A stretch of DNA of 64,000 bases from Streptomyces sp. NBC_00536 (GTDB lineage Bacteria > Actinomycetota > Actinomycetes > Streptomycetales > Streptomycetaceae): positions 6,572,001 through 6,636,000 of the forward strand of contig NZ_CP107819.1 in the NCBI RefSeq assembly GCF_036346295.1, in the 5' to 3' direction. The notes beneath the pieces are model-generated. The model saw only the letters and a list, made by a program, of their open reading frames with translations, was not told the origin of the DNA and searched no databases. Below are positions 1 through 64,000 of this stretch, piece after piece; position 1 is the stretch's first letter, and each line of letters opens with the position of its first letter. A program made the translations under genes and the position numbers.

Positions 1-143
1 TCACCGCCGAACTCGACATGCCGCTCGCGGCCTCCGTCGAACTCGACGCGAACACCCAGGCCCTGCTGATGAACGGCGAGGACTACGCCGAATTCCATGC
101 CGCCTTCACCGCGAAGCGGCCACCCCAGTGGAGGGGAAGGTAG
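1..143 (+). CDS. enoyl-CoA hydratase/isomerase family protein, C-terminal end only
   Basis: Only the last 46 residues are inside the window, read from base 3 to the TAG at 141-143. The tail ends in a helix with AAFTAKRPPQWRGR, a typical C-terminus of crotonase-fold enoyl-CoA hydratases (the 'FxxKRxPxWxGR' ending). The gene stops 4 nt before the monooxygenase/reductase start, so the two are probably co-transcribed. In this context it would act on a cyclic or ring-opened enoyl-CoA made after the aromatic ring is reduced. The catalytic half of the protein is outside the window, so the substrate is inference from neighbours. Confidence 0.75.
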   Translation, partial: TAELDMPLAASVELDANTQALLMNGEDYAEFHAAFTAKRPPQWRGR

Positions 144-147
144 CGCC

Positions 148-2391
148 ATGAAGGTCGCTGTCGTGGGCGGGGGACCGGGGGGACTGTACGCCGCCGCTCT
201 GCTGGCCCGGCAGGGACACCGGGTCGAGGTGTGGGAGGCCAATGCCGCCGACGACACCTTCGGCTTCGGCGTGGTGCTCTCCGACGAGACCCTCGGCGGC
301 ATCGAACGCGCCGACACCGAGGTCTACGCCGCCCTGTCCGCCGAATTCGTCCGCTGGGACGACATCGACGTCGTCCACCGCGGCCGGATCCTCACCTCCG
401 GCGGCCACGGCTTCGCCGCCCTCGGCCGCCGCAGGCTCCTGGAGATCCTGCACGCGCGCTGCGCGGCCCTCGGCGTCCGGCTCCGCTTCCGGACCCGGCT
501 GCCCGCGGCCCAGGCGCTCGGAGCGACGTACGACCTGGTCATCGCCGCCGACGGCGTGCACAGCGCCACCCGCGAGGCGGGCGCCGACACCTTCCGCCCG
601 CGGCTGGACACCGGCCGCAGCCGGTACATCTGGCTGGCCGCCGACTTCGCCTTCGACGCCTTCCGCTTCGAGATCGCCGAAACCGAGCACGGGGTCATGC
701 AGCTGCACGGCTACCCCTACTGCGCCGACTCCTCCACCGTCATCGTCGAAATGCGCGAGGAGGTCTGGCGGGCCGCCGGACTCGACCTCTGCGACGAGGC
801 CGAATCGGCCTCCCGCTGCGCCAAGACCTTCAGCGAGGCGCTGCGCGGGCGCTCCCTGCGCGGCAACCGCTCCACCTGGACCGCCTTCCGTACGGTCGTC
901 AACGAGCGGTGGTCGCAGGGCAACGTGACCCTCCTCGGGGACGCCGCGCACACCGCCCACTTCTCCATCGGCTCCGGCACCAAACTCGCCGTCGAGGACG
1001 CCCTCGCGCTCGCCGAGGCCGTCCGCGAACTGCCCGGCCCCGACGGCGTACCGGCCGCACTCGCCGCCTACGAAGCCGCCCGCCGCCCGGCCGTGGCCAG
1101 CACCCAGCGCGCCGCGGCGGCCAGCATGCGCTGGTTCGAGGACATCGCCGGATACGTCGACCAGCCGCCCCGGCAGTTCGCCTTCAACCTGCTCACCCGC
1201 AGCCGCCGGGTCACCCACGGCAATCTGCGGCTGCGCGACGAGCGCTTCACCCGCGCCGTCGAGCAGGACTTCGGCTGCCCGGACCCGGCGACCCCGCCCA
1301 TGTTCACCCCGTACCGGCTGCGCGGCCTGACCCTGCGCAACCGCGTGGTCGTCTCCCCGATGGACATCTACAGCGCCGAGGACGGCGTACCGGGCGACCT
1401 CCACCTCGTCCACCTCGGCGCGCGGGCCCTCGGCGGCGCGGGCCTGGTGATGACCGAGATGGTGTGCGTCAGCGCCGACGGCAGGATCACCCCCGGCTGC
1501 ACCGGCCTGTACACCGGCGAACAGGCAGCGGCCTGGACCCGGATCGCCGACTTCGTGCACACCTCCGCACCCGGCACCGCGCTCGGCGTCCAGCTCGGCC
1601 ACGCGGGCCGCAAGGGATCCACCCGCCGCATGTGGGAAGGCATGGACCAGCCGCTCGACTCCGGGAACTGGCCGCTCGTCGCCGCCTCCCCGCTCCCGTA
1701 CCGGCCCGGCGTCTCACAGGTCCCGCACGAACTGAGCGCCGCCGAACTGGCCGGTATCCGCGGCCTGTTCACGGACGCCGCCGTCCGCGCGGCCGACTGC
1801 GGCTTCGATCTCCTCGAACTGCACTGCGCCCACGGCTACTTGCTCTCCGGGTTCCTCTCGCCGCTGACCAACCACCGCACCGACGCCTACGGCGGCTCGC
1901 CCGCCGCCCGCATGCGCTTCCCGCTGGAGGTCTTCGACGCGGTCCGCGAAGTCTGGCCCGCCGACCGCCCGATGACCGTGCGGATCTCCGCCACCGACTG
2001 GGCACCCGGCGGCACCTCCGCCGAGGAGGCCGTGGCGATCGCGGCGGCCTTCGCCGCCCACGGAGCGGACGCCATCGACGTCTCGACCGGCCAGGTCGTC
2101 GCCGACGAGCGCCCCGAATACGGCCGTTCCTACCAGACCCCCTACGCCGACCGGATCCGGGGCGCCCTCGGCGTCCCGGTCATCGCGGTCGGCGCCGTCT
2201 CCTCCTGGGACGACGTCAACTCCCTGCTCCTCGCGGGCCGCGCGGACCTGTGCGCGCTCGGCCGCCCGCACCTCTACGACCCCCACTGGACCCTGCACGC
2301 CGCCGCCGACCAGGACTACACGGGCCCGGCCGCCCCCTGGCCCGCCCCCTACCGCGCGGGCAGCCGCAAACCCCCGACAGGGCGCGGCTAA
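148..2391 (+). CDS. bifunctional FAD monooxygenase / OYE-type NADH:flavin oxidoreductase acting on an aryl-CoA
   Basis: 747 residues with two flavoprotein domains. Residues 1-380 are an aromatic hydroxylase: the dinucleotide-binding GGGPGG is near residue 8 and the second FAD motif GDAAHT starts at G264. Residues 385-747 are an Old Yellow Enzyme-type TIM barrel with the family signature HCAHGYLLSGFLSP. This fusion is known from 2-aminobenzoyl-CoA monooxygenase/reductase (ring hydroxylation, then reduction to a non-aromatic ketone) and from proteins annotated salicylyl-CoA 5-hydroxylase. The neighbouring CoA ligase, acyl-CoA dehydrogenase, enoyl-CoA hydratase and RidA favour an aryl-CoA substrate. 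The ATG at 148 is chosen over an upstream in-frame ATG at 97 because a GGGGAAGG ribosome site precedes it and the FAD motif starts at once. The stop overlaps the convergent GNAT gene by 3 nt. Anthraniloyl- versus salicylyl-CoA cannot be decided from sequence. Confidence 0.87.
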   Translation: MKVAVVGGGPGGLYAAALLARQGHRVEVWEANAADDTFGFGVVLSDETLGGIERADTEVYAALSAEFVRWDDIDVVHRGRILTSGGHGFAALGRRRLLEILHARCAALGVRLRFRTRLPAAQALGATYDLVIAADGVHSATREAGADTFRPRLDTGRSRYIWLAADFAFDAFRFEIAETEHGVMQLHGYPYCADSSTVIVEMREEVWRAAGLDLCDEAESASRCAKTFSEALRGRSLRGNRSTWTAFRTVVNERWSQGNVTLLGDAAHTAHFSIGSGTKLAVEDALALAEAVRELPGPDGVPAALAAYEAARRPAVASTQRAAAASMRWFEDIAGYVDQPPRQFAFNLLTRSRRVTHGNLRLRDERFTRAVEQDFGCPDPATPPMFTPYRLRGLTLRNRVVVSPMDIYSAEDGVPGDLHLVHLGARALGGAGLVMTEMVCVSADGRITPGCTGLYTGEQAAAWTRIADFVHTSAPGTALGVQLGHAGRKGSTRRMWEGMDQPLDSGNWPLVAASPLPYRPGVSQVPHELSAAELAGIRGLFTDAAVRAADCGFDLLELHCAHGYLLSGFLSPLTNHRTDAYGGSPAARMRFPLEVFDAVREVWPADRPMTVRISATDWAPGGTSAEEAVAIAAAFAAHGADAIDVSTGQVVADERPEYGRSYQTPYADRIRGALGVPVIAVGAVSSWDDVNSLLLAGRADLCALGRPHLYDPHWTLHAAADQDYTGPAAPWPAPYRAGSRKPPTGRG

Positions 2392-3239
2392 ACGACCGAG
2401 GTGGTACGGGCCAGCACCATCGAGCGCTCCCCGACCGGGACGTAACCGAGCCTCGGGTACAGGCGGTTGCTCGTGGCGTTGGCGAGATCGGTGAAGAGGA
2501 TCACCTCCGCCGCGCCCGCCGCCCGCGCGCCCAGCGTGGCCGCGTACGTCGACCCCGCCCCGTAGCCGTGCCCGCGCGCCCCCGGCGGGGTGTACACGGG
2601 GCCGACCCGCGCGGCCCCGCCCAGGGGGCGGGAAAAACTCGCCAGCGAGACGGGCGTCCCGGCCGCGTCCTGCCACAGCAGCACACCGCCGTACGACAGC
2701 CGGTCGCGCACCCAGGTCGTGCCGGCCGTGATCGTGTCGGCCTCGGCGGCGAAGGCGGCCAGCCACTCCAGCAGCAGCGGCAGGTCCTCCTCGGTGGCGG
2801 GCCGGGCCGCGCCCGCGGGGGCGGGGGAGGGGGCCACCAGGGTGCCGAGCCGGAACAGCCGGTTCTCCTCGATGTCCACCGGACGGCCCCAGGCCTCCGC
2901 CAGCACCCGCGCGTCCGCGCGCCGCCCGTTGAACCCGGCCACGCCCGCCAGCAGCGGCTCGGTGTGCAGTACGTCCGCCAGTGCGGCCAGCGCCTCGGCG
3001 GGCAGCGCGCCCACCAGCAGCGGATTCGGCGGGGTGCACACCAGGCCCGCCGCGACCGCCCCGTCCGGGCCGGTCCACCAGCCGAAGAACGGGGTGCCGC
3101 TGCCGAAGGCCTGCGGGCCGCGCCGCCGCAGGCCGTCGGCGGTGGTCCGCAACAGGGTGTTGGGCACCGGTTCGGCGGCCACCGCCGCGCCCGCCGCGTC
3201 GAGGTACGCCGTCAGGTCTTCAGTGAAGGTCCAGGTCAT
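2388..3239 (-). CDS. GNAT family N-acetyltransferase
   Basis: 283 residues. The C-terminal half (about 145-283) is a GNAT fold: the acetyl-CoA pyrophosphate loop is ARGHGYGAG, followed by a helix and the late strand LYPRLGYVPVGE typical of the family. The N-terminal 140 residues are poorly conserved and look like a degenerate second GNAT-type domain or a substrate-recognition half. It lies convergent to the monooxygenase/reductase and in line with the PaaX/ligase operon but is separated from paaX by 62 nt. Nothing ties it to aromatic catabolism. Acetyl acceptor unknown. Confidence 0.8.
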   Translation of the reverse strand: MTWTFTEDLTAYLDAAGAAVAAEPVPNTLLRTTADGLRRRGPQAFGSGTPFFGWWTGPDGAVAAGLVCTPPNPLLVGALPAEALAALADVLHTEPLLAGVAGFNGRRADARVLAEAWGRPVDIEENRLFRLGTLVAPSPAPAGAARPATEEDLPLLLEWLAAFAAEADTITAGTTWVRDRLSYGGVLLWQDAAGTPVSLASFSRPLGGAARVGPVYTPPGARGHGYGAGSTYAATLGARAAGAAEVILFTDLANATSNRLYPRLGYVPVGERSMVLARTTSVV

Positions 3240-3301
3240 GGGTCATTGTGCGGTGGACGGCCGGGCCCGGGCACCTCAATTTCACCCGCCGCGGGACCCG
3301 C

Positions 3302-4135
3302 TCAGGACGTGGGCGGTTCGGGCCGCACGAACGCCGCCCCCCGCTCCCACAGCCGGGAGTGCAGCGCCGCGAACACCGCCGCCGCGCGCTCGCCCGGCCA
3401 GTCGGCGGGCAGCAGTTCCGGGGGGAGGCCGGGGTCCGCGTACGGCAGCCTGCGCCAGGAGTCCAGCGCGAGCAGATAGTCGCGGTAGGCCTGCTCGGGC
3501 GTCGGCTCGGCGCCCGACTGCCAGCCGCGGAGCACCGGTCCGTGCAGGCCGAGGAACTCCTCGTGCTGCTTGGCCAGGGCCGCCAGGTCCCACCAGCGGG
3601 ACACCGCCTCGGCGGTGGCCGCGAAGCCGAGGTGCGCGCCGCGGAAGAGGTCGACGTACGGGGTCAGCTGGAGGCGCTCCAGGGTGTGCCGGGTCTCGTC
3701 GTAGAGCGTGGCCGGGGCGATCCACACGCCCGGCGCGGCCGTGCCGAAACCGAGCCGGGCCAGGCGCGAGCGCAGCAGGTGGCGCTTGTGCCGCTCCTCC
3801 TCGGGCACGGAGAAGACGGCCAGCAGCCATTCACCGCCCGAGGCCGCGGCCTCCCCGGGTGCGGCGGCCGCGTAGATCCGGCGGTCGCCGTCCGCCAGCA
3901 GCTGCCGGGCCTCCTCCGAGAGGTCGTAGGCCGCCGCGCCGTCCGCCCCGCGCGCGGGCAGGATGAACCCGCGCCGCTTGAGCCGGGACACCGAGGAGCG
4001 GACCGCCGGGGCGTCCACCCCGGCCGCGCCCAGGAGGCGGATCAGGGCGGACACCGGGACGGGTCCGTCGAAGGTGCGCCCGTAAGCGCCGTAGAACGTG
4101 ACGATCAAGGATCGTGGGGTGTGCTGCTCGGCCAC
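3302..4135 (-). CDS. PaaX family transcriptional regulator
   Basis: 277 residues, the usual size of PaaX, the repressor that senses aryl-CoA esters. An N-terminal winged helix covers about residues 8-75 (start PRSLIVTFYGAYGR, recognition-helix region VRSSVSRLKRRGF), followed by the characteristic middle and C-terminal effector domains. The gene begins 4 nt downstream of the CoA-ligase stop, so ligase and regulator form one transcript. In the family the ligand is the aryl-CoA made by the ligase, which here would give direct product induction of the divergent acyl-CoA dehydrogenase and probably of the ligase promoter. The ligand is inferred, not seen. Confidence 0.88.
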   Translation of the reverse strand: MAEQHTPRSLIVTFYGAYGRTFDGPVPVSALIRLLGAAGVDAPAVRSSVSRLKRRGFILPARGADGAAAYDLSEEARQLLADGDRRIYAAAAPGEAAASGGEWLLAVFSVPEEERHKRHLLRSRLARLGFGTAAPGVWIAPATLYDETRHTLERLQLTPYVDLFRGAHLGFAATAEAVSRWWDLAALAKQHEEFLGLHGPVLRGWQSGAEPTPEQAYRDYLLALDSWRRLPYADPGLPPELLPADWPGERAAAVFAALHSRLWERGAAFVRPEPPTS

Positions 4136-4139
4136 GGGT

Positions 4140-5738
4140 TCACTCTAGATCGCGCAGGCGGTAGCGCTGCAGCTTGCCGGTCGGGGTCCGCGGCAGGGCA
4201 GCCACGAAGACGAAGGCGCGCGGGCACTTGTGCGGGGCCAGCTCCGCCCGCATGAACGCCCGCAGATCCTCCTCGGACGGCTCGGCGCCCGGCCGGGCCA
4301 CCGCGTAGGCGACCACGACCTGTCCGCGTCGCTCGTCCGGGCGGCCCACCACCGCGGCCTCCACCACGTCCGGGTGGCGCAGCAGGGCCTCCTCGACCTC
4401 GGGGCCCGCGATGTTGTAGCCCGCCGAGATGATCATGTCATCGGCGCGGGCCACATAGCGGAAGTAGCCGTCCCGGTCGCGGATGTAGGTGTCACCGGTG
4501 ACGTTCCAGCCGTCCCGTACGTACTCGCCCTGCCGCGGATCGGCCAGATAGCGGCAGCCGACCGGACCGCGCACCGCGAGCAGCCCCGGCTCCTCGTCGG
4601 CCACCTCCCGGCCCGTGTGGTCCACCACCCGCGCCTGCCAGCCCGGCACCACCCGGCCGGTGGTACCGGGGCGGATGTCCGCGTCGGCCGCCGAGATGAA
4701 GATGTGCAGCAGCTCGGTGGCACCGATGCCGTTGATGATGCGCAGGCCGGTGCGCTCGTACCACGCCTGCCAGGTGGCGGCGGGCAGGTTCTCGCCCGCC
4801 GAGACGCACCGCCGCAGCGCCGAGAGGTCGTGGCCGTCCAGCTCGTCCAGCATCGCCCGGTAGGCCGTGGGGGCCGTGAACAGGACGCTCACCCGGTGCT
4901 CGGCGAGCGCGGGCAGCAGCACCCGCGGCCCCGCCTGCTCCAGCAGCAGCGCCGAGGCCCCGGCCCGCAGCGGGAAGACCACCAGCCCGCCCAGGCCGAA
5001 GGTGAAGCCGAGCGGCGGACTGCCGGTGAAGACGTCGTCCGGGCGCGGGCGCAGCACCTGCCGGGAGAAGGTGTCGGCGACCGCCAGGACGTCCCGGTGG
5101 AAGTGCATGCAGCCCTTGGGCCGTCCGGTGGTGCCCGAGGTGAAGGCGATCAGCGCCACGTCGTCGGCCGAGGTGTCCACGGCCCGGTACGGGGTGGCCG
5201 GGGCCCGCTCGGCCAGCCGCAGCAGATCGTCCGGGTCCTCGCCGCCGTACGGGGTGATCCGCAGCCCCGGCACCTCCGCCCCGGCCAGGTCCGCCACCAC
5301 GTCGGCGTGGCACAGGGCGTGCCGCACCCGGGCCATCGCGCACACCGTGGCCAGTTCCCGGGAGCGCTGCTGGGCCAGGACGGTGACGGCCACCGCGCCC
5401 GCCTTCATGACCGCCAGCCAGCAGGCGGCGAGCCAGGGGCCGGTGGGTCCGCGCAGCAGCACCCGGTTGCCGGGGACCACGCCGAGATCGACAGTGAGCA
5501 CATGGGCCAGCCGGTCCACCCGCTCGCGCAGTTCGCCGTACGACCAGACCTCGCCGGATCCGGTGCGGAAGGCCGGGCGGTCCGCGCCGAACCGGGCCAC
5601 GGTGGCGTCGAGCAGCTCGGCCCCGCAGTTCAGCCGGTCCGGATAGGCCAGTTCCGGCAGCTGGAAGAGGAGTTCGGGCCACTCGTGGCCGGGTGGCAGG
5701 TGGTCACGGGCAAAGGTGTCGGCGTGGGCGGAAGGCAT
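4140..5738 (-). CDS. aromatic acid-CoA ligase (2-aminobenzoate/benzoate-CoA ligase type)
   Basis: 532-residue ANL-superfamily enzyme that adenylates a carboxylate and transfers it to CoA. The phosphate-binding loop FTSGTTGRPKG, the A5 motif GIGATELLHIFIS, the hinge region DGYFRYVARADDMIISAGYN and the C-terminal catalytic lysine in PTGKLQRYRL (about K522) are all present. Overall layout resembles benzoate/anthranilate-CoA ligases rather than long-chain enzymes. The start is the ATG read from 5738 (MPSAHADTF); the frame remains open upstream but with unlike composition. A promoter (TTGACT, 16 nt, TACGCT) lies about 70 nt upstream. It would supply the aryl-CoA used by the monooxygenase/reductase. 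Substrate assigned from context. Confidence 0.86.
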   Translation of the reverse strand: MPSAHADTFARDHLPPGHEWPELLFQLPELAYPDRLNCGAELLDATVARFGADRPAFRTGSGEVWSYGELRERVDRLAHVLTVDLGVVPGNRVLLRGPTGPWLAACWLAVMKAGAVAVTVLAQQRSRELATVCAMARVRHALCHADVVADLAGAEVPGLRITPYGGEDPDDLLRLAERAPATPYRAVDTSADDVALIAFTSGTTGRPKGCMHFHRDVLAVADTFSRQVLRPRPDDVFTGSPPLGFTFGLGGLVVFPLRAGASALLLEQAGPRVLLPALAEHRVSVLFTAPTAYRAMLDELDGHDLSALRRCVSAGENLPAATWQAWYERTGLRIINGIGATELLHIFISAADADIRPGTTGRVVPGWQARVVDHTGREVADEEPGLLAVRGPVGCRYLADPRQGEYVRDGWNVTGDTYIRDRDGYFRYVARADDMIISAGYNIAGPEVEEALLRHPDVVEAAVVGRPDERRGQVVVAYAVARPGAEPSEEDLRAFMRAELAPHKCPRAFVFVAALPRTPTGKLQRYRLRDLE

Positions 5739-5812
5739 GAGCTTCAAGGCGGGTTCGCCCCCTTGCGACGGTCCGGGATGGGGGGTGGTGCCGGCCGTGC
5801 GAACGCGTGACG

Positions 5813-5840
5813 AGCGTATCGTGATGGTGACGACAGTCAA
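5813..5840 (-). promoter_or_regulatory. candidate promoter for the CoA ligase-paaX operon
   Basis: On the minus strand TTGACT (5840-5835) is separated by 16 nt from TACGCT (5818-5813), a good match to housekeeping Streptomyces promoters. It would start transcription near 5806, leaving a leader of about 68 nt before the ligase ATG at 5738. Confidence 0.55.
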
Positions 5841-5854
5841 CTGCACGCGATAAG

Positions 5855-5888
5855 ACTGGTGCGACAGGAAAACTGGTGCGACAGGAAA
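5855..5888 (+). repeat. perfect 17-bp tandem repeat in the divergent control region
   Basis: ACTGGTGCGACAGGAAA occurs twice head to tail with no mismatch, between the ligase promoter and the acyl-CoA dehydrogenase start at 5922. Its place in a 183-bp divergent intergenic region next to paaX suggests a two-site operator or activator site; it could also be a chance slippage duplication. Confidence 0.6.
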
Positions 5889-5921
5889 ACCGTGGCTCCC
5901 GCGGAGAACTGAGGCATTCGG

Positions 5922-7151
5922 ATGGCCGGATTCGCGCTCGACCCGGAACAAGAGCAATGGTGCGAGCGGCTGCGCGCGCTCGCAGCCGAGCGGCTCGGGC
6001 CGCTCGCCGGAAAAGGTGAACCGGGGCGCGTCAACCGGCCGCTGCTGGCCGCCCTCGGCGAACACGGCCTGCTGGAGCGGGTCTTCAGTGCGGGCGCGCT
6101 GGAGCTGTGCCTGCTGCGGGAGTCCCTCGCCTACGGCTGCACCGAGGCCGAGACGGCCCTCGCCCTCCAGGGTCTCGGCGCGCACCCCGTGCTGAGCGCC
6201 GGGAGCGCGGCGCAGCGCGAGCGCTGGCTGCCCGGCGTACGGGCCGGACGCACCGTCGCCGCCTTCGCGCTGAGCGAGCCCGGCGCGGGCTCGGACGCGG
6301 CCGCCCTGGCCCTGGCGGCGGACCCGGCCGGGGGCACCGGAGCAGCGGGGAAGGGCGGCGGCTGGCGGCTCACCGGGGAGAAGCGCTGGATCTCCAACGC
6401 CCCCGAAGCGGATTTCTACACCGTCTTCGCCCGGACGGGTGAGGGCCCCGGGGCCAAGGGCGTCAGCGCCTTCCTGGTCCCCGCCGACCGCCCCGGCCTC
6501 ACCGGCGAGCCCCTCGACATGCTCTCCCCGCACGCGATCGGCTCCCTGGCCTTCGACGGCGTGCCGGTCGGCCCCGAGGACCTGCTGGGCGAGCCCGGCC
6601 GGGGCTTCCGGGTCGCCATGGAGACCCTCAACCGCTTCCGGCCCAGCGTCGGCGCCTTCGCCGTCGGCATGGCCCGGGCGGCCCTGGACGCGACCCTGGC
6701 CCACACCGCGCACCGCGCCGCGTTCGGCGGCGTACTCGGCGACCTCCAGGCGGTGGCCCACCGGGTCGCCGAGATGGCCACCCGCACGGAGGCCGCCCGG
6801 CTGCTCGTCTACGCGGCGGCCGGGGCGTACGACGCGGACAGCGGTGCGCCGGACGTGCCGAGGCGGGCGGCGATGGCGAAACTGCTGGCCACGGAGACGG
6901 CGCAGTACGTCGTCGACCACGCGGTCCAGCTGCACGGCGCGGTCGCGCTCCAGCGCGGCCACCTGCTGGAACACCTGTACCGGGAGGTCCGGGCGCCGAG
7001 GATCTACGAGGGGGCGAGCGAGGTGCAGCGCACGATCATCGCGCGGTCGCTGTACGCGCGGCAGGAGCAGCAGGGGCCGCACGGGCAGGTCGGCCCGCTC
7101 ACGCAGCACGGGCAGCACGGGCAGCACGGACCGGCGGGGGTGGCCCGGTGA
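5922..7151 (+). CDS. acyl-CoA dehydrogenase family protein
   Basis: 409 residues. It carries the FAD/substrate motifs of the family: FALSEPGAGSDAA in the middle domain, GEKRWISNA, and a C-terminal RIYEGASEVQRTIIARSLY that includes the usual catalytic glutamate. GAGG lies 7 nt before the ATG. The last 25 residues are an unusual Gly/His/Gln-rich extension made by repeats of CACGGGCAG, absent from typical homologues. It overlaps the RidA gene by 4 nt (GTGA). In the anthranilate-CoA or salicylate-CoA setting it would oxidise the reduced ring or a later acyl-CoA; the exact step is inference. Confidence 0.88.
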   Translation: MAGFALDPEQEQWCERLRALAAERLGPLAGKGEPGRVNRPLLAALGEHGLLERVFSAGALELCLLRESLAYGCTEAETALALQGLGAHPVLSAGSAAQRERWLPGVRAGRTVAAFALSEPGAGSDAAALALAADPAGGTGAAGKGGGWRLTGEKRWISNAPEADFYTVFARTGEGPGAKGVSAFLVPADRPGLTGEPLDMLSPHAIGSLAFDGVPVGPEDLLGEPGRGFRVAMETLNRFRPSVGAFAVGMARAALDATLAHTAHRAAFGGVLGDLQAVAHRVAEMATRTEAARLLVYAAAGAYDADSGAPDVPRRAAMAKLLATETAQYVVDHAVQLHGAVALQRGHLLEHLYREVRAPRIYEGASEVQRTIIARSLYARQEQQGPHGQVGPLTQHGQHGQHGPAGVAR

Positions 7152-7543
7152 TCGAGCGGATCAATCCGCCCGGGCTCTCCCCGGCGACCGGCTTCTCGCA
7201 CGCGGTGGCGGCCTCCGGGTCCCGGCTGGTCCTGCTCGCGGGGCAGACGGCGCTCGACGCCGCGGGCAAGGTGGTGGGGGACACCCTGCCGCAGCAGTTC
7301 GAACGGGCCCTGGCCAACCTGCTGGCCGCCCTCGCGGCGGCGGGCGGCACCCCCGCGGAGCTGGCACGGGTGACGGTGTACGCCGTGGACGTGGCGGACT
7401 ACCGGGCGTGCGCCCCGGAACTGGGCCGGATCTGGCACCGGCTGGCGGGCCGCGACTATCCGGCGATGGCCGTCATCGGCACCACCCGGCTCTGGGACGA
7501 GCAGGCGCTGGTCGAACTCGACGGCATCGCGGTCCTCGCCTAG
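7148..7543 (+). CDS. RidA (YjgF/YER057c/UK114) family protein
   Basis: 131 residues. Starts at GTG 7148, overlapping the acyl-CoA dehydrogenase stop by 4 nt, so translation is coupled. The N-terminus NPPGLSPATGFSHAV, the central LLAGQTALDAAGKVV and the C-terminal tail ALVELDGIAVLA fit the trimeric RidA fold. RidA proteins hydrolyse reactive enamine/imine intermediates. Its place in this operon fits release of ammonia from an amino-cyclohexene-carboxyl-CoA made from anthranilate, which would favour anthranilate over salicylate as the pathway substrate. The arginine that defines the active deaminase subgroup cannot be confirmed by eye. Confidence 0.85.
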   Translation: MIERINPPGLSPATGFSHAVAASGSRLVLLAGQTALDAAGKVVGDTLPQQFERALANLLAALAAAGGTPAELARVTVYAVDVADYRACAPELGRIWHRLAGRDYPAMAVIGTTRLWDEQALVELDGIAVLA

Positions 7544-7597
7544 GGTTGATATGCCCCATTTCTGATAGAACTCTCCGATACTCGGAGGTGCATGGAT

Positions 7598-8041
7598 ATG
7601 CGCCGTGCGATCGCCTCGGCCGTAGTCGCCGGGGCCGCCGGAATCGTGCTGGGCCTGGCTCCGCTGGGCAGCGCCGTAGCGGCGGCCCAGCCACAGACCC
7701 TCCCGCAGACCTGGTGGTGCTCCGATCAGTGGCACGGACAGGACTGGCGTACCTGCTGCGACCCCTCGCGCGGGGACGACCGTCCCAGCTGGTGCTGGGA
7801 CTGGCGCTCGGACAACGGGAACTGGAACCACGACAGCAGCTGGGACAACAGCTGGAACCGTGACAACAACTGGAACCACGACAGCGGTTGGAACAACGAC
7901 AGCAACTGGAACCACGACAACTGGAGCCACGACAACGGCTGGAACCACGACAACGGCGGTGACGGCAACTGGAACCACGACGGCAACGGTGGCCATGACG
8001 GCAACTGGAGCCACGACAGCAGCTGGAGCAGGAACCGCTAG
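7598..8041 (+). CDS. secreted Trp/Asn/His/Asp-rich repeat protein
   Basis: 147 residues. A Sec signal peptide (MRR, then a long Ala/Val/Gly/Leu core, with probable cleavage near SAVAAA) is followed by a short region with four cysteines (WWCSDQW, TCCD, SWCW). The last 80 or so residues are built from units like NWNHD, SWDNS, GWNND and NWSHD. The ATG at 7598 is preferred over 7592 because GGAGG ends 9 nt before it and only 3 nt before the other. The repeat is alternately aromatic and polar, with many His and Asp, so metal or glycan binding is conceivable, but I recognise no family. It overlaps the convergent M24 peptidase gene by 4 nt. Confidence 0.75.
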   Translation: MRRAIASAVVAGAAGIVLGLAPLGSAVAAAQPQTLPQTWWCSDQWHGQDWRTCCDPSRGDDRPSWCWDWRSDNGNWNHDSSWDNSWNRDNNWNHDSGWNNDSNWNHDNWSHDNGWNHDNGGDGNWNHDGNGGHDGNWSHDSSWSRNR

Positions 8042-9408
8042 CCCTCCAGCAGGGTCCCCATCCATTCCTCGATACCCGTCACCGTGCGGGGGAGCGCGCC
8101 CGACATCAGGCGCGCTCCTTCCGCTGTGATGACCAGGTCGTCCTCGATCCGGACCCCGATCCCCCGCAGTTCCGCGGGGAGGGTCTCGTCGTCCGGCTGG
8201 AGGTAGAGGCCCGGCTCCACGGTGAGGACCTGCCCCTCCTCCAGCACTCCGTCCAGGTACGTGTCCTGCCGTGCCTGGGCGCAGTCGTGGACGTCCAGTC
8301 CCAGCATGTGACCGCTGCTGCACAGCGTGTACCGGCGGTGCAGGTCCCCTTCCGCATCCTTCAGGACGCCCCAGTCGGCGAGCCCCTCGGCGATGACCCG
8401 CATCCCGGCCCGGTGGAAGTCGCGGAAGCTGGCCCCGGGGCGCAGCGCCGCCATGCCCGCGTCCTGTGCGGCCAGCACCAGTTCGTAGACCTGCCGCTGG
8501 ACGGGTGAGAAGCGGCCGGAGAGCGGCAGGGTGCGGGTGACGTCGGCCGTGTAGAGGGTGTCGGTCTCCACGCCCGCGTCCAGGAGCAGGAGTTCGTCCC
8601 GGTTCAGCCTGCCGTCGTTGTGGATCCAGTGCAGCACGCAGGCGTGCGCGCCGGAGGCCGCGATCGTGTCGTAGCCGGTGCCGTTGCCCTCGGCGCGGGC
8701 GCGCAGCCCGAAGACCCCCTCGATCCAGCGCTCGCCGCGCGGGTGGGCGAGGGCGCGCGGCAGCGCCCGTACGACGTCCTCGAACCCGGCGGCCGTGTGG
8801 TCGACGGCGAGCTGCAACTGGGCCACTTCCCAGGCGTCCTTGACCAGGCGCAGCTCGGAGAGGGCGGTGGCGAGCGCCGGGTCGTGCGCGGCGTGGCGGG
8901 CCTCGGGGGCGCCCAGGGTGTCCAGGTGGGCGCAGCGGATGCCGGTGAGCCGCTCGGCCTCGGCGAGGTCGGGGCGGCGGCCGACCCAGAACTCGCCGTA
9001 GCGGCGGTCCCGGTAGAACTCCTCGGTGCCGTCGGTGCGCGCCGAGCGCGGCCGCAGGTACAGGACGGCCTCGTGCCCGTGCGGCCCGGCCGGTTCCATC
9101 ACCAGCACGTGTCCGACCTGGTCCTCGCCGGTGAGTCCGGTGAGCCAGGCGTAGGCGCTGTGCGGGCGGAAGCGGTGGTCGCAGTCGTTGGAGCGGACCT
9201 TGAGTTCGCCCGCCGGGATGATCAGCCGCTCGCCCGGGAAGCGGGCCGAGAGCCGTGCGCGCCGGGCCGGGGTGACGGCGTGGGCGGCGACGCGGGCATC
9301 GGCCGGCAGGGGTGAGGCGGACCAGTTTCCGGACATGAAGGCGGACAACTCGGCTGATACGGGCAGATCGTGGCTGCCCGTATTGAGACGGGAGGGGCGG
9401 TCGGTCAC
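8038..9408 (-). CDS. M24 family metallopeptidase, Xaa-Pro aminopeptidase (aminopeptidase P) type
   Basis: 456 residues. Residues 1-190 form the aminopeptidase-P N-terminal domain. The C-terminal 'pita-bread' domain keeps all five metal ligands: D277 (LLLLDAG), D289 (TADVTRT), H367 (SSGHMLG), E398 (TVEPGLY) and E422 (RIEDDL). These enzymes remove the residue before proline from peptides, in the cytoplasm. GTG start at 9408 with GGGAGC upstream. It is divergent from the collagenase and shares the 175-bp region that holds the operator/promoter module at 9451-9489, which suggests common control. In this context it would finish digestion of Gly-Pro/Hyp-rich peptides. Confidence 0.88.
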   Translation of the reverse strand: MTDRPSRLNTGSHDLPVSAELSAFMSGNWSASPLPADARVAAHAVTPARRARLSARFPGERLIIPAGELKVRSNDCDHRFRPHSAYAWLTGLTGEDQVGHVLVMEPAGPHGHEAVLYLRPRSARTDGTEEFYRDRRYGEFWVGRRPDLAEAERLTGIRCAHLDTLGAPEARHAAHDPALATALSELRLVKDAWEVAQLQLAVDHTAAGFEDVVRALPRALAHPRGERWIEGVFGLRARAEGNGTGYDTIAASGAHACVLHWIHNDGRLNRDELLLLDAGVETDTLYTADVTRTLPLSGRFSPVQRQVYELVLAAQDAGMAALRPGASFRDFHRAGMRVIAEGLADWGVLKDAEGDLHRRYTLCSSGHMLGLDVHDCAQARQDTYLDGVLEEGQVLTVEPGLYLQPDDETLPAELRGIGVRIEDDLVITAEGARLMSGALPRTVTGIEEWMGTLLEG

Positions 9409-9450
9409 GAAAGCTCCCTGGGAAGACGTGAACTGGTGGGCGCACAGGGG

Positions 9451-9489
9451 TTGTCAGTGCAATTTCACATTACTATGTTACAGGTCACA
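9451..9489 (+). promoter_or_regulatory. promoter-operator module of the collagenase gene (site A)
   Basis: TTGTCA (9451-9456), 17 nt, TATGTT (9474-9479) is a strong promoter pointing at the collagenase. Over it lies ATTTCACATTACTATG and, just after, a reverse-orientation TGTGACCTGTAAC core. The 39 bp are identical to 20256-20294 except one base. The region is also upstream of the divergent M24 gene. Confidence 0.8.
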
Positions 9490-9583
9490 CGGCGTTCACA
9501 TTAATCCCCGTCAAACGCCGTGTGACGCAGGGCAGTTGCACCCTTTGGTCCCCCACCTCCCTCACCGCAACCAGGAGTTCCCG

Positions 9584-11992
9584 GTGTCCCAGCACAGAGC
9601 TGTGCGTACGTCCCTCCTCGCCGCCGCCGTCACGGTGACCCTCCTCGCCTCCGCAGGCCAGGTCGTGGCCCAGACGGCCGGTGCCGGTGCCGCCCCGGTC
9701 CCCGCGACGTTCGCCTCGGGCACGCCCGCCGCCGCCCCGGCCCCGGCGGGCCAGAACCCCTTCGACGAGGTCCAACACCTCGCCACCGCCCCCGCGCTCA
9801 CCTCGGCACCGGCCCCCGCCCCGGGAACCGGTCAGGAAGCGGGCAAGATAGCCGGACCGGCCCCGGCCGCCGCCCCCAGCGCCACCCAACTCGCCGACCG
9901 CGGCGCGGAGAAGGCCGGCAAGGCCACCTCGCAGCGCACGGCGGGCAACGGCCTGCTGGCCGCGGGCGTCCCCTGCACCCTCGACGGCATCACGGGCCTG
10001 TCCCCGGAGCAGTTCGCCGACTTCCTCGCCGACTCCTCGGTCACCGCGGACGGCTGCCTGCGCGGGCTCATCTGGACCTGGGACGCCCGCCTGGTCCCGG
10101 TGATGTCCGACGCCCACGTCCAGGCCGTCTCGCGCCGGATATCCAGCCTGGCCGCCGCCCACGACGGCCGTAACTCCTCGCACCTGGAGGAGATGTTCAC
10201 GTACCTGCACGCCGTCGTCTACCACGACTACTCGCACACCGAGATCGACGTCACCGACGCCCCGACGGTCGACGCGATGCGCGCCGCCATCGCCGACTTC
10301 GGCGCCGCCGCCCACACCTTCGACGTCAGCGCCTCCAACGCCCGCACCCTGCGCGAGGCCCTCTACGCGGGCAGCGCCCCGGGTCTGCGCCAGCACCAGA
10401 TCGGCCTGATCAAGAAGGTCCTGCCCGTCCTGGACCCGGCCCACCCGCAGACCAACCAGGACGCCTCCTGGGCGGGCGCCGTGCTCGCCGGTCTGTCCGT
10501 GAACTACCTGGGCGTCTACCCGGGCAACAACGACGCCGCGTTCCACACGGCGGTCGCGGCCGACCCCGCCTACCGCGCCATGTTCAAGGCCTACGCCGGC
10601 TACGGCCACCTCAAGGGCACCGCCAACGCCTGGGCGGCGCGCGACGCGATCAGCGAGTACGGCCGGTTCGGCCAGGTCGAGGGGCTGGAGGCGCAGATCA
10701 CCGCCGACCTCGGCGCCCTGCTGGAGCCGGTCAAGACGACCTTCGGCAACGGCAGCGAGCAGTGGGCCAAGATCGTCTCCTGGCTCAACACCTACAACGC
10801 CTGCAAGCCGTACGGGGTGTGCAAGGACGACATCGAGAAGGTGCTCTTCCCGAACACCTACACCTACGACAACGGCGGCATCAAGGTCCGCACCGCCCTC
10901 GACCGGGCCACCGTCGACCAGCTCTACTACGCGAGCAAGCAGGTCAAGACCCAGTTCCACCGGGTGCTCGGCACCGACCAGCCGCTCGCCGGTGACACCA
11001 ACACCACCCTGAACATCGTGCTGTACGCCTCCCGCGCCGACTACGAGAACTACCACCCGATCCTCACCGGCATGGGCACCAACAACGGCGGCATCTACAT
11101 CGAGAACGGCGCCACCTTCTACACCTACCAGCGCCGGGTGCCGCAGGACTCCTCCCTCACCCTGGAGGAGCTGTTCCGCCACGAGTACACCCACTACCTC
11201 AACGGCCGCTGGGCCGTGCCCGGCTTCTTCGGCCAGGGCGACTGGTACCAGAACGACCGCACGACCGCCATGGACGAGGGCACCGCCGAGTTCTTCGACG
11301 GCGCCACCCGCGACAACGGCATCGCCGTCCGCAAGTCCCTGGTCAAGGGCATCATCAACGACACCGCGGGCGGCGGGCCGCGGATGAACGTCCAGCAGCT
11401 GCTCCACGCCACCTACAGCAACGACGGCTTCCGCTTCTACAACTACGCGGGAACGTTCTTCGAGTTCCTGTGGACCCAGAAGCCCTCGGAACTGCGCGAG
11501 ATGTACAGCCGCATCCGCGCGAACGACGTGGCGGGCTTCGACGCCTGGCGCGTGCGCATGGGCTCGGACAGCTACATCCAGCGCGACTACGACAAGTTCC
11601 TGGACGCGCAGATCGCCAAGGTGAACGACCTGTACGTGCCGAACACCGTCTTCACCGCCAACGACCAGCTGCGCGACTCCGCGCTCGCGTCGGTGAAGTC
11701 CTCCTTCGCCACCGCCACCTCCAACAACCCGGACTGCGTGGAGAACGGCGACCCCGGCAAGCGCCGCTTCACCTGTACGGGCCGGATCACCGCGAACCTG
11801 AAGGACTGGCGCAGCAACGACCAGAACTTCAAGGACATGTCCGAGACGGTCGACTACTTCATCCTCGACCGGGCGGGCGCGGTCTCCAACAACCTCGCCG
11901 ACATGAACTGTTCCTTCGGCGCGGTGGAGATCTGGTCCAGCAAGGTCGCGGGGACGTCGAGTTACAGCTGTGAGGGCCCGCTGCGCAGCTGA
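9584..11992 (+). CDS. secreted M9 family collagenase
   Basis: 802 residues. GTG start at 9584, chosen because AGGAG lies 6 nt upstream and a Sec signal follows (VRTSLLAAAVTVTLLAS, then cleavage near VVAQTA); the frame is open further upstream but crosses the promoter. After a Pro/Ala-rich linker (about 30-120) comes the M9 activator domain, then the catalytic domain. The zinc motif is H533-E-Y-T-H537, with E565 in MDEGTAEF as third ligand, 28 residues after H537 as in clostridial collagenases. Cuts native collagen outside the cell into Gly-Pro-Hyp-type peptides. No PKD or collagen-binding repeats are obvious; a short C-terminal cysteine-containing domain follows. Ends in a strong terminator. 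Confidence 0.93.
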   Translation: MSQHRAVRTSLLAAAVTVTLLASAGQVVAQTAGAGAAPVPATFASGTPAAAPAPAGQNPFDEVQHLATAPALTSAPAPAPGTGQEAGKIAGPAPAAAPSATQLADRGAEKAGKATSQRTAGNGLLAAGVPCTLDGITGLSPEQFADFLADSSVTADGCLRGLIWTWDARLVPVMSDAHVQAVSRRISSLAAAHDGRNSSHLEEMFTYLHAVVYHDYSHTEIDVTDAPTVDAMRAAIADFGAAAHTFDVSASNARTLREALYAGSAPGLRQHQIGLIKKVLPVLDPAHPQTNQDASWAGAVLAGLSVNYLGVYPGNNDAAFHTAVAADPAYRAMFKAYAGYGHLKGTANAWAARDAISEYGRFGQVEGLEAQITADLGALLEPVKTTFGNGSEQWAKIVSWLNTYNACKPYGVCKDDIEKVLFPNTYTYDNGGIKVRTALDRATVDQLYYASKQVKTQFHRVLGTDQPLAGDTNTTLNIVLYASRADYENYHPILTGMGTNNGGIYIENGATFYTYQRRVPQDSSLTLEELFRHEYTHYLNGRWAVPGFFGQGDWYQNDRTTAMDEGTAEFFDGATRDNGIAVRKSLVKGIINDTAGGGPRMNVQQLLHATYSNDGFRFYNYAGTFFEFLWTQKPSELREMYSRIRANDVAGFDAWRVRMGSDSYIQRDYDKFLDAQIAKVNDLYVPNTVFTANDQLRDSALASVKSSFATATSNNPDCVENGDPGKRRFTCTGRITANLKDWRSNDQNFKDMSETVDYFILDRAGAVSNNLADMNCSFGAVEIWSSKVAGTSSYSCEGPLRS

Positions 11993-12000
11993 TCCGGTGC

Positions 12001-12038
12001 GGGCCGGTCCGGACCTGAACGGGGGGCCGGACCGGCCC
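12001..12038 (+). terminator. intrinsic terminator after the collagenase gene
   Basis: Perfect 12-bp arms GGGCCGGTCCGG (12001-12012) and CCGGACCGGCCC (12027-12038), 8 nt after the stop codon. No U-run follows, as is common in Streptomyces. Confidence 0.7.
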
Positions 12039-12090
12039 GGCTCCATCCCGGTGCACATCCCGGCGCCATGTCCTGGATGGCCGATAAAGA

Positions 12091-12106
12091 ATGTGACATA
12101 TTACTG
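12091..12106 (+). promoter_or_regulatory. GntR-type operator (site C) at the hydroxyproline dehydrogenase operon start
   Basis: ATGTGACATATTACTG matches the TGTGAC[A/C]TnTnAC core shared by five other sites nearby. It ends 2 nt before the GTG start of the dehydrogenase gene, so it overlaps the probable -10 region and start point. Confidence 0.7.
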
Positions 12107-12108
12107 CC

Positions 12109-13362
12109 GTGCCCAAGAGACCACCTACGGACGCACCCGCCGACGCATCCTCCGGCGCACCCGCGGCCGCCGCCCCGGACGCCCCGCTGGATGCCGTCAT
12201 CATCGGCGCGGGCGTCGTCGGAGCCGCCTGCGCGTACTACGCCACCCGCGCCGGACTCTCCGTGGCCGTCGTCGACCGCGGCCCCGTCGCGGGCGGCACG
12301 ACCGGCGCCGGAGAAGGCAACCTGCTCGTCTCCGACAAGGGGCCGGGACCCGAACTCGACCTCGCGCTGCTCTCCACCACCCTGTGGCGCGAACTGGCCG
12401 CCGCCCTCCCGGCGCAGACCGAGTACGAAGCCAAGGGCGGCCTGGTCGTCGCCCCCGACGAAGCCACCCTGAAGGCCCTGCGGGTCTTCGCCGACGGCCA
12501 GCGCGCCGTCGGCGTCACGGCCACCGAGGTGGCGGCGGACGCGCTCCACGACCTGGAGCCGCACCTCGCCCCCGGCCTCGCGGGCGGCTTCCACTACCCC
12601 GACGACGCCCAGGTCCAGCCCGCCCAGGCGGCCGCCCGGCTGCTCGCCGCCAGCGGCGCCCGCGTCTTCACCGGCGAGGAGGTCACCGCGGTCCTCCGCT
12701 CGGCCGACGGCGCGGTACGGGGCGTGCGCACCCCGCGCCGCACCCTGCACGCCCCGGCCGTCGTCAACGCGGCCGGCACCTGGGGCGGCGCGATCGCCGA
12801 ACTCGCCGGCACCACCCTGCCCGTCATGCCCCGCCGCGGCTTCGTCCTGGTCACCGAGCCCCTCCCGCGCGTCGTGCGGCACAAGGTGTACGCCGCCGAC
12901 TACATCGCCGACGTCGCCAGCGGCTCCGCCGCCCTCCAGTCCTCCGCCGTCGTCGAAGGCACCCCCGCCGGGCCGGTCCTCATCGGCGCCACCCGTGAAC
13001 GGGTCGGCTTCGACCGCGCCCTGTCCACCGAAGCCCTGCGCCGCCTCGCCGCCCAGGCCGCCGCCCTCTTCCCGGTCCTCGCGGACGTCCGGGTGCTGCG
13101 CGCCTACCACGGCTTCCGCCCCTACCTCCCCGACCACCTCCCGGCGATCGGCCCCGACCCGCGGGTCCCCGGGCTGCTGCACGCCTGCGGCCACGAGGGC
13201 GCGGGCATCGGCCTCGCCCCCGGCACCGGGATGCTGATCGCCGCCGCGCTCACCGGCGCCGCCGCCCCGCTGGACCCCGGGCCCTTCCGGCCCGACCGCT
13301 TCGCGCCCGACGCCTCGACGCCCGGCCCCTCGACGTCCGACCGCCCCACGAAGGAGGCCTGA
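12109..13362 (+). CDS. FAD-dependent oxidoreductase, D-hydroxyproline dehydrogenase flavin (beta-type) subunit
   Basis: 417-residue DadA/sarcosine-oxidase-type flavoprotein. The FAD loop DAVIIGAGVVGAACAYYA sits near residue 30, and the C-terminal second flavin region is HACGHEGAGIGLAPGTG. With the next two genes it forms the three-component layout (amine-oxidase flavoprotein, small 2Fe-2S protein, NAD(P)/FAD protein) known from D-hydroxyproline dehydrogenases and HcnABC-type enzymes. It would oxidise cis-4-hydroxy-D-proline to pyrroline-4-hydroxy-2-carboxylate. GTG 12109 has no visible ribosome site and abuts operator C, so the message may be leaderless. The stop overlaps the next start by 1 nt (TGATG). 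Confidence 0.82.
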   Translation: MPKRPPTDAPADASSGAPAAAAPDAPLDAVIIGAGVVGAACAYYATRAGLSVAVVDRGPVAGGTTGAGEGNLLVSDKGPGPELDLALLSTTLWRELAAALPAQTEYEAKGGLVVAPDEATLKALRVFADGQRAVGVTATEVAADALHDLEPHLAPGLAGGFHYPDDAQVQPAQAAARLLAASGARVFTGEEVTAVLRSADGAVRGVRTPRRTLHAPAVVNAAGTWGGAIAELAGTTLPVMPRRGFVLVTEPLPRVVRHKVYAADYIADVASGSAALQSSAVVEGTPAGPVLIGATRERVGFDRALSTEALRRLAAQAAALFPVLADVRVLRAYHGFRPYLPDHLPAIGPDPRVPGLLHACGHEGAGIGLAPGTGMLIAAALTGAAAPLDPGPFRPDRFAPDASTPGPSTSDRPTKEA

Positions 13363-13700
13363 TGGCCAGCCCGCGCCGCACCCGTCGGCCCCGGGAACCG
13401 CGCGACCTCGTCGGCGGCGCGGCACCGGCCGCCCACACCGTCGAGTTCGACGGCCGTACGCTGCCCGCACAGGACGGCCAGAGCATCGCCGCCGTCCTGT
13501 GGGCCGCCGGGATCCTCGCCTGGCGCACCACCCGCGAGGGCGGCGCCCCGCGCGGCGCGTTCTGCGGGATCGGCAGTTGCTACGACTGCCTCGTCACCGT
13601 CAACGGCCTCCCCAACCAGCGCGCCTGCCTGGTCCCGGCCCGGCCCGGGGACACCGTCACCACCCAGGAGGGAACCGGCCGTGCCGACCTCGCCGTCTGA
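13362..13700 (+). CDS. (2Fe-2S)-binding protein, hydroxyproline dehydrogenase gamma-type subunit
   Basis: 112 residues, of which about 24-112 are a ferredoxin-like fold with four cysteines C68, C73, C76 and C89 in FCGIGSCYDC...RAC. This is the compact Fer2_4 type found as small subunit of heteromeric amine dehydrogenases, passing electrons between the two flavoproteins. Its stop lies 20 nt inside the following gene, a tight overlap that implies fixed stoichiometry. Function assigned from the three-gene context. Confidence 0.85.
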   Translation: MASPRRTRRPREPRDLVGGAAPAAHTVEFDGRTLPAQDGQSIAAVLWAAGILAWRTTREGGAPRGAFCGIGSCYDCLVTVNGLPNQRACLVPARPGDTVTTQEGTGRADLAV

Positions 13701-15168
13701 CCCCGCCGGAGCCTCCGCGGGCTCCTGCGACCTCGCCGTCGTCGGGGCGGGCCCCGCCGGGCTCGCCGCCGCCGTCACCGCCGCCGACCTGGGCCTGCGC
13801 GTCACCCTCGTCGACGCGGGGGAGCGCCCGGGCGGCCAGTACTACCGCCACCCCGCCCCCGGGCTCGGCGCCGCCCGCCCCGAGGCCCTGCACCACGACT
13901 GGGCCGCCTTCCAAGGCCGTGAACGGCGGCTGCGCGCCCACGAGTCGGCGGGCCGGATCACCTTCCTGCCCGCCCACCACGTCTGGACCGTGGTCCCGGA
14001 CACCGCCGCCGGCGCGGGGCACTGGCTGCTGCACGCCGTCGCGGGCACCCGAGGCGAGGACGAGCGCGCCGTCACCCTGAGCGCCCGCGCCGTCCTGCTC
14101 GCCACCGGCGCCCACGAGCGCCAGCTGCCCTTCCCCGGCTGGACGCTGCCCGGCGTGGTCGGGGCCGGGGGAGCGCAGGCCATGCTCAAGGCCGGTCTCG
14201 TCCTGCCCGGCCGCCGGATCGTGGTCGCGGGCAGTGGTCCGCTGCTGCTGGCGGTCGCCGGATCCCTGGCCGCCGCCGGGGCCCGGGTGCCCGCCGTCGT
14301 GGAGGCCGCCTCCTACACGGCCTACGCGGGCCGGGTGCCCACCCTGCTGCGCAACCCCGGCAAGCTCCTCGAAGGCGCCGTCCACGGCGGGGCGCTGCTG
14401 CGCCACGGGGTGCGGCTGCGCACCCGCCACGCCGTGGTCGAAGCCCTCGGCACGGACCGGGTCGAGGCCGTGGTCGTGGCCCGGCTCGACCGCGACTGGC
14501 GGCCGGTGCCCGGCACCGAGCGCCGGATCCGCTGCGACGCGCTCGCCGTCGGCCACGGCCTGGTGCCCCAGCTGGAACTCGCCACCGGCCTCGGCTGCGC
14601 CACCGTGCCCGCGGCGGACGGGACGGTGGCGCTCGGCCTCGACGGGAGCCAGCGGACCTCGGTCCCCGGCATCTGGTCGGCGGGCGAGACCGGCGGGATC
14701 GGCGGCGCCGGACTGGCCCTGGCCGAGGGTGAACTGGCGGCGTACTCCGTCGCGGGCCGCCCGGCCCCGGCCGCCCTGGTGCGCCGCCGGGCCCGGCTGC
14801 GGGCCTTCGCCGACGCGATGGGCGCGGCCCACCGCCCGGGGGGCGGGTGGACCGGGTGGCTGCCGGACGACACCGACGTGTGCCGCTGCGAGGAGGTCCC
14901 GGCCGGGCGGATCCGGGAGGCCGTGAGCGATCTCGGCGCGCGGGACGCCCGTACCGTCAAACTGCTCACCCGCGCGGGCATGGGCTGGTGCCAGGGCCGG
15001 ATGTGCGGCGCCGCCGTCACCGCGCTCGCGGGCGGCGAAGCGGCCGCCGACCGGCGCCCGTTGTCCTGTCCGGTGCCGCTGCGCCAGCTCGCCGCGCTGC
15101 CCGCCGCGGGCCGGACCGCCGCCGGGGAGCCCGCCGACCGGCCCGGCGACGAGCCCGTATCCCCGTAG
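13681..15168 (+). CDS. NAD(P)/FAD-dependent oxidoreductase with BFD-like 2Fe-2S site, hydroxyproline dehydrogenase alpha-type subunit
   Basis: 495 residues. It has an N-terminal FAD loop (VVGAGPAGLAAAVTAAD), a second nucleotide-binding loop in the middle (VVAGSGPLLLAVAG) and a C-terminal BFD-like iron-sulphur site: C401, C403, C437, C442 (CRCEE ... CQGRMC). This matches the alpha subunit of heteromeric D-hydroxyproline dehydrogenases. The GTG start at 13681 lies within the end of the 2Fe-2S gene. Other members of this fold are opine or cyanide-forming oxidases, but the neighbours support hydroxyproline. Confidence 0.83.
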   Translation: MPTSPSDPAGASAGSCDLAVVGAGPAGLAAAVTAADLGLRVTLVDAGERPGGQYYRHPAPGLGAARPEALHHDWAAFQGRERRLRAHESAGRITFLPAHHVWTVVPDTAAGAGHWLLHAVAGTRGEDERAVTLSARAVLLATGAHERQLPFPGWTLPGVVGAGGAQAMLKAGLVLPGRRIVVAGSGPLLLAVAGSLAAAGARVPAVVEAASYTAYAGRVPTLLRNPGKLLEGAVHGGALLRHGVRLRTRHAVVEALGTDRVEAVVVARLDRDWRPVPGTERRIRCDALAVGHGLVPQLELATGLGCATVPAADGTVALGLDGSQRTSVPGIWSAGETGGIGGAGLALAEGELAAYSVAGRPAPAALVRRRARLRAFADAMGAAHRPGGGWTGWLPDDTDVCRCEEVPAGRIREAVSDLGARDARTVKLLTRAGMGWCQGRMCGAAVTALAGGEAAADRRPLSCPVPLRQLAALPAAGRTAAGEPADRPGDEPVSP

Positions 15169-15194
15169 GCGCACCGATCGGGTGGCCGCACCCC

Positions 15195-15238
15195 TTGTGG
15201 CCGCCCTGCGCCCGCTAGTAAAATGTCACACATCACAT
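15195..15238 (+). promoter_or_regulatory. promoter with overlapping operator (site D) before the deaminase gene
   Basis: TTGTGG (15195-15200), 18 nt, TAAAAT (15219-15224). The operator is on the reverse strand: read from 15236 downward it is GATGTGTGACATTTTACTA, with the shared TGTGACAT core. It overlaps the -10 box, fitting repression. Confidence 0.65.
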
Positions 15239-15251
15239 AAGGAGTTCTGTC

Positions 15252-16181
15252 ATGACCGACGCGCCCACCCCCGCGCCCACCACCCCCTCGCCCCGCACCC
15301 GCCCCTGGCACGGCATCATGGTCGCCACGGCCCTGCCGCTGCGCGAGGACCAGTCCGTCGACTACGACGCCTACGCCGAACACGTGGCCTGGCTGATCGC
15401 CAACGGCTGCGACGGCGTCGTCCCCAACGGCTCGCTCGGCGAGTACCAGACGCTCACCGACGAGGAGCGCGCCCGGGTCGTCCGCACCGCCATCGAGGCC
15501 GCCGGCGACGGGGACCGCGTGATGGCGGGCGTCGCCGCCTACGGCAGCGCCGAGTCCCGCCGCTGGGCCGAACAGGCCGCCGAAGCGGGCGCGGGCTCCG
15601 TCCTGCTGCTCCCGCCGAACGCCTTCCGCGCCGACCACGACGCCGTACGCGCCCACTACGCCGAGGTCGCCAAGGTCCAGGTGCCCGTCGTCGCGTACAA
15701 CAACCCGATCGACACCAAGGTCGACCTGACCCCGCCGCTGCTCGCCCGGCTGTACGCCGACGGCAGCATCGTCGCGGTCAAGGAGTTCACCGGGGACGTC
15801 CGGCGCGCCTACGAGATCGCCGAACTCGCCCCGGGCCTCGACCTGCTCATCGGCTCCGACGACGTCCTGGTCGAACTCGCCCTCGCCGGCGCCGTCGGCT
15901 GGATCGCGGGCTACCCCAACGCCCTGCCGAACTCCTGCGCCGCGCTCTACCGGGCCGCCGTCGCCGGTGACCTGGAGACCGCCCTGCCGCTGTACAAGTC
16001 CCTGCACCCGTTGCTGCGCTGGGACTCCAAGACCGAGTTCGTCCAGGCCATCAAGCTCTCCATGGACCTCGCGGGCCGCCCCGGCGGGTCCGTCCGGCCG
16101 CCCCGCTTCCCGCTCACCGGCGAGACCGAGGCCGCCGTCCGCGCCGCCACCGAGAAGGCCCTTGCCGAGGGCCTCAACTAG
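15252..16181 (+). CDS. dihydrodipicolinate synthase family protein, probable 1-pyrroline-4-hydroxy-2-carboxylate deaminase
   Basis: 309-residue class I aldolase-like TIM barrel of the DapA family. The Schiff-base lysine is K177 (VAVKEFTGD) and the conserved tyrosine Y149 (VAYNNP); GSLGEYQTLTDEER is the phosphate/keto-acid loop region. In hydroxyproline degradation this family opens and deaminates pyrroline-4-hydroxy-2-carboxylate to 2-oxoglutarate semialdehyde. A ribosome site AAGGAG lies 8 nt before the ATG. It is followed by the 4-hydroxyproline epimerase, which supports the assignment over lysine biosynthesis or sugar-acid aldolases. Confidence 0.85.
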   Translation: MTDAPTPAPTTPSPRTRPWHGIMVATALPLREDQSVDYDAYAEHVAWLIANGCDGVVPNGSLGEYQTLTDEERARVVRTAIEAAGDGDRVMAGVAAYGSAESRRWAEQAAEAGAGSVLLLPPNAFRADHDAVRAHYAEVAKVQVPVVAYNNPIDTKVDLTPPLLARLYADGSIVAVKEFTGDVRRAYEIAELAPGLDLLIGSDDVLVELALAGAVGWIAGYPNALPNSCAALYRAAVAGDLETALPLYKSLHPLLRWDSKTEFVQAIKLSMDLAGRPGGSVRPPRFPLTGETEAAVRAATEKALAEGLN

Positions 16182-16263
16182 TCTCCGCCCAGGCCCGCCC
16201 GGCCCGCCACGCCCGCCCGGCCCGTTCCAGCCGCGACTCCAGCCGAGACCCCAGGGGGACTCC

Positions 16264-17268
16264 ATGCGCACCCGCCACGTCTACCACGCCGTGGACTCAC
16301 ACACCGAGGGCATGCCCACCCGGGTGATCACCGGCGGAGTCGGGGTGATCCCCGGCGCCACCATGGCCGACAAGCGGCTCCACTTCATCGCGCACATGGA
16401 CCACGTCCGCACCCTGCTGATGAACGAACCGCGCGGACACGCGGCGATGAGCGGGGCCATCCTCCAGCCGCCCACCCGCCCCGACGCCGACTTCGGGGTG
16501 CTCTACATCGAGGTGTCGGGGCTGCTCCCGATGTGCGGCCACGGCACCATCGGGGTGGCCACGGTCCTCGTCGAGACCGGCATGGTGCCCGTCGTCGAGC
16601 CCGTCACCACGGTCCGCCTCGACACCCCGGCGGGCCTGGTCAGCGTGGACGTCCAGGTCCGGGACGGGGTGGCCGAACACGTCACCCTCACCAACGTCCC
16701 CTCCTTCTGCGTCGGCCTCGACCTCAAGGCCGAGGTCCCCGGATACGGCACGGTCACCTACGACCTCGCCTACGGCGGCAACTTCTACGCCTTCGTCGAA
16801 CTCGACGCCCTCGGGCTCCCCTTCGACCGGGCCCGCGGCAATGACCTGCTCGCCGCCGGGCTGGCCGTCATGGAGGCCGTCAACGCGGGCGAGAACCGGC
16901 CCGTCCACCCGGAGAACCCCTCCATCGGCGGGGTCAAGCACGTCTACCTGGCGGCCCCCGGCTCCGACGCCGAGCGCTCCCGGCACGCGATGGCCATCCA
17001 CCCCGGCTGGTTCGACCGCTCGCCCTGCGGAACGGGCACCTCCGCGCGGATGGCCCAGCTGCACGCCCGGGGCCTCCTCCCGGTCGGCCGGGACTTCGTC
17101 AACGAGTCCTTCATCGGCACCGAGTTCACCGGCCGGCTGGTCTCCGAGACCACCGTCGGCGGCCTGCGCGCCGTCGTCCCGACCGTCACCGGCCGGGCCT
17201 GGATCACCGGCACCGCCCAGTACTTCCTCGACCCGTCCGACCCCTTCCCCGGAGGCTTCCAGCTGTGA
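16264..17268 (+). CDS. proline racemase family, probable 4-hydroxyproline 2-epimerase
   Basis: 334 residues, normal length. Both catalytic cysteines are present: C91 in PMCGHGTIG and C255 in DRSPCGTGTSARMA, the acid/base pair needed for racemisation or epimerisation. It would convert trans-4-hydroxy-L-proline to cis-4-hydroxy-D-proline, the substrate of the upstream dehydrogenase. The ATG at 16264 follows an AGGGGGA ribosome site; the frame is open upstream but overlaps the deaminase gene. It ends in a 4-nt GTGA overlap with a paralogue. Confidence 0.88.
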   Translation: MRTRHVYHAVDSHTEGMPTRVITGGVGVIPGATMADKRLHFIAHMDHVRTLLMNEPRGHAAMSGAILQPPTRPDADFGVLYIEVSGLLPMCGHGTIGVATVLVETGMVPVVEPVTTVRLDTPAGLVSVDVQVRDGVAEHVTLTNVPSFCVGLDLKAEVPGYGTVTYDLAYGGNFYAFVELDALGLPFDRARGNDLLAAGLAVMEAVNAGENRPVHPENPSIGGVKHVYLAAPGSDAERSRHAMAIHPGWFDRSPCGTGTSARMAQLHARGLLPVGRDFVNESFIGTEFTGRLVSETTVGGLRAVVPTVTGRAWITGTAQYFLDPSDPFPGGFQL

Positions 17269-18347
17269 CCGCCACGCATGGCGAACACCCGGCCCCCGGG
17301 GGCGACGCGTTCACTCCCGTGCGCACCACCGACTACCACACCGCCGGGGAACCCTTCCGGATCGTCACCGGCGGCCTCCCGCCGGTCCCCGGCGACACCG
17401 TGGCCGAGCGCTGCGCCACCGCCATAGGCCCCGGCGGCAGCGGCACGGCTCCGCGCCGGGGCGCCCTGGACGACGTACGCCGCCTCCTGGTCCAGGAGCC
17501 GCGCGGACACGCCGGGATGTACGGGGGGTTCGTGGTCCCGCCCGATGACGACGGGGCGCACTTCGGGGTGCTCTTCTGGCACAAGGACGGCTACTCCACG
17601 GCCTGCGGGCACGGCACGATGGCGCTCGGCGCCTGGGCCGTGGACAGCGGCCTGGTCGCCGCCCCCCACGACGGGGACGCCCAGGTGCGCATCGACGTGC
17701 CCTCCGGCCGGGTGACCGCCACCGTCCACCGCGCCGAGGGCCGCACCACCGGGGTCACCTTCCGCAACGTCCCGGCCAGGGTCACCGCCCGCAAGGTGCC
17801 CGTCGCCACCTCCTTCGGCGTCGCCGAGGTGGACCTCGCGCACGCCGGGGCCTGTTACGCCTCGGTCGCCGCGCGGGACCTGGGCCTGGGCACCGGCCGG
17901 GAGGCGTTGCCCGCGCTGGTGCGGGCCGGACAGGAGATCCGGGCGGCGCTGGCCGCGCACCCGGGCACCTGGCACCCGGACGGGCCGCTGCTGTCGGGGG
18001 TCTACGGGGTGATCCTGTACGAGGAACTGCCCGACACCCCCTTCGGTCCCCATCAGCGCAATGTCACCGTGTTCGGTGACGGCCAGATCGACCGTTCGCC
18101 CTGCGGATCGGGCACCTCCGCCCGCCTCGCCCTCCTCGCCGAGGACGGGCGCCTGGGCGCGCACGAGGACCTGCTCCACGAATCCGTCGCCGGTACGGTC
18201 TTCACCGGCCGGGTCCTCGGGTACGCGGGCTCCGGCGAACCCGCCGAGGGGCTGGTCACCGAGGTCACCGGCACCGTCCACCGCACCGGCGAGCACGTCT
18301 TCGTCCGGGACCCGCACGACGTCCTCGGCACCGGGTTCGCGCTGTGA
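17265..18347 (+). CDS. proline racemase family paralogue, trans-3-hydroxyproline dehydratase or second epimerase
   Basis: 360 residues, same fold as the preceding protein but clearly divergent. The catalytic positions are C114 (TACGHGTMALG) and C280 (DRSPCGSGTSARLA). Many characterised trans-3-hydroxy-L-proline dehydratases have Cys/Thr or Ser/Cys here, so the Cys/Cys pair looks epimerase-like. The directly following reductase gene, however, is the known partner of the dehydratase. Either a dehydratase with a retained pair, a bifunctional enzyme or a second epimerase is possible. GTG start inside the previous stop; 4-nt overlap with the next gene. Confidence 0.75.
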   Translation: MTATHGEHPAPGGDAFTPVRTTDYHTAGEPFRIVTGGLPPVPGDTVAERCATAIGPGGSGTAPRRGALDDVRRLLVQEPRGHAGMYGGFVVPPDDDGAHFGVLFWHKDGYSTACGHGTMALGAWAVDSGLVAAPHDGDAQVRIDVPSGRVTATVHRAEGRTTGVTFRNVPARVTARKVPVATSFGVAEVDLAHAGACYASVAARDLGLGTGREALPALVRAGQEIRAALAAHPGTWHPDGPLLSGVYGVILYEELPDTPFGPHQRNVTVFGDGQIDRSPCGSGTSARLALLAEDGRLGAHEDLLHESVAGTVFTGRVLGYAGSGEPAEGLVTEVTGTVHRTGEHVFVRDPHDVLGTGFAL

Positions 18348-19354
18348 GCCCGGTGAGTCCTGCGAGTCCGGCGAGTCCCGTGGGTCCCGTGAGCGGCGCC
18401 GCGCCCGGGGGGATCCCGCAGTTCGATGCCGCGCGGATGGCGGGCCTGCTCACGCCGGGCGCGGCCGCCGACGCGCTGGCGGACGCGCTGCGCACCGGGC
18501 CCGACCCCGAGGGCTGCCCGCAGCGGACCGCCCTCGCGGTGCCCGGCGGCGAGCTGCTGCTGATGCCGGCCGCGTCGGGGGCGTACGCCGGGGTGAAGAT
18601 CGCCGGGGTGGCCCCCGGCAATCCGGCGCGCGGACTGCCCCGGATCACCGGGTCCTACCTGCTGCTGGACGGCCCCACCCTGAGCCCGCTGGCCCTCTTC
18701 GACGGGGCGGCCCTCACCGCGCTGCGCACCCCGGCGGTCTCCGCCCTCGCGCTGCGGTACCTGGCCCCGGCCGGGCGGCCGCTGCGGCTCGTGCTGTTCG
18801 GCTCGGGCCCCCAGGCGTACGGGCACCTCGAAGCGGTGGCCGCGGTGCGGGAACTGGCCGGGGTGGTCGTGGTCGCCCGGGACCCGGCGGGCGCCGGGAA
18901 GCTGGCCGCGTACGCCCGTACCCTCGGCGTGCCCGCCCGCACCGGCGGCCCCGGCGACGTGGCGGACGCGGACCTGGTCGTCTGCTGCACCACCGCCCGC
19001 GAACCCCTCTTCGACGGGCGGCTCGTGGCGCCCGGCGCCACCGTGGTCGCGGTGGGCTCGCACGAGCCGGACGCGCGGGAGACGGACACGGCCCTGGTGC
19101 GGCGGGCCTCCGTGTACGTCGAGTCCCGGGCGGCCGCGCTGCGGGAGGCCGGGGACCTGCTCATCCCGGAGGCGGAAGGGGCCATCGGGCCCGGTCATAT
19201 CAACGGCACCCTGGCTGACCTGGTCGCGGGCCGGATGCCGGGCGGGCGGACGCAGAGTTGTCCACAGCTCTTCAAGAGCGTGGGCATGGCCTGGGAGGAT
19301 CTTGCCGTGGCAGTGGCCCTGTACACGGCGGCCGGGGGCAATAGCGAAACGTGA
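18344..19354 (+). CDS. ornithine cyclodeaminase/mu-crystallin family, probable 1-pyrroline-2-carboxylate reductase
   Basis: 336 residues. The NAD(P) loop LVLFGSGPQAYGHLEAV and the N-terminal substrate region YAGVKIAGVAPGNPARG are typical of the family. Members next to proline-racemase-like genes reduce 1-pyrroline-2-carboxylate to L-proline, the second step of trans-3-hydroxyproline use. Real ornithine cyclodeaminase or alanine dehydrogenase activity is less likely here. GTG start overlaps the previous stop by 4 nt; the first 15 residues are a Ser/Pro-rich stretch from TCC/CCG repeats. Confidence 0.83.
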   Translation: MSPVSPASPASPVGPVSGAAPGGIPQFDAARMAGLLTPGAAADALADALRTGPDPEGCPQRTALAVPGGELLLMPAASGAYAGVKIAGVAPGNPARGLPRITGSYLLLDGPTLSPLALFDGAALTALRTPAVSALALRYLAPAGRPLRLVLFGSGPQAYGHLEAVAAVRELAGVVVVARDPAGAGKLAAYARTLGVPARTGGPGDVADADLVVCCTTAREPLFDGRLVAPGATVVAVGSHEPDARETDTALVRRASVYVESRAAALREAGDLLIPEAEGAIGPGHINGTLADLVAGRMPGGRTQSCPQLFKSVGMAWEDLAVAVALYTAAGGNSET

Positions 19355-19363
19355 CATTGTACG
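19349..19363 (+). promoter_or_regulatory. GntR-type operator (site E) upstream of the regulator gene
   Basis: ACGTGACATTGTACG overlaps the reductase stop codon and a possible -10 box TACGCT (19360-19365), 33 nt before the gntR start. Fits autoregulation and would let the regulator be transcribed apart from the operon. Confidence 0.65.
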
Positions 19364-19395
19364 CTGTGCCCTCTGCGATTCTCGGAGGAAAAGCT

Positions 19396-20118
19396 ATGGG
19401 TGACCTGAAACAGCACAGTCTCATCAAGGCCCAGGAGCGGCTGCGCGACCAGGTCGGACACGCCCTTCGAGCCGCCCTGATAGCGGGTGAACTCCGTCCC
19501 GGGAACGTCTACTCGGCGCCGGGGCTCGCCGCCGAACTGGGGGTCTCGGCCACCCCGGTGCGCGAGGCGATGCTGGACCTGGCCCGCGAGGGCCTGGTGG
19601 AACCCGTGCGCAACAAGGGGTTCCGGATCACCGAGGTCAGCGAGCGGGACCTGGACCAGTACACCGAACTGCGCACGATGATCGAGGTGCCGACCATCGG
19701 CCGGGTCACCGAGGTGGCCACCGTCGCGCAGCTGGAGGCGCTGCGGCCGATCGCCGAGGAGATCGTCACCAGCGCGCGCGAGCACAACCTCATCGGCTAC
19801 CTGGAGGCGGACCGCCGTTTCCACCTGTCGCTCCTCGCCCTCGCGGGCAACGACCGGCTCGTCGAGACGGTCGGCGACCTGCGCAAGCGCTCCCGGCTGT
19901 ACGGGCTGACCGGCCTCGATGAGGCGGGCAAGCTGGTCTCCTCCGCCGAGGAGCACGTCGAGCTGCTCGACCTGATGATCGCGGGCGACGCGGCGGGGGC
20001 GCAGGCCTGCATGACCCGCCACCTCGGCCACGTCCGCTCGCTGTGGGCGCAGGGCCGCGACGAGCCCGTGGGCCGCGGCGCGGCCCGGCTCGGCGGCGGA
20101 GCGGCCGCCAAGGCCTGA
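19396..20118 (+). CDS. GntR family regulator, FCD (FadR-type) subgroup
   Basis: 240 residues. A winged helix covers residues 12-78 (LRAALIAGELRPG, ELGVSATPVREAMLDLAREGLVEPV). An all-helical FCD ligand domain follows, with a metal-type set of D/H residues (ADRRFHLSL, SSAEEHVELL, MTRHLGHV). The ATG at 19396 is preceded by GGAGG at 7 nt; an in-frame GTG at 19351 has no ribosome site and lies on the operator. Most likely the regulator of the hydroxyproline/collagen regulon, binding the TGTGAC-type sites; the inducer could be a hydroxyproline or pyrroline carboxylate. That link is inference from location and site distribution. Confidence 0.87.
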   Translation: MGDLKQHSLIKAQERLRDQVGHALRAALIAGELRPGNVYSAPGLAAELGVSATPVREAMLDLAREGLVEPVRNKGFRITEVSERDLDQYTELRTMIEVPTIGRVTEVATVAQLEALRPIAEEIVTSAREHNLIGYLEADRRFHLSLLALAGNDRLVETVGDLRKRSRLYGLTGLDEAGKLVSSAEEHVELLDLMIAGDAAGAQACMTRHLGHVRSLWAQGRDEPVGRGAARLGGGAAAKA

Positions 20119-20170
20119 TCCGCGCCTGATCCGCGCTTGATCCGGCGGCAGTACCGCCGCGCGCGTTCCC

Positions 20171-20198
20171 GGGGCTCCGACCGTCTGGTCGGGGCCCC
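20171..20198 (+). terminator. terminator after the gntR gene
   Basis: Hairpin with arms GGGGCTCCGACC (20171-20182) and GGTCGGGGCCCC (20187-20198), loop GTCT, one G-U pair. 52 nt after the stop and before the transporter promoter. Confidence 0.65.
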
Positions 20199-20255
20199 AA
20201 CTCGCTTTCTGGGCGGCACATTTGGACACGGCTGGATAACGTCGGCGCAGACCCC

Positions 20256-20294
20256 TTGTCAGTGCAATTTCACATTACTATGTTACCGGTCACA
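20256..20294 (+). promoter_or_regulatory. promoter-operator module of the peptide transporter operon (site B)
   Basis: TTGTCA (20256-20261), 17 nt, TATGTT (20279-20284), with ATTTCACATTACTATG over the spacer/-10 and a reverse ATGTGACCGGTAAC core after it. The 39 bp match site A (9451-9489) at 38 positions, although the flanking sequences differ. Confidence 0.8.
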
Positions 20295-20326
20295 TCGTAG
20301 AGCGCGGCCCTTCCCTGGAGTGACCC

Positions 20327-22072
20327 ATGACCAAGCGCCATCAACTCGCCCTCGCCACCGCCCTGGTGGCGGCTCTCGCACTCGGCGCCTCGGGCTGCTC
20401 CGGCACCAAGAAGGCCTCGGCGGGCGGGGGCGGCGGTGCCAACCCGGCCGCCGCCAACGACGGCCGGACCGTCGGCGGCACCCCGGTCAAGGGCGGCACC
20501 CTCACCGTCCTGTCCAACCAGGACTTCGCCCACCTCGACCCGGCGCGCAACTGGGTCATGCCGACGATGGACTTCGGCACCCGGCTGCTCTACCGCACCC
20601 TGGTCACCTTCAAGGCCGAACCGGGCAAGGGCGGCAGCGACCTCGTCCCCGACCTCGCCACCGACCTCGGCACCCCCTCCAACGGCGGCCGGACCTGGAC
20701 CTTCACCCTCAAGGAGGGCCTGAAGTACGAGGACGGCACGCCGATCAAGGCCGCCGACATCAAGTACAACGTCGAGCGCTCCTTCGCCCCGGACCTCACC
20801 GGCGGCCCCGACTACGCCGCCCAGTACCTGGCCGGCACCGAGGGTTACAAAGGTCCCTTGCAGGGACAACATCTCGACTCCGTCAAGACCCCGGACGACC
20901 GCACGATCGTCTTCGAACTGAAGCGGCCGGTCGCCGAGTTCTCCGCCACCACCACCCTGCCGACCTTCGCACCGGTCCCCGTGGCCCAGGAGAAGGGCAC
21001 CCAGTACGACGCCCGCCCCTTCTCCTCCGGCCCGTACAAGATCGAGTCCTACGACCGGGACAAGAAGCTCGTCCTGGTCCGCAACGAGCACTGGGACCCG
21101 AAGACGGACACCGTCCGCAAGGCCTACCCCGACAAGTTCGTCGTGGTCATGGGCCTCAAGGGCGGCCAGATCGACGACCGCATCATCGCCGGGGAGGGCG
21201 CCGACGCCTCCACCGTCGAGTGGTCCAACATGCGGCCCGAGAGCGCCCCCAAGGTGCTGCCCAAGCCGGACATCAAGCAGCGCCTGCTCGCCGAGTCCCA
21301 GGGCTGCACCACGATGCTCAGCCTCAACAACTCCCGCGCCCCCTTCAACGACCCCAAGGTCCGCGAGGCCATGCAGTACGCGGTCGACAAGGAGGCCATC
21401 ATCACCGCGGGCGGCGGCCCGGCCCTCAACGAGGTCGCCACCTCCTACCTGCCGCCCGCGCTCGCCGGCGGCAAGCAGGCCGATCCCCTCAAGATCGCCC
21501 CCGCGGGCGACCCCGCCAAAGCCAAGGACCTCCTGAAGGCCGCGGGCAAGGAGAAGCTGAAGGTCTCCCTCGCCGTCTCCACCGGCGACAAGGGCAAGGC
21601 GGAGGCCATCCAGCAGGGCCTGTCCCGCGCGGGCATCGAGGTCGTCATCGACACCGTCGACCCGGGCGCCTACTACGACGTCATCGGTGACCTGTCCACC
21701 ACGCCCGACATGACGATGGCCGGCTGGTGCCCCGACTACCCCTCCGGCTCCACCTGGCTCCCCATGGTCTTCGACGGACGCACCATCAAGCCCAAGGGCA
21801 ACCAGGGCAACAACAGCCAGTTCCGCGATGACGCAACCATGAAGCGGATCGACGAGATCAACGCCATGGCCGAGGCCAAGGAAGCCAACCAGGCCTGGAA
21901 GGATCTCGACACGGCCATCATGGCCAAGTCCCCGTCCGTCCCCCTCTTCCTGGAGCGCAAGCCGCTGCTCGTCGGACCCAACATCGCGGGCGCCTTCGGC
22001 CACCCCGTCTGGGTCGGCCAGATCGACTACGCGACCGTGGGTCTCAAGGACCCGGCGAAGAGCCAGGGCTGA
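20327..22072 (+). CDS. peptide ABC transporter substrate-binding lipoprotein (SBP_bac_5 family)
   Basis: 581 residues. It has a lipoprotein signal with the acylated cysteine at about C24 (ALGASGC), a Gly/Ala linker, then the extended type II binding fold of DppA/OppA: GGTLTVLSNQDFAHLDPARNW near the start and GRTWTFTLKEGLKYEDGTPI. Expected to bind di- or oligopeptides outside the membrane. A ribosome site TGGAG lies 6 nt before the ATG. It is the first gene of a five-gene operon under the same promoter module as the collagenase, so Pro/Hyp-containing collagen peptides are the likely cargo. Confidence 0.88.
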   Translation: MTKRHQLALATALVAALALGASGCSGTKKASAGGGGGANPAAANDGRTVGGTPVKGGTLTVLSNQDFAHLDPARNWVMPTMDFGTRLLYRTLVTFKAEPGKGGSDLVPDLATDLGTPSNGGRTWTFTLKEGLKYEDGTPIKAADIKYNVERSFAPDLTGGPDYAAQYLAGTEGYKGPLQGQHLDSVKTPDDRTIVFELKRPVAEFSATTTLPTFAPVPVAQEKGTQYDARPFSSGPYKIESYDRDKKLVLVRNEHWDPKTDTVRKAYPDKFVVVMGLKGGQIDDRIIAGEGADASTVEWSNMRPESAPKVLPKPDIKQRLLAESQGCTTMLSLNNSRAPFNDPKVREAMQYAVDKEAIITAGGGPALNEVATSYLPPALAGGKQADPLKIAPAGDPAKAKDLLKAAGKEKLKVSLAVSTGDKGKAEAIQQGLSRAGIEVVIDTVDPGAYYDVIGDLSTTPDMTMAGWCPDYPSGSTWLPMVFDGRTIKPKGNQGNNSQFRDDATMKRIDEINAMAEAKEANQAWKDLDTAIMAKSPSVPLFLERKPLLVGPNIAGAFGHPVWVGQIDYATVGLKDPAKSQG

Positions 22073-22074
22073 CC

Positions 22075-23028
22075 ATGACCGACACCGCACCCGCCGCCGC
22101 CCCTGGGGCGGCGGCGGCCAAGGTCCCCCCGGGCAGCAGCCCCTGGCAGCTCGCCCGGCGGGAACTCCGCCGCCGCCCCGCCGTCCGCGTCAGTCTCGTC
22201 ATCGTCGTCCTCTTCGTCCTGATGGCCGCCGCCGCCCCCTGGCTGGGCGCGCTCGGCGGCTGGGACCCGGACACCTACGACAAGAGCGCCATCGACGCCT
22301 ACCTCGGCGGCCTCCCGCTCGGCTCCCTCGGCGGCATCGGCCCCGACCACTGGCTCGGCGTCGAACCCGTCACCGGCCGCGACCTCTTCTCCCGCGTCGT
22401 GCACGGCGCCCAGGTCTCCCTCCTGATCGCCTTCACCGCCACCGCGATCGTCGTCATCGCCGGGACCGCCGCGGGCATCGCCGCCGGATACTTCGGCGGC
22501 CGAACCGACGCCGTCCTGTCCCGGCTGATGGACCTGACGATGTCCTTCCCCTCCCTCATCTTCATGATCGCCGTCCTGTCGGTGGCCAAGGACGTCAACC
22601 GGATCGTCCTCATGACCGCCGTCATCGGCCTCTTCGGCTGGCCCGGCATCGCCCGCGTCGTCCGCGGCCAGACCCTCTCCCTCAAACACCGCGAGTACGT
22701 GGACGCGGCCCGGGTCGGCGGCGCCGGCGCCTGGCGGATCCTGACCCGCGACATCCTCCCCGGAGTCTCCGGCCCCGTCATCGCCTACACCACCCTGCTC
22801 ATCCCCGGCATGATCAGCACCGAGGCCGCCCTGAGCTACCTGGGCGTGGGCGTGCGCCCGCCCACCCCGTCCTGGGGCCAGATGATCGCCGAGAGCGTCG
22901 CCTTCTACGAGACCGACCCCATGTACTTCGTCATCCCCAGCGCCTTCCTCTTCCTCGCCGTCCTCGCCTTCACCCTGCTCGGCGACGCACTGCGCGACAT
23001 CCTCGACCCCCGGGGCGGCCGCACGTGA
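22075..23028 (+). CDS. peptide ABC transporter permease, DppC type
   Basis: 317 residues. A soluble N-terminus is followed by one membrane helix (VSLVIVVLFVLMAAAAPWLG), a periplasmic-type loop with the DHWLGVEPVTGRDLFSRVVHGAQVSLLIA signature start, and five more helices. The EAA cytoplasmic loop for contact with the ATPases is YVDAARVGGAGAWRILTRDILP. The gene follows the binding protein by 2 nt and overlaps the second permease by 4 nt. DppC-like members normally come after DppB; here the order is reversed. Confidence 0.88.
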   Translation: MTDTAPAAAPGAAAAKVPPGSSPWQLARRELRRRPAVRVSLVIVVLFVLMAAAAPWLGALGGWDPDTYDKSAIDAYLGGLPLGSLGGIGPDHWLGVEPVTGRDLFSRVVHGAQVSLLIAFTATAIVVIAGTAAGIAAGYFGGRTDAVLSRLMDLTMSFPSLIFMIAVLSVAKDVNRIVLMTAVIGLFGWPGIARVVRGQTLSLKHREYVDAARVGGAGAWRILTRDILPGVSGPVIAYTTLLIPGMISTEAALSYLGVGVRPPTPSWGQMIAESVAFYETDPMYFVIPSAFLFLAVLAFTLLGDALRDILDPRGGRT

Positions 23029-24011
23029 TCCTCTACCTGCTGCGCCGCCTGCTCGCCCTGGCCGGGGTGCTGCTCGCCATCGCCGCCGTCACCTTCCTCA
23101 TCTTCTACGTCCTGCCCTCCGACCCGGCCGCCGCCGCCTGCGGCAAGAGCTGCAGCGAGGAACGGATCGCCGTGGTGCGCGAGTACCTCGGCCTCGACCA
23201 GCCGCTGTGGCGCCAGTTCCTCGACTTCCTCAGCGGCATCTTCACCGGCCGCACCCTGGGCACCGGCCAGTACGCCGTGCAGTGCGACTTCCCGTGCCTG
23301 GGCTACTCGTACGAGAATTCCCTGCCCGTGTGGGACCTGCTCATGGACCGGCTCCCGGTCTCCGCCTCCCTCGCCGTCGGCGCCGCCGCCCTGTGGCTGC
23401 TGCTGGGCCTGGGCGCCGGGGTCACCGCCGCCCTGCGCAAGGACACCGTCACCGACAAGGCCCTGATGGTCGGCGCGGTCGCCGCCGCCTCGATGCCGGT
23501 CTACTTCACCTCCGTGATGCTGATCTACGGGGTGATCCGCGTCGCCGACCTGCTGCCCTACCCCACCTACCATCCCTTCACCGACGACCCGCTCGGCTGG
23601 GCCGGCAACCTGCTGCTGCCCTGGACCGCCCTCGCGCTGCTGTACGCCGCCATGTACGCCCGCCAGAGCCGCGGTTCGATGATCGAGGCGATGGCCGAGC
23701 CGTACATCCGTACCGCCCGGGCCAAGGGCATGCCCGAACGCACCGTCGTCGTCAAACACGGCCTGCGCTCCGCGATGACCCCCATCCTCACCATCTTCGG
23801 CATGGACCTCGGCGGCCTGCTCGCCGGAGCCGTCATCACCGAATCCCTCTTCGGACTCCCCGGCATCGGACGGCTCTTCTACGGCGCCCTCGTCAACTCC
23901 GACCAGCCGGTGGTCCTCGGCGTCACCCTGCTCGCCGCCTTCTTCATCGTCGTCGCCAACCTCGTCGTCGACCTCCTGTACGCCGTCATCGACCCGAGGG
24001 TGAGGTACTGA
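23025..24011 (+). CDS. peptide ABC transporter permease, DppB type
   Basis: 328 residues, six predicted membrane helices. It begins with the DppB-typical LRRLLALAGVLLAIAAVTFLIFYVLPSDPAAAACG, and the EAA loop is YIRTARAKGMPERTVVVKHGLR. Its external loop after the first helix contains several cysteines (ACGKSCSEE and CDFPCLGYS), more than usual for the family. GTG start overlaps the previous stop (GTGA); the ATG of the next gene overlaps its stop by 1 nt. Confidence 0.88.
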   Translation: MILYLLRRLLALAGVLLAIAAVTFLIFYVLPSDPAAAACGKSCSEERIAVVREYLGLDQPLWRQFLDFLSGIFTGRTLGTGQYAVQCDFPCLGYSYENSLPVWDLLMDRLPVSASLAVGAAALWLLLGLGAGVTAALRKDTVTDKALMVGAVAAASMPVYFTSVMLIYGVIRVADLLPYPTYHPFTDDPLGWAGNLLLPWTALALLYAAMYARQSRGSMIEAMAEPYIRTARAKGMPERTVVVKHGLRSAMTPILTIFGMDLGGLLAGAVITESLFGLPGIGRLFYGALVNSDQPVVLGVTLLAAFFIVVANLVVDLLYAVIDPRVRY

Positions 24012-25045
24012 TGGCCGCTCTCCTTGAAGTGCGCGACCTGCACGTCACGTTCAGCACCCCGCGCGGCACCGTCCGCGCCGTGGACTCGCTCGGCTTCACC
24101 GTCGAGGCGGGCCGCACCCTCGGCATCGTCGGGGAATCCGGATCCGGCAAGTCCGTCACCTCCCTCGCCGTCATGGGACTGCACCGCGACGCCGAGATCA
24201 GCGGCTCCATCGCCCTCGACGGCCGCGAACTCACCACGCTGGGCGAGAAGGAACTCTCCCGGCTGCGCGGCCGCAAGATGGCCATGATCTTCCAGGACCC
24301 GCTCTCCAGCCTGCACCCCTACTACACGGTCGGCGAACAGATCTCCGAGCACTTCCGGGTCCACTTCAAAGCCGGCCGGGCCGCGGCGCGCAAACGCGCC
24401 GTCGACATGCTCGGCGAGGTCGGCATCCCCGAACCCGCCCGCCGCGCCGGGGAGTACCCGCACCAGTTCTCCGGCGGCATGCGCCAGCGCGCGATGATCG
24501 CCATGGCGCTGGCCTGCGAACCCGACCTGCTCATCGCGGACGAGCCCACCACCGCCCTCGACGTCACCGTCCAGGCGCAGATCCTCGAACTGATCGCCCG
24601 GCTCCAGCAGGACCGCGGCCTCGGCGTCGTCATGATCACCCACGACCTCGGGGTGGTCGCCCGCGTCGCCCACGAGGTGCTGGTCATGTACGGCGGCCGG
24701 GCCGCCGAACAGGCCCCCGCCGACGCGCTGTTCGCCGACCCCGCCCACCCCTACACCCGGGGCCTGCTGGACTCCCTGCCCCGGCTCGACGACGCCGACG
24801 ACCAGCCGCTGCGCACCATCCCCGGCTCCCCGCCCTCCCTGCGCGAACCCGCCCCGGGCTGCGCCTTCGCCCCGCGCTGCGCCCGCGCCGCCGCGGGCAC
24901 CGATGCCGAGCGGCTGCGCTGTACGACGGTCCGGCCCGCCCTCGATCCGTACGCGGGCCCCGCGCGCCGGGTGGCCTGCCACTTCGCGGGCGGCCCCGGC
25001 GCGGCCCCGGCCGCCACGGATCCCGTACAGGAGGCCTCCCGGTGA
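24011..25045 (+). CDS. peptide ABC transporter ATP-binding protein, DppD type
   Basis: 344 residues. Walker A is GESGSGKS, the signature [14 protein letters not shown], Walker [13 protein letters not shown] and the H-loop ITHDLGVVA. The C-terminal oligopeptide/dipeptide extension contains a cysteine cluster ([12 protein letters not shown]). ATG 24011 overlaps the DppB stop (TGATG). Pairs with the next gene as the ATPase heterodimer. Confidence 0.9.
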
Positions 25046-26049
25046 CCACCACGAGCACCGCGACCGGCGCCGGAGCCGCCGCGCCACCCCTGCTGTCCGT
25101 CCGCGACCTGACCATGGCCTTCCCCGGCAAGCGCACCGCCACCGGCCGCAAGGGCGCCCCCGTCCGGGCCGTGGACGGGGTCTCCTTCGAGCTGGCCGCC
25201 GGGGAAACCCTCGGCCTGGTGGGGGAGTCGGGCTGCGGCAAGTCCACCACCGGCCGGATGCTGGTCCGGCTGCTGGAACCCACCTCGGGGAGCATCGCCT
25301 TCGAGGGCCGGGAGATCGCCCGGCTCTCTCAAGGCGCGATGCGGCCGCTGCGCCGCCACCTCCAGATGGTGTTCCAGGACCCGCACTCCTCCCTCAACCC
25401 CCGCCAGACGGTGGCCCGGATCATCTCCGACCCCCTGCTGGTCCAGGGCTGGAGCGCGCAGGACGCCCGCCGCCGGGCGGCCGAGCTGATGGAACTGACC
25501 GGGCTGATCCCCGAGCACATCGACCGCTACCCGCACGAGTTCTCCGGCGGCCAGGCCCAGCGCATCGGCATCGCCCGTTCGCTGGCCACCAGCCCCCGGC
25601 TGATCATCGCCGACGAGCCGGTCTCCGCCCTCGACGTCTCCGTACAGGCACAGATCGTCAACCTGATGGAACGGCTGCGCCGTGAACTCGGCCTGGCGTA
25701 CGTCTTCATCGCGCACGACCTCTCCGTCGTCAAGCGGGTCAGCGACCGGGTCGCCGTGATGTACCTGGGCCGGATCGTCGAGATCGGGGACAAGCACGCG
25801 CTGTACGCCGACCCCCAGCACCCCTACACCCGGGCGCTGCTGTCCGCCGTACCGCTGCCCGACCCGGTCGCCGAGCGGCGCCGGGAGCGGATCGTGCTGC
25901 TCGGCGACCCGCCGAGCCCGGCCGCGCCGCCGCCCGGGTGCTCCTTCCACCCGCGCTGCCCCAAGGCGCAGGATATCTGCCGCACCGAGCGGCCGGTGCT
26001 CCAGCCGGTCGCCGGACGCGATGTGGCGTGTCACTTCCCGGGGAACTGA
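25042..26049 (+). CDS. peptide ABC transporter ATP-binding protein, DppF type
   Basis: 335 residues. Walker A is GESGCGKST, the signature [14 protein letters not shown], Walker [13 protein letters not shown] and the H-loop IAHDLSVVK. The C-terminal region again carries the cysteine cluster of oligopeptide transporters ([16 protein letters not shown]). GTG start overlaps the DppD stop by 4 nt; last gene of the transporter operon, followed by a strong terminator. Confidence 0.9.
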
Positions 26050-26073
26050 CGGGACCCGGGGAAGAAAGGGGTT

Positions 26074-26106
26074 GGGCCCCGCTGCCGGTCTCCGGCGGCG
26101 GGGCCC
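26074..26106. terminator. bidirectional terminator between transporter and S9 peptidase
   Basis: 15-bp stem GGGCCCCGCTGCCGG (26074-26088) / CCGGCGGCGGGGCCC (26092-26106) with a 3-nt loop and one G-U pair, followed by TTCT. Serves the two convergent genes. Confidence 0.8.
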
Positions 26107-26133
26107 TTCTCCGTACGGGTTCGGGAGGCGACG

Positions 26134-28212
26134 TCAGGCCAGGCCCAGCGCCTCGCGGAAGAAGGCGAGTTCCTGCGCCATCACCTTCTCGCGGACACCG
26201 CCGGTCGGCATGTGCGTGACCCCGGGCAGGGCCAGCAGCCGGTGCGGGCGCCCGGCGTCGGTCAGCGCCCGCGAGAGCCGCAGCGTGTGCGAGGGGTGCA
26301 CGTTGTCGTCGGCCAGCCCGTGGACCAGCAGCAACGGCCGGGTCAGCGCCGGGGCGTCACCGATCAGGCTGTCCCGCTCGTAGACCTCCGGCTCCTCCTG
26401 GGGCAGGCCCAGGTAGCGCTCGGTGTACGCCGTGTCGTAGTGCCGGAAATCGGTCGGCGCGGCCCCGGCCGCCGCCGCGTGGAAGACCTCGGGGTGCCGC
26501 AGCACGCCCATCGCGGCCAGATAGCCGCCGTAGGACCAGCCGCGCACCCCTACCCGGCCCAGGTCGAGGTCCGGGTGCCGCTCGCCGAGCGCGCGCAGCG
26601 CCGCCACCTGGTCCGCCATCGTCACCTCCGAGAACCCCCGGTACATGGCGTGCGTGAAGGCGGGGGAGACGTACGGGGTGCCCCGGTTGTCGACCGTGAC
26701 CACCGCGAACCCCTGGTCGGCCCACCACTGACGGGCCTGCCAGCGCCGCGGCTCGGCGGACACGTCCTGGTAGCCGGGGCCGCCGTAGGTGTCGAGCAGC
26801 ACGGGCAGCCGCCGCCCCGGGACGTGGCCGCGCGGCAGCACCAGCGCGGTCGGGATCCCGTGCTCGGTGACCCGTTCGAAGCGCGGCGCCACCCGGTACG
26901 GCAGCGGCTCGGCGAGGTCGGCGACGGTCAGCTCCCGCCCGTCCGCCGTGCGCAGGGTCCGCCGGAAGCCGTCGGCGTCGGCCGAGGTCAGCAGCAGGGC
27001 CCCGGCGGACGCGAGGGCCGTGTGCACCCCGGGCCCGTCGGCGAGCGGGGTCAGCTCCCCGGTGGCGGTGTCGAGCAGCAGCACCTGCTGCTCGGACGGG
27101 TCCCGCAGTCCGGCCTCGACGAGGAGGCGCCCGTCGTGCTCGCCGAGCACGCCGCGCACCTGTACGCCGTCCCCGGTGAGGGGTACGCCGTCGACGGCCA
27201 GGGCGCGCGCGGCCCCGCCCGGGGTGTCGACCGCGGTGAGCATCCGCCCGTCGGACAGCCGCGCCGGGGTGCCGGGCACCAGCTGGTCCACCCACTGGGG
27301 GTGCGTGGTGCGGGACAGCTCCGTGGTCCGCCCGGTGACCGGGTCGGCGCTGAGCAGCACCACTGTGCGCTGGAGCCGGTCCTGGACGGTCAGCAGGATC
27401 TCCCGCTCCGATTCCCAGCCGGCCTCGGAGACGTAGGGGAAGGTGGCCGCGTCCCAGTCGAGCCGGACGCCCGGTCCGCCGTCCGCGCCGAGCACCCAGA
27501 GCTGTACGTCGGCGTTGGGGCCGCCCGCCTCCGGGTAGGCGAAGTCCTCGGCGGGCCGCTCGGGGTGTTCCGGGTCGGCGAACCAGCGGCGCTGGAGGGC
27601 GTCTTCGACGACGCGGGCGGCCAGCAGGGTGACCCCGTCCGGGGACCACCAGTGGCCGCGGGTGCGGTCCAGTTCCTCGGCGGCGGCGAATTCGGCGATG
27701 CCCCAGCGGGCTCCGTCGGCGGGGCTGACCCGCCCGCCGGGGGAGACGTACAGGGCGTCGTCGCTCACGTAGGCGGTGCGCGAGCCGTCGGCGTTGGGGA
27801 GCGGGTCGAAGGCGGCCGCCTCGGCCGGGATCTCCGCGGGCGCCGCGTCCTTGTCCGCGGTGACCGCGTACAGCCGCCCGTACAGGGCGAAGACCGCCTG
27901 GCGGCCGACGCCGGAGAGCGCGTACGAGCCGATCCCGGCGGCGCTCAGCCGGATCCGCTCGCGCAGCCGCCGCTCGGCGAGGGGGAGTTCGCCGGGGCCG
28001 TCCGGCAGCAGGTCGCGGGGGTCGGCGAGCCGGGTCTCCGTGCCGGTGACGGTGTCGAGGACCCAGAGGCTGTCGAAGGGGTCGGTGGGGCCGGTGGAAC
28101 GGAGGAACCAGAGCAGCCGGCCGTCGTCCCCGAAGGAGAACGCGCGGGGGGCGCCGTGGGTGAAGCGGGCCGTGGCCGCGGAGAGGCGGAGGAAGTCGTC
28201 CTGAGAATCCAT
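26134..28212 (-). CDS. S9 family peptidase, dipeptidyl-peptidase IV/prolyl-oligopeptidase type
   Basis: 692 residues, cytoplasmic (no signal). Residues up to about 430 form the beta-propeller, and the alpha/beta-hydrolase domain follows. The triad is S560 (GWSYGGY), D635 (HGLADDNVH) and H667 (GVTHMPTGG). RYLGLPQEEPEVYERDSL is typical of the DPP IV branch, which removes Xaa-Pro dipeptides. The ATG at 28212 is chosen over one at 28242 because it avoids translating operator F; no clear ribosome site is seen. The operator directly upstream places it in the collagen-peptide regulon. Confidence 0.88.
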   Translation of the reverse strand: MDSQDDFLRLSAATARFTHGAPRAFSFGDDGRLLWFLRSTGPTDPFDSLWVLDTVTGTETRLADPRDLLPDGPGELPLAERRLRERIRLSAAGIGSYALSGVGRQAVFALYGRLYAVTADKDAAPAEIPAEAAAFDPLPNADGSRTAYVSDDALYVSPGGRVSPADGARWGIAEFAAAEELDRTRGHWWSPDGVTLLAARVVEDALQRRWFADPEHPERPAEDFAYPEAGGPNADVQLWVLGADGGPGVRLDWDAATFPYVSEAGWESEREILLTVQDRLQRTVVLLSADPVTGRTTELSRTTHPQWVDQLVPGTPARLSDGRMLTAVDTPGGAARALAVDGVPLTGDGVQVRGVLGEHDGRLLVEAGLRDPSEQQVLLLDTATGELTPLADGPGVHTALASAGALLLTSADADGFRRTLRTADGRELTVADLAEPLPYRVAPRFERVTEHGIPTALVLPRGHVPGRRLPVLLDTYGGPGYQDVSAEPRRWQARQWWADQGFAVVTVDNRGTPYVSPAFTHAMYRGFSEVTMADQVAALRALGERHPDLDLGRVGVRGWSYGGYLAAMGVLRHPEVFHAAAAGAAPTDFRHYDTAYTERYLGLPQEEPEVYERDSLIGDAPALTRPLLLVHGLADDNVHPSHTLRLSRALTDAGRPHRLLALPGVTHMPTGGVREKVMAQELAFFREALGLA

Positions 28213-28219
28213 GGGGGAA

Positions 28220-28243
28220 GTGTGACATGTGAAATACCACATG
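28220..28243. promoter_or_regulatory. GntR-type operator (site F) upstream of the S9 peptidase
   Basis: GTGTGACATGTGAAAT (28220-28235) carries the TGTGACAT core and continues to a CCACATG half-site. It ends 8 nt before the peptidase ATG (minus strand) and lies 52 nt upstream of the divergent MFS gene. Confidence 0.65.
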
Positions 28244-28294
28244 CTCTAGGCCGTTCGAGTGGTGACTCCCGGGGCACGGGCTTAGCGTCGAACA

Positions 28295-29845
28295 GTGGAC
28301 CCGAACACATCGCCGAGCACCAGCGGGACCGAAGGCAAGGTCCGAGGGGGCGGTGACGGCGGGCTCGCACTGCTCGTCATCGCCTCCTGCCAACTCATGG
28401 TGATCCTCGACGTCACCATCGTGAACATCGCGCTGCCCCACATCCAGACCGCCCTCAAGTTCTCCACCGAGAGCCTCTCATGGGTCGTCAGCGCCTACAC
28501 ACTGACTTTCGGCGGACTGCTGCTGCTGGGCGGGCGCACCGGTGACATCCTCGGCCGGCGCCGCGTCTTCATCTTCGGCGTGCTCCTCTTCGGCCTCGCC
28601 TCGCTGCTCGGCGGATTCTCCCAGAACGCGGGCCAGTTGCTGGCGGCCCGCGCGCTCCAGGGCGTCGGCGGCGCCATCGCGTCCCCCACCGCGCTCGCCC
28701 TGATCACCACCACCTTCCGCGAAGGCCCCGAACGCAACCGCGCCTTCGGCGTGTTCGCGGGCGTCTCGGCGGGCGGCGGGGCCATCGGCCTGCTGGCCGG
28801 CGGCGCACTCGTCGAATGGCTCAACTGGCGCTGGGTGCTTTTCGTGAACGTCCCCATCGCCGTGCTGATCGCCGTGGCGGCCCCGCGGGTGATCCGGGAA
28901 TCCGAACGCCATCCCGGACACTTCGACTTCGTCGGCGCCCTGACCGGCACCCTGGGCATGGTCTCCCTGGTCTACGGGTTCATCCGGGCCGCGCAGCAAG
29001 GCTGGACCGACCCCTACACCCTGACGTCCTTCGGCCTGGCCGTCGTCCTGCTGAGCGCCTTCATCATGGTCGAACGGCGCTCGCCCCAGCCGATCACCCC
29101 GCTGCACATGTTCGCCGACCGCAACCGCGCCGGCACCTACGGCATGATGCTCTTCCTCGCCTGCGCCATGTTCGGGATGTTCTTCTTCCTGACCCTCTTC
29201 GTGCAGAACGTGCTCCGCTTCACCCCCATCCGCGCGGGCCTCGCCTTCCTCCCCGTCAGCGCCGTGATCGCGGTGAGCGCGGGCATCACCTCACAACTGC
29301 TGCCGAAGTTCGGGCCCAAACCCTTCATGGTGGCGGGCGCCCTGTGCGCGGCCTCGGGCCTCGGCTGGCTCACCTTCACCGACGTGCACTCCACCTACCT
29401 GGGCAGCATCCTCGGCCCGATGCTCCTCTTCAGCCTCGGCATGGGCATGCAGTTCGTCTCCCTGACGCTGATGGCGCTCTCCAACGTCCCCCACCGCGAA
29501 TCGGGCGCCGCGTCCGGGCTGCTCAACAGCATGCAGCAGGTGGGCGGTTCGCTGGGCCTGTCCATCCTGGTGACCCTCTACGGCACGGCCAGCCGCAACG
29601 AGGCGGCCAAGCAGGTGCCCGCCTTCCTCGCCCACTCCACCCCGGCGGAGAAACTCGCCTTCCAGCGCACCGGCCAGCTGCCCGGCCAGTACGGCGCCCA
29701 GGTGCTGACCTCCGGCGTGTCGGAGGCGTTCATCGCCGCGTCCCTCTTCGCCCTGGTCGCGGCCGTCATCGCGCTGGTCGTCATCCAGGTCCGGCCCTCC
29801 GACCTCGAACGGCTGAAGGGCAACAACACCCCGGCGGCGGTCTGA
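28295..29845 (+). CDS. MFS transporter, DHA2 (EmrB/QacA) family
   Basis: 516 residues with about 14 hydrophobic segments. Family motifs: motif C-like LDVTIVNIALPHIQ in the first helix, motif A GGRTGDILGRRRVF after the second, and GVGGAIASPTALALI. Likely a proton-driven drug or metabolite exporter in the cytoplasmic membrane. GTG start after a 20-residue polar N-terminus. It is divergent from the S9 peptidase across 82 nt, so operator F could affect it too, but nothing else ties it to peptide use. Confidence 0.88.
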   Translation: MDPNTSPSTSGTEGKVRGGGDGGLALLVIASCQLMVILDVTIVNIALPHIQTALKFSTESLSWVVSAYTLTFGGLLLLGGRTGDILGRRRVFIFGVLLFGLASLLGGFSQNAGQLLAARALQGVGGAIASPTALALITTTFREGPERNRAFGVFAGVSAGGGAIGLLAGGALVEWLNWRWVLFVNVPIAVLIAVAAPRVIRESERHPGHFDFVGALTGTLGMVSLVYGFIRAAQQGWTDPYTLTSFGLAVVLLSAFIMVERRSPQPITPLHMFADRNRAGTYGMMLFLACAMFGMFFFLTLFVQNVLRFTPIRAGLAFLPVSAVIAVSAGITSQLLPKFGPKPFMVAGALCAASGLGWLTFTDVHSTYLGSILGPMLLFSLGMGMQFVSLTLMALSNVPHRESGAASGLLNSMQQVGGSLGLSILVTLYGTASRNEAAKQVPAFLAHSTPAEKLAFQRTGQLPGQYGAQVLTSGVSEAFIAASLFALVAAVIALVVIQVRPSDLERLKGNNTPAAV

Positions 29846-29851
29846 ACGCCA

Positions 29852-29889
29852 CGGCGGGGCCGGGCGGAAGAATCCGCCCGACCCCGCCG
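29852..29889 (+). terminator. terminator after the MFS gene
   Basis: 16-bp arms CGGCGGGGCCGGGCGG and CCGCCCGACCCCGCCG with loop AAGAAT and one mismatch, 6 nt after the stop codon. Confidence 0.75.
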
Positions 29890-29989
29890 TCCCCCGTGGG
29901 TCACCCCACCCTCGCAGGACGCGGAGCCGGGGTATTGGACAAAAACGCTATGGCCGGAAAGCCGCTCCGCAGGCTCCGTACCGGCACAT

Positions 29990-30889
29990 TCACCTGACCT
30001 GTGCGTCCACCAGCGCGCTGGTCACCTGACCCGGCAGCCGGTCCACCGGGCGGGCGCCGTTCCCCCGGTGGACCAGGAACTCCCCGGGCGCGAAGCCGGT
30101 CATCCGGCGGAAGTCCCGGTGCAGGTGCGCCTGGTCGTAGAACCCGCACGCCGACGCGATGACGGAGGCCGCGGCCCCACCGGCCAGCATCCGCAGGGCC
30201 CGCTGGAGACGCAGGACCCGGGCGGCGGTCTTGGGGGAGAGGCCGATCTGCTCCCTGAACCGCTGTTCGAGGTGGCGCGGGCTCCAGCCGGTGCCCCGCG
30301 CGAGGGCGGCCAGGGGAACCGTGCCACCGCTCTCCACCAGGCGGTCCCATGCCCACGCGGTCTGCGGGGCGGCCGCCGGGCCCGCGGCCGCGCGCTCCAG
30401 CAACAGGGCGTCGAGCAGCGCGAACCGCCCGGGCCAGCCCGGCTCCCGGGCGAGGCGTGCTTCCAGTACGTGCGCCGACGGACCCAGCAGATCACTCAAC
30501 GGGACGACCCGGTCGCGCAGTTCCCACATCGGTACGCCGAAGAGGGTGAACGCCATCCACGGAGCCAGATGGACCTCCACCCCGTGCATCCGGCCGTCGT
30601 GCTCGCCGACCGTCGCATCGGTCCGCAGGCCGTTGACCAGGGAGCTGTAGGCGGTCCCGGGGCCCGACCCGGCCCGGGACACCCGGACCGGGGCGGCGAA
30701 GTTGACGACCATCGTCACCAGCCCGTTCGGCACCTCGACGCGGCGCTGTGGCCGGTCCATGGCGACCAGGTACCCCCGGTAGCCCACCACTCCCCGGCCC
30801 AGCCGCGCGTCCGGCGCCTCACTGATCAGCCGCCACGTCCCGAAGGGGGTGATGCCCCCTGCCTGTTCCACGGGACGAGTCTCGGCCAT
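29990..30889 (-). CDS. AraC family transcriptional regulator
   Basis: 299 residues. The C-terminal third (about 195-290) is the double helix-turn-helix DNA-binding domain (RVLRLQRALRMLAGG, VIASACGFYDQAHLHRDFRRMTGFAPGEFL). The N-terminal domain (about 10-180) is a sensor of the kind common in actinomycete AraC proteins beginning with GTWRLISEAPD; the ligand is unknown. It lies 69 nt downstream of the P450 gene on the same strand and may be co-transcribed with or regulate it. Confidence 0.85.
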   Translation of the reverse strand: MAETRPVEQAGGITPFGTWRLISEAPDARLGRGVVGYRGYLVAMDRPQRRVEVPNGLVTMVVNFAAPVRVSRAGSGPGTAYSSLVNGLRTDATVGEHDGRMHGVEVHLAPWMAFTLFGVPMWELRDRVVPLSDLLGPSAHVLEARLAREPGWPGRFALLDALLLERAAAGPAAAPQTAWAWDRLVESGGTVPLAALARGTGWSPRHLEQRFREQIGLSPKTAARVLRLQRALRMLAGGAAASVIASACGFYDQAHLHRDFRRMTGFAPGEFLVHRGNGARPVDRLPGQVTSALVDAQVR

Positions 30890-30958
30890 GACGGCCGCGC
30901 TGGCTACGTCGGCCGCGTTCGGATACGCGGGTTGCGTCGGCTGCGTCCGCTACGTCCG

Positions 30959-32401
30959 CTACGGCGCCGGGCGCAGCGGGCGGATCCGGCAGCGGGCCGG
31001 GCCGGTGACCCGCAGGGTGATCCCGGCCGTGACCGGGATCTCGGTGTCCACCGCCTCGAACTCGTAGGCCCGCAGGGTCATCGCCAGGGCGATCACCGAC
31101 TCCAGCATCGAGAAGTGCTGGCCGATGCACGCCCGGGGGCCACCGCCGAAGGGGAACCACGCGTAGCGCGGACGGGCCGCCTCCGCCTCCGGGGTGAACC
31201 GGTCCGGATCGAAGCGCTCCGGGTCGGGCCAGTGGTCCGGGTGCCGGTGGGTCACCCACGGCGCGAGGATCACCGTGGCCCCCGCCGGCACGGTGTGCCC
31301 GTCGATCTCGGTCTCGGCGACGGCCTGGCGCCCGATGACCGGCGCCGCCGGGTAGAGCCGCATCGCCTCCTTGAGCACCTGGGTGAGGTACGGCAGCCGT
31401 TCCAGGTCCTCGGCCCCGGGCGTACGGTCGCCCAGCACCCGGGAGATCTCCTCGCGCGCCCGGGTCTGCAGCTCGGGGTGCCGGGCGAGCAGGTGCAGGG
31501 CGAAGGACAGCGAGGTGGCCGTGGTCTCGTGCCCGGCGAGCAGGAAGATCAGCACCTGGTCGCGCAGCTCGTCGGCGTCGAAGGCGCCGTCGTCCGCGCT
31601 CCGGGCGGCGGCCAGCAGGGTCAGCAGGTCCTCGCCCTTGCGGCCCTCGCCGGTGCCGGTACCCGCATCCGCGCCGGGGTCCGCGCCGGGGTCGGGCGCC
31701 GCACGCCGCTCGGAGATGATCCGGTCGCACACCCCGTACAGCTCGTCCAGCGCGGCGGCCGCCCGGCGGTTGGCCGGGGTCGGCCAGGAACGCGGGATGT
31801 TGGCGGGCGAGTACCCGCGCCGCAGGACGTACTCCGTGATGACCGGAAAACACCGGTCCACGACATCGACGGTGGCCTCCACATCGGTGCCGAAGAGGAT
31901 CCGGGCGACCGCGCGCAGGGCCAGGTGCATCATCTCGACCGAGACGTCGACCACCGAGTCGACGGCCTCCTGCCAGCTCTCCAGCGTCTGCGCGGTCTCG
32001 GCGGCCACCGCGGCGGCGTACCCGTCGACCCGGCGCCGGGTGAACAGCGGCTGGACCAGGCGACGTTGGCGCAGATAGTCCTCGTCCTGGCTGGTCAGCA
32101 GACCGTTGCCGAAGGAATCGCGGATCTCCTGGTAAAAGGGGTTGTCCTTGCGGAAGTTGGCGGACTCCGAGGCCAGCACCTGCTGCGCGCCCTCCGCGGA
32201 GAACACGCAGTGCAGCTCGGCCCGCAGCCCCGGCGGCCCGGCGCTGATCCGCACCACGTCCCCGTGCCGGTGCCGGGCCCGCAGATAGGTGCCGAGCGAA
32301 TCCGACGTGAGGTCGAACAGCGACCCGAGCAGCGGCACCCCCTCCAGCTGCGGAGTCCCCGCCCGGCTCGCCGCGTTCGACGCTGCTGTTCCGACTGACA
32401 T
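30959..32401 (-). CDS. cytochrome P450
   Basis: 480 residues, longer than the usual 400-410 of Streptomyces P450s and closer to the CYP102/CYP4-like class. The I-helix is LAGHETTATSL, the K-helix EAMRLYP (ExxR), and the heme loop PFGGGPRACIGQHFS with ligand C425. Soluble, no membrane anchor. No ferredoxin gene is next to it. The AraC gene downstream and the absence of biosynthetic genes leave the substrate open. Confidence 0.9.
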   Translation of the reverse strand: MSVGTAASNAASRAGTPQLEGVPLLGSLFDLTSDSLGTYLRARHRHGDVVRISAGPPGLRAELHCVFSAEGAQQVLASESANFRKDNPFYQEIRDSFGNGLLTSQDEDYLRQRRLVQPLFTRRRVDGYAAAVAAETAQTLESWQEAVDSVVDVSVEMMHLALRAVARILFGTDVEATVDVVDRCFPVITEYVLRRGYSPANIPRSWPTPANRRAAAALDELYGVCDRIISERRAAPDPGADPGADAGTGTGEGRKGEDLLTLLAAARSADDGAFDADELRDQVLIFLLAGHETTATSLSFALHLLARHPELQTRAREEISRVLGDRTPGAEDLERLPYLTQVLKEAMRLYPAAPVIGRQAVAETEIDGHTVPAGATVILAPWVTHRHPDHWPDPERFDPDRFTPEAEAARPRYAWFPFGGGPRACIGQHFSMLESVIALAMTLRAYEFEAVDTEIPVTAGITLRVTGPARCRIRPLRPAP

Positions 32402-32438
32402 GGCCGCCCCCTCGACACGTACCGACGGGCCGATTCTG

Positions 32439-32470
32439 CCGGGCTCCCGCCACGAGTGGCGGGAGCCCGG
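32439..32470. terminator. perfect inverted repeat, terminator of the lipoprotein gene
   Basis: CCGGGCTCCCGCCAC (32439-32453) and GTGGCGGGAGCCCGG (32456-32470) form a perfect 15-bp stem, 49 nt past the lipoprotein stop (minus strand) and upstream of the P450 start, separating the two. Confidence 0.7.
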
Positions 32471-32518
32471 CGGGACGTACGACCGAAACCGGCCAGTCCG
32501 CGCCCCTCGCCCCTTGCC

Positions 32519-33199
32519 CTACTTGTCGCAGGCGATGCCGTCGTTGTCCCGGTCGAGGGCGCTGCGGTAACCGGGCTGACCGCGCCGGATGGGCGCCGCC
32601 CCGGCGGCCTTGGCCGCGGTGCAGTTGCTGTAGTAGACGTCCGCCCCGCCGCCGCCGCTGCTGCTGCTCGCGGTCTCACCGTTGCCGCCGTCCCCGCCGG
32701 TGCTCCCGGCATCGGTCGGGACGGTGGCCTTCGGCTTGGGGACCGGCTTGGGCGTCGGGGTCGCCGGGGGAGCCGGGGGCGTGGGCGCCGTCGAGGGCTT
32801 GAGCGTCGCCCCGGCCTGCCCGGGACACGGCGTACCGGCGGCCACCAGCGACAGCTCCACCACCGAGGCGGCCTGCACCGCGGCGCCCGCGGCCGGGGTC
32901 TGGAAGCAGACCGCCCACGCGCCGTGGTCCGGGGCGAGGGTGACGTCGGCATAGGCGCTGCGCGCCTTGACGGGCGGGGTGACCAGTCCCTTGACGGCGG
33001 CCTCGGCCTCGGTGAACGGCTTCCCGACGACCGAGGGCATCACAGCGCCCGCGGACGGAGTCGCGGACGGGCTCGCCGTCGCGGCGGCCGTGCCCTTCCC
33101 ACCGCCCGCGGCCTTGGGCGCCGGATCCTCACACCCCGCCCCCACCAGCAGAACCGCACTCATGACGACGGCTGCCGCCGCCCCACGGCGAACGAACAC
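32519..33199 (-). CDS. lipoprotein with PASTA-like and excalibur calcium-binding domains
   Basis: 226 residues. A signal peptide with candidate acylated cysteine C23 (LLVGAGC) starts it. A PASTA-like domain follows at about 55-125 (VMPSVVGKPFTEAEAAV), with two extra cysteines, and then a Pro/Lys/Thr linker. A C-terminal excalibur domain covers about 183-226 (ADVYYSNCTAAKAAG ... RDNDGIACDK) with the calcium-loop pattern DxDxDGxxC. Anchored outside the membrane; PASTA modules often touch peptidoglycan. GTG start with GGGGG upstream. Role unknown. Confidence 0.82.
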   Translation of the reverse strand: MFVRRGAAAAVVMSAVLLVGAGCEDPAPKAAGGGKGTAAATASPSATPSAGAVMPSVVGKPFTEAEAAVKGLVTPPVKARSAYADVTLAPDHGAWAVCFQTPAAGAAVQAASVVELSLVAAGTPCPGQAGATLKPSTAPTPPAPPATPTPKPVPKPKATVPTDAGSTGGDGGNGETASSSSGGGGADVYYSNCTAAKAAGAAPIRRGQPGYRSALDRDNDGIACDK

Positions 33200-33299
33200 G
33201 ATGAACCCCCCACAGGTTGTACGTTGAACAAAGCCCGCAGCATATGCGCGTACCCCGGCCCGTGGGTGCCCTTTCCGGAACTGCTCGCCACCTCCTGTC

Positions 33300-33305
33300 T
33301 ACAAT
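33300..33305 (+). promoter_or_regulatory. -10 box placed for a leaderless ABM message
   Basis: TACAAT ends only 6 nt before the ATG at 33312, so transcription would start at or next to the start codon. No ribosome site exists in front of the gene. The -35 element is not clear. Confidence 0.5.
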
Positions 33306-33311
33306 GAGCGA

Positions 33312-33635
33312 ATGATCTTCATTGTGGTGAAATTCCGCGTCAAGTCCGAGTACGTCGACCAGTGGCCCGAGACGGTCGGCGAGTTCACCCGAGCCACCCG
33401 CGCCGAGCCCGGCAACCTCTGGTTCGAGTGGTCCCGAAGCCTCGAAGAGCCCGACACCTACGTCCTGGTGGAGGCCTTCCAGGACGGCGCCGCGGAGGCA
33501 CACGTCACCTCGGACCACTTCCGCGCCGCCCTGGACACCATGCGCCCCCTGGTCACCCGTACGCCCGAGATCGTGAGCACCACGATCGAAGGCGCCACCG
33601 GCTGGAGCCGCATGGGCGAACTCCAGGTCGACTGA
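33312..33635 (+). CDS. ABM (antibiotic biosynthesis monooxygenase) superfamily protein, putative quinol monooxygenase
   Basis: 107 residues, a dimeric ferredoxin-like fold by sequence: starts MIFIVVKFRVKSEYVDQWPE, with the typical middle FEWSRSLEEPDTYVLVEAFQD and HVTSDHF near the end. Relatives are cofactor-free quinol oxidases (YgiN type) or heme-handling proteins; the exact activity is not predictable. Single-gene unit between the lipoprotein and the Trypco genes, probably with a leaderless message. Confidence 0.82.
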   Translation: MIFIVVKFRVKSEYVDQWPETVGEFTRATRAEPGNLWFEWSRSLEEPDTYVLVEAFQDGAAEAHVTSDHFRAALDTMRPLVTRTPEIVSTTIEGATGWSRMGELQVD

Positions 33636-33740
33636 CCGCGCGGGCGGCCCAGTTGTCCAGCGGTCCGTATCGCCGCTTCGCGCCAGGACAATGTGATAGT
33701 GGTAGCGGTTGACGGTGGACCGAACGGGGGAGTCGGAGAC

Positions 33741-34091
33741 GTGCGCGATCCGTTGGAGAACGTGGAACTCACGGAGGCCGTACAGGGCTTGCGGGATCAG
33801 CTGATGGCCTCGGTGCACGCCGCGGACGGCCGGCGCATCAGGTTCGAGGTCGACGAGATCACTCTGGACTTCTCGGTCGAGCTGCGGCGCGACGCGACCG
33901 CCAAGGCCGGGTTCAAGGCATGGGTGGTCTCCGGCGACGCCCAGGTGGGGGTGGCGCGGAACGCCGTCCACAAGGTGTCCGTGAAGCTGAAGCCGAAGGA
34001 CTCGGCCAACGGCGGGCCGATCGAGATCGGACACCAGGCCGAAGTCGACATGGGTGACTTCGAGCGTCCGTCCGGACTGCGCGGCGGATGA
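33741..34091 (+). CDS. Trypco2 (trypsin-co-occurring domain) family protein
   Basis: 116 residues from GTG 33741, chosen because GGGGGAG lies 8 nt upstream; an in-frame GTG at 33693 would add 16 residues of no clear structure. The pattern ELTEAVQGLRDQLMAS, then IRFEVDEITLDFSVELRRD, AGFKAWVVSG and HKVSVKLKP is that of the small Trypco2 domain, described in predicted NTP-dependent conflict systems next to or fused to trypsin-like proteases. The stop overlaps the following protease/ATPase start by 4 nt (ATGA), so the two are translated together. Proposed role: sensor or adaptor of the protease. Confidence 0.82.
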   Translation: MRDPLENVELTEAVQGLRDQLMASVHAADGRRIRFEVDEITLDFSVELRRDATAKAGFKAWVVSGDAQVGVARNAVHKVSVKLKPKDSANGGPIEIGHQAEVDMGDFERPSGLRGG

Positions 34092-37000
34092 GCGCCCGGT
34101 CCGTCGAACGCATCGCCATCGTCCAGGGAGCGCGGCAGGGCAGCGGCTTCCTGCTGGACTCCCGCCTGGTGCTCACCTCGGCGCACCTGTTCGAGGGGGA
34201 GGGCGGGGCTGCTCGCGTCGCCGTCCCCGGAGGGACGGGTACGCGCAGCTGCCGCCTCGTGTGGCGCCGCTACGACGAGTCGTGCGACGCGGCCCTGCTG
34301 GAAGCGGACGAAGACCTGGTCAGGGACGCCACGACGTGCCGGATGTCCGACGTCCGGTGGGGCCGGACCACCGGCCTGGCCGCCTGGGAGAACTGCGAAG
34401 CGGTGGGCTACCCGCGCATCTCGCTCCGGGACGGGATGAGGCCGGACACCGAGCAGATCGTGGGCACGCTGAAGCCGGGGTCGTCCATCCTGCGCGGCCG
34501 CTACGTCCTGGACAGTTCCCACGCCCCGCCGCCCGCGGACGGCACCCCCAGCGCATCGCCGTGGCAGGGGATGTCGGGCGCCGCGCTCTTCGCCGGCGAG
34601 TATCTGATCGGCGTGGTCTCCGGGGATCCCGCGCAGTGGGGTCACGCGCGGGTGGAAGCCGTTCCCCTCTCCGTCGTGGCGGCCGATGCCGGCTTCCGGC
34701 GGGCGGTGGAGGCAGCCGCAGGGGTCTGCCCCGAAGTGGTGGAGATCGGCAGGCCGGCGCCGCAGGTGGTGCACGAGGCCTCCGCCTCCCGCGAGGGCGA
34801 CTGGCTCCCCGTCGCCGACGCCCACGCGGTCTCCTTCGGTGTTCATCGTGCGCCGGATGCCGTCGGCCACCCGGACGTCGTGCAGTACGTGCCGCGCCGC
34901 GTCGATGCGCAGGTGGACGCCCGGCTCGAAGCGCTGGCGGAAACGGGCGGCATGCTGCTGCTGACGGGGGATTCGGCCGCGGGCAAGTCGAGGGCCCTGT
35001 TCGAAGGCATGGTCCGCAATCTCCGGGACCGGTCGGTCTGCAAGCCGGACCCCGACGTCGACCTGTCCTTCCTGCTCTCCTCCTCCGGAAGCGATCAGGA
35101 GAAGGTCGTATGGCTCGACGACCTGCACAACTACCTGCGGTCCGACGGGCTGACGCCGTCCCTGCTCGACCGGCTCGTCCGCCGCGGCACGGTCGTGCTC
35201 GCCACGCTGCGCACCGAGTTCCACGAGCACTACACGGATGAGGAGGACGGCCCGTCGCTCTCGCGGGGCACGGGGCCGCGCCTGCCGTCCTCGCCGGGCA
35301 GAGTGATCCGCGCGGCACATCACCTCACCCTGGACCGGATCTGGACCGATGACGAGCGGCGGGCCGCGTCGTCGCGCGAGGATCCGCGCATCGTCGCGGC
35401 ACTGAACGCCGACAGGGCACACGGGGTGGCGGAGTACCTCGCGGCGGGACCGCAGGTCCTCAAGCGGTGGAAGGCCGCTTCCCGGGTGAAGGGCAACCCC
35501 CGGGGTGCCGCGCTCGTCGCGGCCGCCGTCGCCCTCGCCCGCACAGGTGTGGACACCGCGCTGGCGCCGGAGTCCCTGGAACGTCTCCACGCGTACTTCC
35601 TCGACCGGGCGGGCGGCCCGGCGCTGCGGCCGGAAGGCATGGAGGAAGCCTGGGACTGGGCGTCCAGGATCGTGCTGGGCGTGACCAGCCCCCTGGTCCC
35701 GGGCCGGGGAGGAACGTGGAAGCCCTTCGACTACCTCGTGTCCGACGCCGCGCGCCGGTCCCGTCCGAGCGAGCTCCCGGGCCAGGTGTGGGACGAGGCC
35801 CTGCGCATCGTGGACGACACGCGCCGTGTGCTGGTGTCGACCGTCGCCAGGGTGGCGGGCCGGCCGGACGTGGCCAAGGAGGTGCTCCGCCCCCTCGTGG
35901 AGGCGGACGATCCCGACGGCCTGATCAACCTGGGGGCGCTGCTGACCGCGGAGAAGGACTATGACGGTGCCGGCCGCTGCTTCGAGCGCGTCTTCTGCCT
36001 GGGCGAAGCCGCCGGGGCTCACAACATGGGTTCCCTGTCGGTCGCGAGGGGCGACCTGGACGCGGCACGGGACTGGTACGAGCGTGCGATCGAGTCCGGG
36101 GAGACAGAGTCGATCGGCGCCCTCGGCCTGGTCCACGAAAAGCTGGGGAACCAGCACGAGGCGATAGCGCTCTGGAAGCGCGGTACCGAGGCAGGCGATC
36201 CCGGGAGCGCCCTGCACTACTCGGACTGGCTGAGGTCCGAGTGGCAGTCCGACGAAGCCGTCGAGGCCCTGAGGGTTGCCGCGGACGGCGAGATCCCGCT
36301 CGCCGCACTCTCGTACGCCGGTGTCCTCCTGCGCCGAGAAGACCCCGAGACGGCGAACGCCTATGTCTCGCGTGCCTACGAAACGGCGGTCAAGCAGGGG
36401 AATCTGGGCGACCCCATCGGCTGCCTGATGGCCGGAGTGACCGCGTACTCCTTCGGCAACGTCCCGCTGGGGGAGGAGTGGTGGAACCGGGCGCGGGAGC
36501 ACGGCCAGCCATCGGACTGGGTGGTCCTGGAGGCCGAGGAGGGCTCGGCCGGACTCCCGCGCCTGGCCTTCAGCCAGGACTGCCTGGACAGACTCGGGCA
36601 GGAGGAAGCCCGTTCCCTCATGCAGTTGCTGTGGGCCGGCGACTGCCAGGACTGCGGCTACCCGCTGCGCGACGGCGTTCCGGCGCTCCACGTGGACGAC
36701 CAGTACAGCTGGGCCCAGGCACGGCTCTTCCACTTCGGCCTGTGCCGATATCCGCAATGGAACGATTCGGCCCTGATCAATGTGGCCAAAGAGGCGGGTC
36801 TCAGCTGGAAGGCCTTCGCCGCCGGAGTGCCCGTGCGGGAGCGCAACGGCCTGCTCGTTCCCGCTCTCCTGGTCAACCCCTCCATCGAGGCGGCGCAGTT
36901 GGTCCAGAGCGGGGACAGCTGGACGGCCACGTCTGCTTACGGGCCCCGGTCGCCCCTCGCCGAGGCGCTCAACCTGCAACCGCTGTGGTCCGGTTTGCCG

Positions 37001-37261
37001 CCCAGATCTTCCGACGGGCGTGCTTGGGCGTTCACCGGTCCCGGTGAGGTCGCGGTGGCAACGCTCGGCCAGCTCTGGACCGCTCCCGCGACCGAGGAGT
37101 TCATCGCACTGGTGCAGCAGTACGGGGAAATGCTGCTCATCGTGGCGAGCGCCGTCGGACCTGCTTCCCAGGCCTCCGCGGAAGTCGTGATAGACGCCGT
37201 GGAGGCCTGGGACACGATGACCAGGTGGGTCCCTCTGAAATCCGATGCCTCGGGTTCCTAG
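34088..37261 (+). CDS. trypsin-like protease / P-loop NTPase / TPR-like repeat protein, predicted conflict-system effector
   Basis: 1057 residues. Residues 1-215 are a trypsin-like domain with complete triad H33 (TSAHLF), D67 (SCDAALLE) and S163 (GMSGAALF). Residues about 275-520 form a STAND-like P-loop NTPase: Walker A GDSAAGKS with K300, Walker B VVWLDDLHN with D344-D345. From about 595 to 820 run TPR/Sel1-like helical repeats (INLGALLTAEKDYDGAGRCF, HNMGSLSVARGDLDAARDWY). The last 230 residues hold a possible metal site C853, C856, H882, C886 and no family I recognise. No signal peptide or membrane helix. Architecture fits a dormant protease switched on by NTP hydrolysis and repeat-mediated sensing. 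Convergent 4-nt overlap with murA. Confidence 0.85.
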   Translation: MSARSVERIAIVQGARQGSGFLLDSRLVLTSAHLFEGEGGAARVAVPGGTGTRSCRLVWRRYDESCDAALLEADEDLVRDATTCRMSDVRWGRTTGLAAWENCEAVGYPRISLRDGMRPDTEQIVGTLKPGSSILRGRYVLDSSHAPPPADGTPSASPWQGMSGAALFAGEYLIGVVSGDPAQWGHARVEAVPLSVVAADAGFRRAVEAAAGVCPEVVEIGRPAPQVVHEASASREGDWLPVADAHAVSFGVHRAPDAVGHPDVVQYVPRRVDAQVDARLEALAETGGMLLLTGDSAAGKSRALFEGMVRNLRDRSVCKPDPDVDLSFLLSSSGSDQEKVVWLDDLHNYLRSDGLTPSLLDRLVRRGTVVLATLRTEFHEHYTDEEDGPSLSRGTGPRLPSSPGRVIRAAHHLTLDRIWTDDERRAASSREDPRIVAALNADRAHGVAEYLAAGPQVLKRWKAASRVKGNPRGAALVAAAVALARTGVDTALAPESLERLHAYFLDRAGGPALRPEGMEEAWDWASRIVLGVTSPLVPGRGGTWKPFDYLVSDAARRSRPSELPGQVWDEALRIVDDTRRVLVSTVARVAGRPDVAKEVLRPLVEADDPDGLINLGALLTAEKDYDGAGRCFERVFCLGEAAGAHNMGSLSVARGDLDAARDWYERAIESGETESIGALGLVHEKLGNQHEAIALWKRGTEAGDPGSALHYSDWLRSEWQSDEAVEALRVAADGEIPLAALSYAGVLLRREDPETANAYVSRAYETAVKQGNLGDPIGCLMAGVTAYSFGNVPLGEEWWNRAREHGQPSDWVVLEAEEGSAGLPRLAFSQDCLDRLGQEEARSLMQLLWAGDCQDCGYPLRDGVPALHVDDQYSWAQARLFHFGLCRYPQWNDSALINVAKEAGLSWKAFAAGVPVRERNGLLVPALLVNPSIEAAQLVQSGDSWTATSAYGPRSPLAEALNLQPLWSGLPPRSSDGRAWAFTGPGEVAVATLGQLWTAPATEEFIALVQQYGEMLLIVASAVGPASQASAEVVIDAVEAWDTMTRWVPLKSDASGS

Positions 37262-38787
37262 ATATCGCGGAAGATCTCGATCTGGGCGCCCACCGAGTTG
37301 AGGCGTTCCGCCAGTTCCTCGTAGCCGCGGTTGATGACGTAGACGTTGCGCAGGACCGAGGTGCCCTCGGCCGCCATCATCGCCAGGAGGACGACCACCG
37401 CGGGGCGCAGGGCCGGGGGGCACATCATCTCGGCCGCGCGCCAGCGGGTGGGGCCCTCGACCAGGACGCGGTGCGGGTCCAGGAGCTGGAGGCGGCCGCC
37501 GAGGCGGTTGAGGTCGGTGAGGTAGATGGCCCGGTTGTCGTACACCCAGTCGTGGATCAGGGTCTGGCCCTGGGCCACGGCCGCGATGGCCGCGAAGAAC
37601 GGGACGTTGTCGATGTTCAGCCCGGGGAACGGCATCGGGTGGATCTTGTCGATCGGGGCTTCGAGCTTCGACGGGCGGACGGTGAGGTCCACCAGGCGGG
37701 TGCGGCCGTTGTCGGCCGTGTACTCCGCCGAGCGGTCGTGGTCGAGGCCCATCTCCTCCAGGACGGCGAGTTCGATCTCCATGAACTCGATCGGGACCCG
37801 GCGGATCGTCAGCTCCGACTCGGTGACCACGGCGGCGGCGAGCAGGCTCATCGCCTCGACCGGGTCCTCGGAGGGGGAGTAGTCGACGTCGACGTCGATG
37901 TTCGGTACGCCATGCACGGTCAGCGTCGTGGTGCCGATGCCCTCGACCTTGACGCCCAGCGCCTCCAGGAAGAAGCACAGGTCCTGGACCATGTAGTTCG
38001 ACGAGGCGTTGCGGATGACGGTGACGCCGTCGTGCCGGGCGGCGGCGAGCAGCGCGTTCTCGGTGACCGTGTCCCCGCGCTCGGTCAGCACGATCGGGCG
38101 GCCGGGGGAGACGCCCGCCTCGACCTCGGCGTGGTAGATGCCCTCGGTCGCGGTGATGTCCAGGCCGAAGCGGCGCAGGGCGATCATGTGCGGCTCGATG
38201 GTGCGGGTGCCGAGGTCGCAGCCGCCCGCATAGGGCAGCTTGAAGTGGTCCATCCGGTGCAGCAGCGGGCCCAGGAACATGATGATGCTGCGGGTCCGGC
38301 GGGCCGCGTCGGCGTCCATCGCGTCCATGTCGAGCTTGGCCGGCGGGATCAGTTCGAGGTCCACGCCGTCGTTGATCCAGCGGGTGCGCACGCCGATGGA
38401 GTTCAGTACCTCCAGAAGGCGGTACACCTCCTCGATGCGGGCGACCCGGCGCAGGACCGTGCGGCCCTTGTTGAGCAGTGAGGCGCAGAGCAGCGCGACA
38501 CAGGCGTTCTTGCTGGTCTTGACGTCGATGGCGCCGGAGAGGCGGCGGCCGCCGACGACCCGCAGGTGCATCGGGCCGGCGTAACCCAGCGACACGATCT
38601 CGCTGTCGAGCGCTTCACCGATTCGGGCGATCATCTCAAGGCTGATGTTCTGGTTGCCGCGTTCGATGCGGTTCACCGCGCTCTGGCTGGTGCCGAGCGC
38701 ATCGGCGAGCTGACTCTGTGTCCAGCCCCGGTGCTGACGGGCGTCACGGATGAGCTTGCCGATGCGTACGAGGTAGTCGTCTGCCAT
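37258..38787 (-). CDS. murA: UDP-N-acetylglucosamine 1-carboxyvinyltransferase-like protein with N-terminal HTH domain
   Basis: 509 residues. Residues 1-65 are an XRE-type helix-turn-helix (LIRDARQHRGWTQSQLADALG, SQSAVNRIERG); residues 75-509 are the EPT/MurA fold. Catalytic features are kept: K93-N94 in TSKNACVALL and the PEP-binding cysteine C190 in GGCDLGTRTIEPH. So it may both make enolpyruvyl-UDP-GlcNAc for peptidoglycan and bind DNA. The ATG at 38787 is used; an in-frame ATG at 38805 would place six residues over the palindrome. I recall the same HTH-MurA paralogue next to aconitase in S. coelicolor. Probably not the main housekeeping MurA. Confidence 0.85.
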   Translation of the reverse strand: MADDYLVRIGKLIRDARQHRGWTQSQLADALGTSQSAVNRIERGNQNISLEMIARIGEALDSEIVSLGYAGPMHLRVVGGRRLSGAIDVKTSKNACVALLCASLLNKGRTVLRRVARIEEVYRLLEVLNSIGVRTRWINDGVDLELIPPAKLDMDAMDADAARRTRSIIMFLGPLLHRMDHFKLPYAGGCDLGTRTIEPHMIALRRFGLDITATEGIYHAEVEAGVSPGRPIVLTERGDTVTENALLAAARHDGVTVIRNASSNYMVQDLCFFLEALGVKVEGIGTTTLTVHGVPNIDVDVDYSPSEDPVEAMSLLAAAVVTESELTIRRVPIEFMEIELAVLEEMGLDHDRSAEYTADNGRTRLVDLTVRPSKLEAPIDKIHPMPFPGLNIDNVPFFAAIAAVAQGQTLIHDWVYDNRAIYLTDLNRLGGRLQLLDPHRVLVEGPTRWRAAEMMCPPALRPAVVVLLAMMAAEGTSVLRNVYVINRGYEELAERLNSVGAQIEIFRDI

Positions 38788-38798
38788 GGCTGCACGGT

Positions 38799-38814
38799 AT
38801 CTCACATATGAGAT
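38799..38814. promoter_or_regulatory. inverted repeat, candidate autoregulatory operator of the HTH-MurA gene
   Basis: ATCTCA-CATA-TGAGAT, perfect 6-bp arms, ending 12 nt upstream of the HTH-MurA start. Position and symmetry suit binding by an XRE-type dimer, possibly the fused HTH domain itself. Confidence 0.5.
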
Positions 38815-38954
38815 GTAGATCGCGCCGGGTGTGGCGGACGGGTGTCACCGACCGTCAGGCGTGCGGCGGCGCCCGGCATTCGGCCCGCCTGCGCGGATGG
38901 GGACAAAAGGGGACAGTGGCTCCCCCTGGGCCGCGTCGGGCAGTTGCCGGCCGA

Positions 38955-39365
38955 GTGGGTTCGCCTCAAACGCCGGCGGGGCTTGGGGTGTCCCCCGTAT
39001 CCGGGGTCGGGGTGGGCGGGCCGTGTCCGTGCCGGTGCCCCGCACGAGTGTCTCCTCGGCTCGCGGCCGCGGGCCGGTCGGAGACTGTGCCCGGTGGTGA
39101 CCGCTCGTCCTGCGGGGACACTCCTGCGTGTCCCCGTCCCGGCCACGACCCGCCGCGGCGGGTCCGGCGTCAGGGTGGTGGGGTCGGGCCGCGGAGGAGG
39201 GTCCCCGCAGGACGAGCGGACAGCACAGCTCCGCTTCTCCGACCCGCCGAGTTCCGCGAGCCGAGGAGACACTCCGTAGGGGGCCGGCGCCACCGCCCTG
39301 ACACCCCACCGACCCCGGGTGCGGGGACACACCCCGAGCCCCGCCGGCGATTGAGGCGCACCCAC
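38955..39365. repeat. large imperfect inverted repeat (two about 165-bp arms) in the murA-acnA intergenic region
   Basis: Left arm 38955-39120 and right arm 39201-39365 match in opposite orientation with gaps. Blocks shared in order: GTGGGT[T/G]CGCCTCAA, CGCCGGCGGGGCT, GTGTCTCCTCGGCTCGCGG and CCGCTCGTCCTGCGGGGAC. The centre is about 80 bp. The CGCCTCAA..CGCCGGCGGGG block resembles a frequent intergenic element of Streptomyces genomes. No convincing gene lies here, although high GC leaves open frames on both strands. Confidence 0.75.
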
Positions 39366-39430
39366 CGCGGGGGACCCGAACGCCCCGCCCCGCCCCCACG
39401 GGAACACCCGTCGGGCCGGACATGTACTAG

Positions 39431-39454
39431 AGTTATCTCGACATCGAGATAACT
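39431..39454. promoter_or_regulatory. palindromic operator upstream of aconitase
   Basis: AGTTATCTCG-ACAT-CGAGATAACT, perfect 10-bp arms, 131 nt before the aconitase start. Strong symmetry indicates a dimeric regulator; its identity is unknown. Confidence 0.6.
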
Positions 39455-39495
39455 GCCGAAGGCGCGCCGCAGCCCCCCGCTGGAGTAAGGGTTAC

Positions 39496-39514
39496 CTAAC
39501 TTAGCCTCACCTTA
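39496..39514 (+). promoter_or_regulatory. iron-box-like site (DmdR/IdeR type) upstream of aconitase
   Basis: CTAACTTAGCCTCACCTTA matches 14 of 19 positions of the siderophore-type iron box TTAGGTTAGGCTCACCTAA. It lies 71 nt before the start codon, in promoter range. The left half is the weaker one. Confidence 0.45.
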
Positions 39515-39515
39515 G

Positions 39516-42299
<2,784 letters not shown>

Positions 42300-42312
42300 G
42301 CACATCGGCACC

Positions 42313-42350
42313 AAAGGGCCGTATCCCCGTTAAAGGGGGTACGGCCCTTT
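42313..42350 (+). terminator. rho-independent terminator after acnA
   Basis: 16-bp stem AAAGGGCCGTATCCCC (42313-42328) / GGGGGTACGGCCCTTT (42335-42350), loop GTTAAA, one G-U pair, ending in a T-run; 14 nt after the stop. Confidence 0.9.
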
Positions 42351-42456
42351 TCGTTGTCCCGGACCACCTCCGGCGGGCGGGGCCAGGTGACGGTGAGGTC
42401 TCAACTCGGAAAAGCCCAAGGTCTTCTCTGTGCATGATCTTGCTCACCCGAGCGGA

Positions 42457-42472
42457 AGTGGACTATACCTGT
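42457..42472. promoter_or_regulatory. dre-like site (DasR type) upstream of ngcE
   Basis: AGTGGACTATACCTGT matches 12 of 16 positions of the DasR consensus AGTGGTCTAGACCACT. It overlaps a possible -10 (TATACC at 42464-42469) with TTGCTC 18 nt upstream. DasR is known to control aminosugar uptake in Streptomyces, which fits the downstream transporter. Confidence 0.55.
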
Positions 42473-42601
42473 GCCCGTCCGGACTACCGCGTCTCCCGCG
42501 GTGCCGGACCGGGGGACGGGCGGGGACCTGCGGCGTTGTCCGCATGCGCGGCAGCTGCCGTGACTTCCGGCCTCCTTCACACTTCTGACGAAGGCGAGGA
42601 C

Positions 42602-44062
42602 ATGAGCATGGGATCCATCTCCGCCCAGGGCGAGCACAACAACGGTGAGGGCCTCGGCCGCCGCGACCTGATCCGGCGGTCGGCGGCACTCGGCCTGATC
42701 GCCGTGCCGACGATGAGCTTCCTGTCCGCCTGCGCCTCCGGCGGCGGCGCCGACAAGCCCTCGGACACCGCCTCCAAGGGCGTCACGTCCAAGGACAACC
42801 CCTTCGGTGTCGCCAAGGGCAGCAAGATGGACATCGTCGTCTTCAAGGGCGGCTTCGGTGACGACTACGCGAAGGCCTGGGAAGCGGCCTTCGACAAGAA
42901 GTGGGGCACCTCCAGCACCCACCTCGGCACCCAGGAGATCACCGCCAAGCTCCAGCCGCGCTTCAACGGCGGCAACCCGCCGGACGTCGTCGACGACTCG
43001 GGCGCCCAGCAGATCAAGGTCGACGTCCTGGCCAAGGGCGGCCAGCTCGCGGATCTGACGCAGGTGCTCGACGCGCCCTCGCTCGACGACCCGGCCAAGA
43101 AGGTCCGGGACATGCTGCTCCCGGGCACCGTCGAACAGGGCACCCAGGGGGGCAAGTTCGTCGCCCTCTACTACGTCTACACGGTCTTCGGCTTCTGGTA
43201 CTCGGGCAAGCTCTTCAAGGACAAGGGCTGGACCGAGCCCAAGACCTGGGACGAGTTCCTCGCCGTCTGCGCCAAGGCCAAGGCGGCCGGCATCGGCGGC
43301 CTCGCCCACCAGGGCAAGTTCCCTTACTACATCAACGTCGTCATCATGGACCTCATCGCCAAGAAGGGCGGCATCGAAGCCGTCAAGGCGATCGACAACC
43401 TGGCGCCGAACGCCTTCGCGGACAACCCGGCCGCCCTCGCCGCGGTCGAAGCGGTCTACGAGGTCGTCGAGAAGGACCTCCTGATGCCGGGCACCAACGG
43501 TCTGACCCACACCGAGTCGCAGACCGCCTGGAACCAGTACAAGGCCGCCTTCATCCCCTCCGGTTCCTGGCTGGAGAACGAGCAGCTCAAGCAGACCCCG
43601 GACGACTTCGACATGAAGTTCCTCCCGATGCCCGTCCTGGCCGACAGCAAGATGCCCTTCGAGGCCATCCGCGCCGGCGCCGGCGAGCCCTTCATCGTCC
43701 CGGAGAAGGCCGCGAACAAGGCCGGCGGCCTGGAGTTCCTGCGCTCGATGCTCTCCCGCGAGTGGTCCACCCTCTTCGCCCAGCAGGCCAACTCCCTGAC
43801 CGTGGTCAAGGACGGCGTGGACCCCAACGTCAAGCTGCGCCCCGGCACCCAGTCCGCGGTGACCGCGCTCAAGGCGGCCGGCACCAACACCTTCGCCTAC
43901 CTGTACCCCGACTGGTACAGCCAGATGGACAACGACATCCAGGCCGCGTCCAATGAGCTGATGGCCAAGCGAATTCAGCCGAAGGAATGGATCAAGCGGG
44001 CCCAGGCTGCGGTAGACAAGGCGGCCAAGGACCCCAACGCCAAGAACAACCACCGCAGCTGA
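42602..44062 (+). CDS. ngcE: N-acetylglucosamine/diacetylchitobiose ABC transporter substrate-binding lipoprotein
   Basis: 486 residues. A Tat-type signal (RRDLIRRSAALGLIAVP) is joined to a lipobox FLSAC with acylated C44. The mature part is an extracellular solute-binding family 1 protein (MDIVVFKGGFGDDYAKAWEAAF near its start). The N-terminus GSISAQGEHNNGEGLGRRDL is one I recognise from Streptomyces NgcE, which binds GlcNAc and chitobiose. Start 42602 or the in-frame ATG 42608; the AAGGCGAGGA region could serve either. It heads an operon with two permeases but no ATPase, as in known cases where the shared MsiK ATPase energises the system. Confidence 0.87.
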   Translation: MSMGSISAQGEHNNGEGLGRRDLIRRSAALGLIAVPTMSFLSACASGGGADKPSDTASKGVTSKDNPFGVAKGSKMDIVVFKGGFGDDYAKAWEAAFDKKWGTSSTHLGTQEITAKLQPRFNGGNPPDVVDDSGAQQIKVDVLAKGGQLADLTQVLDAPSLDDPAKKVRDMLLPGTVEQGTQGGKFVALYYVYTVFGFWYSGKLFKDKGWTEPKTWDEFLAVCAKAKAAGIGGLAHQGKFPYYINVVIMDLIAKKGGIEAVKAIDNLAPNAFADNPAALAAVEAVYEVVEKDLLMPGTNGLTHTESQTAWNQYKAAFIPSGSWLENEQLKQTPDDFDMKFLPMPVLADSKMPFEAIRAGAGEPFIVPEKAANKAGGLEFLRSMLSREWSTLFAQQANSLTVVKDGVDPNVKLRPGTQSAVTALKAAGTNTFAYLYPDWYSQMDNDIQAASNELMAKRIQPKEWIKRAQAAVDKAAKDPNAKNNHRS

Positions 44063-44071
44063 CGCCATCGT

Positions 44072-44119
44072 CCCCGGCCGGTCCCCCCGGCCGGGGGCAC
44101 CCACCCAGCGGTAGCTGGG
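44072..44119 (+). other. double stem-loop between ngcE and ngcF
   Basis: CCCCGGCCGG-TCCCC-CCGGCCGGGG (44072-44096) followed by CCCAGC-GGTA-GCTGGG (44104-44119). Placed just after the binding-protein gene, such structures usually protect the upstream message or dampen transcription into the permeases, giving more binding protein. Confidence 0.55.
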
Positions 44120-44141
44120 GGAACCATCAGGGACGGACACC

Positions 44142-45086
44142 ATGAGCCAAGTCGCCCGGGGCAAAGGACAGGCCGGCTTCATCGCCGGCTTCCTCCTCCT
44201 GCCGCTCGCGCTGTATCTGACCTTTGTCATCTGGCCGTACATTCAGACGTTCGGCTATTCCTTCACCAACTGGTCCGGCCAGTCACCGACGTTCGACTTC
44301 GTCGGCCTGGACAACTATTCGGCCCTGATGAAGGACGAGGTCTTCCGGGGCGCCCTGTGGCACAACCTGTTCCTCCTGGTGTTCGTCCCGACCATCACCA
44401 TCCTGCTGGCCCTCTTCTTCGCCTTCATGGTGAACGTCGGCGGGCGCAGCGGCGCCGGCGGTGTCCGGGGCGTCCGGGGCGCGCCCTTCTACAAGATCGT
44501 CTACTTCTTCCCGCAGGTCCTCTCCCTCGCGATCCTCGCCGTCCTCTTCGGCGCGGTCTACCGCAGTGACCAGGGCGGCCTGCTCAACGGCGTACTGATC
44601 AAGCTGGGCATCGTCGACCCGCAGCACCCCATCGAATGGCTCAACGAGCCCAACCTGGTGCTGTGGTGCATGCTCGGGGTCGTCGTCTGGCACGGAGTCG
44701 GCTTCTACCTGGTGCTCTTCTCCGCCGCGATGCAGACCGTCCCCAAGGACATCTACGAGGCCGCGCTGCTCGACGGCGCGGGGCGCGCCCAGACCTTCAT
44801 CAAGGTCACGCTGCCCCTGCTGTGGGATTCTGTGCAGACCTCCGCGGTCTATCTGGGCATCGCCGCGATGGACATGTTCGTCCTCGTGTCGACCATGACA
44901 TCGGGCCAGTTCGGCGGCGGACCCGACCATCACGGCGAGGTCATGGCGACGGTCCTGATGCGCAACTTCCTGTACTTCGGCAAGAGCGGCTACGCCTGCG
45001 CCATGGGAGTCGTCATGCTCGTCCTCACCCTGATCCTTTCCCTCATCACGCTGCGCGCGACCCGCCGCGAGCGCATCGAGTTCTGA
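44142..45086 (+). CDS. ngcF: carbohydrate ABC transporter permease, NgcF type
   Basis: 314 residues, six membrane helices. It begins with a short cytoplasmic tail and FIAGFLLLPLALYLTFVIWPYIQTFGYSFTNWSG, typical of MalF-like permeases. The EAA loop is DIYEAALLDGAGRAQTFIKVTLPLL. ATG start 79 nt after ngcE. Forms the transmembrane pore with the next protein. Confidence 0.87.
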   Translation: MSQVARGKGQAGFIAGFLLLPLALYLTFVIWPYIQTFGYSFTNWSGQSPTFDFVGLDNYSALMKDEVFRGALWHNLFLLVFVPTITILLALFFAFMVNVGGRSGAGGVRGVRGAPFYKIVYFFPQVLSLAILAVLFGAVYRSDQGGLLNGVLIKLGIVDPQHPIEWLNEPNLVLWCMLGVVVWHGVGFYLVLFSAAMQTVPKDIYEAALLDGAGRAQTFIKVTLPLLWDSVQTSAVYLGIAAMDMFVLVSTMTSGQFGGGPDHHGEVMATVLMRNFLYFGKSGYACAMGVVMLVLTLILSLITLRATRRERIEF

Positions 45087-45098
45087 GCGGGAGACACC

Positions 45099-46025
45099 AT
45101 GACCACAGTCACCAAGGCACCCGGTGAGGCCGCGGCCGAGCGGACCGACCGCAAGAAGCCCGCCAAAACCGGCGGCCCGGGCCGCTCCGAGGGCGCGGTG
45201 CTCAACGTCTTCTCGCACGGCTTCCTCGCCGTGTGGGCCATATTGATCGTCCTGCCCCTGATCTGGCTGGCGCTCGGTTCCTTCAAGACCGACAGCCAGA
45301 TCGGCGGCTCTGCGCTGAGCTGGCCCTCCAACTGGCACTTCGACGCCTTCTCCCGCGCCTGGGACAAGGGCATCGGCGACTACTTCGGCAACACCGTCAT
45401 CGTGATGGTGTTCTCGGTCCCGCTGACCATGCTGCTGGGCTCGATGGCGGCGTACGTGCTGGCCCGGTACCCGTTCAAGGGCAACCGGACCATCTACTAC
45501 TTCTTCGTCAGCGGGGCGATGTTCCCCGTGTTCCTGGCGCTCGTACCGCTGTTCTTCATGGTCAAGCGGCTCGACATGCTCAACAGCTACCAGGGCCTGA
45601 TCCTGGTGTACGTCGCCTACTCGATGCCCTTCACCGTCTTCTTCATGCACTCGTTCTTCCGCACGCTGCCGACCGCGGTGTACGAGGCGGCGGTGATCGA
45701 CGGGGCGTCCGACACCCGGATCTTCTTCCAGGTGATGCTGCCGATGGCCAAGCCCGGCCTGATCTCCGTCGGGATATTCAATGTCCTGGGCCAGTGGAAC
45801 CAGTACATCCTGCCCGCCGTGCTCATGCAGCCCCAGACCGGATCGGACCCTGAGCGCTACATGCTCACCCAGGGCCTGATCCAGCTCCAGTACCAGATGG
45901 GCTACGAGACGGACCTGCCGGTGCTCTTCGCCGGTGTGACCATCGCGATGATCCCGATGCTGGTGGTCTACCTGTCCTTCCAGCGGCAGATCCAGGCCGG
46001 TCTGACCTCCGCCACCCTCAAGTAG
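45099..46025 (+). CDS. ngcG: carbohydrate ABC transporter permease, NgcG type
   Basis: 308 residues, MalG-like with six helices after a 40-residue charged N-terminal tail. The EAA loop is AVYEAAVIDGASDTRIFFQVMLPM. ATG start 12 nt after ngcF. Its last 8 nt overlap the convergent MgtC-family gene. No ATP-binding gene follows, so the operon needs an ATPase encoded elsewhere. Confidence 0.87.
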   Translation: MTTVTKAPGEAAAERTDRKKPAKTGGPGRSEGAVLNVFSHGFLAVWAILIVLPLIWLALGSFKTDSQIGGSALSWPSNWHFDAFSRAWDKGIGDYFGNTVIVMVFSVPLTMLLGSMAAYVLARYPFKGNRTIYYFFVSGAMFPVFLALVPLFFMVKRLDMLNSYQGLILVYVAYSMPFTVFFMHSFFRTLPTAVYEAAVIDGASDTRIFFQVMLPMAKPGLISVGIFNVLGQWNQYILPAVLMQPQTGSDPERYMLTQGLIQLQYQMGYETDLPVLFAGVTIAMIPMLVVYLSFQRQIQAGLTSATLK

Positions 46026-46743
46026 CGGACGGGTCCGGCACCACCGACCAGCTGACCGCCGAGACCGAGGGGTCCAGCGAGAGGTTGCTGACCGCATCCT
46101 CCAGCGCCTTGCCCCCGGCCCCCTCGGCGGTCAGCAGCGCCGACACCGTCACCAGGCCCTCCTTCGGGCCGTCCTGGCTGCGGATGGAGCGCAGCTGGTA
46201 GCCGGGCCGGCCGAGCGCGTCGACCAGCCGGTGGCGGATGTGGGCCTCCTCCGCCTCCAGGCACACCGCCTCGAAGTGGAAGTCGGTGGCCACCTCGGCG
46301 CCGCCCCGCGGTTCCCGGTCCAGGCGCCGGCCCAGCGGGCGCAGCAGGAGGTTGGCTCCCACCACGCCCGCCGTGCCGAAGGCGGCCAGGACGAACATCC
46401 CGGTGCCGGCCAGGCAGCCCACGGCCGCCGAACACCACAGGGTGGCCGCCGTGTTCAGGCCCCGAACGCTCAGGCCGTCGCGCATGATCACACCGGCGCC
46501 GAGGAAGCCGATCCCGGAGACGATCTGCGCCGCGACCCGCGAGCCGTCGTACTGGACCTCGGACACCTCGCTCATGAATCCGTACTGCGAGAGCAGCACG
46601 AACAGCGCGGCGCCGCCCGCCACCAGGGCGTTCGTCCGCAGACCCGCCATCCGGGCCCGCCACTGCCGTTCCAGGCCGATCGCCGCCCCGAAGCCGAGCG
46701 CGGCGGCCAGGTGCCCGGCCATCTGCCATTCGGTGAGCTGCAT
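46018..46743 (-). CDS. MgtC/SapB family membrane protein
   Basis: 241 residues. The N-terminal part (1-135) has about four to five membrane helices with the family start GFGAAIGLERQWRARMAGLRTNALVAGGAAL and GIGFLGAGVIMRDG. The C-terminal 90 residues are a soluble ACT-like domain. MgtC proteins are tied to magnesium limitation and modulate ATP synthase or transporters rather than carry Mg2+ themselves. The gene lies 28 nt downstream of mgtA on the same strand, so it is probably part of the same operon and leader control. Confidence 0.88.
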   Translation of the reverse strand: MQLTEWQMAGHLAAALGFGAAIGLERQWRARMAGLRTNALVAGGAALFVLLSQYGFMSEVSEVQYDGSRVAAQIVSGIGFLGAGVIMRDGLSVRGLNTAATLWCSAAVGCLAGTGMFVLAAFGTAGVVGANLLLRPLGRRLDREPRGGAEVATDFHFEAVCLEAEEAHIRHRLVDALGRPGYQLRSIRSQDGPKEGLVTVSALLTAEGAGGKALEDAVSNLSLDPSVSAVSWSVVPDPSAT

Positions 46744-46771
46744 CGGCCTTTTCCCCTCTGTGTGCGGCCTG

Positions 46772-49492
46772 CTAGAGCCAGGTGTTGAACTTCTTGATGT
46801 ACACGGTCTTCAACAGCTGCGTGAGCGTGCAGTACGCGAGCAGGACGCCGATCAGCCACGGGAAGTAGCCCGCGGGCAGCGCCACGAAGCCCAGCGACTC
46901 GGCCAGCGGCGAGAAGGGCAGGTACAGCCCGGTCAGCACCGCGAGGACGGTCATCACCATCACCGGCCAGGACGCCCGCGACTGGATGAAGGGGATCTTG
47001 CGGGTACGGATCATGTGGACGATCAGGGTCTGCGAGAGCAGCCCCTCTATGAACCAGCCGGACTGGAAGAGCGCCTGGTTCGCCTCGCTGTTGGCGGCGA
47101 ACACGTTCCACATGATCACGAACATCGCGATGTCGAAGATCGAGCTGATGGGGCCGATGCAGACCATGAACCGGCCGATGCCCTTGGCGTCCCAGTTGCG
47201 GGGCTTGCGCAGGTACTCCTCGTCCATCCGGTCCCACGGGGTGGCCAGCTGGGCGATGTCGTAGACCAGGTTCTGCACCAGCAGCATGATCGCGAGCATC
47301 GGCTGGAACGGGATGAACGCGCTCGCGACCAGCACCGAGAAGACGTTGCCGAAGTTCGAGCTGGCCGTCATCTTGATGTACTTGATCGTGTTGCCGAAGG
47401 TGGTCCGGCCCTGGAGCACGCCCTGTTCCAGGACGGTCAGGTCCTTCTCCAGCAGGATGATGTCCGCCGACTCCTTGGCGATGTCGACGGCGGTGTCGAC
47501 CGAGATGCCGACGTCCGCGTCGCGCAGCGCGGCCGCGTCGTTGATGCCGTCCCCGAGGAAGCCGACCGTGTGGCCGTCGGCCTGCAGGGCCCGCACGATC
47601 CGGGCCTTCTGGACCGGATTGACCTTGGCGAAGACCGTCGTACGGGCGGCCAGAGCGCGCAGTGCCGCGTCGTCCAGGGCGTCGAGCGCGGAGCCCGTCA
47701 CCACCTGGCCGACGTCGATGCCCACGTCGGCGCAGACCCGCGCCGCGACCAGCTCGTTGTCACCGGTGATCACCTTGACCGTGATGCCCTTGTCGGCCAG
47801 GCCCTGCAGGGCCCGGGCCGCGTCGGCCTTCGGCGGGTCGAGGAAGGCGAGGAAGCCGACCAGGGTCAGCTGGTCCTCGTCGGCGACGGTGTAGGTGTCG
47901 CGGGGGGTGGCGACCGACCGGGTGGCGACGGCCAGCACGCGCAGGCCCTCGCGGTTGTTCTCCTCGGCGATCCGGGTCACGTGCCAGCGCAGCTGCTCGG
48001 TCAGTTCGACCTTCTGCCCGCGGTCCGTCATGTGGGTGCACAGGTCGAGGACCTCCTCCACCGCACCCTTGGTGATCATGATGTGCTCGGACCGGCCGAC
48101 CCCGCCGGCCAGGGTGTTGCGGTTGAGGACCACGGACATCCGGCGCCGGGCGAAGTCGAAGGGGATCTCGTCGACCATCGAGAACCGAGCGTCGACGACA
48201 ACCTCCTCGGCCTCGTTGACGCGGTCGATGACCGCCTGGTCCATCAGGTTCTTCAGGCCCGTCTGGAAGTGCGAGTTGAGGTAGCCGTACTCCAGCACCT
48301 CGTCGTCCGGGGCGCCGTGCACATCGAGGTAGCGGTCCAGGACGATCCGGTCCTCGGTGAGGGTGCCGGTCTTGTCCGTGCACAGCACGTCCATCGCGCC
48401 CAGGTTCTGGATCGCGTTGAGCCGCTTGACGACGACCTTGCGCTTGGCCATGGCGACCGCGCCGCGCGCCAGGTTGGCGGAGACGACCATGGGCAGCATC
48501 TCGGGCGTCAGGCCCACCGCCACGGCGATGCCGAGCAGGAACGCCGCGTTCCAGTCGCCCTTGGTGAAGCCGTTGATCATGAAGACGACCGGGACCATCA
48601 CCAGCATGAAGCGGATCAGCAGGAAGCTGACCTTGCGCACCCCGGTGTCGAAGTTGGTCTGCGGGCGCTCGCCGACCAGCGAGCCCGCCATCGAGCCGAA
48701 GTAGGTGTCGGAGCCGGTGGCGACGACCACCGCGGTGGCGGTGCCCGAGGTGACGGACGTACCCATCAGGCAGAGGTTGTCGGCCTCCACCGGGTCGGTG
48801 GTCTCGAACTGGCCGAGGTCCTCGGCCCGGGTGTCGGCCTTGGCGACCGGCAACGACTCGCCGGACAGCGCGGCCTGGCTGACCATCAGGTCCTTGGAGG
48901 TGACCAGCCGCAGGTCGGCGGGGATCAGGTCGCCGGCGGCCAGCTTCACGATGTCACCGCGGACCACCCGGTCCATCGGGACCTCGAAGGTGGTCGGGCC
49001 GGAGCCGCTGCCGGCCCGGCGCTGCACCGCGCAGGTGGTGGTGACGAGCTTGTTCAGCGCGTCGGCGGCCCGGCCCGAGCGGAACTCCTGCCAGAAGCGC
49101 AGCAGGCCGCTGATCCCGACCATCACCGAGAGGATGACGACGCCCGGGTCGGCGGGGTCCTGCCAGTACATGACGGCGGCCAGGAAGACGAGGACCGCGA
49201 TGAAGGGGTTCGCGAAGGCCTTCGCGAGCTGGATCCACCAGCGGGGGGCGCGCTCGTGGGCGACGACGTTCGCGCCGTCCCGCTCCAGGCGCAGCGCGGC
49301 CTCGGCGTGGGTGAGGCCGTGGCGGCCGGCGGTCAGGTCCTGCAGGACCTGCGGGCCGGGCCGGGCGCTGAGCGTGGCGAGCCGCTCGCCGACGGCGCGG
49401 GTACGGGCCTCCAGCTCGGCGGCCTTGCGCTCGCGGCGGGCCCGGCCCGGCGGTGCGAGCTTCGTGGGGGTGCGAGGGGTGAGCATGGTCAT
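46772..49492 (-). CDS. mgtA: magnesium-translocating P-type ATPase (MgtA type)
   Basis: 906 residues, P3B-type ATPase importing Mg2+ across the membrane. The phosphorylation site D373 is in CTDKTGTLTED. The hinge is GDGINDAAALRDADVGISVD, and TGES-type actuator motif is ALSGESLPV. About ten membrane helices. The ATG at 49492 has an excellent GGAGGGAGG site 8 nt upstream; a frame extending to 49543 is not supported. A structured leader with a small peptide and a terminator-like hairpin lies further upstream, suggesting attenuation by Mg2+ or by translation of the peptide. Followed by mgtC. Confidence 0.94.
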   Translation of the reverse strand: MTMLTPRTPTKLAPPGRARRERKAAELEARTRAVGERLATLSARPGPQVLQDLTAGRHGLTHAEAALRLERDGANVVAHERAPRWWIQLAKAFANPFIAVLVFLAAVMYWQDPADPGVVILSVMVGISGLLRFWQEFRSGRAADALNKLVTTTCAVQRRAGSGSGPTTFEVPMDRVVRGDIVKLAAGDLIPADLRLVTSKDLMVSQAALSGESLPVAKADTRAEDLGQFETTDPVEADNLCLMGTSVTSGTATAVVVATGSDTYFGSMAGSLVGERPQTNFDTGVRKVSFLLIRFMLVMVPVVFMINGFTKGDWNAAFLLGIAVAVGLTPEMLPMVVSANLARGAVAMAKRKVVVKRLNAIQNLGAMDVLCTDKTGTLTEDRIVLDRYLDVHGAPDDEVLEYGYLNSHFQTGLKNLMDQAVIDRVNEAEEVVVDARFSMVDEIPFDFARRRMSVVLNRNTLAGGVGRSEHIMITKGAVEEVLDLCTHMTDRGQKVELTEQLRWHVTRIAEENNREGLRVLAVATRSVATPRDTYTVADEDQLTLVGFLAFLDPPKADAARALQGLADKGITVKVITGDNELVAARVCADVGIDVGQVVTGSALDALDDAALRALAARTTVFAKVNPVQKARIVRALQADGHTVGFLGDGINDAAALRDADVGISVDTAVDIAKESADIILLEKDLTVLEQGVLQGRTTFGNTIKYIKMTASSNFGNVFSVLVASAFIPFQPMLAIMLLVQNLVYDIAQLATPWDRMDEEYLRKPRNWDAKGIGRFMVCIGPISSIFDIAMFVIMWNVFAANSEANQALFQSGWFIEGLLSQTLIVHMIRTRKIPFIQSRASWPVMVMTVLAVLTGLYLPFSPLAESLGFVALPAGYFPWLIGVLLAYCTLTQLLKTVYIKKFNTWL

Positions 49493-49719
49493 GACGAATA
49501 CCTCCCTCCACGGCGCCCGGACGGCATGGAGCCGTGCGGTCACGTGGAGTGATCATGGGTCGGCGCGGGGCGGCACGGAGCCGGGAAGAGCGCCGACGGG
49601 CATGGCGGGGTTCTCTCCGGACAAAGTCCGGGGGGCGCACGCCGGGCACGGGGCCGGGGCGTACGGAGGGCATGAGGAAGTGCACGGACATCCGCGGACA
49701 CACCGCGGCCGTGCGCACT

Positions 49720-49751
49720 CAAGGAAGAAGAGTCAGCCGATCAGCGGCTGA
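49720..49751 (-). terminator. attenuator-like hairpin after the mgtA leader peptide
   Basis: TCAGCCG-CTGAT-CGGCTGA (49751-49733 on the minus strand) followed by CTCTTCTTCCTT, a pyrimidine/U-rich tail. It begins at the first base after the leader-peptide stop and lies about 240 nt before mgtA. Confidence 0.5.
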
Positions 49752-49793
49752 TTAACCAACGAGAGCGCGGCAAGGACTTCGATCGGGACTCAT
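49752..49793 (-). CDS. 13-residue leader peptide of mgtA
   Basis: Reads MSPDRSPCRALVG and stops with TAA. AGGAGG (49807-49802) lies 8 nt before the ATG, an ideal ribosome site, while the upstream in-frame ATG at 49823 has none. The stop codon is directly followed by a terminator-like hairpin. Two proline codons and an acidic start recall the logic of the enterobacterial mgtL leader (Mg2+ and proline sensing), though the sequences are not related by eye. Confidence 0.5.
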   Translation of the reverse strand: MSPDRSPCRALVG

Positions 49794-50076
49794 CCCGAAC
49801 ACCTCCTCGCATAGCGCTGACATCGACAGGGCGCCCGGTCCGGCCGGAAAGGCCGCAGAGGATCGGCGCCTCAGCGACCGTAACACGGGCCGGGGGGATG
49901 TTTCTCTCGTACTTATGACCGATAGTGGCCGATTCGTGCTGCGTCGGCCTCTTGACGTCTGGATGTCCAAAGGCTCGACTTAGAGTTCACAAGTTGGAGA
50001 GACGCCGGGGTCTCGTGACCCGACCCCGGCCGGGGGGCGACGGCAGGCCGTCGCTAATGGCAGGAGTGGATGAGTC

Positions 50077-51279
50077 GTGAAGACTCCGGGATCGCAGTCG
50101 TCTCTGCACCGCGCGAACCTCGAACGGGTCGTGCGCGCGGTCCGGCTCGCCGGCTCGCTGACCCAGGCGGAGATCGCCCGTACCACCGGACTGTCGGCGG
50201 CCACGGTCTCCAACATCGTCCGTGAGCTGAAGGACGGCGGGACCGTCGAGGTCACCCCGACCTCGGCCGGTGGCCGCCGGGCCCGCAGCGTCTCGCTCAG
50301 CGGGGACGCGGGCATCGTCATCGGCGTCGACTTCGGCCATACGCACCTGCGCGTGGCGGTCGGCAACCTCGCCCACCAGGTGCTGGCCGAGGAGGCCGAG
50401 CCGCTGGACGTCGACGCCTCCTGGGTGGACGGCTTCGACCGGGCCGAGGCCCTGGTCAGCAGCCTGATCGAGAGCATCGAGGTGAGCCGGGACAAGGTCA
50501 TCGGCGTCGGTCTCGGCGTCCCCGGCCCGATCGACGGGGAGTCCGGGAACCTCGGGTCCACCTCGATCCTGCCGGGCTGGGCCGGGATCAATCCGCGCCG
50601 GGAGCTGTCGCAGCGGCTCGGCGTGCCGGTGTACGTCGACAACGACGCGAACCTCGGCGCCCTGGGCGAGCTGGTGTGGGGCAGCGGCCGCGGGGTCAAG
50701 GACCTGGCGTACATCAAGGTCGCCAGCGGCGTCGGCGCCGGTCTGGTGATCAACGGGCAGATCTACCGGGGCCCGGGGGGCACCGCGGGCGAGATCGGGC
50801 ACATCACGCTGGACGAGTCGGGTCCGGTCTGCCGCTGCGGGAACCGGGGCTGCCTGGAGACCTTCGCGGCGGCCCGCTACGTCCTGCCGCTGCTGCAGGG
50901 CAGCCACGGCCCCGAACTCACCATGGAGCGCGTGGTCGAGCTGGCCCGGGGCGGCGATCCGGGCTGCCGCCGCGTGATCACCGACGTGGGCCGGCACGTG
51001 GGCAGCGCGGTGGCCAGCCTCTGCAACCTCTTGAACCCGAGCCGGGTGGTGCTGGGCGGTTCGCTGGCGGACGCCGGAGAGCTGGTCCTGGCTCCCATAC
51101 GCGAGTCCGTGGGGCGCTATGCGATACCGAGTGCGGCGCGTCAGTTGTCGGTCCTCACCGGGTCGTTGGGCGGGCGGGCCGAGGTACTGGGCGCGCTGGC
51201 GCTCGTACTGAGCGAGATGGGCGATTCGACCCTGCTTGGCGGGTTTCAGGAACCCGTGCTGCTGCATTCAGTTAGATAA
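50077..51279 (+). CDS. rok7B7: ROK family transcriptional regulator (Rok7B7/XylR type)
   Basis: 400 residues. An N-terminal winged HTH (about 12-65: LTQAEIARTTGLSAATVSNIVRELKDGG) is followed by a ROK kinase-like sugar domain with VIGVDFGHTHLRVAV, GVGLGVPGPID and DNDANLGALGE. The zinc site is complete: H242, C252, C254, C259 in GHITLDESGPVCRCGNRGC. GTG start with AGGAG upstream. It directly precedes xylFGH. I recall the S. coelicolor orthologue in the same place as Rok7B7, linked to xylose transport and antibiotic control. Confidence 0.88.
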   Translation: MKTPGSQSSLHRANLERVVRAVRLAGSLTQAEIARTTGLSAATVSNIVRELKDGGTVEVTPTSAGGRRARSVSLSGDAGIVIGVDFGHTHLRVAVGNLAHQVLAEEAEPLDVDASWVDGFDRAEALVSSLIESIEVSRDKVIGVGLGVPGPIDGESGNLGSTSILPGWAGINPRRELSQRLGVPVYVDNDANLGALGELVWGSGRGVKDLAYIKVASGVGAGLVINGQIYRGPGGTAGEIGHITLDESGPVCRCGNRGCLETFAAARYVLPLLQGSHGPELTMERVVELARGGDPGCRRVITDVGRHVGSAVASLCNLLNPSRVVLGGSLADAGELVLAPIRESVGRYAIPSAARQLSVLTGSLGGRAEVLGALALVLSEMGDSTLLGGFQEPVLLHSVR

Positions 51280-51359
51280 CGGATGGCACCGTTGTCATCT
51301 CGTTAAGGATTCACTCCTTGACGGCAATCTTGCGGCCGGGGTTGACTCACACCCACCTC

Positions 51360-51377
51360 GGCCGCAACGTTGCGGCC
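51360..51377. promoter_or_regulatory. perfect 18-bp palindrome upstream of xylF, candidate ROK operator
   Basis: GGCCGCAACGTTGCGGCC, perfectly symmetric, 20 nt before the xylF start, with a further TTGCGGCC half-site at 51330-51337 (40 bp apart, about four helical turns). A TTGACT -35 element (51342-51347) lies between, so a bound regulator would block the promoter. Confidence 0.6.
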
Positions 51378-51397
51378 TCGTCAGGGAGGTTCAAGTA

Positions 51398-52507
51398 ATG
51401 AACACGCGTATGCGCAGAACCGCCGTAGCCGTCGCCGCCGGCGCCATGGCCGTCTCGCTCGCCGCTTGCGGCAGTGCGAAGGAGTCCGGCACCAAGTCGG
51501 ACACCAACACGGTCAAGGGCAACGCGATCAAGGTCGGCCTGCTCCTGCCGGAGAACCAGACCGCGCGCTACGAGAAGTTCGACAAGCCGCTCATCGAGAA
51601 GCAGGTCGCCGACCTGACCGGTGGCAAGGGCGAAGTGGTCTACGCCAACGCGAAGCAGGACGCGACCACGCAGAACTCGCAGGTCGACACGATGATCACC
51701 AACAAGGTGAACGTCCTGATCGTCGACGCCGTGGACTCCAAGGCCATCGCGGGCGCCGTCAAGCGGGCCAAGGACGCGGGCATCCCCGTCGTCGCCTACG
51801 ACCGCCTCGCCGAGGGCCCGATCGACGCCTACACCTCCTTCGACAACGAAGAGGTCGGCAAGGTCCAGGGCAAGGCGCTCCTGGAGGCGCTGGGCGACAA
51901 GGCCAAGGACGGCCAGATCGTCATGATGAACGGGTCCGTCACCGACCCGAACGCCAAGCTGTTCAAGCAGGGCGCGCACTCCGTCCTCGACGGCAAGGTG
52001 AACATCGCCAAGGAGTACGACACCGTCGAGTGGAAGCCGGAGAACGCCAACACCAACATGGCGGCCGCGCTCTCCGCGGTCGGCAAGGACAAGATCGTCG
52101 GCGTCTACTCGGCCAACGACGGCATGGCCGGCGGCATCATCACCGCCCTCAAGGCGGCCGGTCTGACGACCCTGCCCCCGGTCACCGGTCAGGACGCCGA
52201 ACTCGCCGGTGTGCAGCGGATCGTGGCGGGCGAGCAGTTCATGAGCGTCTACAAGCCGTACGCCCCCGAAGCCGAGGCCGCCGCGAAGATGGCCGTCGCC
52301 CTCGCCAAGAAGGAGCGGATCGAGGTCGTCACGACGTCCAAGGTCGACAGCCCCACCACCAAGGGCATCCCGTCCGTGCTGATCCCGGTCGTCTCGCTGA
52401 CCAAGGCGAACATCAAGGACACCGTCATCCGGGACAACGTCTACTCGGCCGACGAGATCTGCACCGACAAGTACACGGCCGCCTGCGCCACCCTCGGCCT
52501 GAAGTAA
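51398..52507 (+). CDS. xylF: sugar ABC transporter substrate-binding lipoprotein (XylF type)
   Basis: 369 residues. The lipoprotein signal has acylated C24 (SLAACG). The mature protein is a type I periplasmic-binding fold of the xylose/ribose group (KVGLLLPENQTARYEKFDKPLI, VNVLIVDAVDSKAIAG, GQDAELAGVQRIVAGEQ). The ATG at 51398 follows GGGAGG at 8 nt. It binds xylose or a related pentose outside the membrane. Followed by a strong hairpin before the ATPase gene. Confidence 0.9.
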   Translation: MNTRMRRTAVAVAAGAMAVSLAACGSAKESGTKSDTNTVKGNAIKVGLLLPENQTARYEKFDKPLIEKQVADLTGGKGEVVYANAKQDATTQNSQVDTMITNKVNVLIVDAVDSKAIAGAVKRAKDAGIPVVAYDRLAEGPIDAYTSFDNEEVGKVQGKALLEALGDKAKDGQIVMMNGSVTDPNAKLFKQGAHSVLDGKVNIAKEYDTVEWKPENANTNMAAALSAVGKDKIVGVYSANDGMAGGIITALKAAGLTTLPPVTGQDAELAGVQRIVAGEQFMSVYKPYAPEAEAAAKMAVALAKKERIEVVTTSKVDSPTTKGIPSVLIPVVSLTKANIKDTVIRDNVYSADEICTDKYTAACATLGLK

Positions 52508-52603
52508 GGCCGCGCCGCGCCCGGCGGGCCGATCGCCCGCCGCGCCGGCCCCCACACCTGTCCGGTGCCCCGCCTCCATCCCGCCATCGGCGGGGCGCCG
52601 GAC

Positions 52604-52642
52604 AGAAAACGCCCCTCGCGAAGCCGTGAGGAAACGTTTTCT
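52604..52642 (+). other. stem-loop between xylF and xylG
   Basis: AGAAAACG (52604-52611) pairs with CGTTTTCT (52635-52642), and inside it CCTCGCG pairs with CGTGAGG around loop AAGC. Typical of the gap after binding-protein genes, where it stabilises the upstream message or partly terminates. The 3' arm GAAACGTTTTC also resembles a LacI-type operator. Confidence 0.6.
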
Positions 52643-52722
52643 CTACCCTTGTAAATACCCCCTGTGGTCCTGCTCTTTTGCACGACATCCCCGCCGGTCA
52701 GGCGGCGAAGGAGATGGTTCAT

Positions 52723-53502
52723 GTGTCCGCTGCGCCCGTGCTGGCGTTGCGAGGGGTCTCGAAGAGGTTCGGCGCCGTCCAGGCCCTGACCGACGTAGAA
52801 CTCGAGATCCACTCAGGCGAGGTGGTCGCCCTGGTCGGCGACAACGGCGCCGGTAAGTCCACGCTGGTCAAGACGATCGCCGGCGTACACCCCATCGATG
52901 ACGGAGTCATCGAGTGGGAGGGGCGCCCGGTGTCGATCACCAAGCCCCACGACGCCCAGAACCTGGGCATCGCGACGGTCTACCAGGACCTCGCTCTCTG
53001 CGACAACATCGATGTCGTCGGCAACCTCTTCCTGGGCCGCGAGCTCAAGCGGCGCGGTGTCCTCGACGAGGTGGAGATGGAGCGGCGCGCCCGCGAGCTG
53101 CTCACCACCCTGTCCATCCGGATCCCCAGCGTCCGCATCCCGATCGCCTCGCTCTCCGGCGGTCAGCGCCAGACCGTGGCGATCGCCCGCTCCATGCTGG
53201 GCGAGCCCCAGCTCGTCATCCTCGACGAGCCCACCGCCGCCCTCGGCGTCGAGCAGACCGCACAGGTGCTCGACCTCGTGGAGCGGCTGCGCGAGCGCGG
53301 CCACGCCGTCATCCTCATCAGCCACAACATGGCCGATGTGAAGGCGGTGGCCGACAAGGTGGCGGTACTGCGCCTCGGCCGCAACAACGGCGTCTTCTCC
53401 GTGAAGGACACGTCGCAGGAAGAGATCATCTCCGCCATCACCGGTGCCACGGACAACGCCGTGACCCGCCGGGCGGCCCGCACCGGGGAGGCCCGCAAGT
53501 GA
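52723..53502 (+). CDS. xylG: sugar ABC transporter ATP-binding protein (XylG type)
   Basis: 259 residues with a single ABC domain, about half the length of Gram-negative XylG/RbsA, as usual for this actinomycete branch. Walker A is GDNGAGKST, the signature SGGQRQTVAIARSM and Walker B LVILDEPTAALG. The GTG at 52723 is preferred to ATG 52714 because AAGGAG ends directly before the ATG but 9 nt before the GTG. 4-nt overlap with xylH. Confidence 0.9.
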   Translation: MSAAPVLALRGVSKRFGAVQALTDVELEIHSGEVVALVGDNGAGKSTLVKTIAGVHPIDDGVIEWEGRPVSITKPHDAQNLGIATVYQDLALCDNIDVVGNLFLGRELKRRGVLDEVEMERRARELLTTLSIRIPSVRIPIASLSGGQRQTVAIARSMLGEPQLVILDEPTAALGVEQTAQVLDLVERLRERGHAVILISHNMADVKAVADKVAVLRLGRNNGVFSVKDTSQEEIISAITGATDNAVTRRAARTGEARK

Positions 53503-54824
53503 GCACCCAGAATCCCTCCGCCGGACCGCTGGGCAAGGGCCCCGCGCACGCCAAGCCGAGCGGTCACATCGACCCGGTCAACCCGGCCGCGGCGCACGAC
53601 GCCATCCCGGCCGTCGACCCCCGGCTGCTCGTGCGCGAGCAGGGTTTCGCCGGATACCTGAACGAGTTCGGCCGCAAGCTCAAGTCCGGCGACCTGGGCT
53701 CCGTCCCCGTCGTCCTCGGTCTGATCATCATCTGGAGCATCTTCCAGAGCCTGAACTCGCACTTCCTCGGCCCCGAGAACCTCACCAACATCGCGATCAC
53801 GATGACGGCCACCGGCATGATCGCGGTCGGCATCATCTTCGTCCTGCTGCTCGGCGAGATCGACCTCTCGGTCGGCTCGGTCAGCGGCGTCTCGGGTGCG
53901 ATCGTCGCGGTCCTCGCGGTCACCCACGGCGTCAACGAATGGCTGGCCATCCTCGCGGCGATCGCCGGAGGCGCCCTGATCGGCGCCGTCCACGGCTTCT
54001 TCTTCGCCAAGATCGGCGCCCCGGCCTTCGCCGTCACCCTTTCGGGCCTGCTCTTCTGGTCCGGCGCCATGCTGCAGATCCTCGGCAGCAACGGCACGGT
54101 CAACATCGACTCCGAGGGCGTGGTCGGCAAGCTGACCACGTACTTCTTCACGGACGTGGCCGTCGGCTACGGGCTGGCCGCCCTCGCCACCGCGGCGTAC
54201 TTCCTCGCCTCGTTCTCCGACGCGCGCCGCCGCGAGGCCGCGGGCGTCCCCTCCCGGCCGCTCGGCGAGATCCTGCTGCGCACCGGTCTGCTCGCGGTGT
54301 TCACCTTCGGCCCCGCGGTCGTGTTCAACCAGTACAAGGGCATGCCGCTCGCGGTGCTGCTCTTCCTGCTGGCCCTGGTCGCCACCGACTTCGTGCTGCG
54401 GCGCACCACCTTCGGCCGTCAGATCTTCGCCCTCGGCGGCAGCGTCGAGGCCTCCCGGCGCGCGGGCATCAACGTGAACCGGGTCCGCATCACCGTCTTC
54501 GCCATCGCGGGTACGTTCGCGGCGATCGGCGGCCTGTTCTGGGCCTCCAAGATCGCGGCGGCGAACCAGAGCGCCGGCGCGGGCGACCTGCTGATGAACG
54601 TCATCGCGGCGGCCGTCATCGGCGGCACCAGCCTCTTCGGCGGCCGCGGCCGCACCTGGAACGCCCTGCTCGGTGTCATGGTGATCACATCGATCCAGTA
54701 CGGTCTGGCCCTGGAGGGGATCGCGACGCCGATCCAGTACATGATCACCGGCGCGGTGCTGCTGGCCACCGTGGTGATCGACTCCGTCACCCGCAAGACG
54801 CAGAAGACGGCGGGACGCGCCTAA
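53499..54824 (+). CDS. xylH: sugar ABC transporter permease (XylH type)
   Basis: 441 residues. A soluble N-terminus of about 70 residues rich in Pro/Ala/Gly is followed by ten or so membrane helices. The conserved stretch GEIDLSVGSVSGVSGAIVAVL and the second-half loop FGGRGRTWNALLGVMVI are family signatures. GTG start overlaps the xylG stop. Last gene of the xylFGH operon, followed by a strong terminator. Confidence 0.9.
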   Translation: MSTQNPSAGPLGKGPAHAKPSGHIDPVNPAAAHDAIPAVDPRLLVREQGFAGYLNEFGRKLKSGDLGSVPVVLGLIIIWSIFQSLNSHFLGPENLTNIAITMTATGMIAVGIIFVLLLGEIDLSVGSVSGVSGAIVAVLAVTHGVNEWLAILAAIAGGALIGAVHGFFFAKIGAPAFAVTLSGLLFWSGAMLQILGSNGTVNIDSEGVVGKLTTYFFTDVAVGYGLAALATAAYFLASFSDARRREAAGVPSRPLGEILLRTGLLAVFTFGPAVVFNQYKGMPLAVLLFLLALVATDFVLRRTTFGRQIFALGGSVEASRRAGINVNRVRITVFAIAGTFAAIGGLFWASKIAAANQSAGAGDLLMNVIAAAVIGGTSLFGGRGRTWNALLGVMVITSIQYGLALEGIATPIQYMITGAVLLATVVIDSVTRKTQKTAGRA

Positions 54825-54928
54825 CGGCACCCGCCCGGATCCGGACCCGGCCCAGGTCGGACCCCGTCCGGCCCGGCCGCGGCCGGGACACGCCCGGGCC
54901 CTCACCCGTCCGGACGTACGCCGCCACA

Positions 54929-54961
54929 GTGCCCGACACCACCCCGCGTGGTGTCGGGCAC
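54929..54961 (+). terminator. strong terminator after xylH
   Basis: Perfect 14-bp arms GTGCCCGACACCAC (54929-54942) and GTGGTGTCGGGCAC (54948-54961), loop CCCGC, extendable by CACA/TGTG with one bulge. The rest of the 290-bp gap up to dxs shows only a possible -10 TAGACT at 55075-55080. Confidence 0.85.
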
Positions 54962-55114
54962 CTGTGCGTACATCCACCCGAACGTGGCGTGTGAGGCGGC
55001 GCGGGTGTGTACAGATATGACAAAGGCGTGATGTCACCGGGACGGCCCGGCGACCGGCGCCGCGAGCGGAACATTAGACTCGACAGACCAGCAAGCAACT
55101 GCAAGGAGGCACGG

Positions 55115-57031
55115 GTGCTGCTGACCCGCATCAAGGGACCGCGCGATCTGGACCGGCTCAGCCAGGAGGAGCTCCTTCAGCTCGCCGCCGAGATCAGGTC
55201 CTTCCTCGTCGACGCCGTCTCCAAGACCGGCGGGCACCTCGGCCCCAATCTCGGCGTGGTCGAACTGACGATCGCCCTGCACCGGGTCTTCGATTCGCCG
55301 AAGGACAAGGTCCTCTTCGACACCGGCCACCAGTCCTACGTCCACAAGCTGCTCACGGGCCGCCAGGACTTCGGGAACCTGCGCTCGAAGGGCGGCCTCT
55401 CCGGCTACCCCTCGCGCGCCGAGTCCGACCACGACGTGATCGAGAACTCGCACGCCTCCACCGTGCTGGGCTGGGCCGACGGCCTGGCCAAGGCGAACGA
55501 GGTGCTCGGCCGCGAGGACCACCACGTTGCGGCCGTGATCGGCGACGGCGCCCTCACCGGCGGCATGGCCTGGGAGGCGCTGAACAACATCGCCGCCGCC
55601 AAGGACCGCCCCCTGGTGATCGTCGTCAACGACAACGAGCGCTCGTACGGGCCCACCATCGGCGGCCTCGCGAACCACCTGGCCACCCTGCGCACCACGG
55701 ACGGCTACGAGCGCTTCCTGGCCCGCGGCAAGGACCTCCTGGAGCGCACCCCGGTCGTCGGGAGGCCGCTCTACGAGACCCTGCACGGCGCCAAGAAGGG
55801 CCTCAAGGACTTCATCGCCCCGCAGGGCATGTTCGAGGACCTCGGCCTGAAGTACATCGGGCCCATCAACGGCCACGACGTGGAGGCCCTGGAGTCCGCC
55901 CTGCAGCGCGCCAAGCGCTTCAGCGGCCCGGTCATCGTCCACTGCCTCACCCAGAAGGGCCGGGGCTACGAGCCGGCCGAGCAGGACGAGGCCGACCGCT
56001 TCCACGGCATCGGGCCGATCCACCCGGACACCGGGCTGCCGGTCTCCACCGACGCCGCGAGCTGGACCTCCGTCTTCGCCGACGAGATGGTCAAGCTGGG
56101 CAAGGAGCGCAAGGACATCGTCGCGATCACCGCGGCCATGCTCCAGCCCGTGGGCCTCAAGCGGTTCGCGGACGCCTACCCGGACCGGATCTTCGACGTC
56201 GGCATCGCCGAGCAGCACGCCGCCACCTCGGCGGCGGGCCTGGCCACCGGCGGCGCCCATCCGGTCTTCGCGGTCTACGCGACCTTCCTCAACCGCGCCT
56301 TCGACCAGGTCCTCATGGACGTGGCCCTGCACAAGTGCGGGGTCACCTTCGTGCTGGACCGGGCCGGTGTCACCGGTTCGGACGGCGCCTCCCACAACGG
56401 CATGTGGGACATGTCGATCATGCAGGTGGTCCCGGGCCTGCGGCTCGCCGCCCCGCGCGACGCCGAGCAGCTGCGCGCCCAGCTGCGCGAGGCCGTCGAG
56501 GTCAACGACGCCCCGACCGTCGTGCGCTACTCCAAGGGCGTCGTCGGCCCGGCGGTCCCGGCCGTCGGCCGGATCGGCGGAATGGACGTGCTGCGCACTC
56601 CGGCCCCCGAGGTCACCCGTCCGGACGTACTGATCGTCTCGGTCGGCGCGCTCGCCCCGATGTGCCTGGAGATCGCCGATCTGCTCGACAAGCAGGGCAT
56701 CTCCTCGACCGTCGTGGACCCGCGCTGGGTCAAGCCGGTGGACGAGGCCCTGGCCCCGCTCGCCGACGCCCACCGGGTCGTCGTCACCGTCGAGGACAAC
56801 GGGCGCACCGGCGGTGTCGGCTCGGCCGTCTCGCAGGCACTGCGGGACGCGGGGGTCGACGTACCGCTGCGCGACTTCGGCATCCCGCAGCGCTTCCTGG
56901 ACCACGCCTCCCGCAAGGAGGTCATGGCCGAGATCGGGCTGACCGCTCCGGACATCGCGCGGCAGGTCACCGGCCTGGTCGCCAAGCTGGACGGCCGCTA
57001 CGAGAACGAGCCGGCCGCCACGGTCGACTAG
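55115..57031 (+). CDS. dxs: 1-deoxy-D-xylulose-5-phosphate synthase
   Basis: 638 residues, standard length. It joins pyruvate and glyceraldehyde 3-phosphate as first step of the MEP isoprenoid pathway; TPP-dependent. The TPP site is [16 protein letters not shown], the transketolase pyrimidine domain has the [15 protein letters not shown] motif, and [12 protein letters not shown] near the N-terminus is typical. GTG start at 55115, with AAGGAGG at 5 nt; an in-frame upstream start at 55007 lacks a ribosome site. Streptomyces often has two Dxs copies and this may be one of them. Confidence 0.95.
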
Positions 57032-57061
57032 GTCGTCCCTGATCATCTGCGGTTGCACGGC

Positions 57062-57107
57062 ACGGGCCGGAAGGTTCACCCTGAGAGGGGCGGACTTTCC
57101 GGCCCGT
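57062..57107 (+). terminator. terminator between dxs and the amino-acid permease
   Basis: ACGGGCCGGAA (57062-57072) and TTCCGGCCCGT (57097-57107), perfect 11-bp arms with a 24-nt loop, 31 nt after the dxs stop. Confidence 0.6.
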
Positions 57108-57162
57108 CCCGTTTCCCGTGGTTCCGTGCGGTGCGATGCGTTCTCTTCTGGGAGGTGCGTCG

Positions 57163-58662
57163 GTGAGTACGAATCTGAACAGCCCGTTCCGTACCAAGTC
57201 GGTGGAACAGTCCATCCGCGATACGGAGGAACCGGAGCACGCGCTCCGTAAATCCCTTTCCGCCTGGGACCTGACCGTCTTCGGTGTGGGCGTCATCATC
57301 GGAACCGGCATCTTCGTTCTCACGGGCATCGCGGCCCGGAACAACGCCGGACCCGCCACTGCCCTCGCCTTCGTGGTGTCGGGCGTCGTCTGCGCCCTGG
57401 CGGCCCTCTGCTACGCCGAGTTCGCGTCCACCGTGCCGGTGGCCGGATCGGCGTACACCTTCGCCTACGCCTCGATCGGTGAGCTGCCCGCCTGGATCAT
57501 CGGCTGGGACCTGGTGCTCGAATTCGCGCTCGGCACGGCCGTGGTGGCGGTCGGCTGGTCCGGGTACGTGCGCCACCTCATGCACACCAACCTCGGCTGG
57601 GACCTGCCCGCCGCACTGTCCGGGCCCGACGTTCCGGGAGGCCATTTCGACCTGCTGGCCTTCGTCCTGGTCCTGGCGCTGACCGCGATCCTCGTCGTCG
57701 GGACGAAGCTGTCGGCCCGGATCACGGCGATCGTCGTCGCGATCAAGCTCATCGTGGTGATGCTGGTCATCGTCGCGGGCCTGTTCTTCATCAAGGCCGA
57801 CAACTACTCCCCGTTCATCCCGGCCGCGCAGCCGCAGCCCGGTGGAAGCGGCTGGAAGGCGCCGCTGGTCCAGCTGATGTTCGGCTACCAGCCCACCAAC
57901 TTCGGCGTCATGGGCATCTTCACCGCGGCCTCTCTCGTCTTCTTCGCCTTCATCGGCTTCGATGTCGTGGCCACCGCGGCCGAGGAGACCAAGAATCCCC
58001 AGCGGGACATGCCGCGCGGCATCCTCGGCTCTCTGCTCATCTGCACGGTGCTCTACGTCGCCGTGACGGTGGTGGTCACCGGCATGCAGTCCTACGAGCA
58101 GATGTCGCCGAGTGCCCCGCTCGCCGAAGCCTTCAAATCCGTGGACCAGCCCTTCTTCTCCGGTGCCATCAGCCTCGGGGCGTCCGTCGGGCTCATCACG
58201 GTGTGCATGATCCTCTTGCTGGGCCAGACGCGGGTGTTCTTCGCGATGAGCCGTGACGGACTGCTGCCGCGCGTCTTCTCCGTCACCCACCCCAAGTACC
58301 GCACCCCCTACCGGGCCACCCTGCTCCTCGGTGTGATCATCGCTGTCGTCGCGGGCTTCACCAGCCTGGAGAAGCTCGCGGAACTGGTGAACATCGGCAC
58401 CCTGTTCGCCTTCGTGGTGGTCGCCCTCGGCGTGATCGTCCTGCGCCGGACCCGCCCCGACCTCCACCGGGCGTTCCGCACCCCGTGGGTGCCGGTGGTC
58501 CCGATCCTGTCGATCGCGGCCTCGTTCTGGCTGATGCTCAACCTGCCGGCCGAGACCTGGCTGCGCTTCGGGATCTGGATGGTGATCGGCTTCTTCGTGT
58601 ACTTCCTGTACAGCCGCCGCAACAGCCGCCTGGGCCAGTCCGGCCGGGACGCGGAGTACTAG
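57163..58662 (+). CDS. APC superfamily amino acid permease (cationic amino acid transporter type)
   Basis: 499 residues with 12 or so membrane helices. The first helix is the family motif LTVFGVGVIIGTGIFVLTGIAA. The substrate-binding helix 6 region is FFAFIGFDVVATAAEETKNPQRDMPRGILGSL, characteristic of the CAT/YfnA-like branch. GTG at 57163 with GGGAGG 7 nt upstream; upstream frame to 57118 overlaps the promoter side. Imports amino acids or polyamines; substrate not resolved. Convergent with the LCP gene across a shared terminator. Confidence 0.9.
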   Translation: MSTNLNSPFRTKSVEQSIRDTEEPEHALRKSLSAWDLTVFGVGVIIGTGIFVLTGIAARNNAGPATALAFVVSGVVCALAALCYAEFASTVPVAGSAYTFAYASIGELPAWIIGWDLVLEFALGTAVVAVGWSGYVRHLMHTNLGWDLPAALSGPDVPGGHFDLLAFVLVLALTAILVVGTKLSARITAIVVAIKLIVVMLVIVAGLFFIKADNYSPFIPAAQPQPGGSGWKAPLVQLMFGYQPTNFGVMGIFTAASLVFFAFIGFDVVATAAEETKNPQRDMPRGILGSLLICTVLYVAVTVVVTGMQSYEQMSPSAPLAEAFKSVDQPFFSGAISLGASVGLITVCMILLLGQTRVFFAMSRDGLLPRVFSVTHPKYRTPYRATLLLGVIIAVVAGFTSLEKLAELVNIGTLFAFVVVALGVIVLRRTRPDLHRAFRTPWVPVVPILSIAASFWLMLNLPAETWLRFGIWMVIGFFVYFLYSRRNSRLGQSGRDAEY

Positions 58663-58685
58663 GCCCCCGACCCCTGACCCGGCCC

Positions 58686-58718
58686 CCGGCCGCCGGCGGC
58701 TCAGCCGCCGGTGGCCGG
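58686..58718. terminator. bidirectional terminator between permease and LCP gene
   Basis: CCGGCCGCCGGCGGCT (58686-58701) pairs with AGCCGCCGGTGGCCGG (58703-58718) with one G-U pair. The 3' arm is inside the end of the LCP coding region. Confidence 0.7.
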
Positions 58719-59840
58719 GGACTTCTTCGCGTCGGCCGGGATCTTCCGGTCGTTGCGCAGGGCCTCCCACAGCGTCCCGGCCTGCGGCTCGGCGACGACC
58801 ACGCGGTTGCGGTCGACCTTGTCGTAGTCGACCGGCAGCATGATGGTCTCCATGGTGCTCGGGTCGACGCCCTTCATGCTCTGCGCGAAGTCGGCGAGGG
58901 CGGTCAGCGAACCGAGGCCGGAGTCGGTGGTCAGCGACTTGGTCCCGGCGTCCGCGAGCTTGTAGAGCCGGGCCGGGTTGCCCAGCGCGTCCTGGTTCTT
59001 GATCTCGGAGAGCAGCGCCATCATGAACTGCTGCTGGAGGCCTATCCGTCCGAGGTCGCTGCCGTCGCCGTAGCCGTAGCGGGTACGGACGAACTTCAGC
59101 GAGTCGGTGCCGTTGAGGCGGTGCGTGCCGGCGTCGAGCTTGAGCCCGCCCTTCTTCCCGGACATGGGCTTGTCCAGGGTCACGGTGACCCCGCCGAGGG
59201 CGTCGACCAGGTCCTTGAACCCGGCGAAGTCCACCTCCACGAAGTGGTCCACCCGGATCCCGGACATCTCCTCCACCGTCTTGACCACGCAGGCCGGACC
59301 GGCCACGGAGTAGACGGAGTTGAACATGACCCGCTTCGCCGGAGCCAGGGTCTTGCCGTCGTTGTCCTTGCACTCGGGCCGGGTGATCAGGGTGTCGCGG
59401 GGGATGCTCACTGCGGTGGCCTTCGCCCGGCCCTCGGGGAGGTGCACGAGCATGGCGGTGTCGGAACGGGCCCCGCTGACATCGCCGTGGTCGAGTTCGC
59501 CGTTGGCCCCGGCGCGCGAGTCGGAACCGAGCACGAGGACGTTCTGCGCCCCGGGCACCACCTTCGCGGGCCGGTTGTCGCCGATGGCCTTGTCGAGGTC
59601 GACGCTGTCGATGTTGCCGTTCAGGTGGCTGTACGCCCACCACCCGGCGCCCGCGCCCGCGAGGATCAGCACCGCGACCAGCACCAGCACGATCCGCAGG
59701 ACCCGGCGGCCGCGCGAGCGGGGCGGCCGGGGCGAGTCGGGACCCGTACCGGAACCGGAACCAGAACCGGAACCGGAGTCGTCCGCGCCGTCCGGCGAAG
59801 TGGCCGACGTACTGTCCGCTGACGCGGCGTTGGTCTTCAT
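58701..59840 (-). CDS. LytR-CpsA-Psr (LCP) family cell-wall polymer ligase
   Basis: 379 residues. A cytoplasmic tail of about 45 residues contains an SGSGSGSGSGTG run from a GGTTCC-type repeat. One membrane helix follows (VLRIVLVLVAVLILAGAGAGW), then the extracellular LCP domain with LVLGSDSRAG, RSDTAMLVHLP, SIPRDTLI and DHFVEVDFAGF. The conserved arginines and aspartates that bind the polyprenyl pyrophosphate are visible in these motifs. It transfers anionic or capsule-type polymers to peptidoglycan. Neighbouring Stealth genes suggest a polymer-related locus. Confidence 0.92.
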   Translation of the reverse strand: MKTNAASADSTSATSPDGADDSGSGSGSGSGTGPDSPRPPRSRGRRVLRIVLVLVAVLILAGAGAGWWAYSHLNGNIDSVDLDKAIGDNRPAKVVPGAQNVLVLGSDSRAGANGELDHGDVSGARSDTAMLVHLPEGRAKATAVSIPRDTLITRPECKDNDGKTLAPAKRVMFNSVYSVAGPACVVKTVEEMSGIRVDHFVEVDFAGFKDLVDALGGVTVTLDKPMSGKKGGLKLDAGTHRLNGTDSLKFVRTRYGYGDGSDLGRIGLQQQFMMALLSEIKNQDALGNPARLYKLADAGTKSLTTDSGLGSLTALADFAQSMKGVDPSTMETIMLPVDYDKVDRNRVVVAEPQAGTLWEALRNDRKIPADAKKSPATGG

Positions 59841-59916
59841 CTGCCCCGGTCCTCCGCTCGATTGTTCGATCGCGCACTATAGACCACCGGCGACCTTCAT
59901 ATAGTCGACTGATGTC

Positions 59917-61680
59917 ATGGGTGTGCGAGGATCGCGGGCGCGAAAGAACGGGCGGGAGCGACGGGTGGGGGCGGGCGCCACTGTGAAGAACGAGCGATCG
60001 TCGCGGCGCCGGCGCCGCGGCACCCCGGCCACCGGCCCGGCTCCCCGGAACCCTTCCCACACGCTGCACTTGGTGGCCCACCCGGCCGACGCCCTCGCCG
60101 TGACCGGCACCGCGCTCTTCGGCGCGCTGGGCGAACCGGACCGCGCCGTGACGGTCGTCTGCCTGATCCCCGCGCCCCCGCAGGCCCGCGACCACCTCCT
60201 CGATGTGATCGGCCGCGGCGGCCCCTGGGAGCGGGCCACCGAACCGCTCGGGCCCGACGCCGTGTTGCACCTCTTCCGGCTCCGCACCCGGCCCGCCACG
60301 AGGGTCTGCTTCACCGAACCGTCGCAGCCGTCGCAGCCGTCGCAGCCGTCCGAACGGGTGCACCCGTCCTTCGCCGGCCTCGCCGCCGCGCTGCTGCGCC
60401 GGTTCGCGCCCACCCTGGTGTGCACCCTGGACCCCGACCCCGAACACCTCGCGTGGAACGAGGCGGAGGGCGCCGTGTACGCCGACCACCCCGACCACGC
60501 GGCGGTCGCCGGGGGCGTCCTGGAGGCGGTGCGGGCCGAGCGCCCGCCCGGCCTCGCCGTCGAATGCTTCCGGGCCGCCGCCTCCTGCGGCCGGGCGGCC
60601 CCCGCCGCCATCGTCCGCTACCCCGGGCCCCGGATCGGGGCCGTCCGGGGCGCGGACGGGCGGCTGACCGCCTACGCCGCGCTCGGCGGCGCGGTGACGC
60701 GCTGGACCGAGCGGACCCCGGGCGGGCCCGAGTGGGTGCGCGAGCACCTCGACACCCCGTCCCTGCTGCCGGTGCTGTCCGTGGCCCGGAGCCCGCAGGG
60801 CTGGGTCCACCTCCTCGCGCTGCGGCGCACCCCCCCCGGGCCGGACGGCGCGGGGGTCGAGGTGATGCACGCCGTGCAGTACCAGACCGGACGCCCGGTG
60901 GGCGCCTGGCATTCGCTGGGCAACCCGAACGGCGCCGCCACCGGCAAGGGCCGCGCCGCCGGGGTGCCGTGCGCGGTGGTCGACGCCGAGGGCTGTGTCC
61001 ACGTGTACGTCCGCAACTTCGGGCGCGGGGTCAGCGCCCGCTCGCAGCGCCCGGACGGCTCCTGGACGCCCTGGCGCGACCTCCAGGGGTCCGGGGTCCA
61101 GGACGGGATGGCCGCCGCGCTCGACGCCGCGGGGCAGCCCGTGCTGTTCGCCCCGTCCCGGGACGGGGTGCTGCACTGGCGCCACGACGCCCCGGCCGGT
61201 GACCTGCGCCGCGCCGGACCGCCGCTGCCGCTGCGGGTGCCCCCGGGCACCGGGCTGACCGCGCTGGCCACCGGGCCCGGCCGGGTCACCCTGTACGGCT
61301 GTGACGAACGGGACGGGGTGACGTACGCCCTGCGCGCGGACGGTACGGTGACCGCGCTGGGCGGGGCCGGAGCGGCCGGCGCCGCCGCGGCGGCGGGAGC
61401 CTGTGCGCTGCGGACGGACATAGACTCCTACGATTGCACCGTGCTGCTGCGCCGGACCCCCGAGGGCGCCGTAGGTATCGGGGCGTACCCGACCGAACAG
61501 GAGCAGGCCGGACTCTGGTGGGAGCCGCTGGGCGCGCCCGGACCGCGCGAACCGGCCGCCGCGATCGACGGGTTCGGCCGTCTCACGGTCCTTTCCCTGG
61601 GCGCCGACGGCCGGTTGCGCGTGGCGCGCCAGGATCCGGCGGTGCCGGGGCTGGCCTTCGGCGGGTGGGTGGTCGCCTAA
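59917..61680 (+). CDS. PIG-L-like (LmbE fold) domain fused to a beta-propeller, probably catalytically impaired
   Basis: 587 residues. Residues 48-245 resemble PIG-L/MshB deacetylases: VAHPADALA holds H55 and D58 where AHPDD is expected, and YADHPDHAAV holds H191/H194. The first Asp of the AHPDD motif, the catalytic base, is Ala57, while the zinc ligands are kept. Residues 250-587 are a repeat-built propeller of the lectin/sialidase-like kind (WTPWRDLQGSGVQDGMAAAL, GVLHWRHD). An Arg-rich N-terminus precedes, and an SQPSQPSQPS insert lies at 136-145. No clear signal peptide. Possibly a carbohydrate-binding, non-catalytic protein. Confidence 0.7.
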   Translation: MGVRGSRARKNGRERRVGAGATVKNERSSRRRRRGTPATGPAPRNPSHTLHLVAHPADALAVTGTALFGALGEPDRAVTVVCLIPAPPQARDHLLDVIGRGGPWERATEPLGPDAVLHLFRLRTRPATRVCFTEPSQPSQPSQPSERVHPSFAGLAAALLRRFAPTLVCTLDPDPEHLAWNEAEGAVYADHPDHAAVAGGVLEAVRAERPPGLAVECFRAAASCGRAAPAAIVRYPGPRIGAVRGADGRLTAYAALGGAVTRWTERTPGGPEWVREHLDTPSLLPVLSVARSPQGWVHLLALRRTPPGPDGAGVEVMHAVQYQTGRPVGAWHSLGNPNGAATGKGRAAGVPCAVVDAEGCVHVYVRNFGRGVSARSQRPDGSWTPWRDLQGSGVQDGMAAALDAAGQPVLFAPSRDGVLHWRHDAPAGDLRRAGPPLPLRVPPGTGLTALATGPGRVTLYGCDERDGVTYALRADGTVTALGGAGAAGAAAAAGACALRTDIDSYDCTVLLRRTPEGAVGIGAYPTEQEQAGLWWEPLGAPGPREPAAAIDGFGRLTVLSLGADGRLRVARQDPAVPGLAFGGWVVA

Positions 61681-61826
61681 CGCCCGTGGCCGCGGACCGC
61701 GGGTGCCGGGCGACCAAGCAAATGGAATTACAATTTCCGTATCTTGCGGCGATGGGACCGGGAACTCGGCAGTGTGCGGGACCGCAGAGTGAGAGACCGG
61801 TGACAGAAGGCGCGGAGAGGTTCAGC

Positions 61827-63422
61827 ATGCCTGGTAGTGCGACACAGGCCGGGGCGGGGAAGACGAGTCCGGCCGGTGCGGCCGACGGCCCCACCCTGCT
61901 GGTGGGCGACGCGGGGGACGAGGCGTACGCCGACCCCCGCGCGACCCCGCTGACCGCCCGCGAGGCCAACCGCGCCGCCGTCGCCGCGCTCCTCGACACG
62001 CTCGGGGTGCCGTACTTCGCCGTCCGGGGCAAGTCCGACCACGGCACGGTCATCGCCGTGGAGGAGGCCGACCGGGCCCGGGTGCTCGAAGGCCTGCGCC
62101 GCCGCCTCGCCGGGCCCGCCGGGCACGTCAGCGCCCTGGCCGCCGAACCGCTGCGCGCCGCCCGGCCCGTCCCCGGGCACGACGGGCGGGTGTGGGAGCG
62201 CGCCCGTACGGCCGCCGCCGTCCAGGTCAGCTGGTACCGGACCGACCCCGGCGGCCATCTGCTCCTCGGGCACGAATACGGCTGCGCGGTCGAGTTCTGG
62301 CGCCGCGAGGGCGACCGGCTGACCGCCCCCCGCGCCAACCGCGTCACCTGGTCCGTGGCCGCCGACGGCCCCGTCATGCTGGGCGCCGGACGGCTGTTCA
62401 GCCGCTTCGTGCCCGTCCACACCACCCTGGACGAGGCGCCCGCGCTGGCGACCCGGCCCGAGTTCCTCGTCCCGCTGGTCGAGGACGTCGACTTCCCCGT
62501 GGACGCGGTCTACACCTGGGTGGACGGCGGCGACCCGGCCTGGGCGGCCCGCAAGGCCGCCGCCCGCGGTGAGGCCTACCACGCCGAATCGGCCAGCGAC
62601 GCCCGCTTCCTCAGCCGCGACGAACTGCGCTACTCGCTGCGCTCGCTGCACCTGTTCGCGCCCTGGATCCGCAACGTCCACGTGGTCACCGACGACCAGG
62701 TGCCCGCCTGGATGCGGCGCGACCTGCCGGGCTTCCGCATCGTCAGCCACCGCGAGATCTTCCGGAACCCGGCCGACCTGCCGACCTTCAACTCGCACGC
62801 CATCGAGAGCAGGCTGCACCACATACCCGGGCTCTCGGAGCACTTCCTGTACTTCAACGACGACATGTTCCTGGGCCGGCCGCTGACCCCGCACGCCTTC
62901 TTCACCCCCGTCGGCACGGCCCGCTACTTCCTCTCCCAGAACCGCATCCCGCAGGGCCCGGTGACCGACGCCGACACCCCCGTCGACGCCGCCTGCAAGA
63001 ACAACCGGGCGCTGCTGCTGGAGCGGTTCGGCCGGGTCATCACCCAGCCGATGGAGCACATCCCCTACGCCCTGCGCCGCAGCGCGATGGCGGAGGCCGA
63101 GGCGGACTTCCCGCGCGAGTGGGCCCGTACGTCCGCCAGCCGGTTCCGCGCGATGACCGACCTGTCGCCGACCTCGTCGCTGGCGCTGTACTACGCGGCG
63201 CTCACCGGCCGGGCCCAGCCCGGCTCCATGGCCTTCACCTACCTCCAGCTGGCCGTCCCGGACCTCGCGCGGCGCCTGGAGCGCCTGCTGGGGAACCGGG
63301 ACCAGGACTCCTTCTGCCTCAACGACGCCTTCTCCACCCCGGAGGACATGGCGGTGCAGCAGGAACTCCTCAGCGGATTCCTGAACGCCTACTTCCCCGT
63401 CCCCGGCCCCTGCGAACTCTGA
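61827..63422 (+). CDS. Stealth family protein (putative sugar-phosphate transferase)
   Basis: 531 residues. The Stealth conserved region 1 starts near F223 (FPVDAVYTWVDGGDPAW). Region 2 holds RYSLRSLHLFAPWIRNVHVVTDDQVPAW and FLYFNDDMFLGRP with the acidic NDD pair, and regions 3-4 follow (PMEHIPYALRR, QDSFCLNDAF). Family members transfer hexose-1-phosphate units to build phosphoglycan capsules. The N-terminal 220 residues are an extra domain shared with the next gene. ATG 61827 has GGAGAGG 6 nt upstream; GTG 61800 is an alternative. Forms an operon with the following gene. Confidence 0.87.
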   Translation: MPGSATQAGAGKTSPAGAADGPTLLVGDAGDEAYADPRATPLTAREANRAAVAALLDTLGVPYFAVRGKSDHGTVIAVEEADRARVLEGLRRRLAGPAGHVSALAAEPLRAARPVPGHDGRVWERARTAAAVQVSWYRTDPGGHLLLGHEYGCAVEFWRREGDRLTAPRANRVTWSVAADGPVMLGAGRLFSRFVPVHTTLDEAPALATRPEFLVPLVEDVDFPVDAVYTWVDGGDPAWAARKAAARGEAYHAESASDARFLSRDELRYSLRSLHLFAPWIRNVHVVTDDQVPAWMRRDLPGFRIVSHREIFRNPADLPTFNSHAIESRLHHIPGLSEHFLYFNDDMFLGRPLTPHAFFTPVGTARYFLSQNRIPQGPVTDADTPVDAACKNNRALLLERFGRVITQPMEHIPYALRRSAMAEAEADFPREWARTSASRFRAMTDLSPTSSLALYYAALTGRAQPGSMAFTYLQLAVPDLARRLERLLGNRDQDSFCLNDAFSTPEDMAVQQELLSGFLNAYFPVPGPCEL

Positions 63423-63437
63423 GAAGGAGCGTGCGAG

Positions 63438-64000
63438 ATGCAAGATTCCGGATCGACCAGTTCCGCCTCTCAGGTCTACCAGAAGCTGGTGCCCCGGCCC
63501 GTGCGGACCGTGGCCATGAACACCGTGCCCGTCCCGGTGCGCCGCACGCTCAAGAAGCGCCTGGACCGGGCGCTGGCCCAGCGCGAATCGCGGCTGCACC
63601 AGCGGGCCCTGCGGCGGCTGCGGACGACGGACTTCAGCAATCTGCCCGAGGGACGCGCCAAGGCGCCGGACGGCCGGGTCGGTCACGTCCACTCCGGCCT
63701 CACCGCCGACCTCGCCCGGCGCACCGACCTCGCGCTGGTCACCGCCGTGCTCGACCGGGCGAAGATCCCCTGGTTCAGCGTGCCCGCGCTGGACGACCGC
63801 CGGATGTGCCTGGCCGTCGCCCGTGAGCACAAGGGCGCCGTCCGCCGGGTGCTGCGCGCCCTGCTGGAACGGCAGACGGGCTACGTGGTCTCCGTTTCCC
63901 CGGGCAAGGACGACACCGCCAGGATCCCCGGCAGCCACGTCAAGGCCTGGAAGCACTTCGGTGCGTCCCGGGTGATCCGCCTGGTCTGGCTGCGCACGGA
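63438..64000 (+). CDS. second Stealth-like protein, N-terminal part only
   Basis: Starts at ATG 63438 with AAGGAG 8 nt upstream, 15 nt after the previous stop, and runs off the window after about 187 residues. The segment RTDLALVTAVLDRAKIPWFSVPALDDRRMCLAV parallels the N-terminal domain of the preceding protein (NRAAVAALLDTLGVPYFAV), so this is a paralogue sharing its extra domain. The Stealth catalytic regions would lie beyond the window. A basic N-terminus (VRRTLKKRLDRALAQRESRLHQR) may associate with the membrane. Confidence 0.7.
   Translation, partial: MQDSGSTSSASQVYQKLVPRPVRTVAMNTVPVPVRRTLKKRLDRALAQRESRLHQRALRRLRTTDFSNLPEGRAKAPDGRVGHVHSGLTADLARRTDLALVTAVLDRAKIPWFSVPALDDRRMCLAVAREHKGAVRRVLRALLERQTGYVVSVSPGKDDTARIPGSHVKAWKHFGASRVIRLVWLRT

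Follow-up and report, generated by a model that had tools for sequence, protein, structure and literature searches.

Gene content of the block

The window, by which we mean the whole stretch of 64,000 nucleotides of Streptomyces sp. NBC_00536 DNA that was analysed, contains a 20-kb block in which genes for a secreted collagenase, two peptidases, an oligopeptide importer and hydroxyproline enzymes surround a regulator gene, hypR. The genes and sites are as follows (window positions).

8038–9408, minus strand: M24 peptidase of the aminopeptidase P type (Xaa-Pro cleaving); Pfam AMP_N and Peptidase_M24, best solved relatives aminopeptidase P
9451–9489: cassette 1, M24/colA intergenic region, promoter with two HypR-like boxes (−35 TTGTCA 9451–9456, box A 9457–9468, −10 TATGTT 9474–9479, box B 9477–9488)
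9584–11992, plus strand: colA, secreted M9 collagenase; Pfam Peptidase_M9 and M9_N, HEXXH motif (here HEYTH) and a downstream Glu in the translation
12091–12106: HypR-like box directly 5′ of lhpB; same box elsewhere only in locus L074
12109–13362, plus strand: lhpB, FAD oxidoreductase, SCO6289-like D-hydroxyproline dehydrogenase beta subunit; Pfam DAO, gene order as SCO6289–6294
13362–13700, plus strand: lhpF, SCO6290-like small dehydrogenase subunit by position only, with no NCBIfam match
13681–15168, plus strand: lhpE, dehydrogenase alpha subunit; Pfam Pyr_redox_2 and Fer2_BFD
15217–15238: HypR box 5′ of the deaminase gene, found in 64 of 65 loci
15252–16181, plus strand: DHDPS-family protein (Pfam DHDPS), Pyr4H2C deaminase by position (as SCO6292)
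16264–17268, plus strand: 4-hydroxyproline 2-epimerase (Cys/Cys)
17265–18347, plus strand: second proline-racemase-family enzyme, Cys/Cys pair
18344–19354, plus strand: OCD family, probable Delta1-pyrroline-2-carboxylate (P2C) reductase
19349–19363: hypR operator; the HypR footprint core known from the literature, TACAATGTCAC, lies in its reverse complement
19396–20118, plus strand: hypR, GntR/FCD repressor, ATG at 19396
20256–20294: cassette 2, 5′ of the importer (−35 20256–20261, box A 20262–20273, −10 20279–20284, box B 20282–20293)
20327–22072, plus strand: importer oligopeptide-binding protein; Pfam SBP_bac_5, lipobox-like LGASGC near the start
22075–23028, plus strand: importer permease, OppC-like
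23025–24011, plus strand: importer permease, OppB-like
24011–25045, plus strand: importer ATPase, start taken from the translation
25042–26049, plus strand: importer ATPase
26134–28212, minus strand: S9 peptidase; nearest solved relatives dipeptidyl aminopeptidase 4
28220–28243: overlapping HypR-like boxes 5′ of S9, in the intergenic region common to S9 and the MFS gene at 28295

The regulator gene is of the GntR/FCD (FadR) type and adjoins the hydroxyproline operon. Taking 19396 and 28212 as the starts of hypR and S9 puts the operators outside coding sequence; a longer hypR open reading frame from 19351 would start inside the operator. The importer SBP is closest to an oligopeptide-binding protein, and the substrate preferences given for the M24, S9 and SBP proteins are those generally known for these families. 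For comparison, the best 80 of 283 loci encoding a HypR relative were fetched, giving 81 with the window; 78 of the 80 are titled Streptomyces, one Microtetraspora glauca and one ‘Actinobacteria bacterium’ (loci are denoted by L numbers).

Hydroxyproline enzymes

The block encodes a 4-hydroxyproline pathway comprising a Cys/Cys epimerase, a three-subunit dehydrogenase and a DHDPS-type deaminase, with the epimerase carrying MCGHGTI and DRSPCGTG in all 69 loci. No 2-oxoglutarate semialdehyde dehydrogenase was found among the block's proteins and the chain is therefore incomplete there. An earlier note on this DNA had called the regulon complete. In seven loci (L106, L111, L114, L119, L123, L126 and L127), nothing but the deaminase, epimerase and hypR was found; as the flank fetched encodes none of the three dehydrogenase subunits, a different dehydrogenase may act in these.

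The same note had placed a 3-hydroxyproline branch beside this pathway, which now appears doubtful. In this reading, the genes at 17265–18347 and 18344–19354 encode a trans-3-hydroxyproline dehydratase and a P2C reductase; for the adjoining OCD protein, the nearest solved structure is indeed a P2C reductase, and the highest NCBIfam score of the racemase-family protein is to one dehydratase model (262.9 bits, against 210.7 for proline racemase and 188.6 for 4-hydroxyproline epimerase, all below cut-off). However, the other trans-3-hydroxyproline dehydratase model gives only 113.6 bits, also below cut-off, and the catalytic residues do not fit. A Cys-Cys pair marks racemases and epimerases, while the dehydratases described carry Cys-Thr or Ser-Thr (as reported in PMC4113996 and PMC4364671). 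The second racemase-family protein is of the former type, with a DRSPCGSG motif and Cys as the second catalytic residue in 45 of 45 loci; the first Cys was matched in 41, the other four being unmatched by the pattern used. We therefore consider the 3-hydroxyproline branch unlikely. The product of 17265–18347 is, on these residues, probably a racemase/epimerase, and together with the OCD protein it may serve in D-/L-proline salvage.

Relation to the HypR regulon of S. coelicolor

In Streptomyces coelicolor A3(2), the GntR/FadR repressor HypR (SCO6294) represses hypR itself, SCO6289–6293, the collagenase gene SCO5912 and SCO5281 (kgd) (Kotowska et al. 2019, PMC6608401). EMSA, footprinting and reporters are the basis given there for repression of SCO6289–6293, SCO5912 and hypR, with TACAATGTCAC in the hypR promoter as the HypR footprint and six more fragments bound. 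According to the same paper, L-Hyp induces in vivo, and HypR binding in vitro is unchanged by L-Hyp or D-Hyp. Because this work appeared in 2019, control of a collagenase and of hydroxyproline catabolism by one GntR protein is already known; the evidence supports well the single GntR regulon that the earlier note had proposed, reaching from the cutting of collagen to the breakdown of hydroxyproline, though its core had been described.

The two systems share a GntR/FadR repressor gene placed after lhpB-F-E, deaminase and epimerase genes, the same operator and a collagenase among the targets (PMC6608401). In contrast, the S. coelicolor targets are scattered (SCO5912, SCO5281, SCO6289–6294), whereas here there is one 20-kb block, which also holds the importer, M24, S9, the second racemase-family gene and the P2C reductase. 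The main text of PMC6608401 names neither a peptide importer nor an aminopeptidase; the words oligopeptide, aminopeptidase and importer are absent from it. The passages of PMC13170358 and PMC9739823 that mention S. coelicolor HypR name no further targets, and we found no description of an importer or peptidases as HypR targets in the literature searched. More distant counterparts, as described within PMC6608401, are Sinorhizobium meliloti HypR, a FadR-like GntR repressor of hydroxyproline genes, and the Pseudomonas aeruginosa lhp genes, with a three-subunit D-Hyp dehydrogenase, epimerase and deaminase. The former system differs in its dehydrogenase (HypO), and that description names no collagenase or peptide import; the latter is activated by the AraC-type LhpR, in contrast to GntR repression in the HypR system.

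HypR-type boxes in the window and genome

The six operator copies that the earlier note had reported are present, and all are HypR-type boxes: its consensus is the HypR motif read from the opposite strand. The core TGTGACMTNTNAC occurs exactly at 9477(−), 12092(+) and 15218(−), with one mismatch at 20282(−) and 28221(+), and with two at 19350(+). Allowing up to two mismatches, the window holds 22 matches compared with 9.7 expected (s.d. 3.1), a number reached by none of 100 shuffles; exact matches number five in the 9.15-Mb genome, three of them within the block. The footprinted TACAATGTCAC is found exactly in the window's hypR promoter, at 19351(−).

Using a matrix derived solely from the seven S. 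coelicolor 11-mers that HypR bound in EMSA (Table 1 of PMC6608401), we found that 19351, 20263, 9458 and 15219 are the top four of approximately 128,000 window positions. At a score of at least 15 there are five hits, all in the block (100 shuffles: mean 0.55, maximum 2). At 11.8 or above, 10 of 11 hits lie in the block, but 100 shuffles averaged 5.05 and reached up to 13. This number is within chance, so the sites at 12093 (11.9) and 28222 (12.1), neither of which is significant alone by this matrix, need other support. One point against a HypR reading is the GT-N8-AC spacing here, compared with the usual FadR spacing of 2–3 nt. A strong match inside the second racemase-family gene (CGCAATGTCAC, 18057–18067) is one of the five hits at 15 or above; the same 11-mer is also the best match upstream of the P2C reductase gene in L077 and L086, where a coding sequence in common may account for it.

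Scanning the whole genome with GTNNNATKTCAC returned 39 matches: 14 in pairs, 6 in the block and 19 elsewhere. The 14 form seven regularly spaced pairs, of which four tested matches are 23S rRNA and the other ten were assigned by spacing; the count is thus inflated by rRNA.

Conservation of boxes across loci

Boxes were scored against 2,000 random segments of the same loci, real sites included, for which the 95% level is 10.9. A box above this level precedes hypR in all 81 loci (the best 80 of 283 and the window), with the exact operator string in 80 and a degenerate box in L131. Boxes also precede the deaminase gene (64/65, the sole miss, L073, being masked by N), M24 (24/24), colA (45/47; misses L069 and L137), the importer (38/39; miss L139) and S9 (19/20; miss L083). 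M24 and colA, and likewise S9 and MFS, often lie on one intergenic region, so that the counts within each pair are not independent. Internal genes are nearly free of boxes: lhpF 1/54, lhpE 0/54, epimerase 0/69, second racemase-family gene 0/45, P2C reductase 2/51, the permeases 0/36 and 0/36, and the ATPases 0/34 and 0/34.

In the window, boxes stand before the hydroxyproline operon at 12091 and 15217. A box before lhpB was found in only 4 of 55 loci (the window, L074, L132 and L140, where it is the importer cassette), and we rejected the 12091 operator as a conserved element; it is a local, lineage-specific feature that the window has in common with a near relative, L074. The claim that a site precedes every transcription unit is therefore too strong, since it does not hold as a conserved feature. 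Membership of the MFS gene (28295) in the regulon is unsupported, a box being found in 17 of 24 MFS loci. Six of the seven boxless ones (L121, L122, L125, L131, L132 and L145; the seventh is L083) have no S9 neighbour, which makes S9 the likelier target.

The full gene order of the window was found in near relatives such as L066, and loci further removed carry rearranged subsets. In five loci from genomes encoding a HypR with 64–67% identity, the gene order is that of SCO6289–6294, and a box scoring above 14.5 was found before lhpB in 5/5 and before hypR in 3/5 (none above 14.5 in L285 and L286). Orthology of HypR to SCO6294 is suggested by gene order and operator. Seven loci (L099, L102, L103, L116, L117, L118 and L124) have hypR with the usual operator and no other block genes in the fetched flanks, although contig ends truncate L102 and L103.

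A conserved promoter cassette

The sequences at 9451–9489 and 20256–20294 are near-identical, each consisting of TTGTCA, box A, the −10 TATGTT and box B, with the boxes 20 bp apart. Two sigma-70-like promoters were found in 19.9 kb (0.3 expected), and both are in these cassettes. Searching 150 Streptomyces genomes with the first 31 bases (up to three mismatches), we identified 63 places in 43 genomes; the reversed control gave none. We examined 40 distinct places in addition to the window's two (30 from the loci returned and 10 from additional regions, with one extra region duplicating a place already counted). Of these, 39 adjoin colA, M24, the importer, lhpB or the second racemase-family gene, and the remaining one (L053), at a contig edge, adjoins hypR. 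The partners vary, with M24/colA, M24/importer and importer/lhpB pairs observed. Among 111 distinct cassettes, conservation drops outside the 39 bp, although the seed introduces a bias over the inner 31 bases; box B positions 35–38 (TCAC), which lie outside it, are 85–95% conserved.

Some HypR-like match at 1e-40 was found in 143 of the 150 genomes, and the best scores per genome leave a gap from 322.6 down to 290.8 bits, with 63 genomes above. All 43 cassette genomes are among the 63 with a best HypR above 300 bits, and none of the other 87 has a cassette (hypergeometric 1.7e-22, ignoring relatedness and with the cut-off set after the gap was seen). Twenty of the 63 close-HypR genomes have no cassette at up to three mismatches. 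Percentage identity by itself gives no clean division of the two groups, since values of 67–68%, over a shorter stretch, also occur in a few genomes on the low side of the gap. Some genomes encode two close HypR paralogues (76–87% identity to the window's; L287 and L288 in genome G058, L289 and L290 in G004), one with hydroxyproline genes and the other with colA/M24 or alone.

These data bear on whether HypR acts only at hypR and the 4-hydroxyproline operon, with the colA, M24 and importer cassettes bound by another regulator, for example Crp or another GntR protein. A conserved element of 39 bp is longer than one HypR box needs, and box A reads GTG-N6-CAC, which is superficially Crp-like. However, the S. 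coelicolor Crp motif, GTG(N)6GNCAC, as given in PMC10033298, has eight bases between GTG and CAC, not six, and Crp was rejected on this spacing. Moreover, in S. coelicolor it is HypR that binds the collagenase promoter and represses it (PMC6608401), and in the 150 genomes a cassette was detected only together with a close HypR. Binding by another regulator is therefore improbable. That the sites resemble one another through shared ancestry or chance in AT-rich promoter DNA, and are no functional operators, is very improbable: related genomes share sequence by descent, and 12093 and 28222 are within chance by the S. coelicolor matrix, but the edges of cassette conservation are sharp (given the seed bias of the inner 31 bases), the cassette survives gene rearrangement, boxes are nearly absent before internal genes, and 6 of the 25 non-rRNA-type genome matches of GTNNNATKTCAC, a pattern drawn from those sites, fall in this 20 kb.

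A probable enlarged HypR regulon

The block is very probably a local, enlarged HypR regulon, in which HypR would act through GTNNNATKTCAC-form boxes. From the observed genes and boxes, with their conservation and co-occurrence, we infer regulation by HypR in Streptomyces sp. NBC_00536; HypR would also bind and control the promoters of the importer and the peptidases, whose role would be peptide salvage. HypR (19396–20118), a FadR/FCD-type GntR repressor, would bind these boxes at its predicted promoters, namely those of hypR, the collagenase, aminopeptidase P, the hydroxyproline genes, the oligopeptide importer and the S9 peptidase. Box A overlaps the spacer and box B the −10, so that RNA polymerase should be kept off by repressor bound there; the two boxes, about two turns apart, could each hold a dimer on the same face. 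A build-up of hydroxyproline from collagen, or of a metabolite further down the pathway, would make HypR release and the chain be expressed. Secreted collagenase would then yield Pro/Hyp peptides for import and intracellular cleavage by aminopeptidase P and the DPP4-like peptidase, followed by hydroxyproline epimerisation, oxidation and deamination.

Overall, the block is a well-supported enlargement of a published regulon rather than an undescribed one. Apparently new, as predictions from sequence, are the membership of the oligopeptide importer, aminopeptidase P and the DPP4-like S9 peptidase, the 39-bp two-box promoter cassette common to colA/M24 and the importer, and the related boxes outside the block at a second collagenase and an InhA-like peptidase. 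The few targets published so far thereby become part of a testable collagen-to-carbon regulon with defined boxes, and a candidate importer and peptidases for collagen peptides in Streptomyces are named.

Related boxes outside the block

A second M9 collagenase gene, at C1:184542, has TGTGCAATTTTACATGTCACAC upstream; an operator thus stands before both M9 collagenase genes (for colA, in 45 of 47 loci). With up to three mismatches, this 22-mer was found at 19 places in 16 of the 150 genomes, two of them in the window's own genome. Twelve places lie at genes that match the second collagenase (with 38–42% identity in six cases) and six are in the S9/MFS intergenic region; in the last, L237, no pathway gene lies beside the match. 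A related overlapping box was found at an InhA-like M6 peptidase gene in four of five close orthologues, including the window's own (absent in L206), with scores of only 10.2 to 12.1 by the S. coelicolor matrix. Some M6 match was present in 60 of 61 genomes, mostly paralogues near 50%; those among the loci retrieved were scanned over a stretch of fixed length irrespective of strand and left out of this tally.

The distribution of these elements would fit a wider role, which we put forward as an even chance: HypR may be a genus-wide master switch of collagen feeding that acts through a portable 39-bp cassette, redeployed before the collagenase, aminopeptidase P, importer and hydroxyproline operon and, in one genome, a racemase/P2C-reductase pair, with the overlapping-box form serving S9, the second collagenase and the InhA-like M6 peptidase. 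Genes would have moved around a fixed switch, with no new sites evolved. The cassette itself clearly exemplifies a promoter switch that stays conserved through rearrangement of the neighbouring genes.

Unlike in S. coelicolor, where kgd is a HypR target (PMC6608401), kgd has no site here and was rejected as a target, the best score being 8.9 in 7 kb around the sole OxoGdeHyase_C gene. HypR-like boxes were also seen near the starts of genes for two secreted proteins of no assigned type (L201, C1:359046; L195, C1:302929) and for a secreted C70 cysteine peptidase (L202, C1:2046517).
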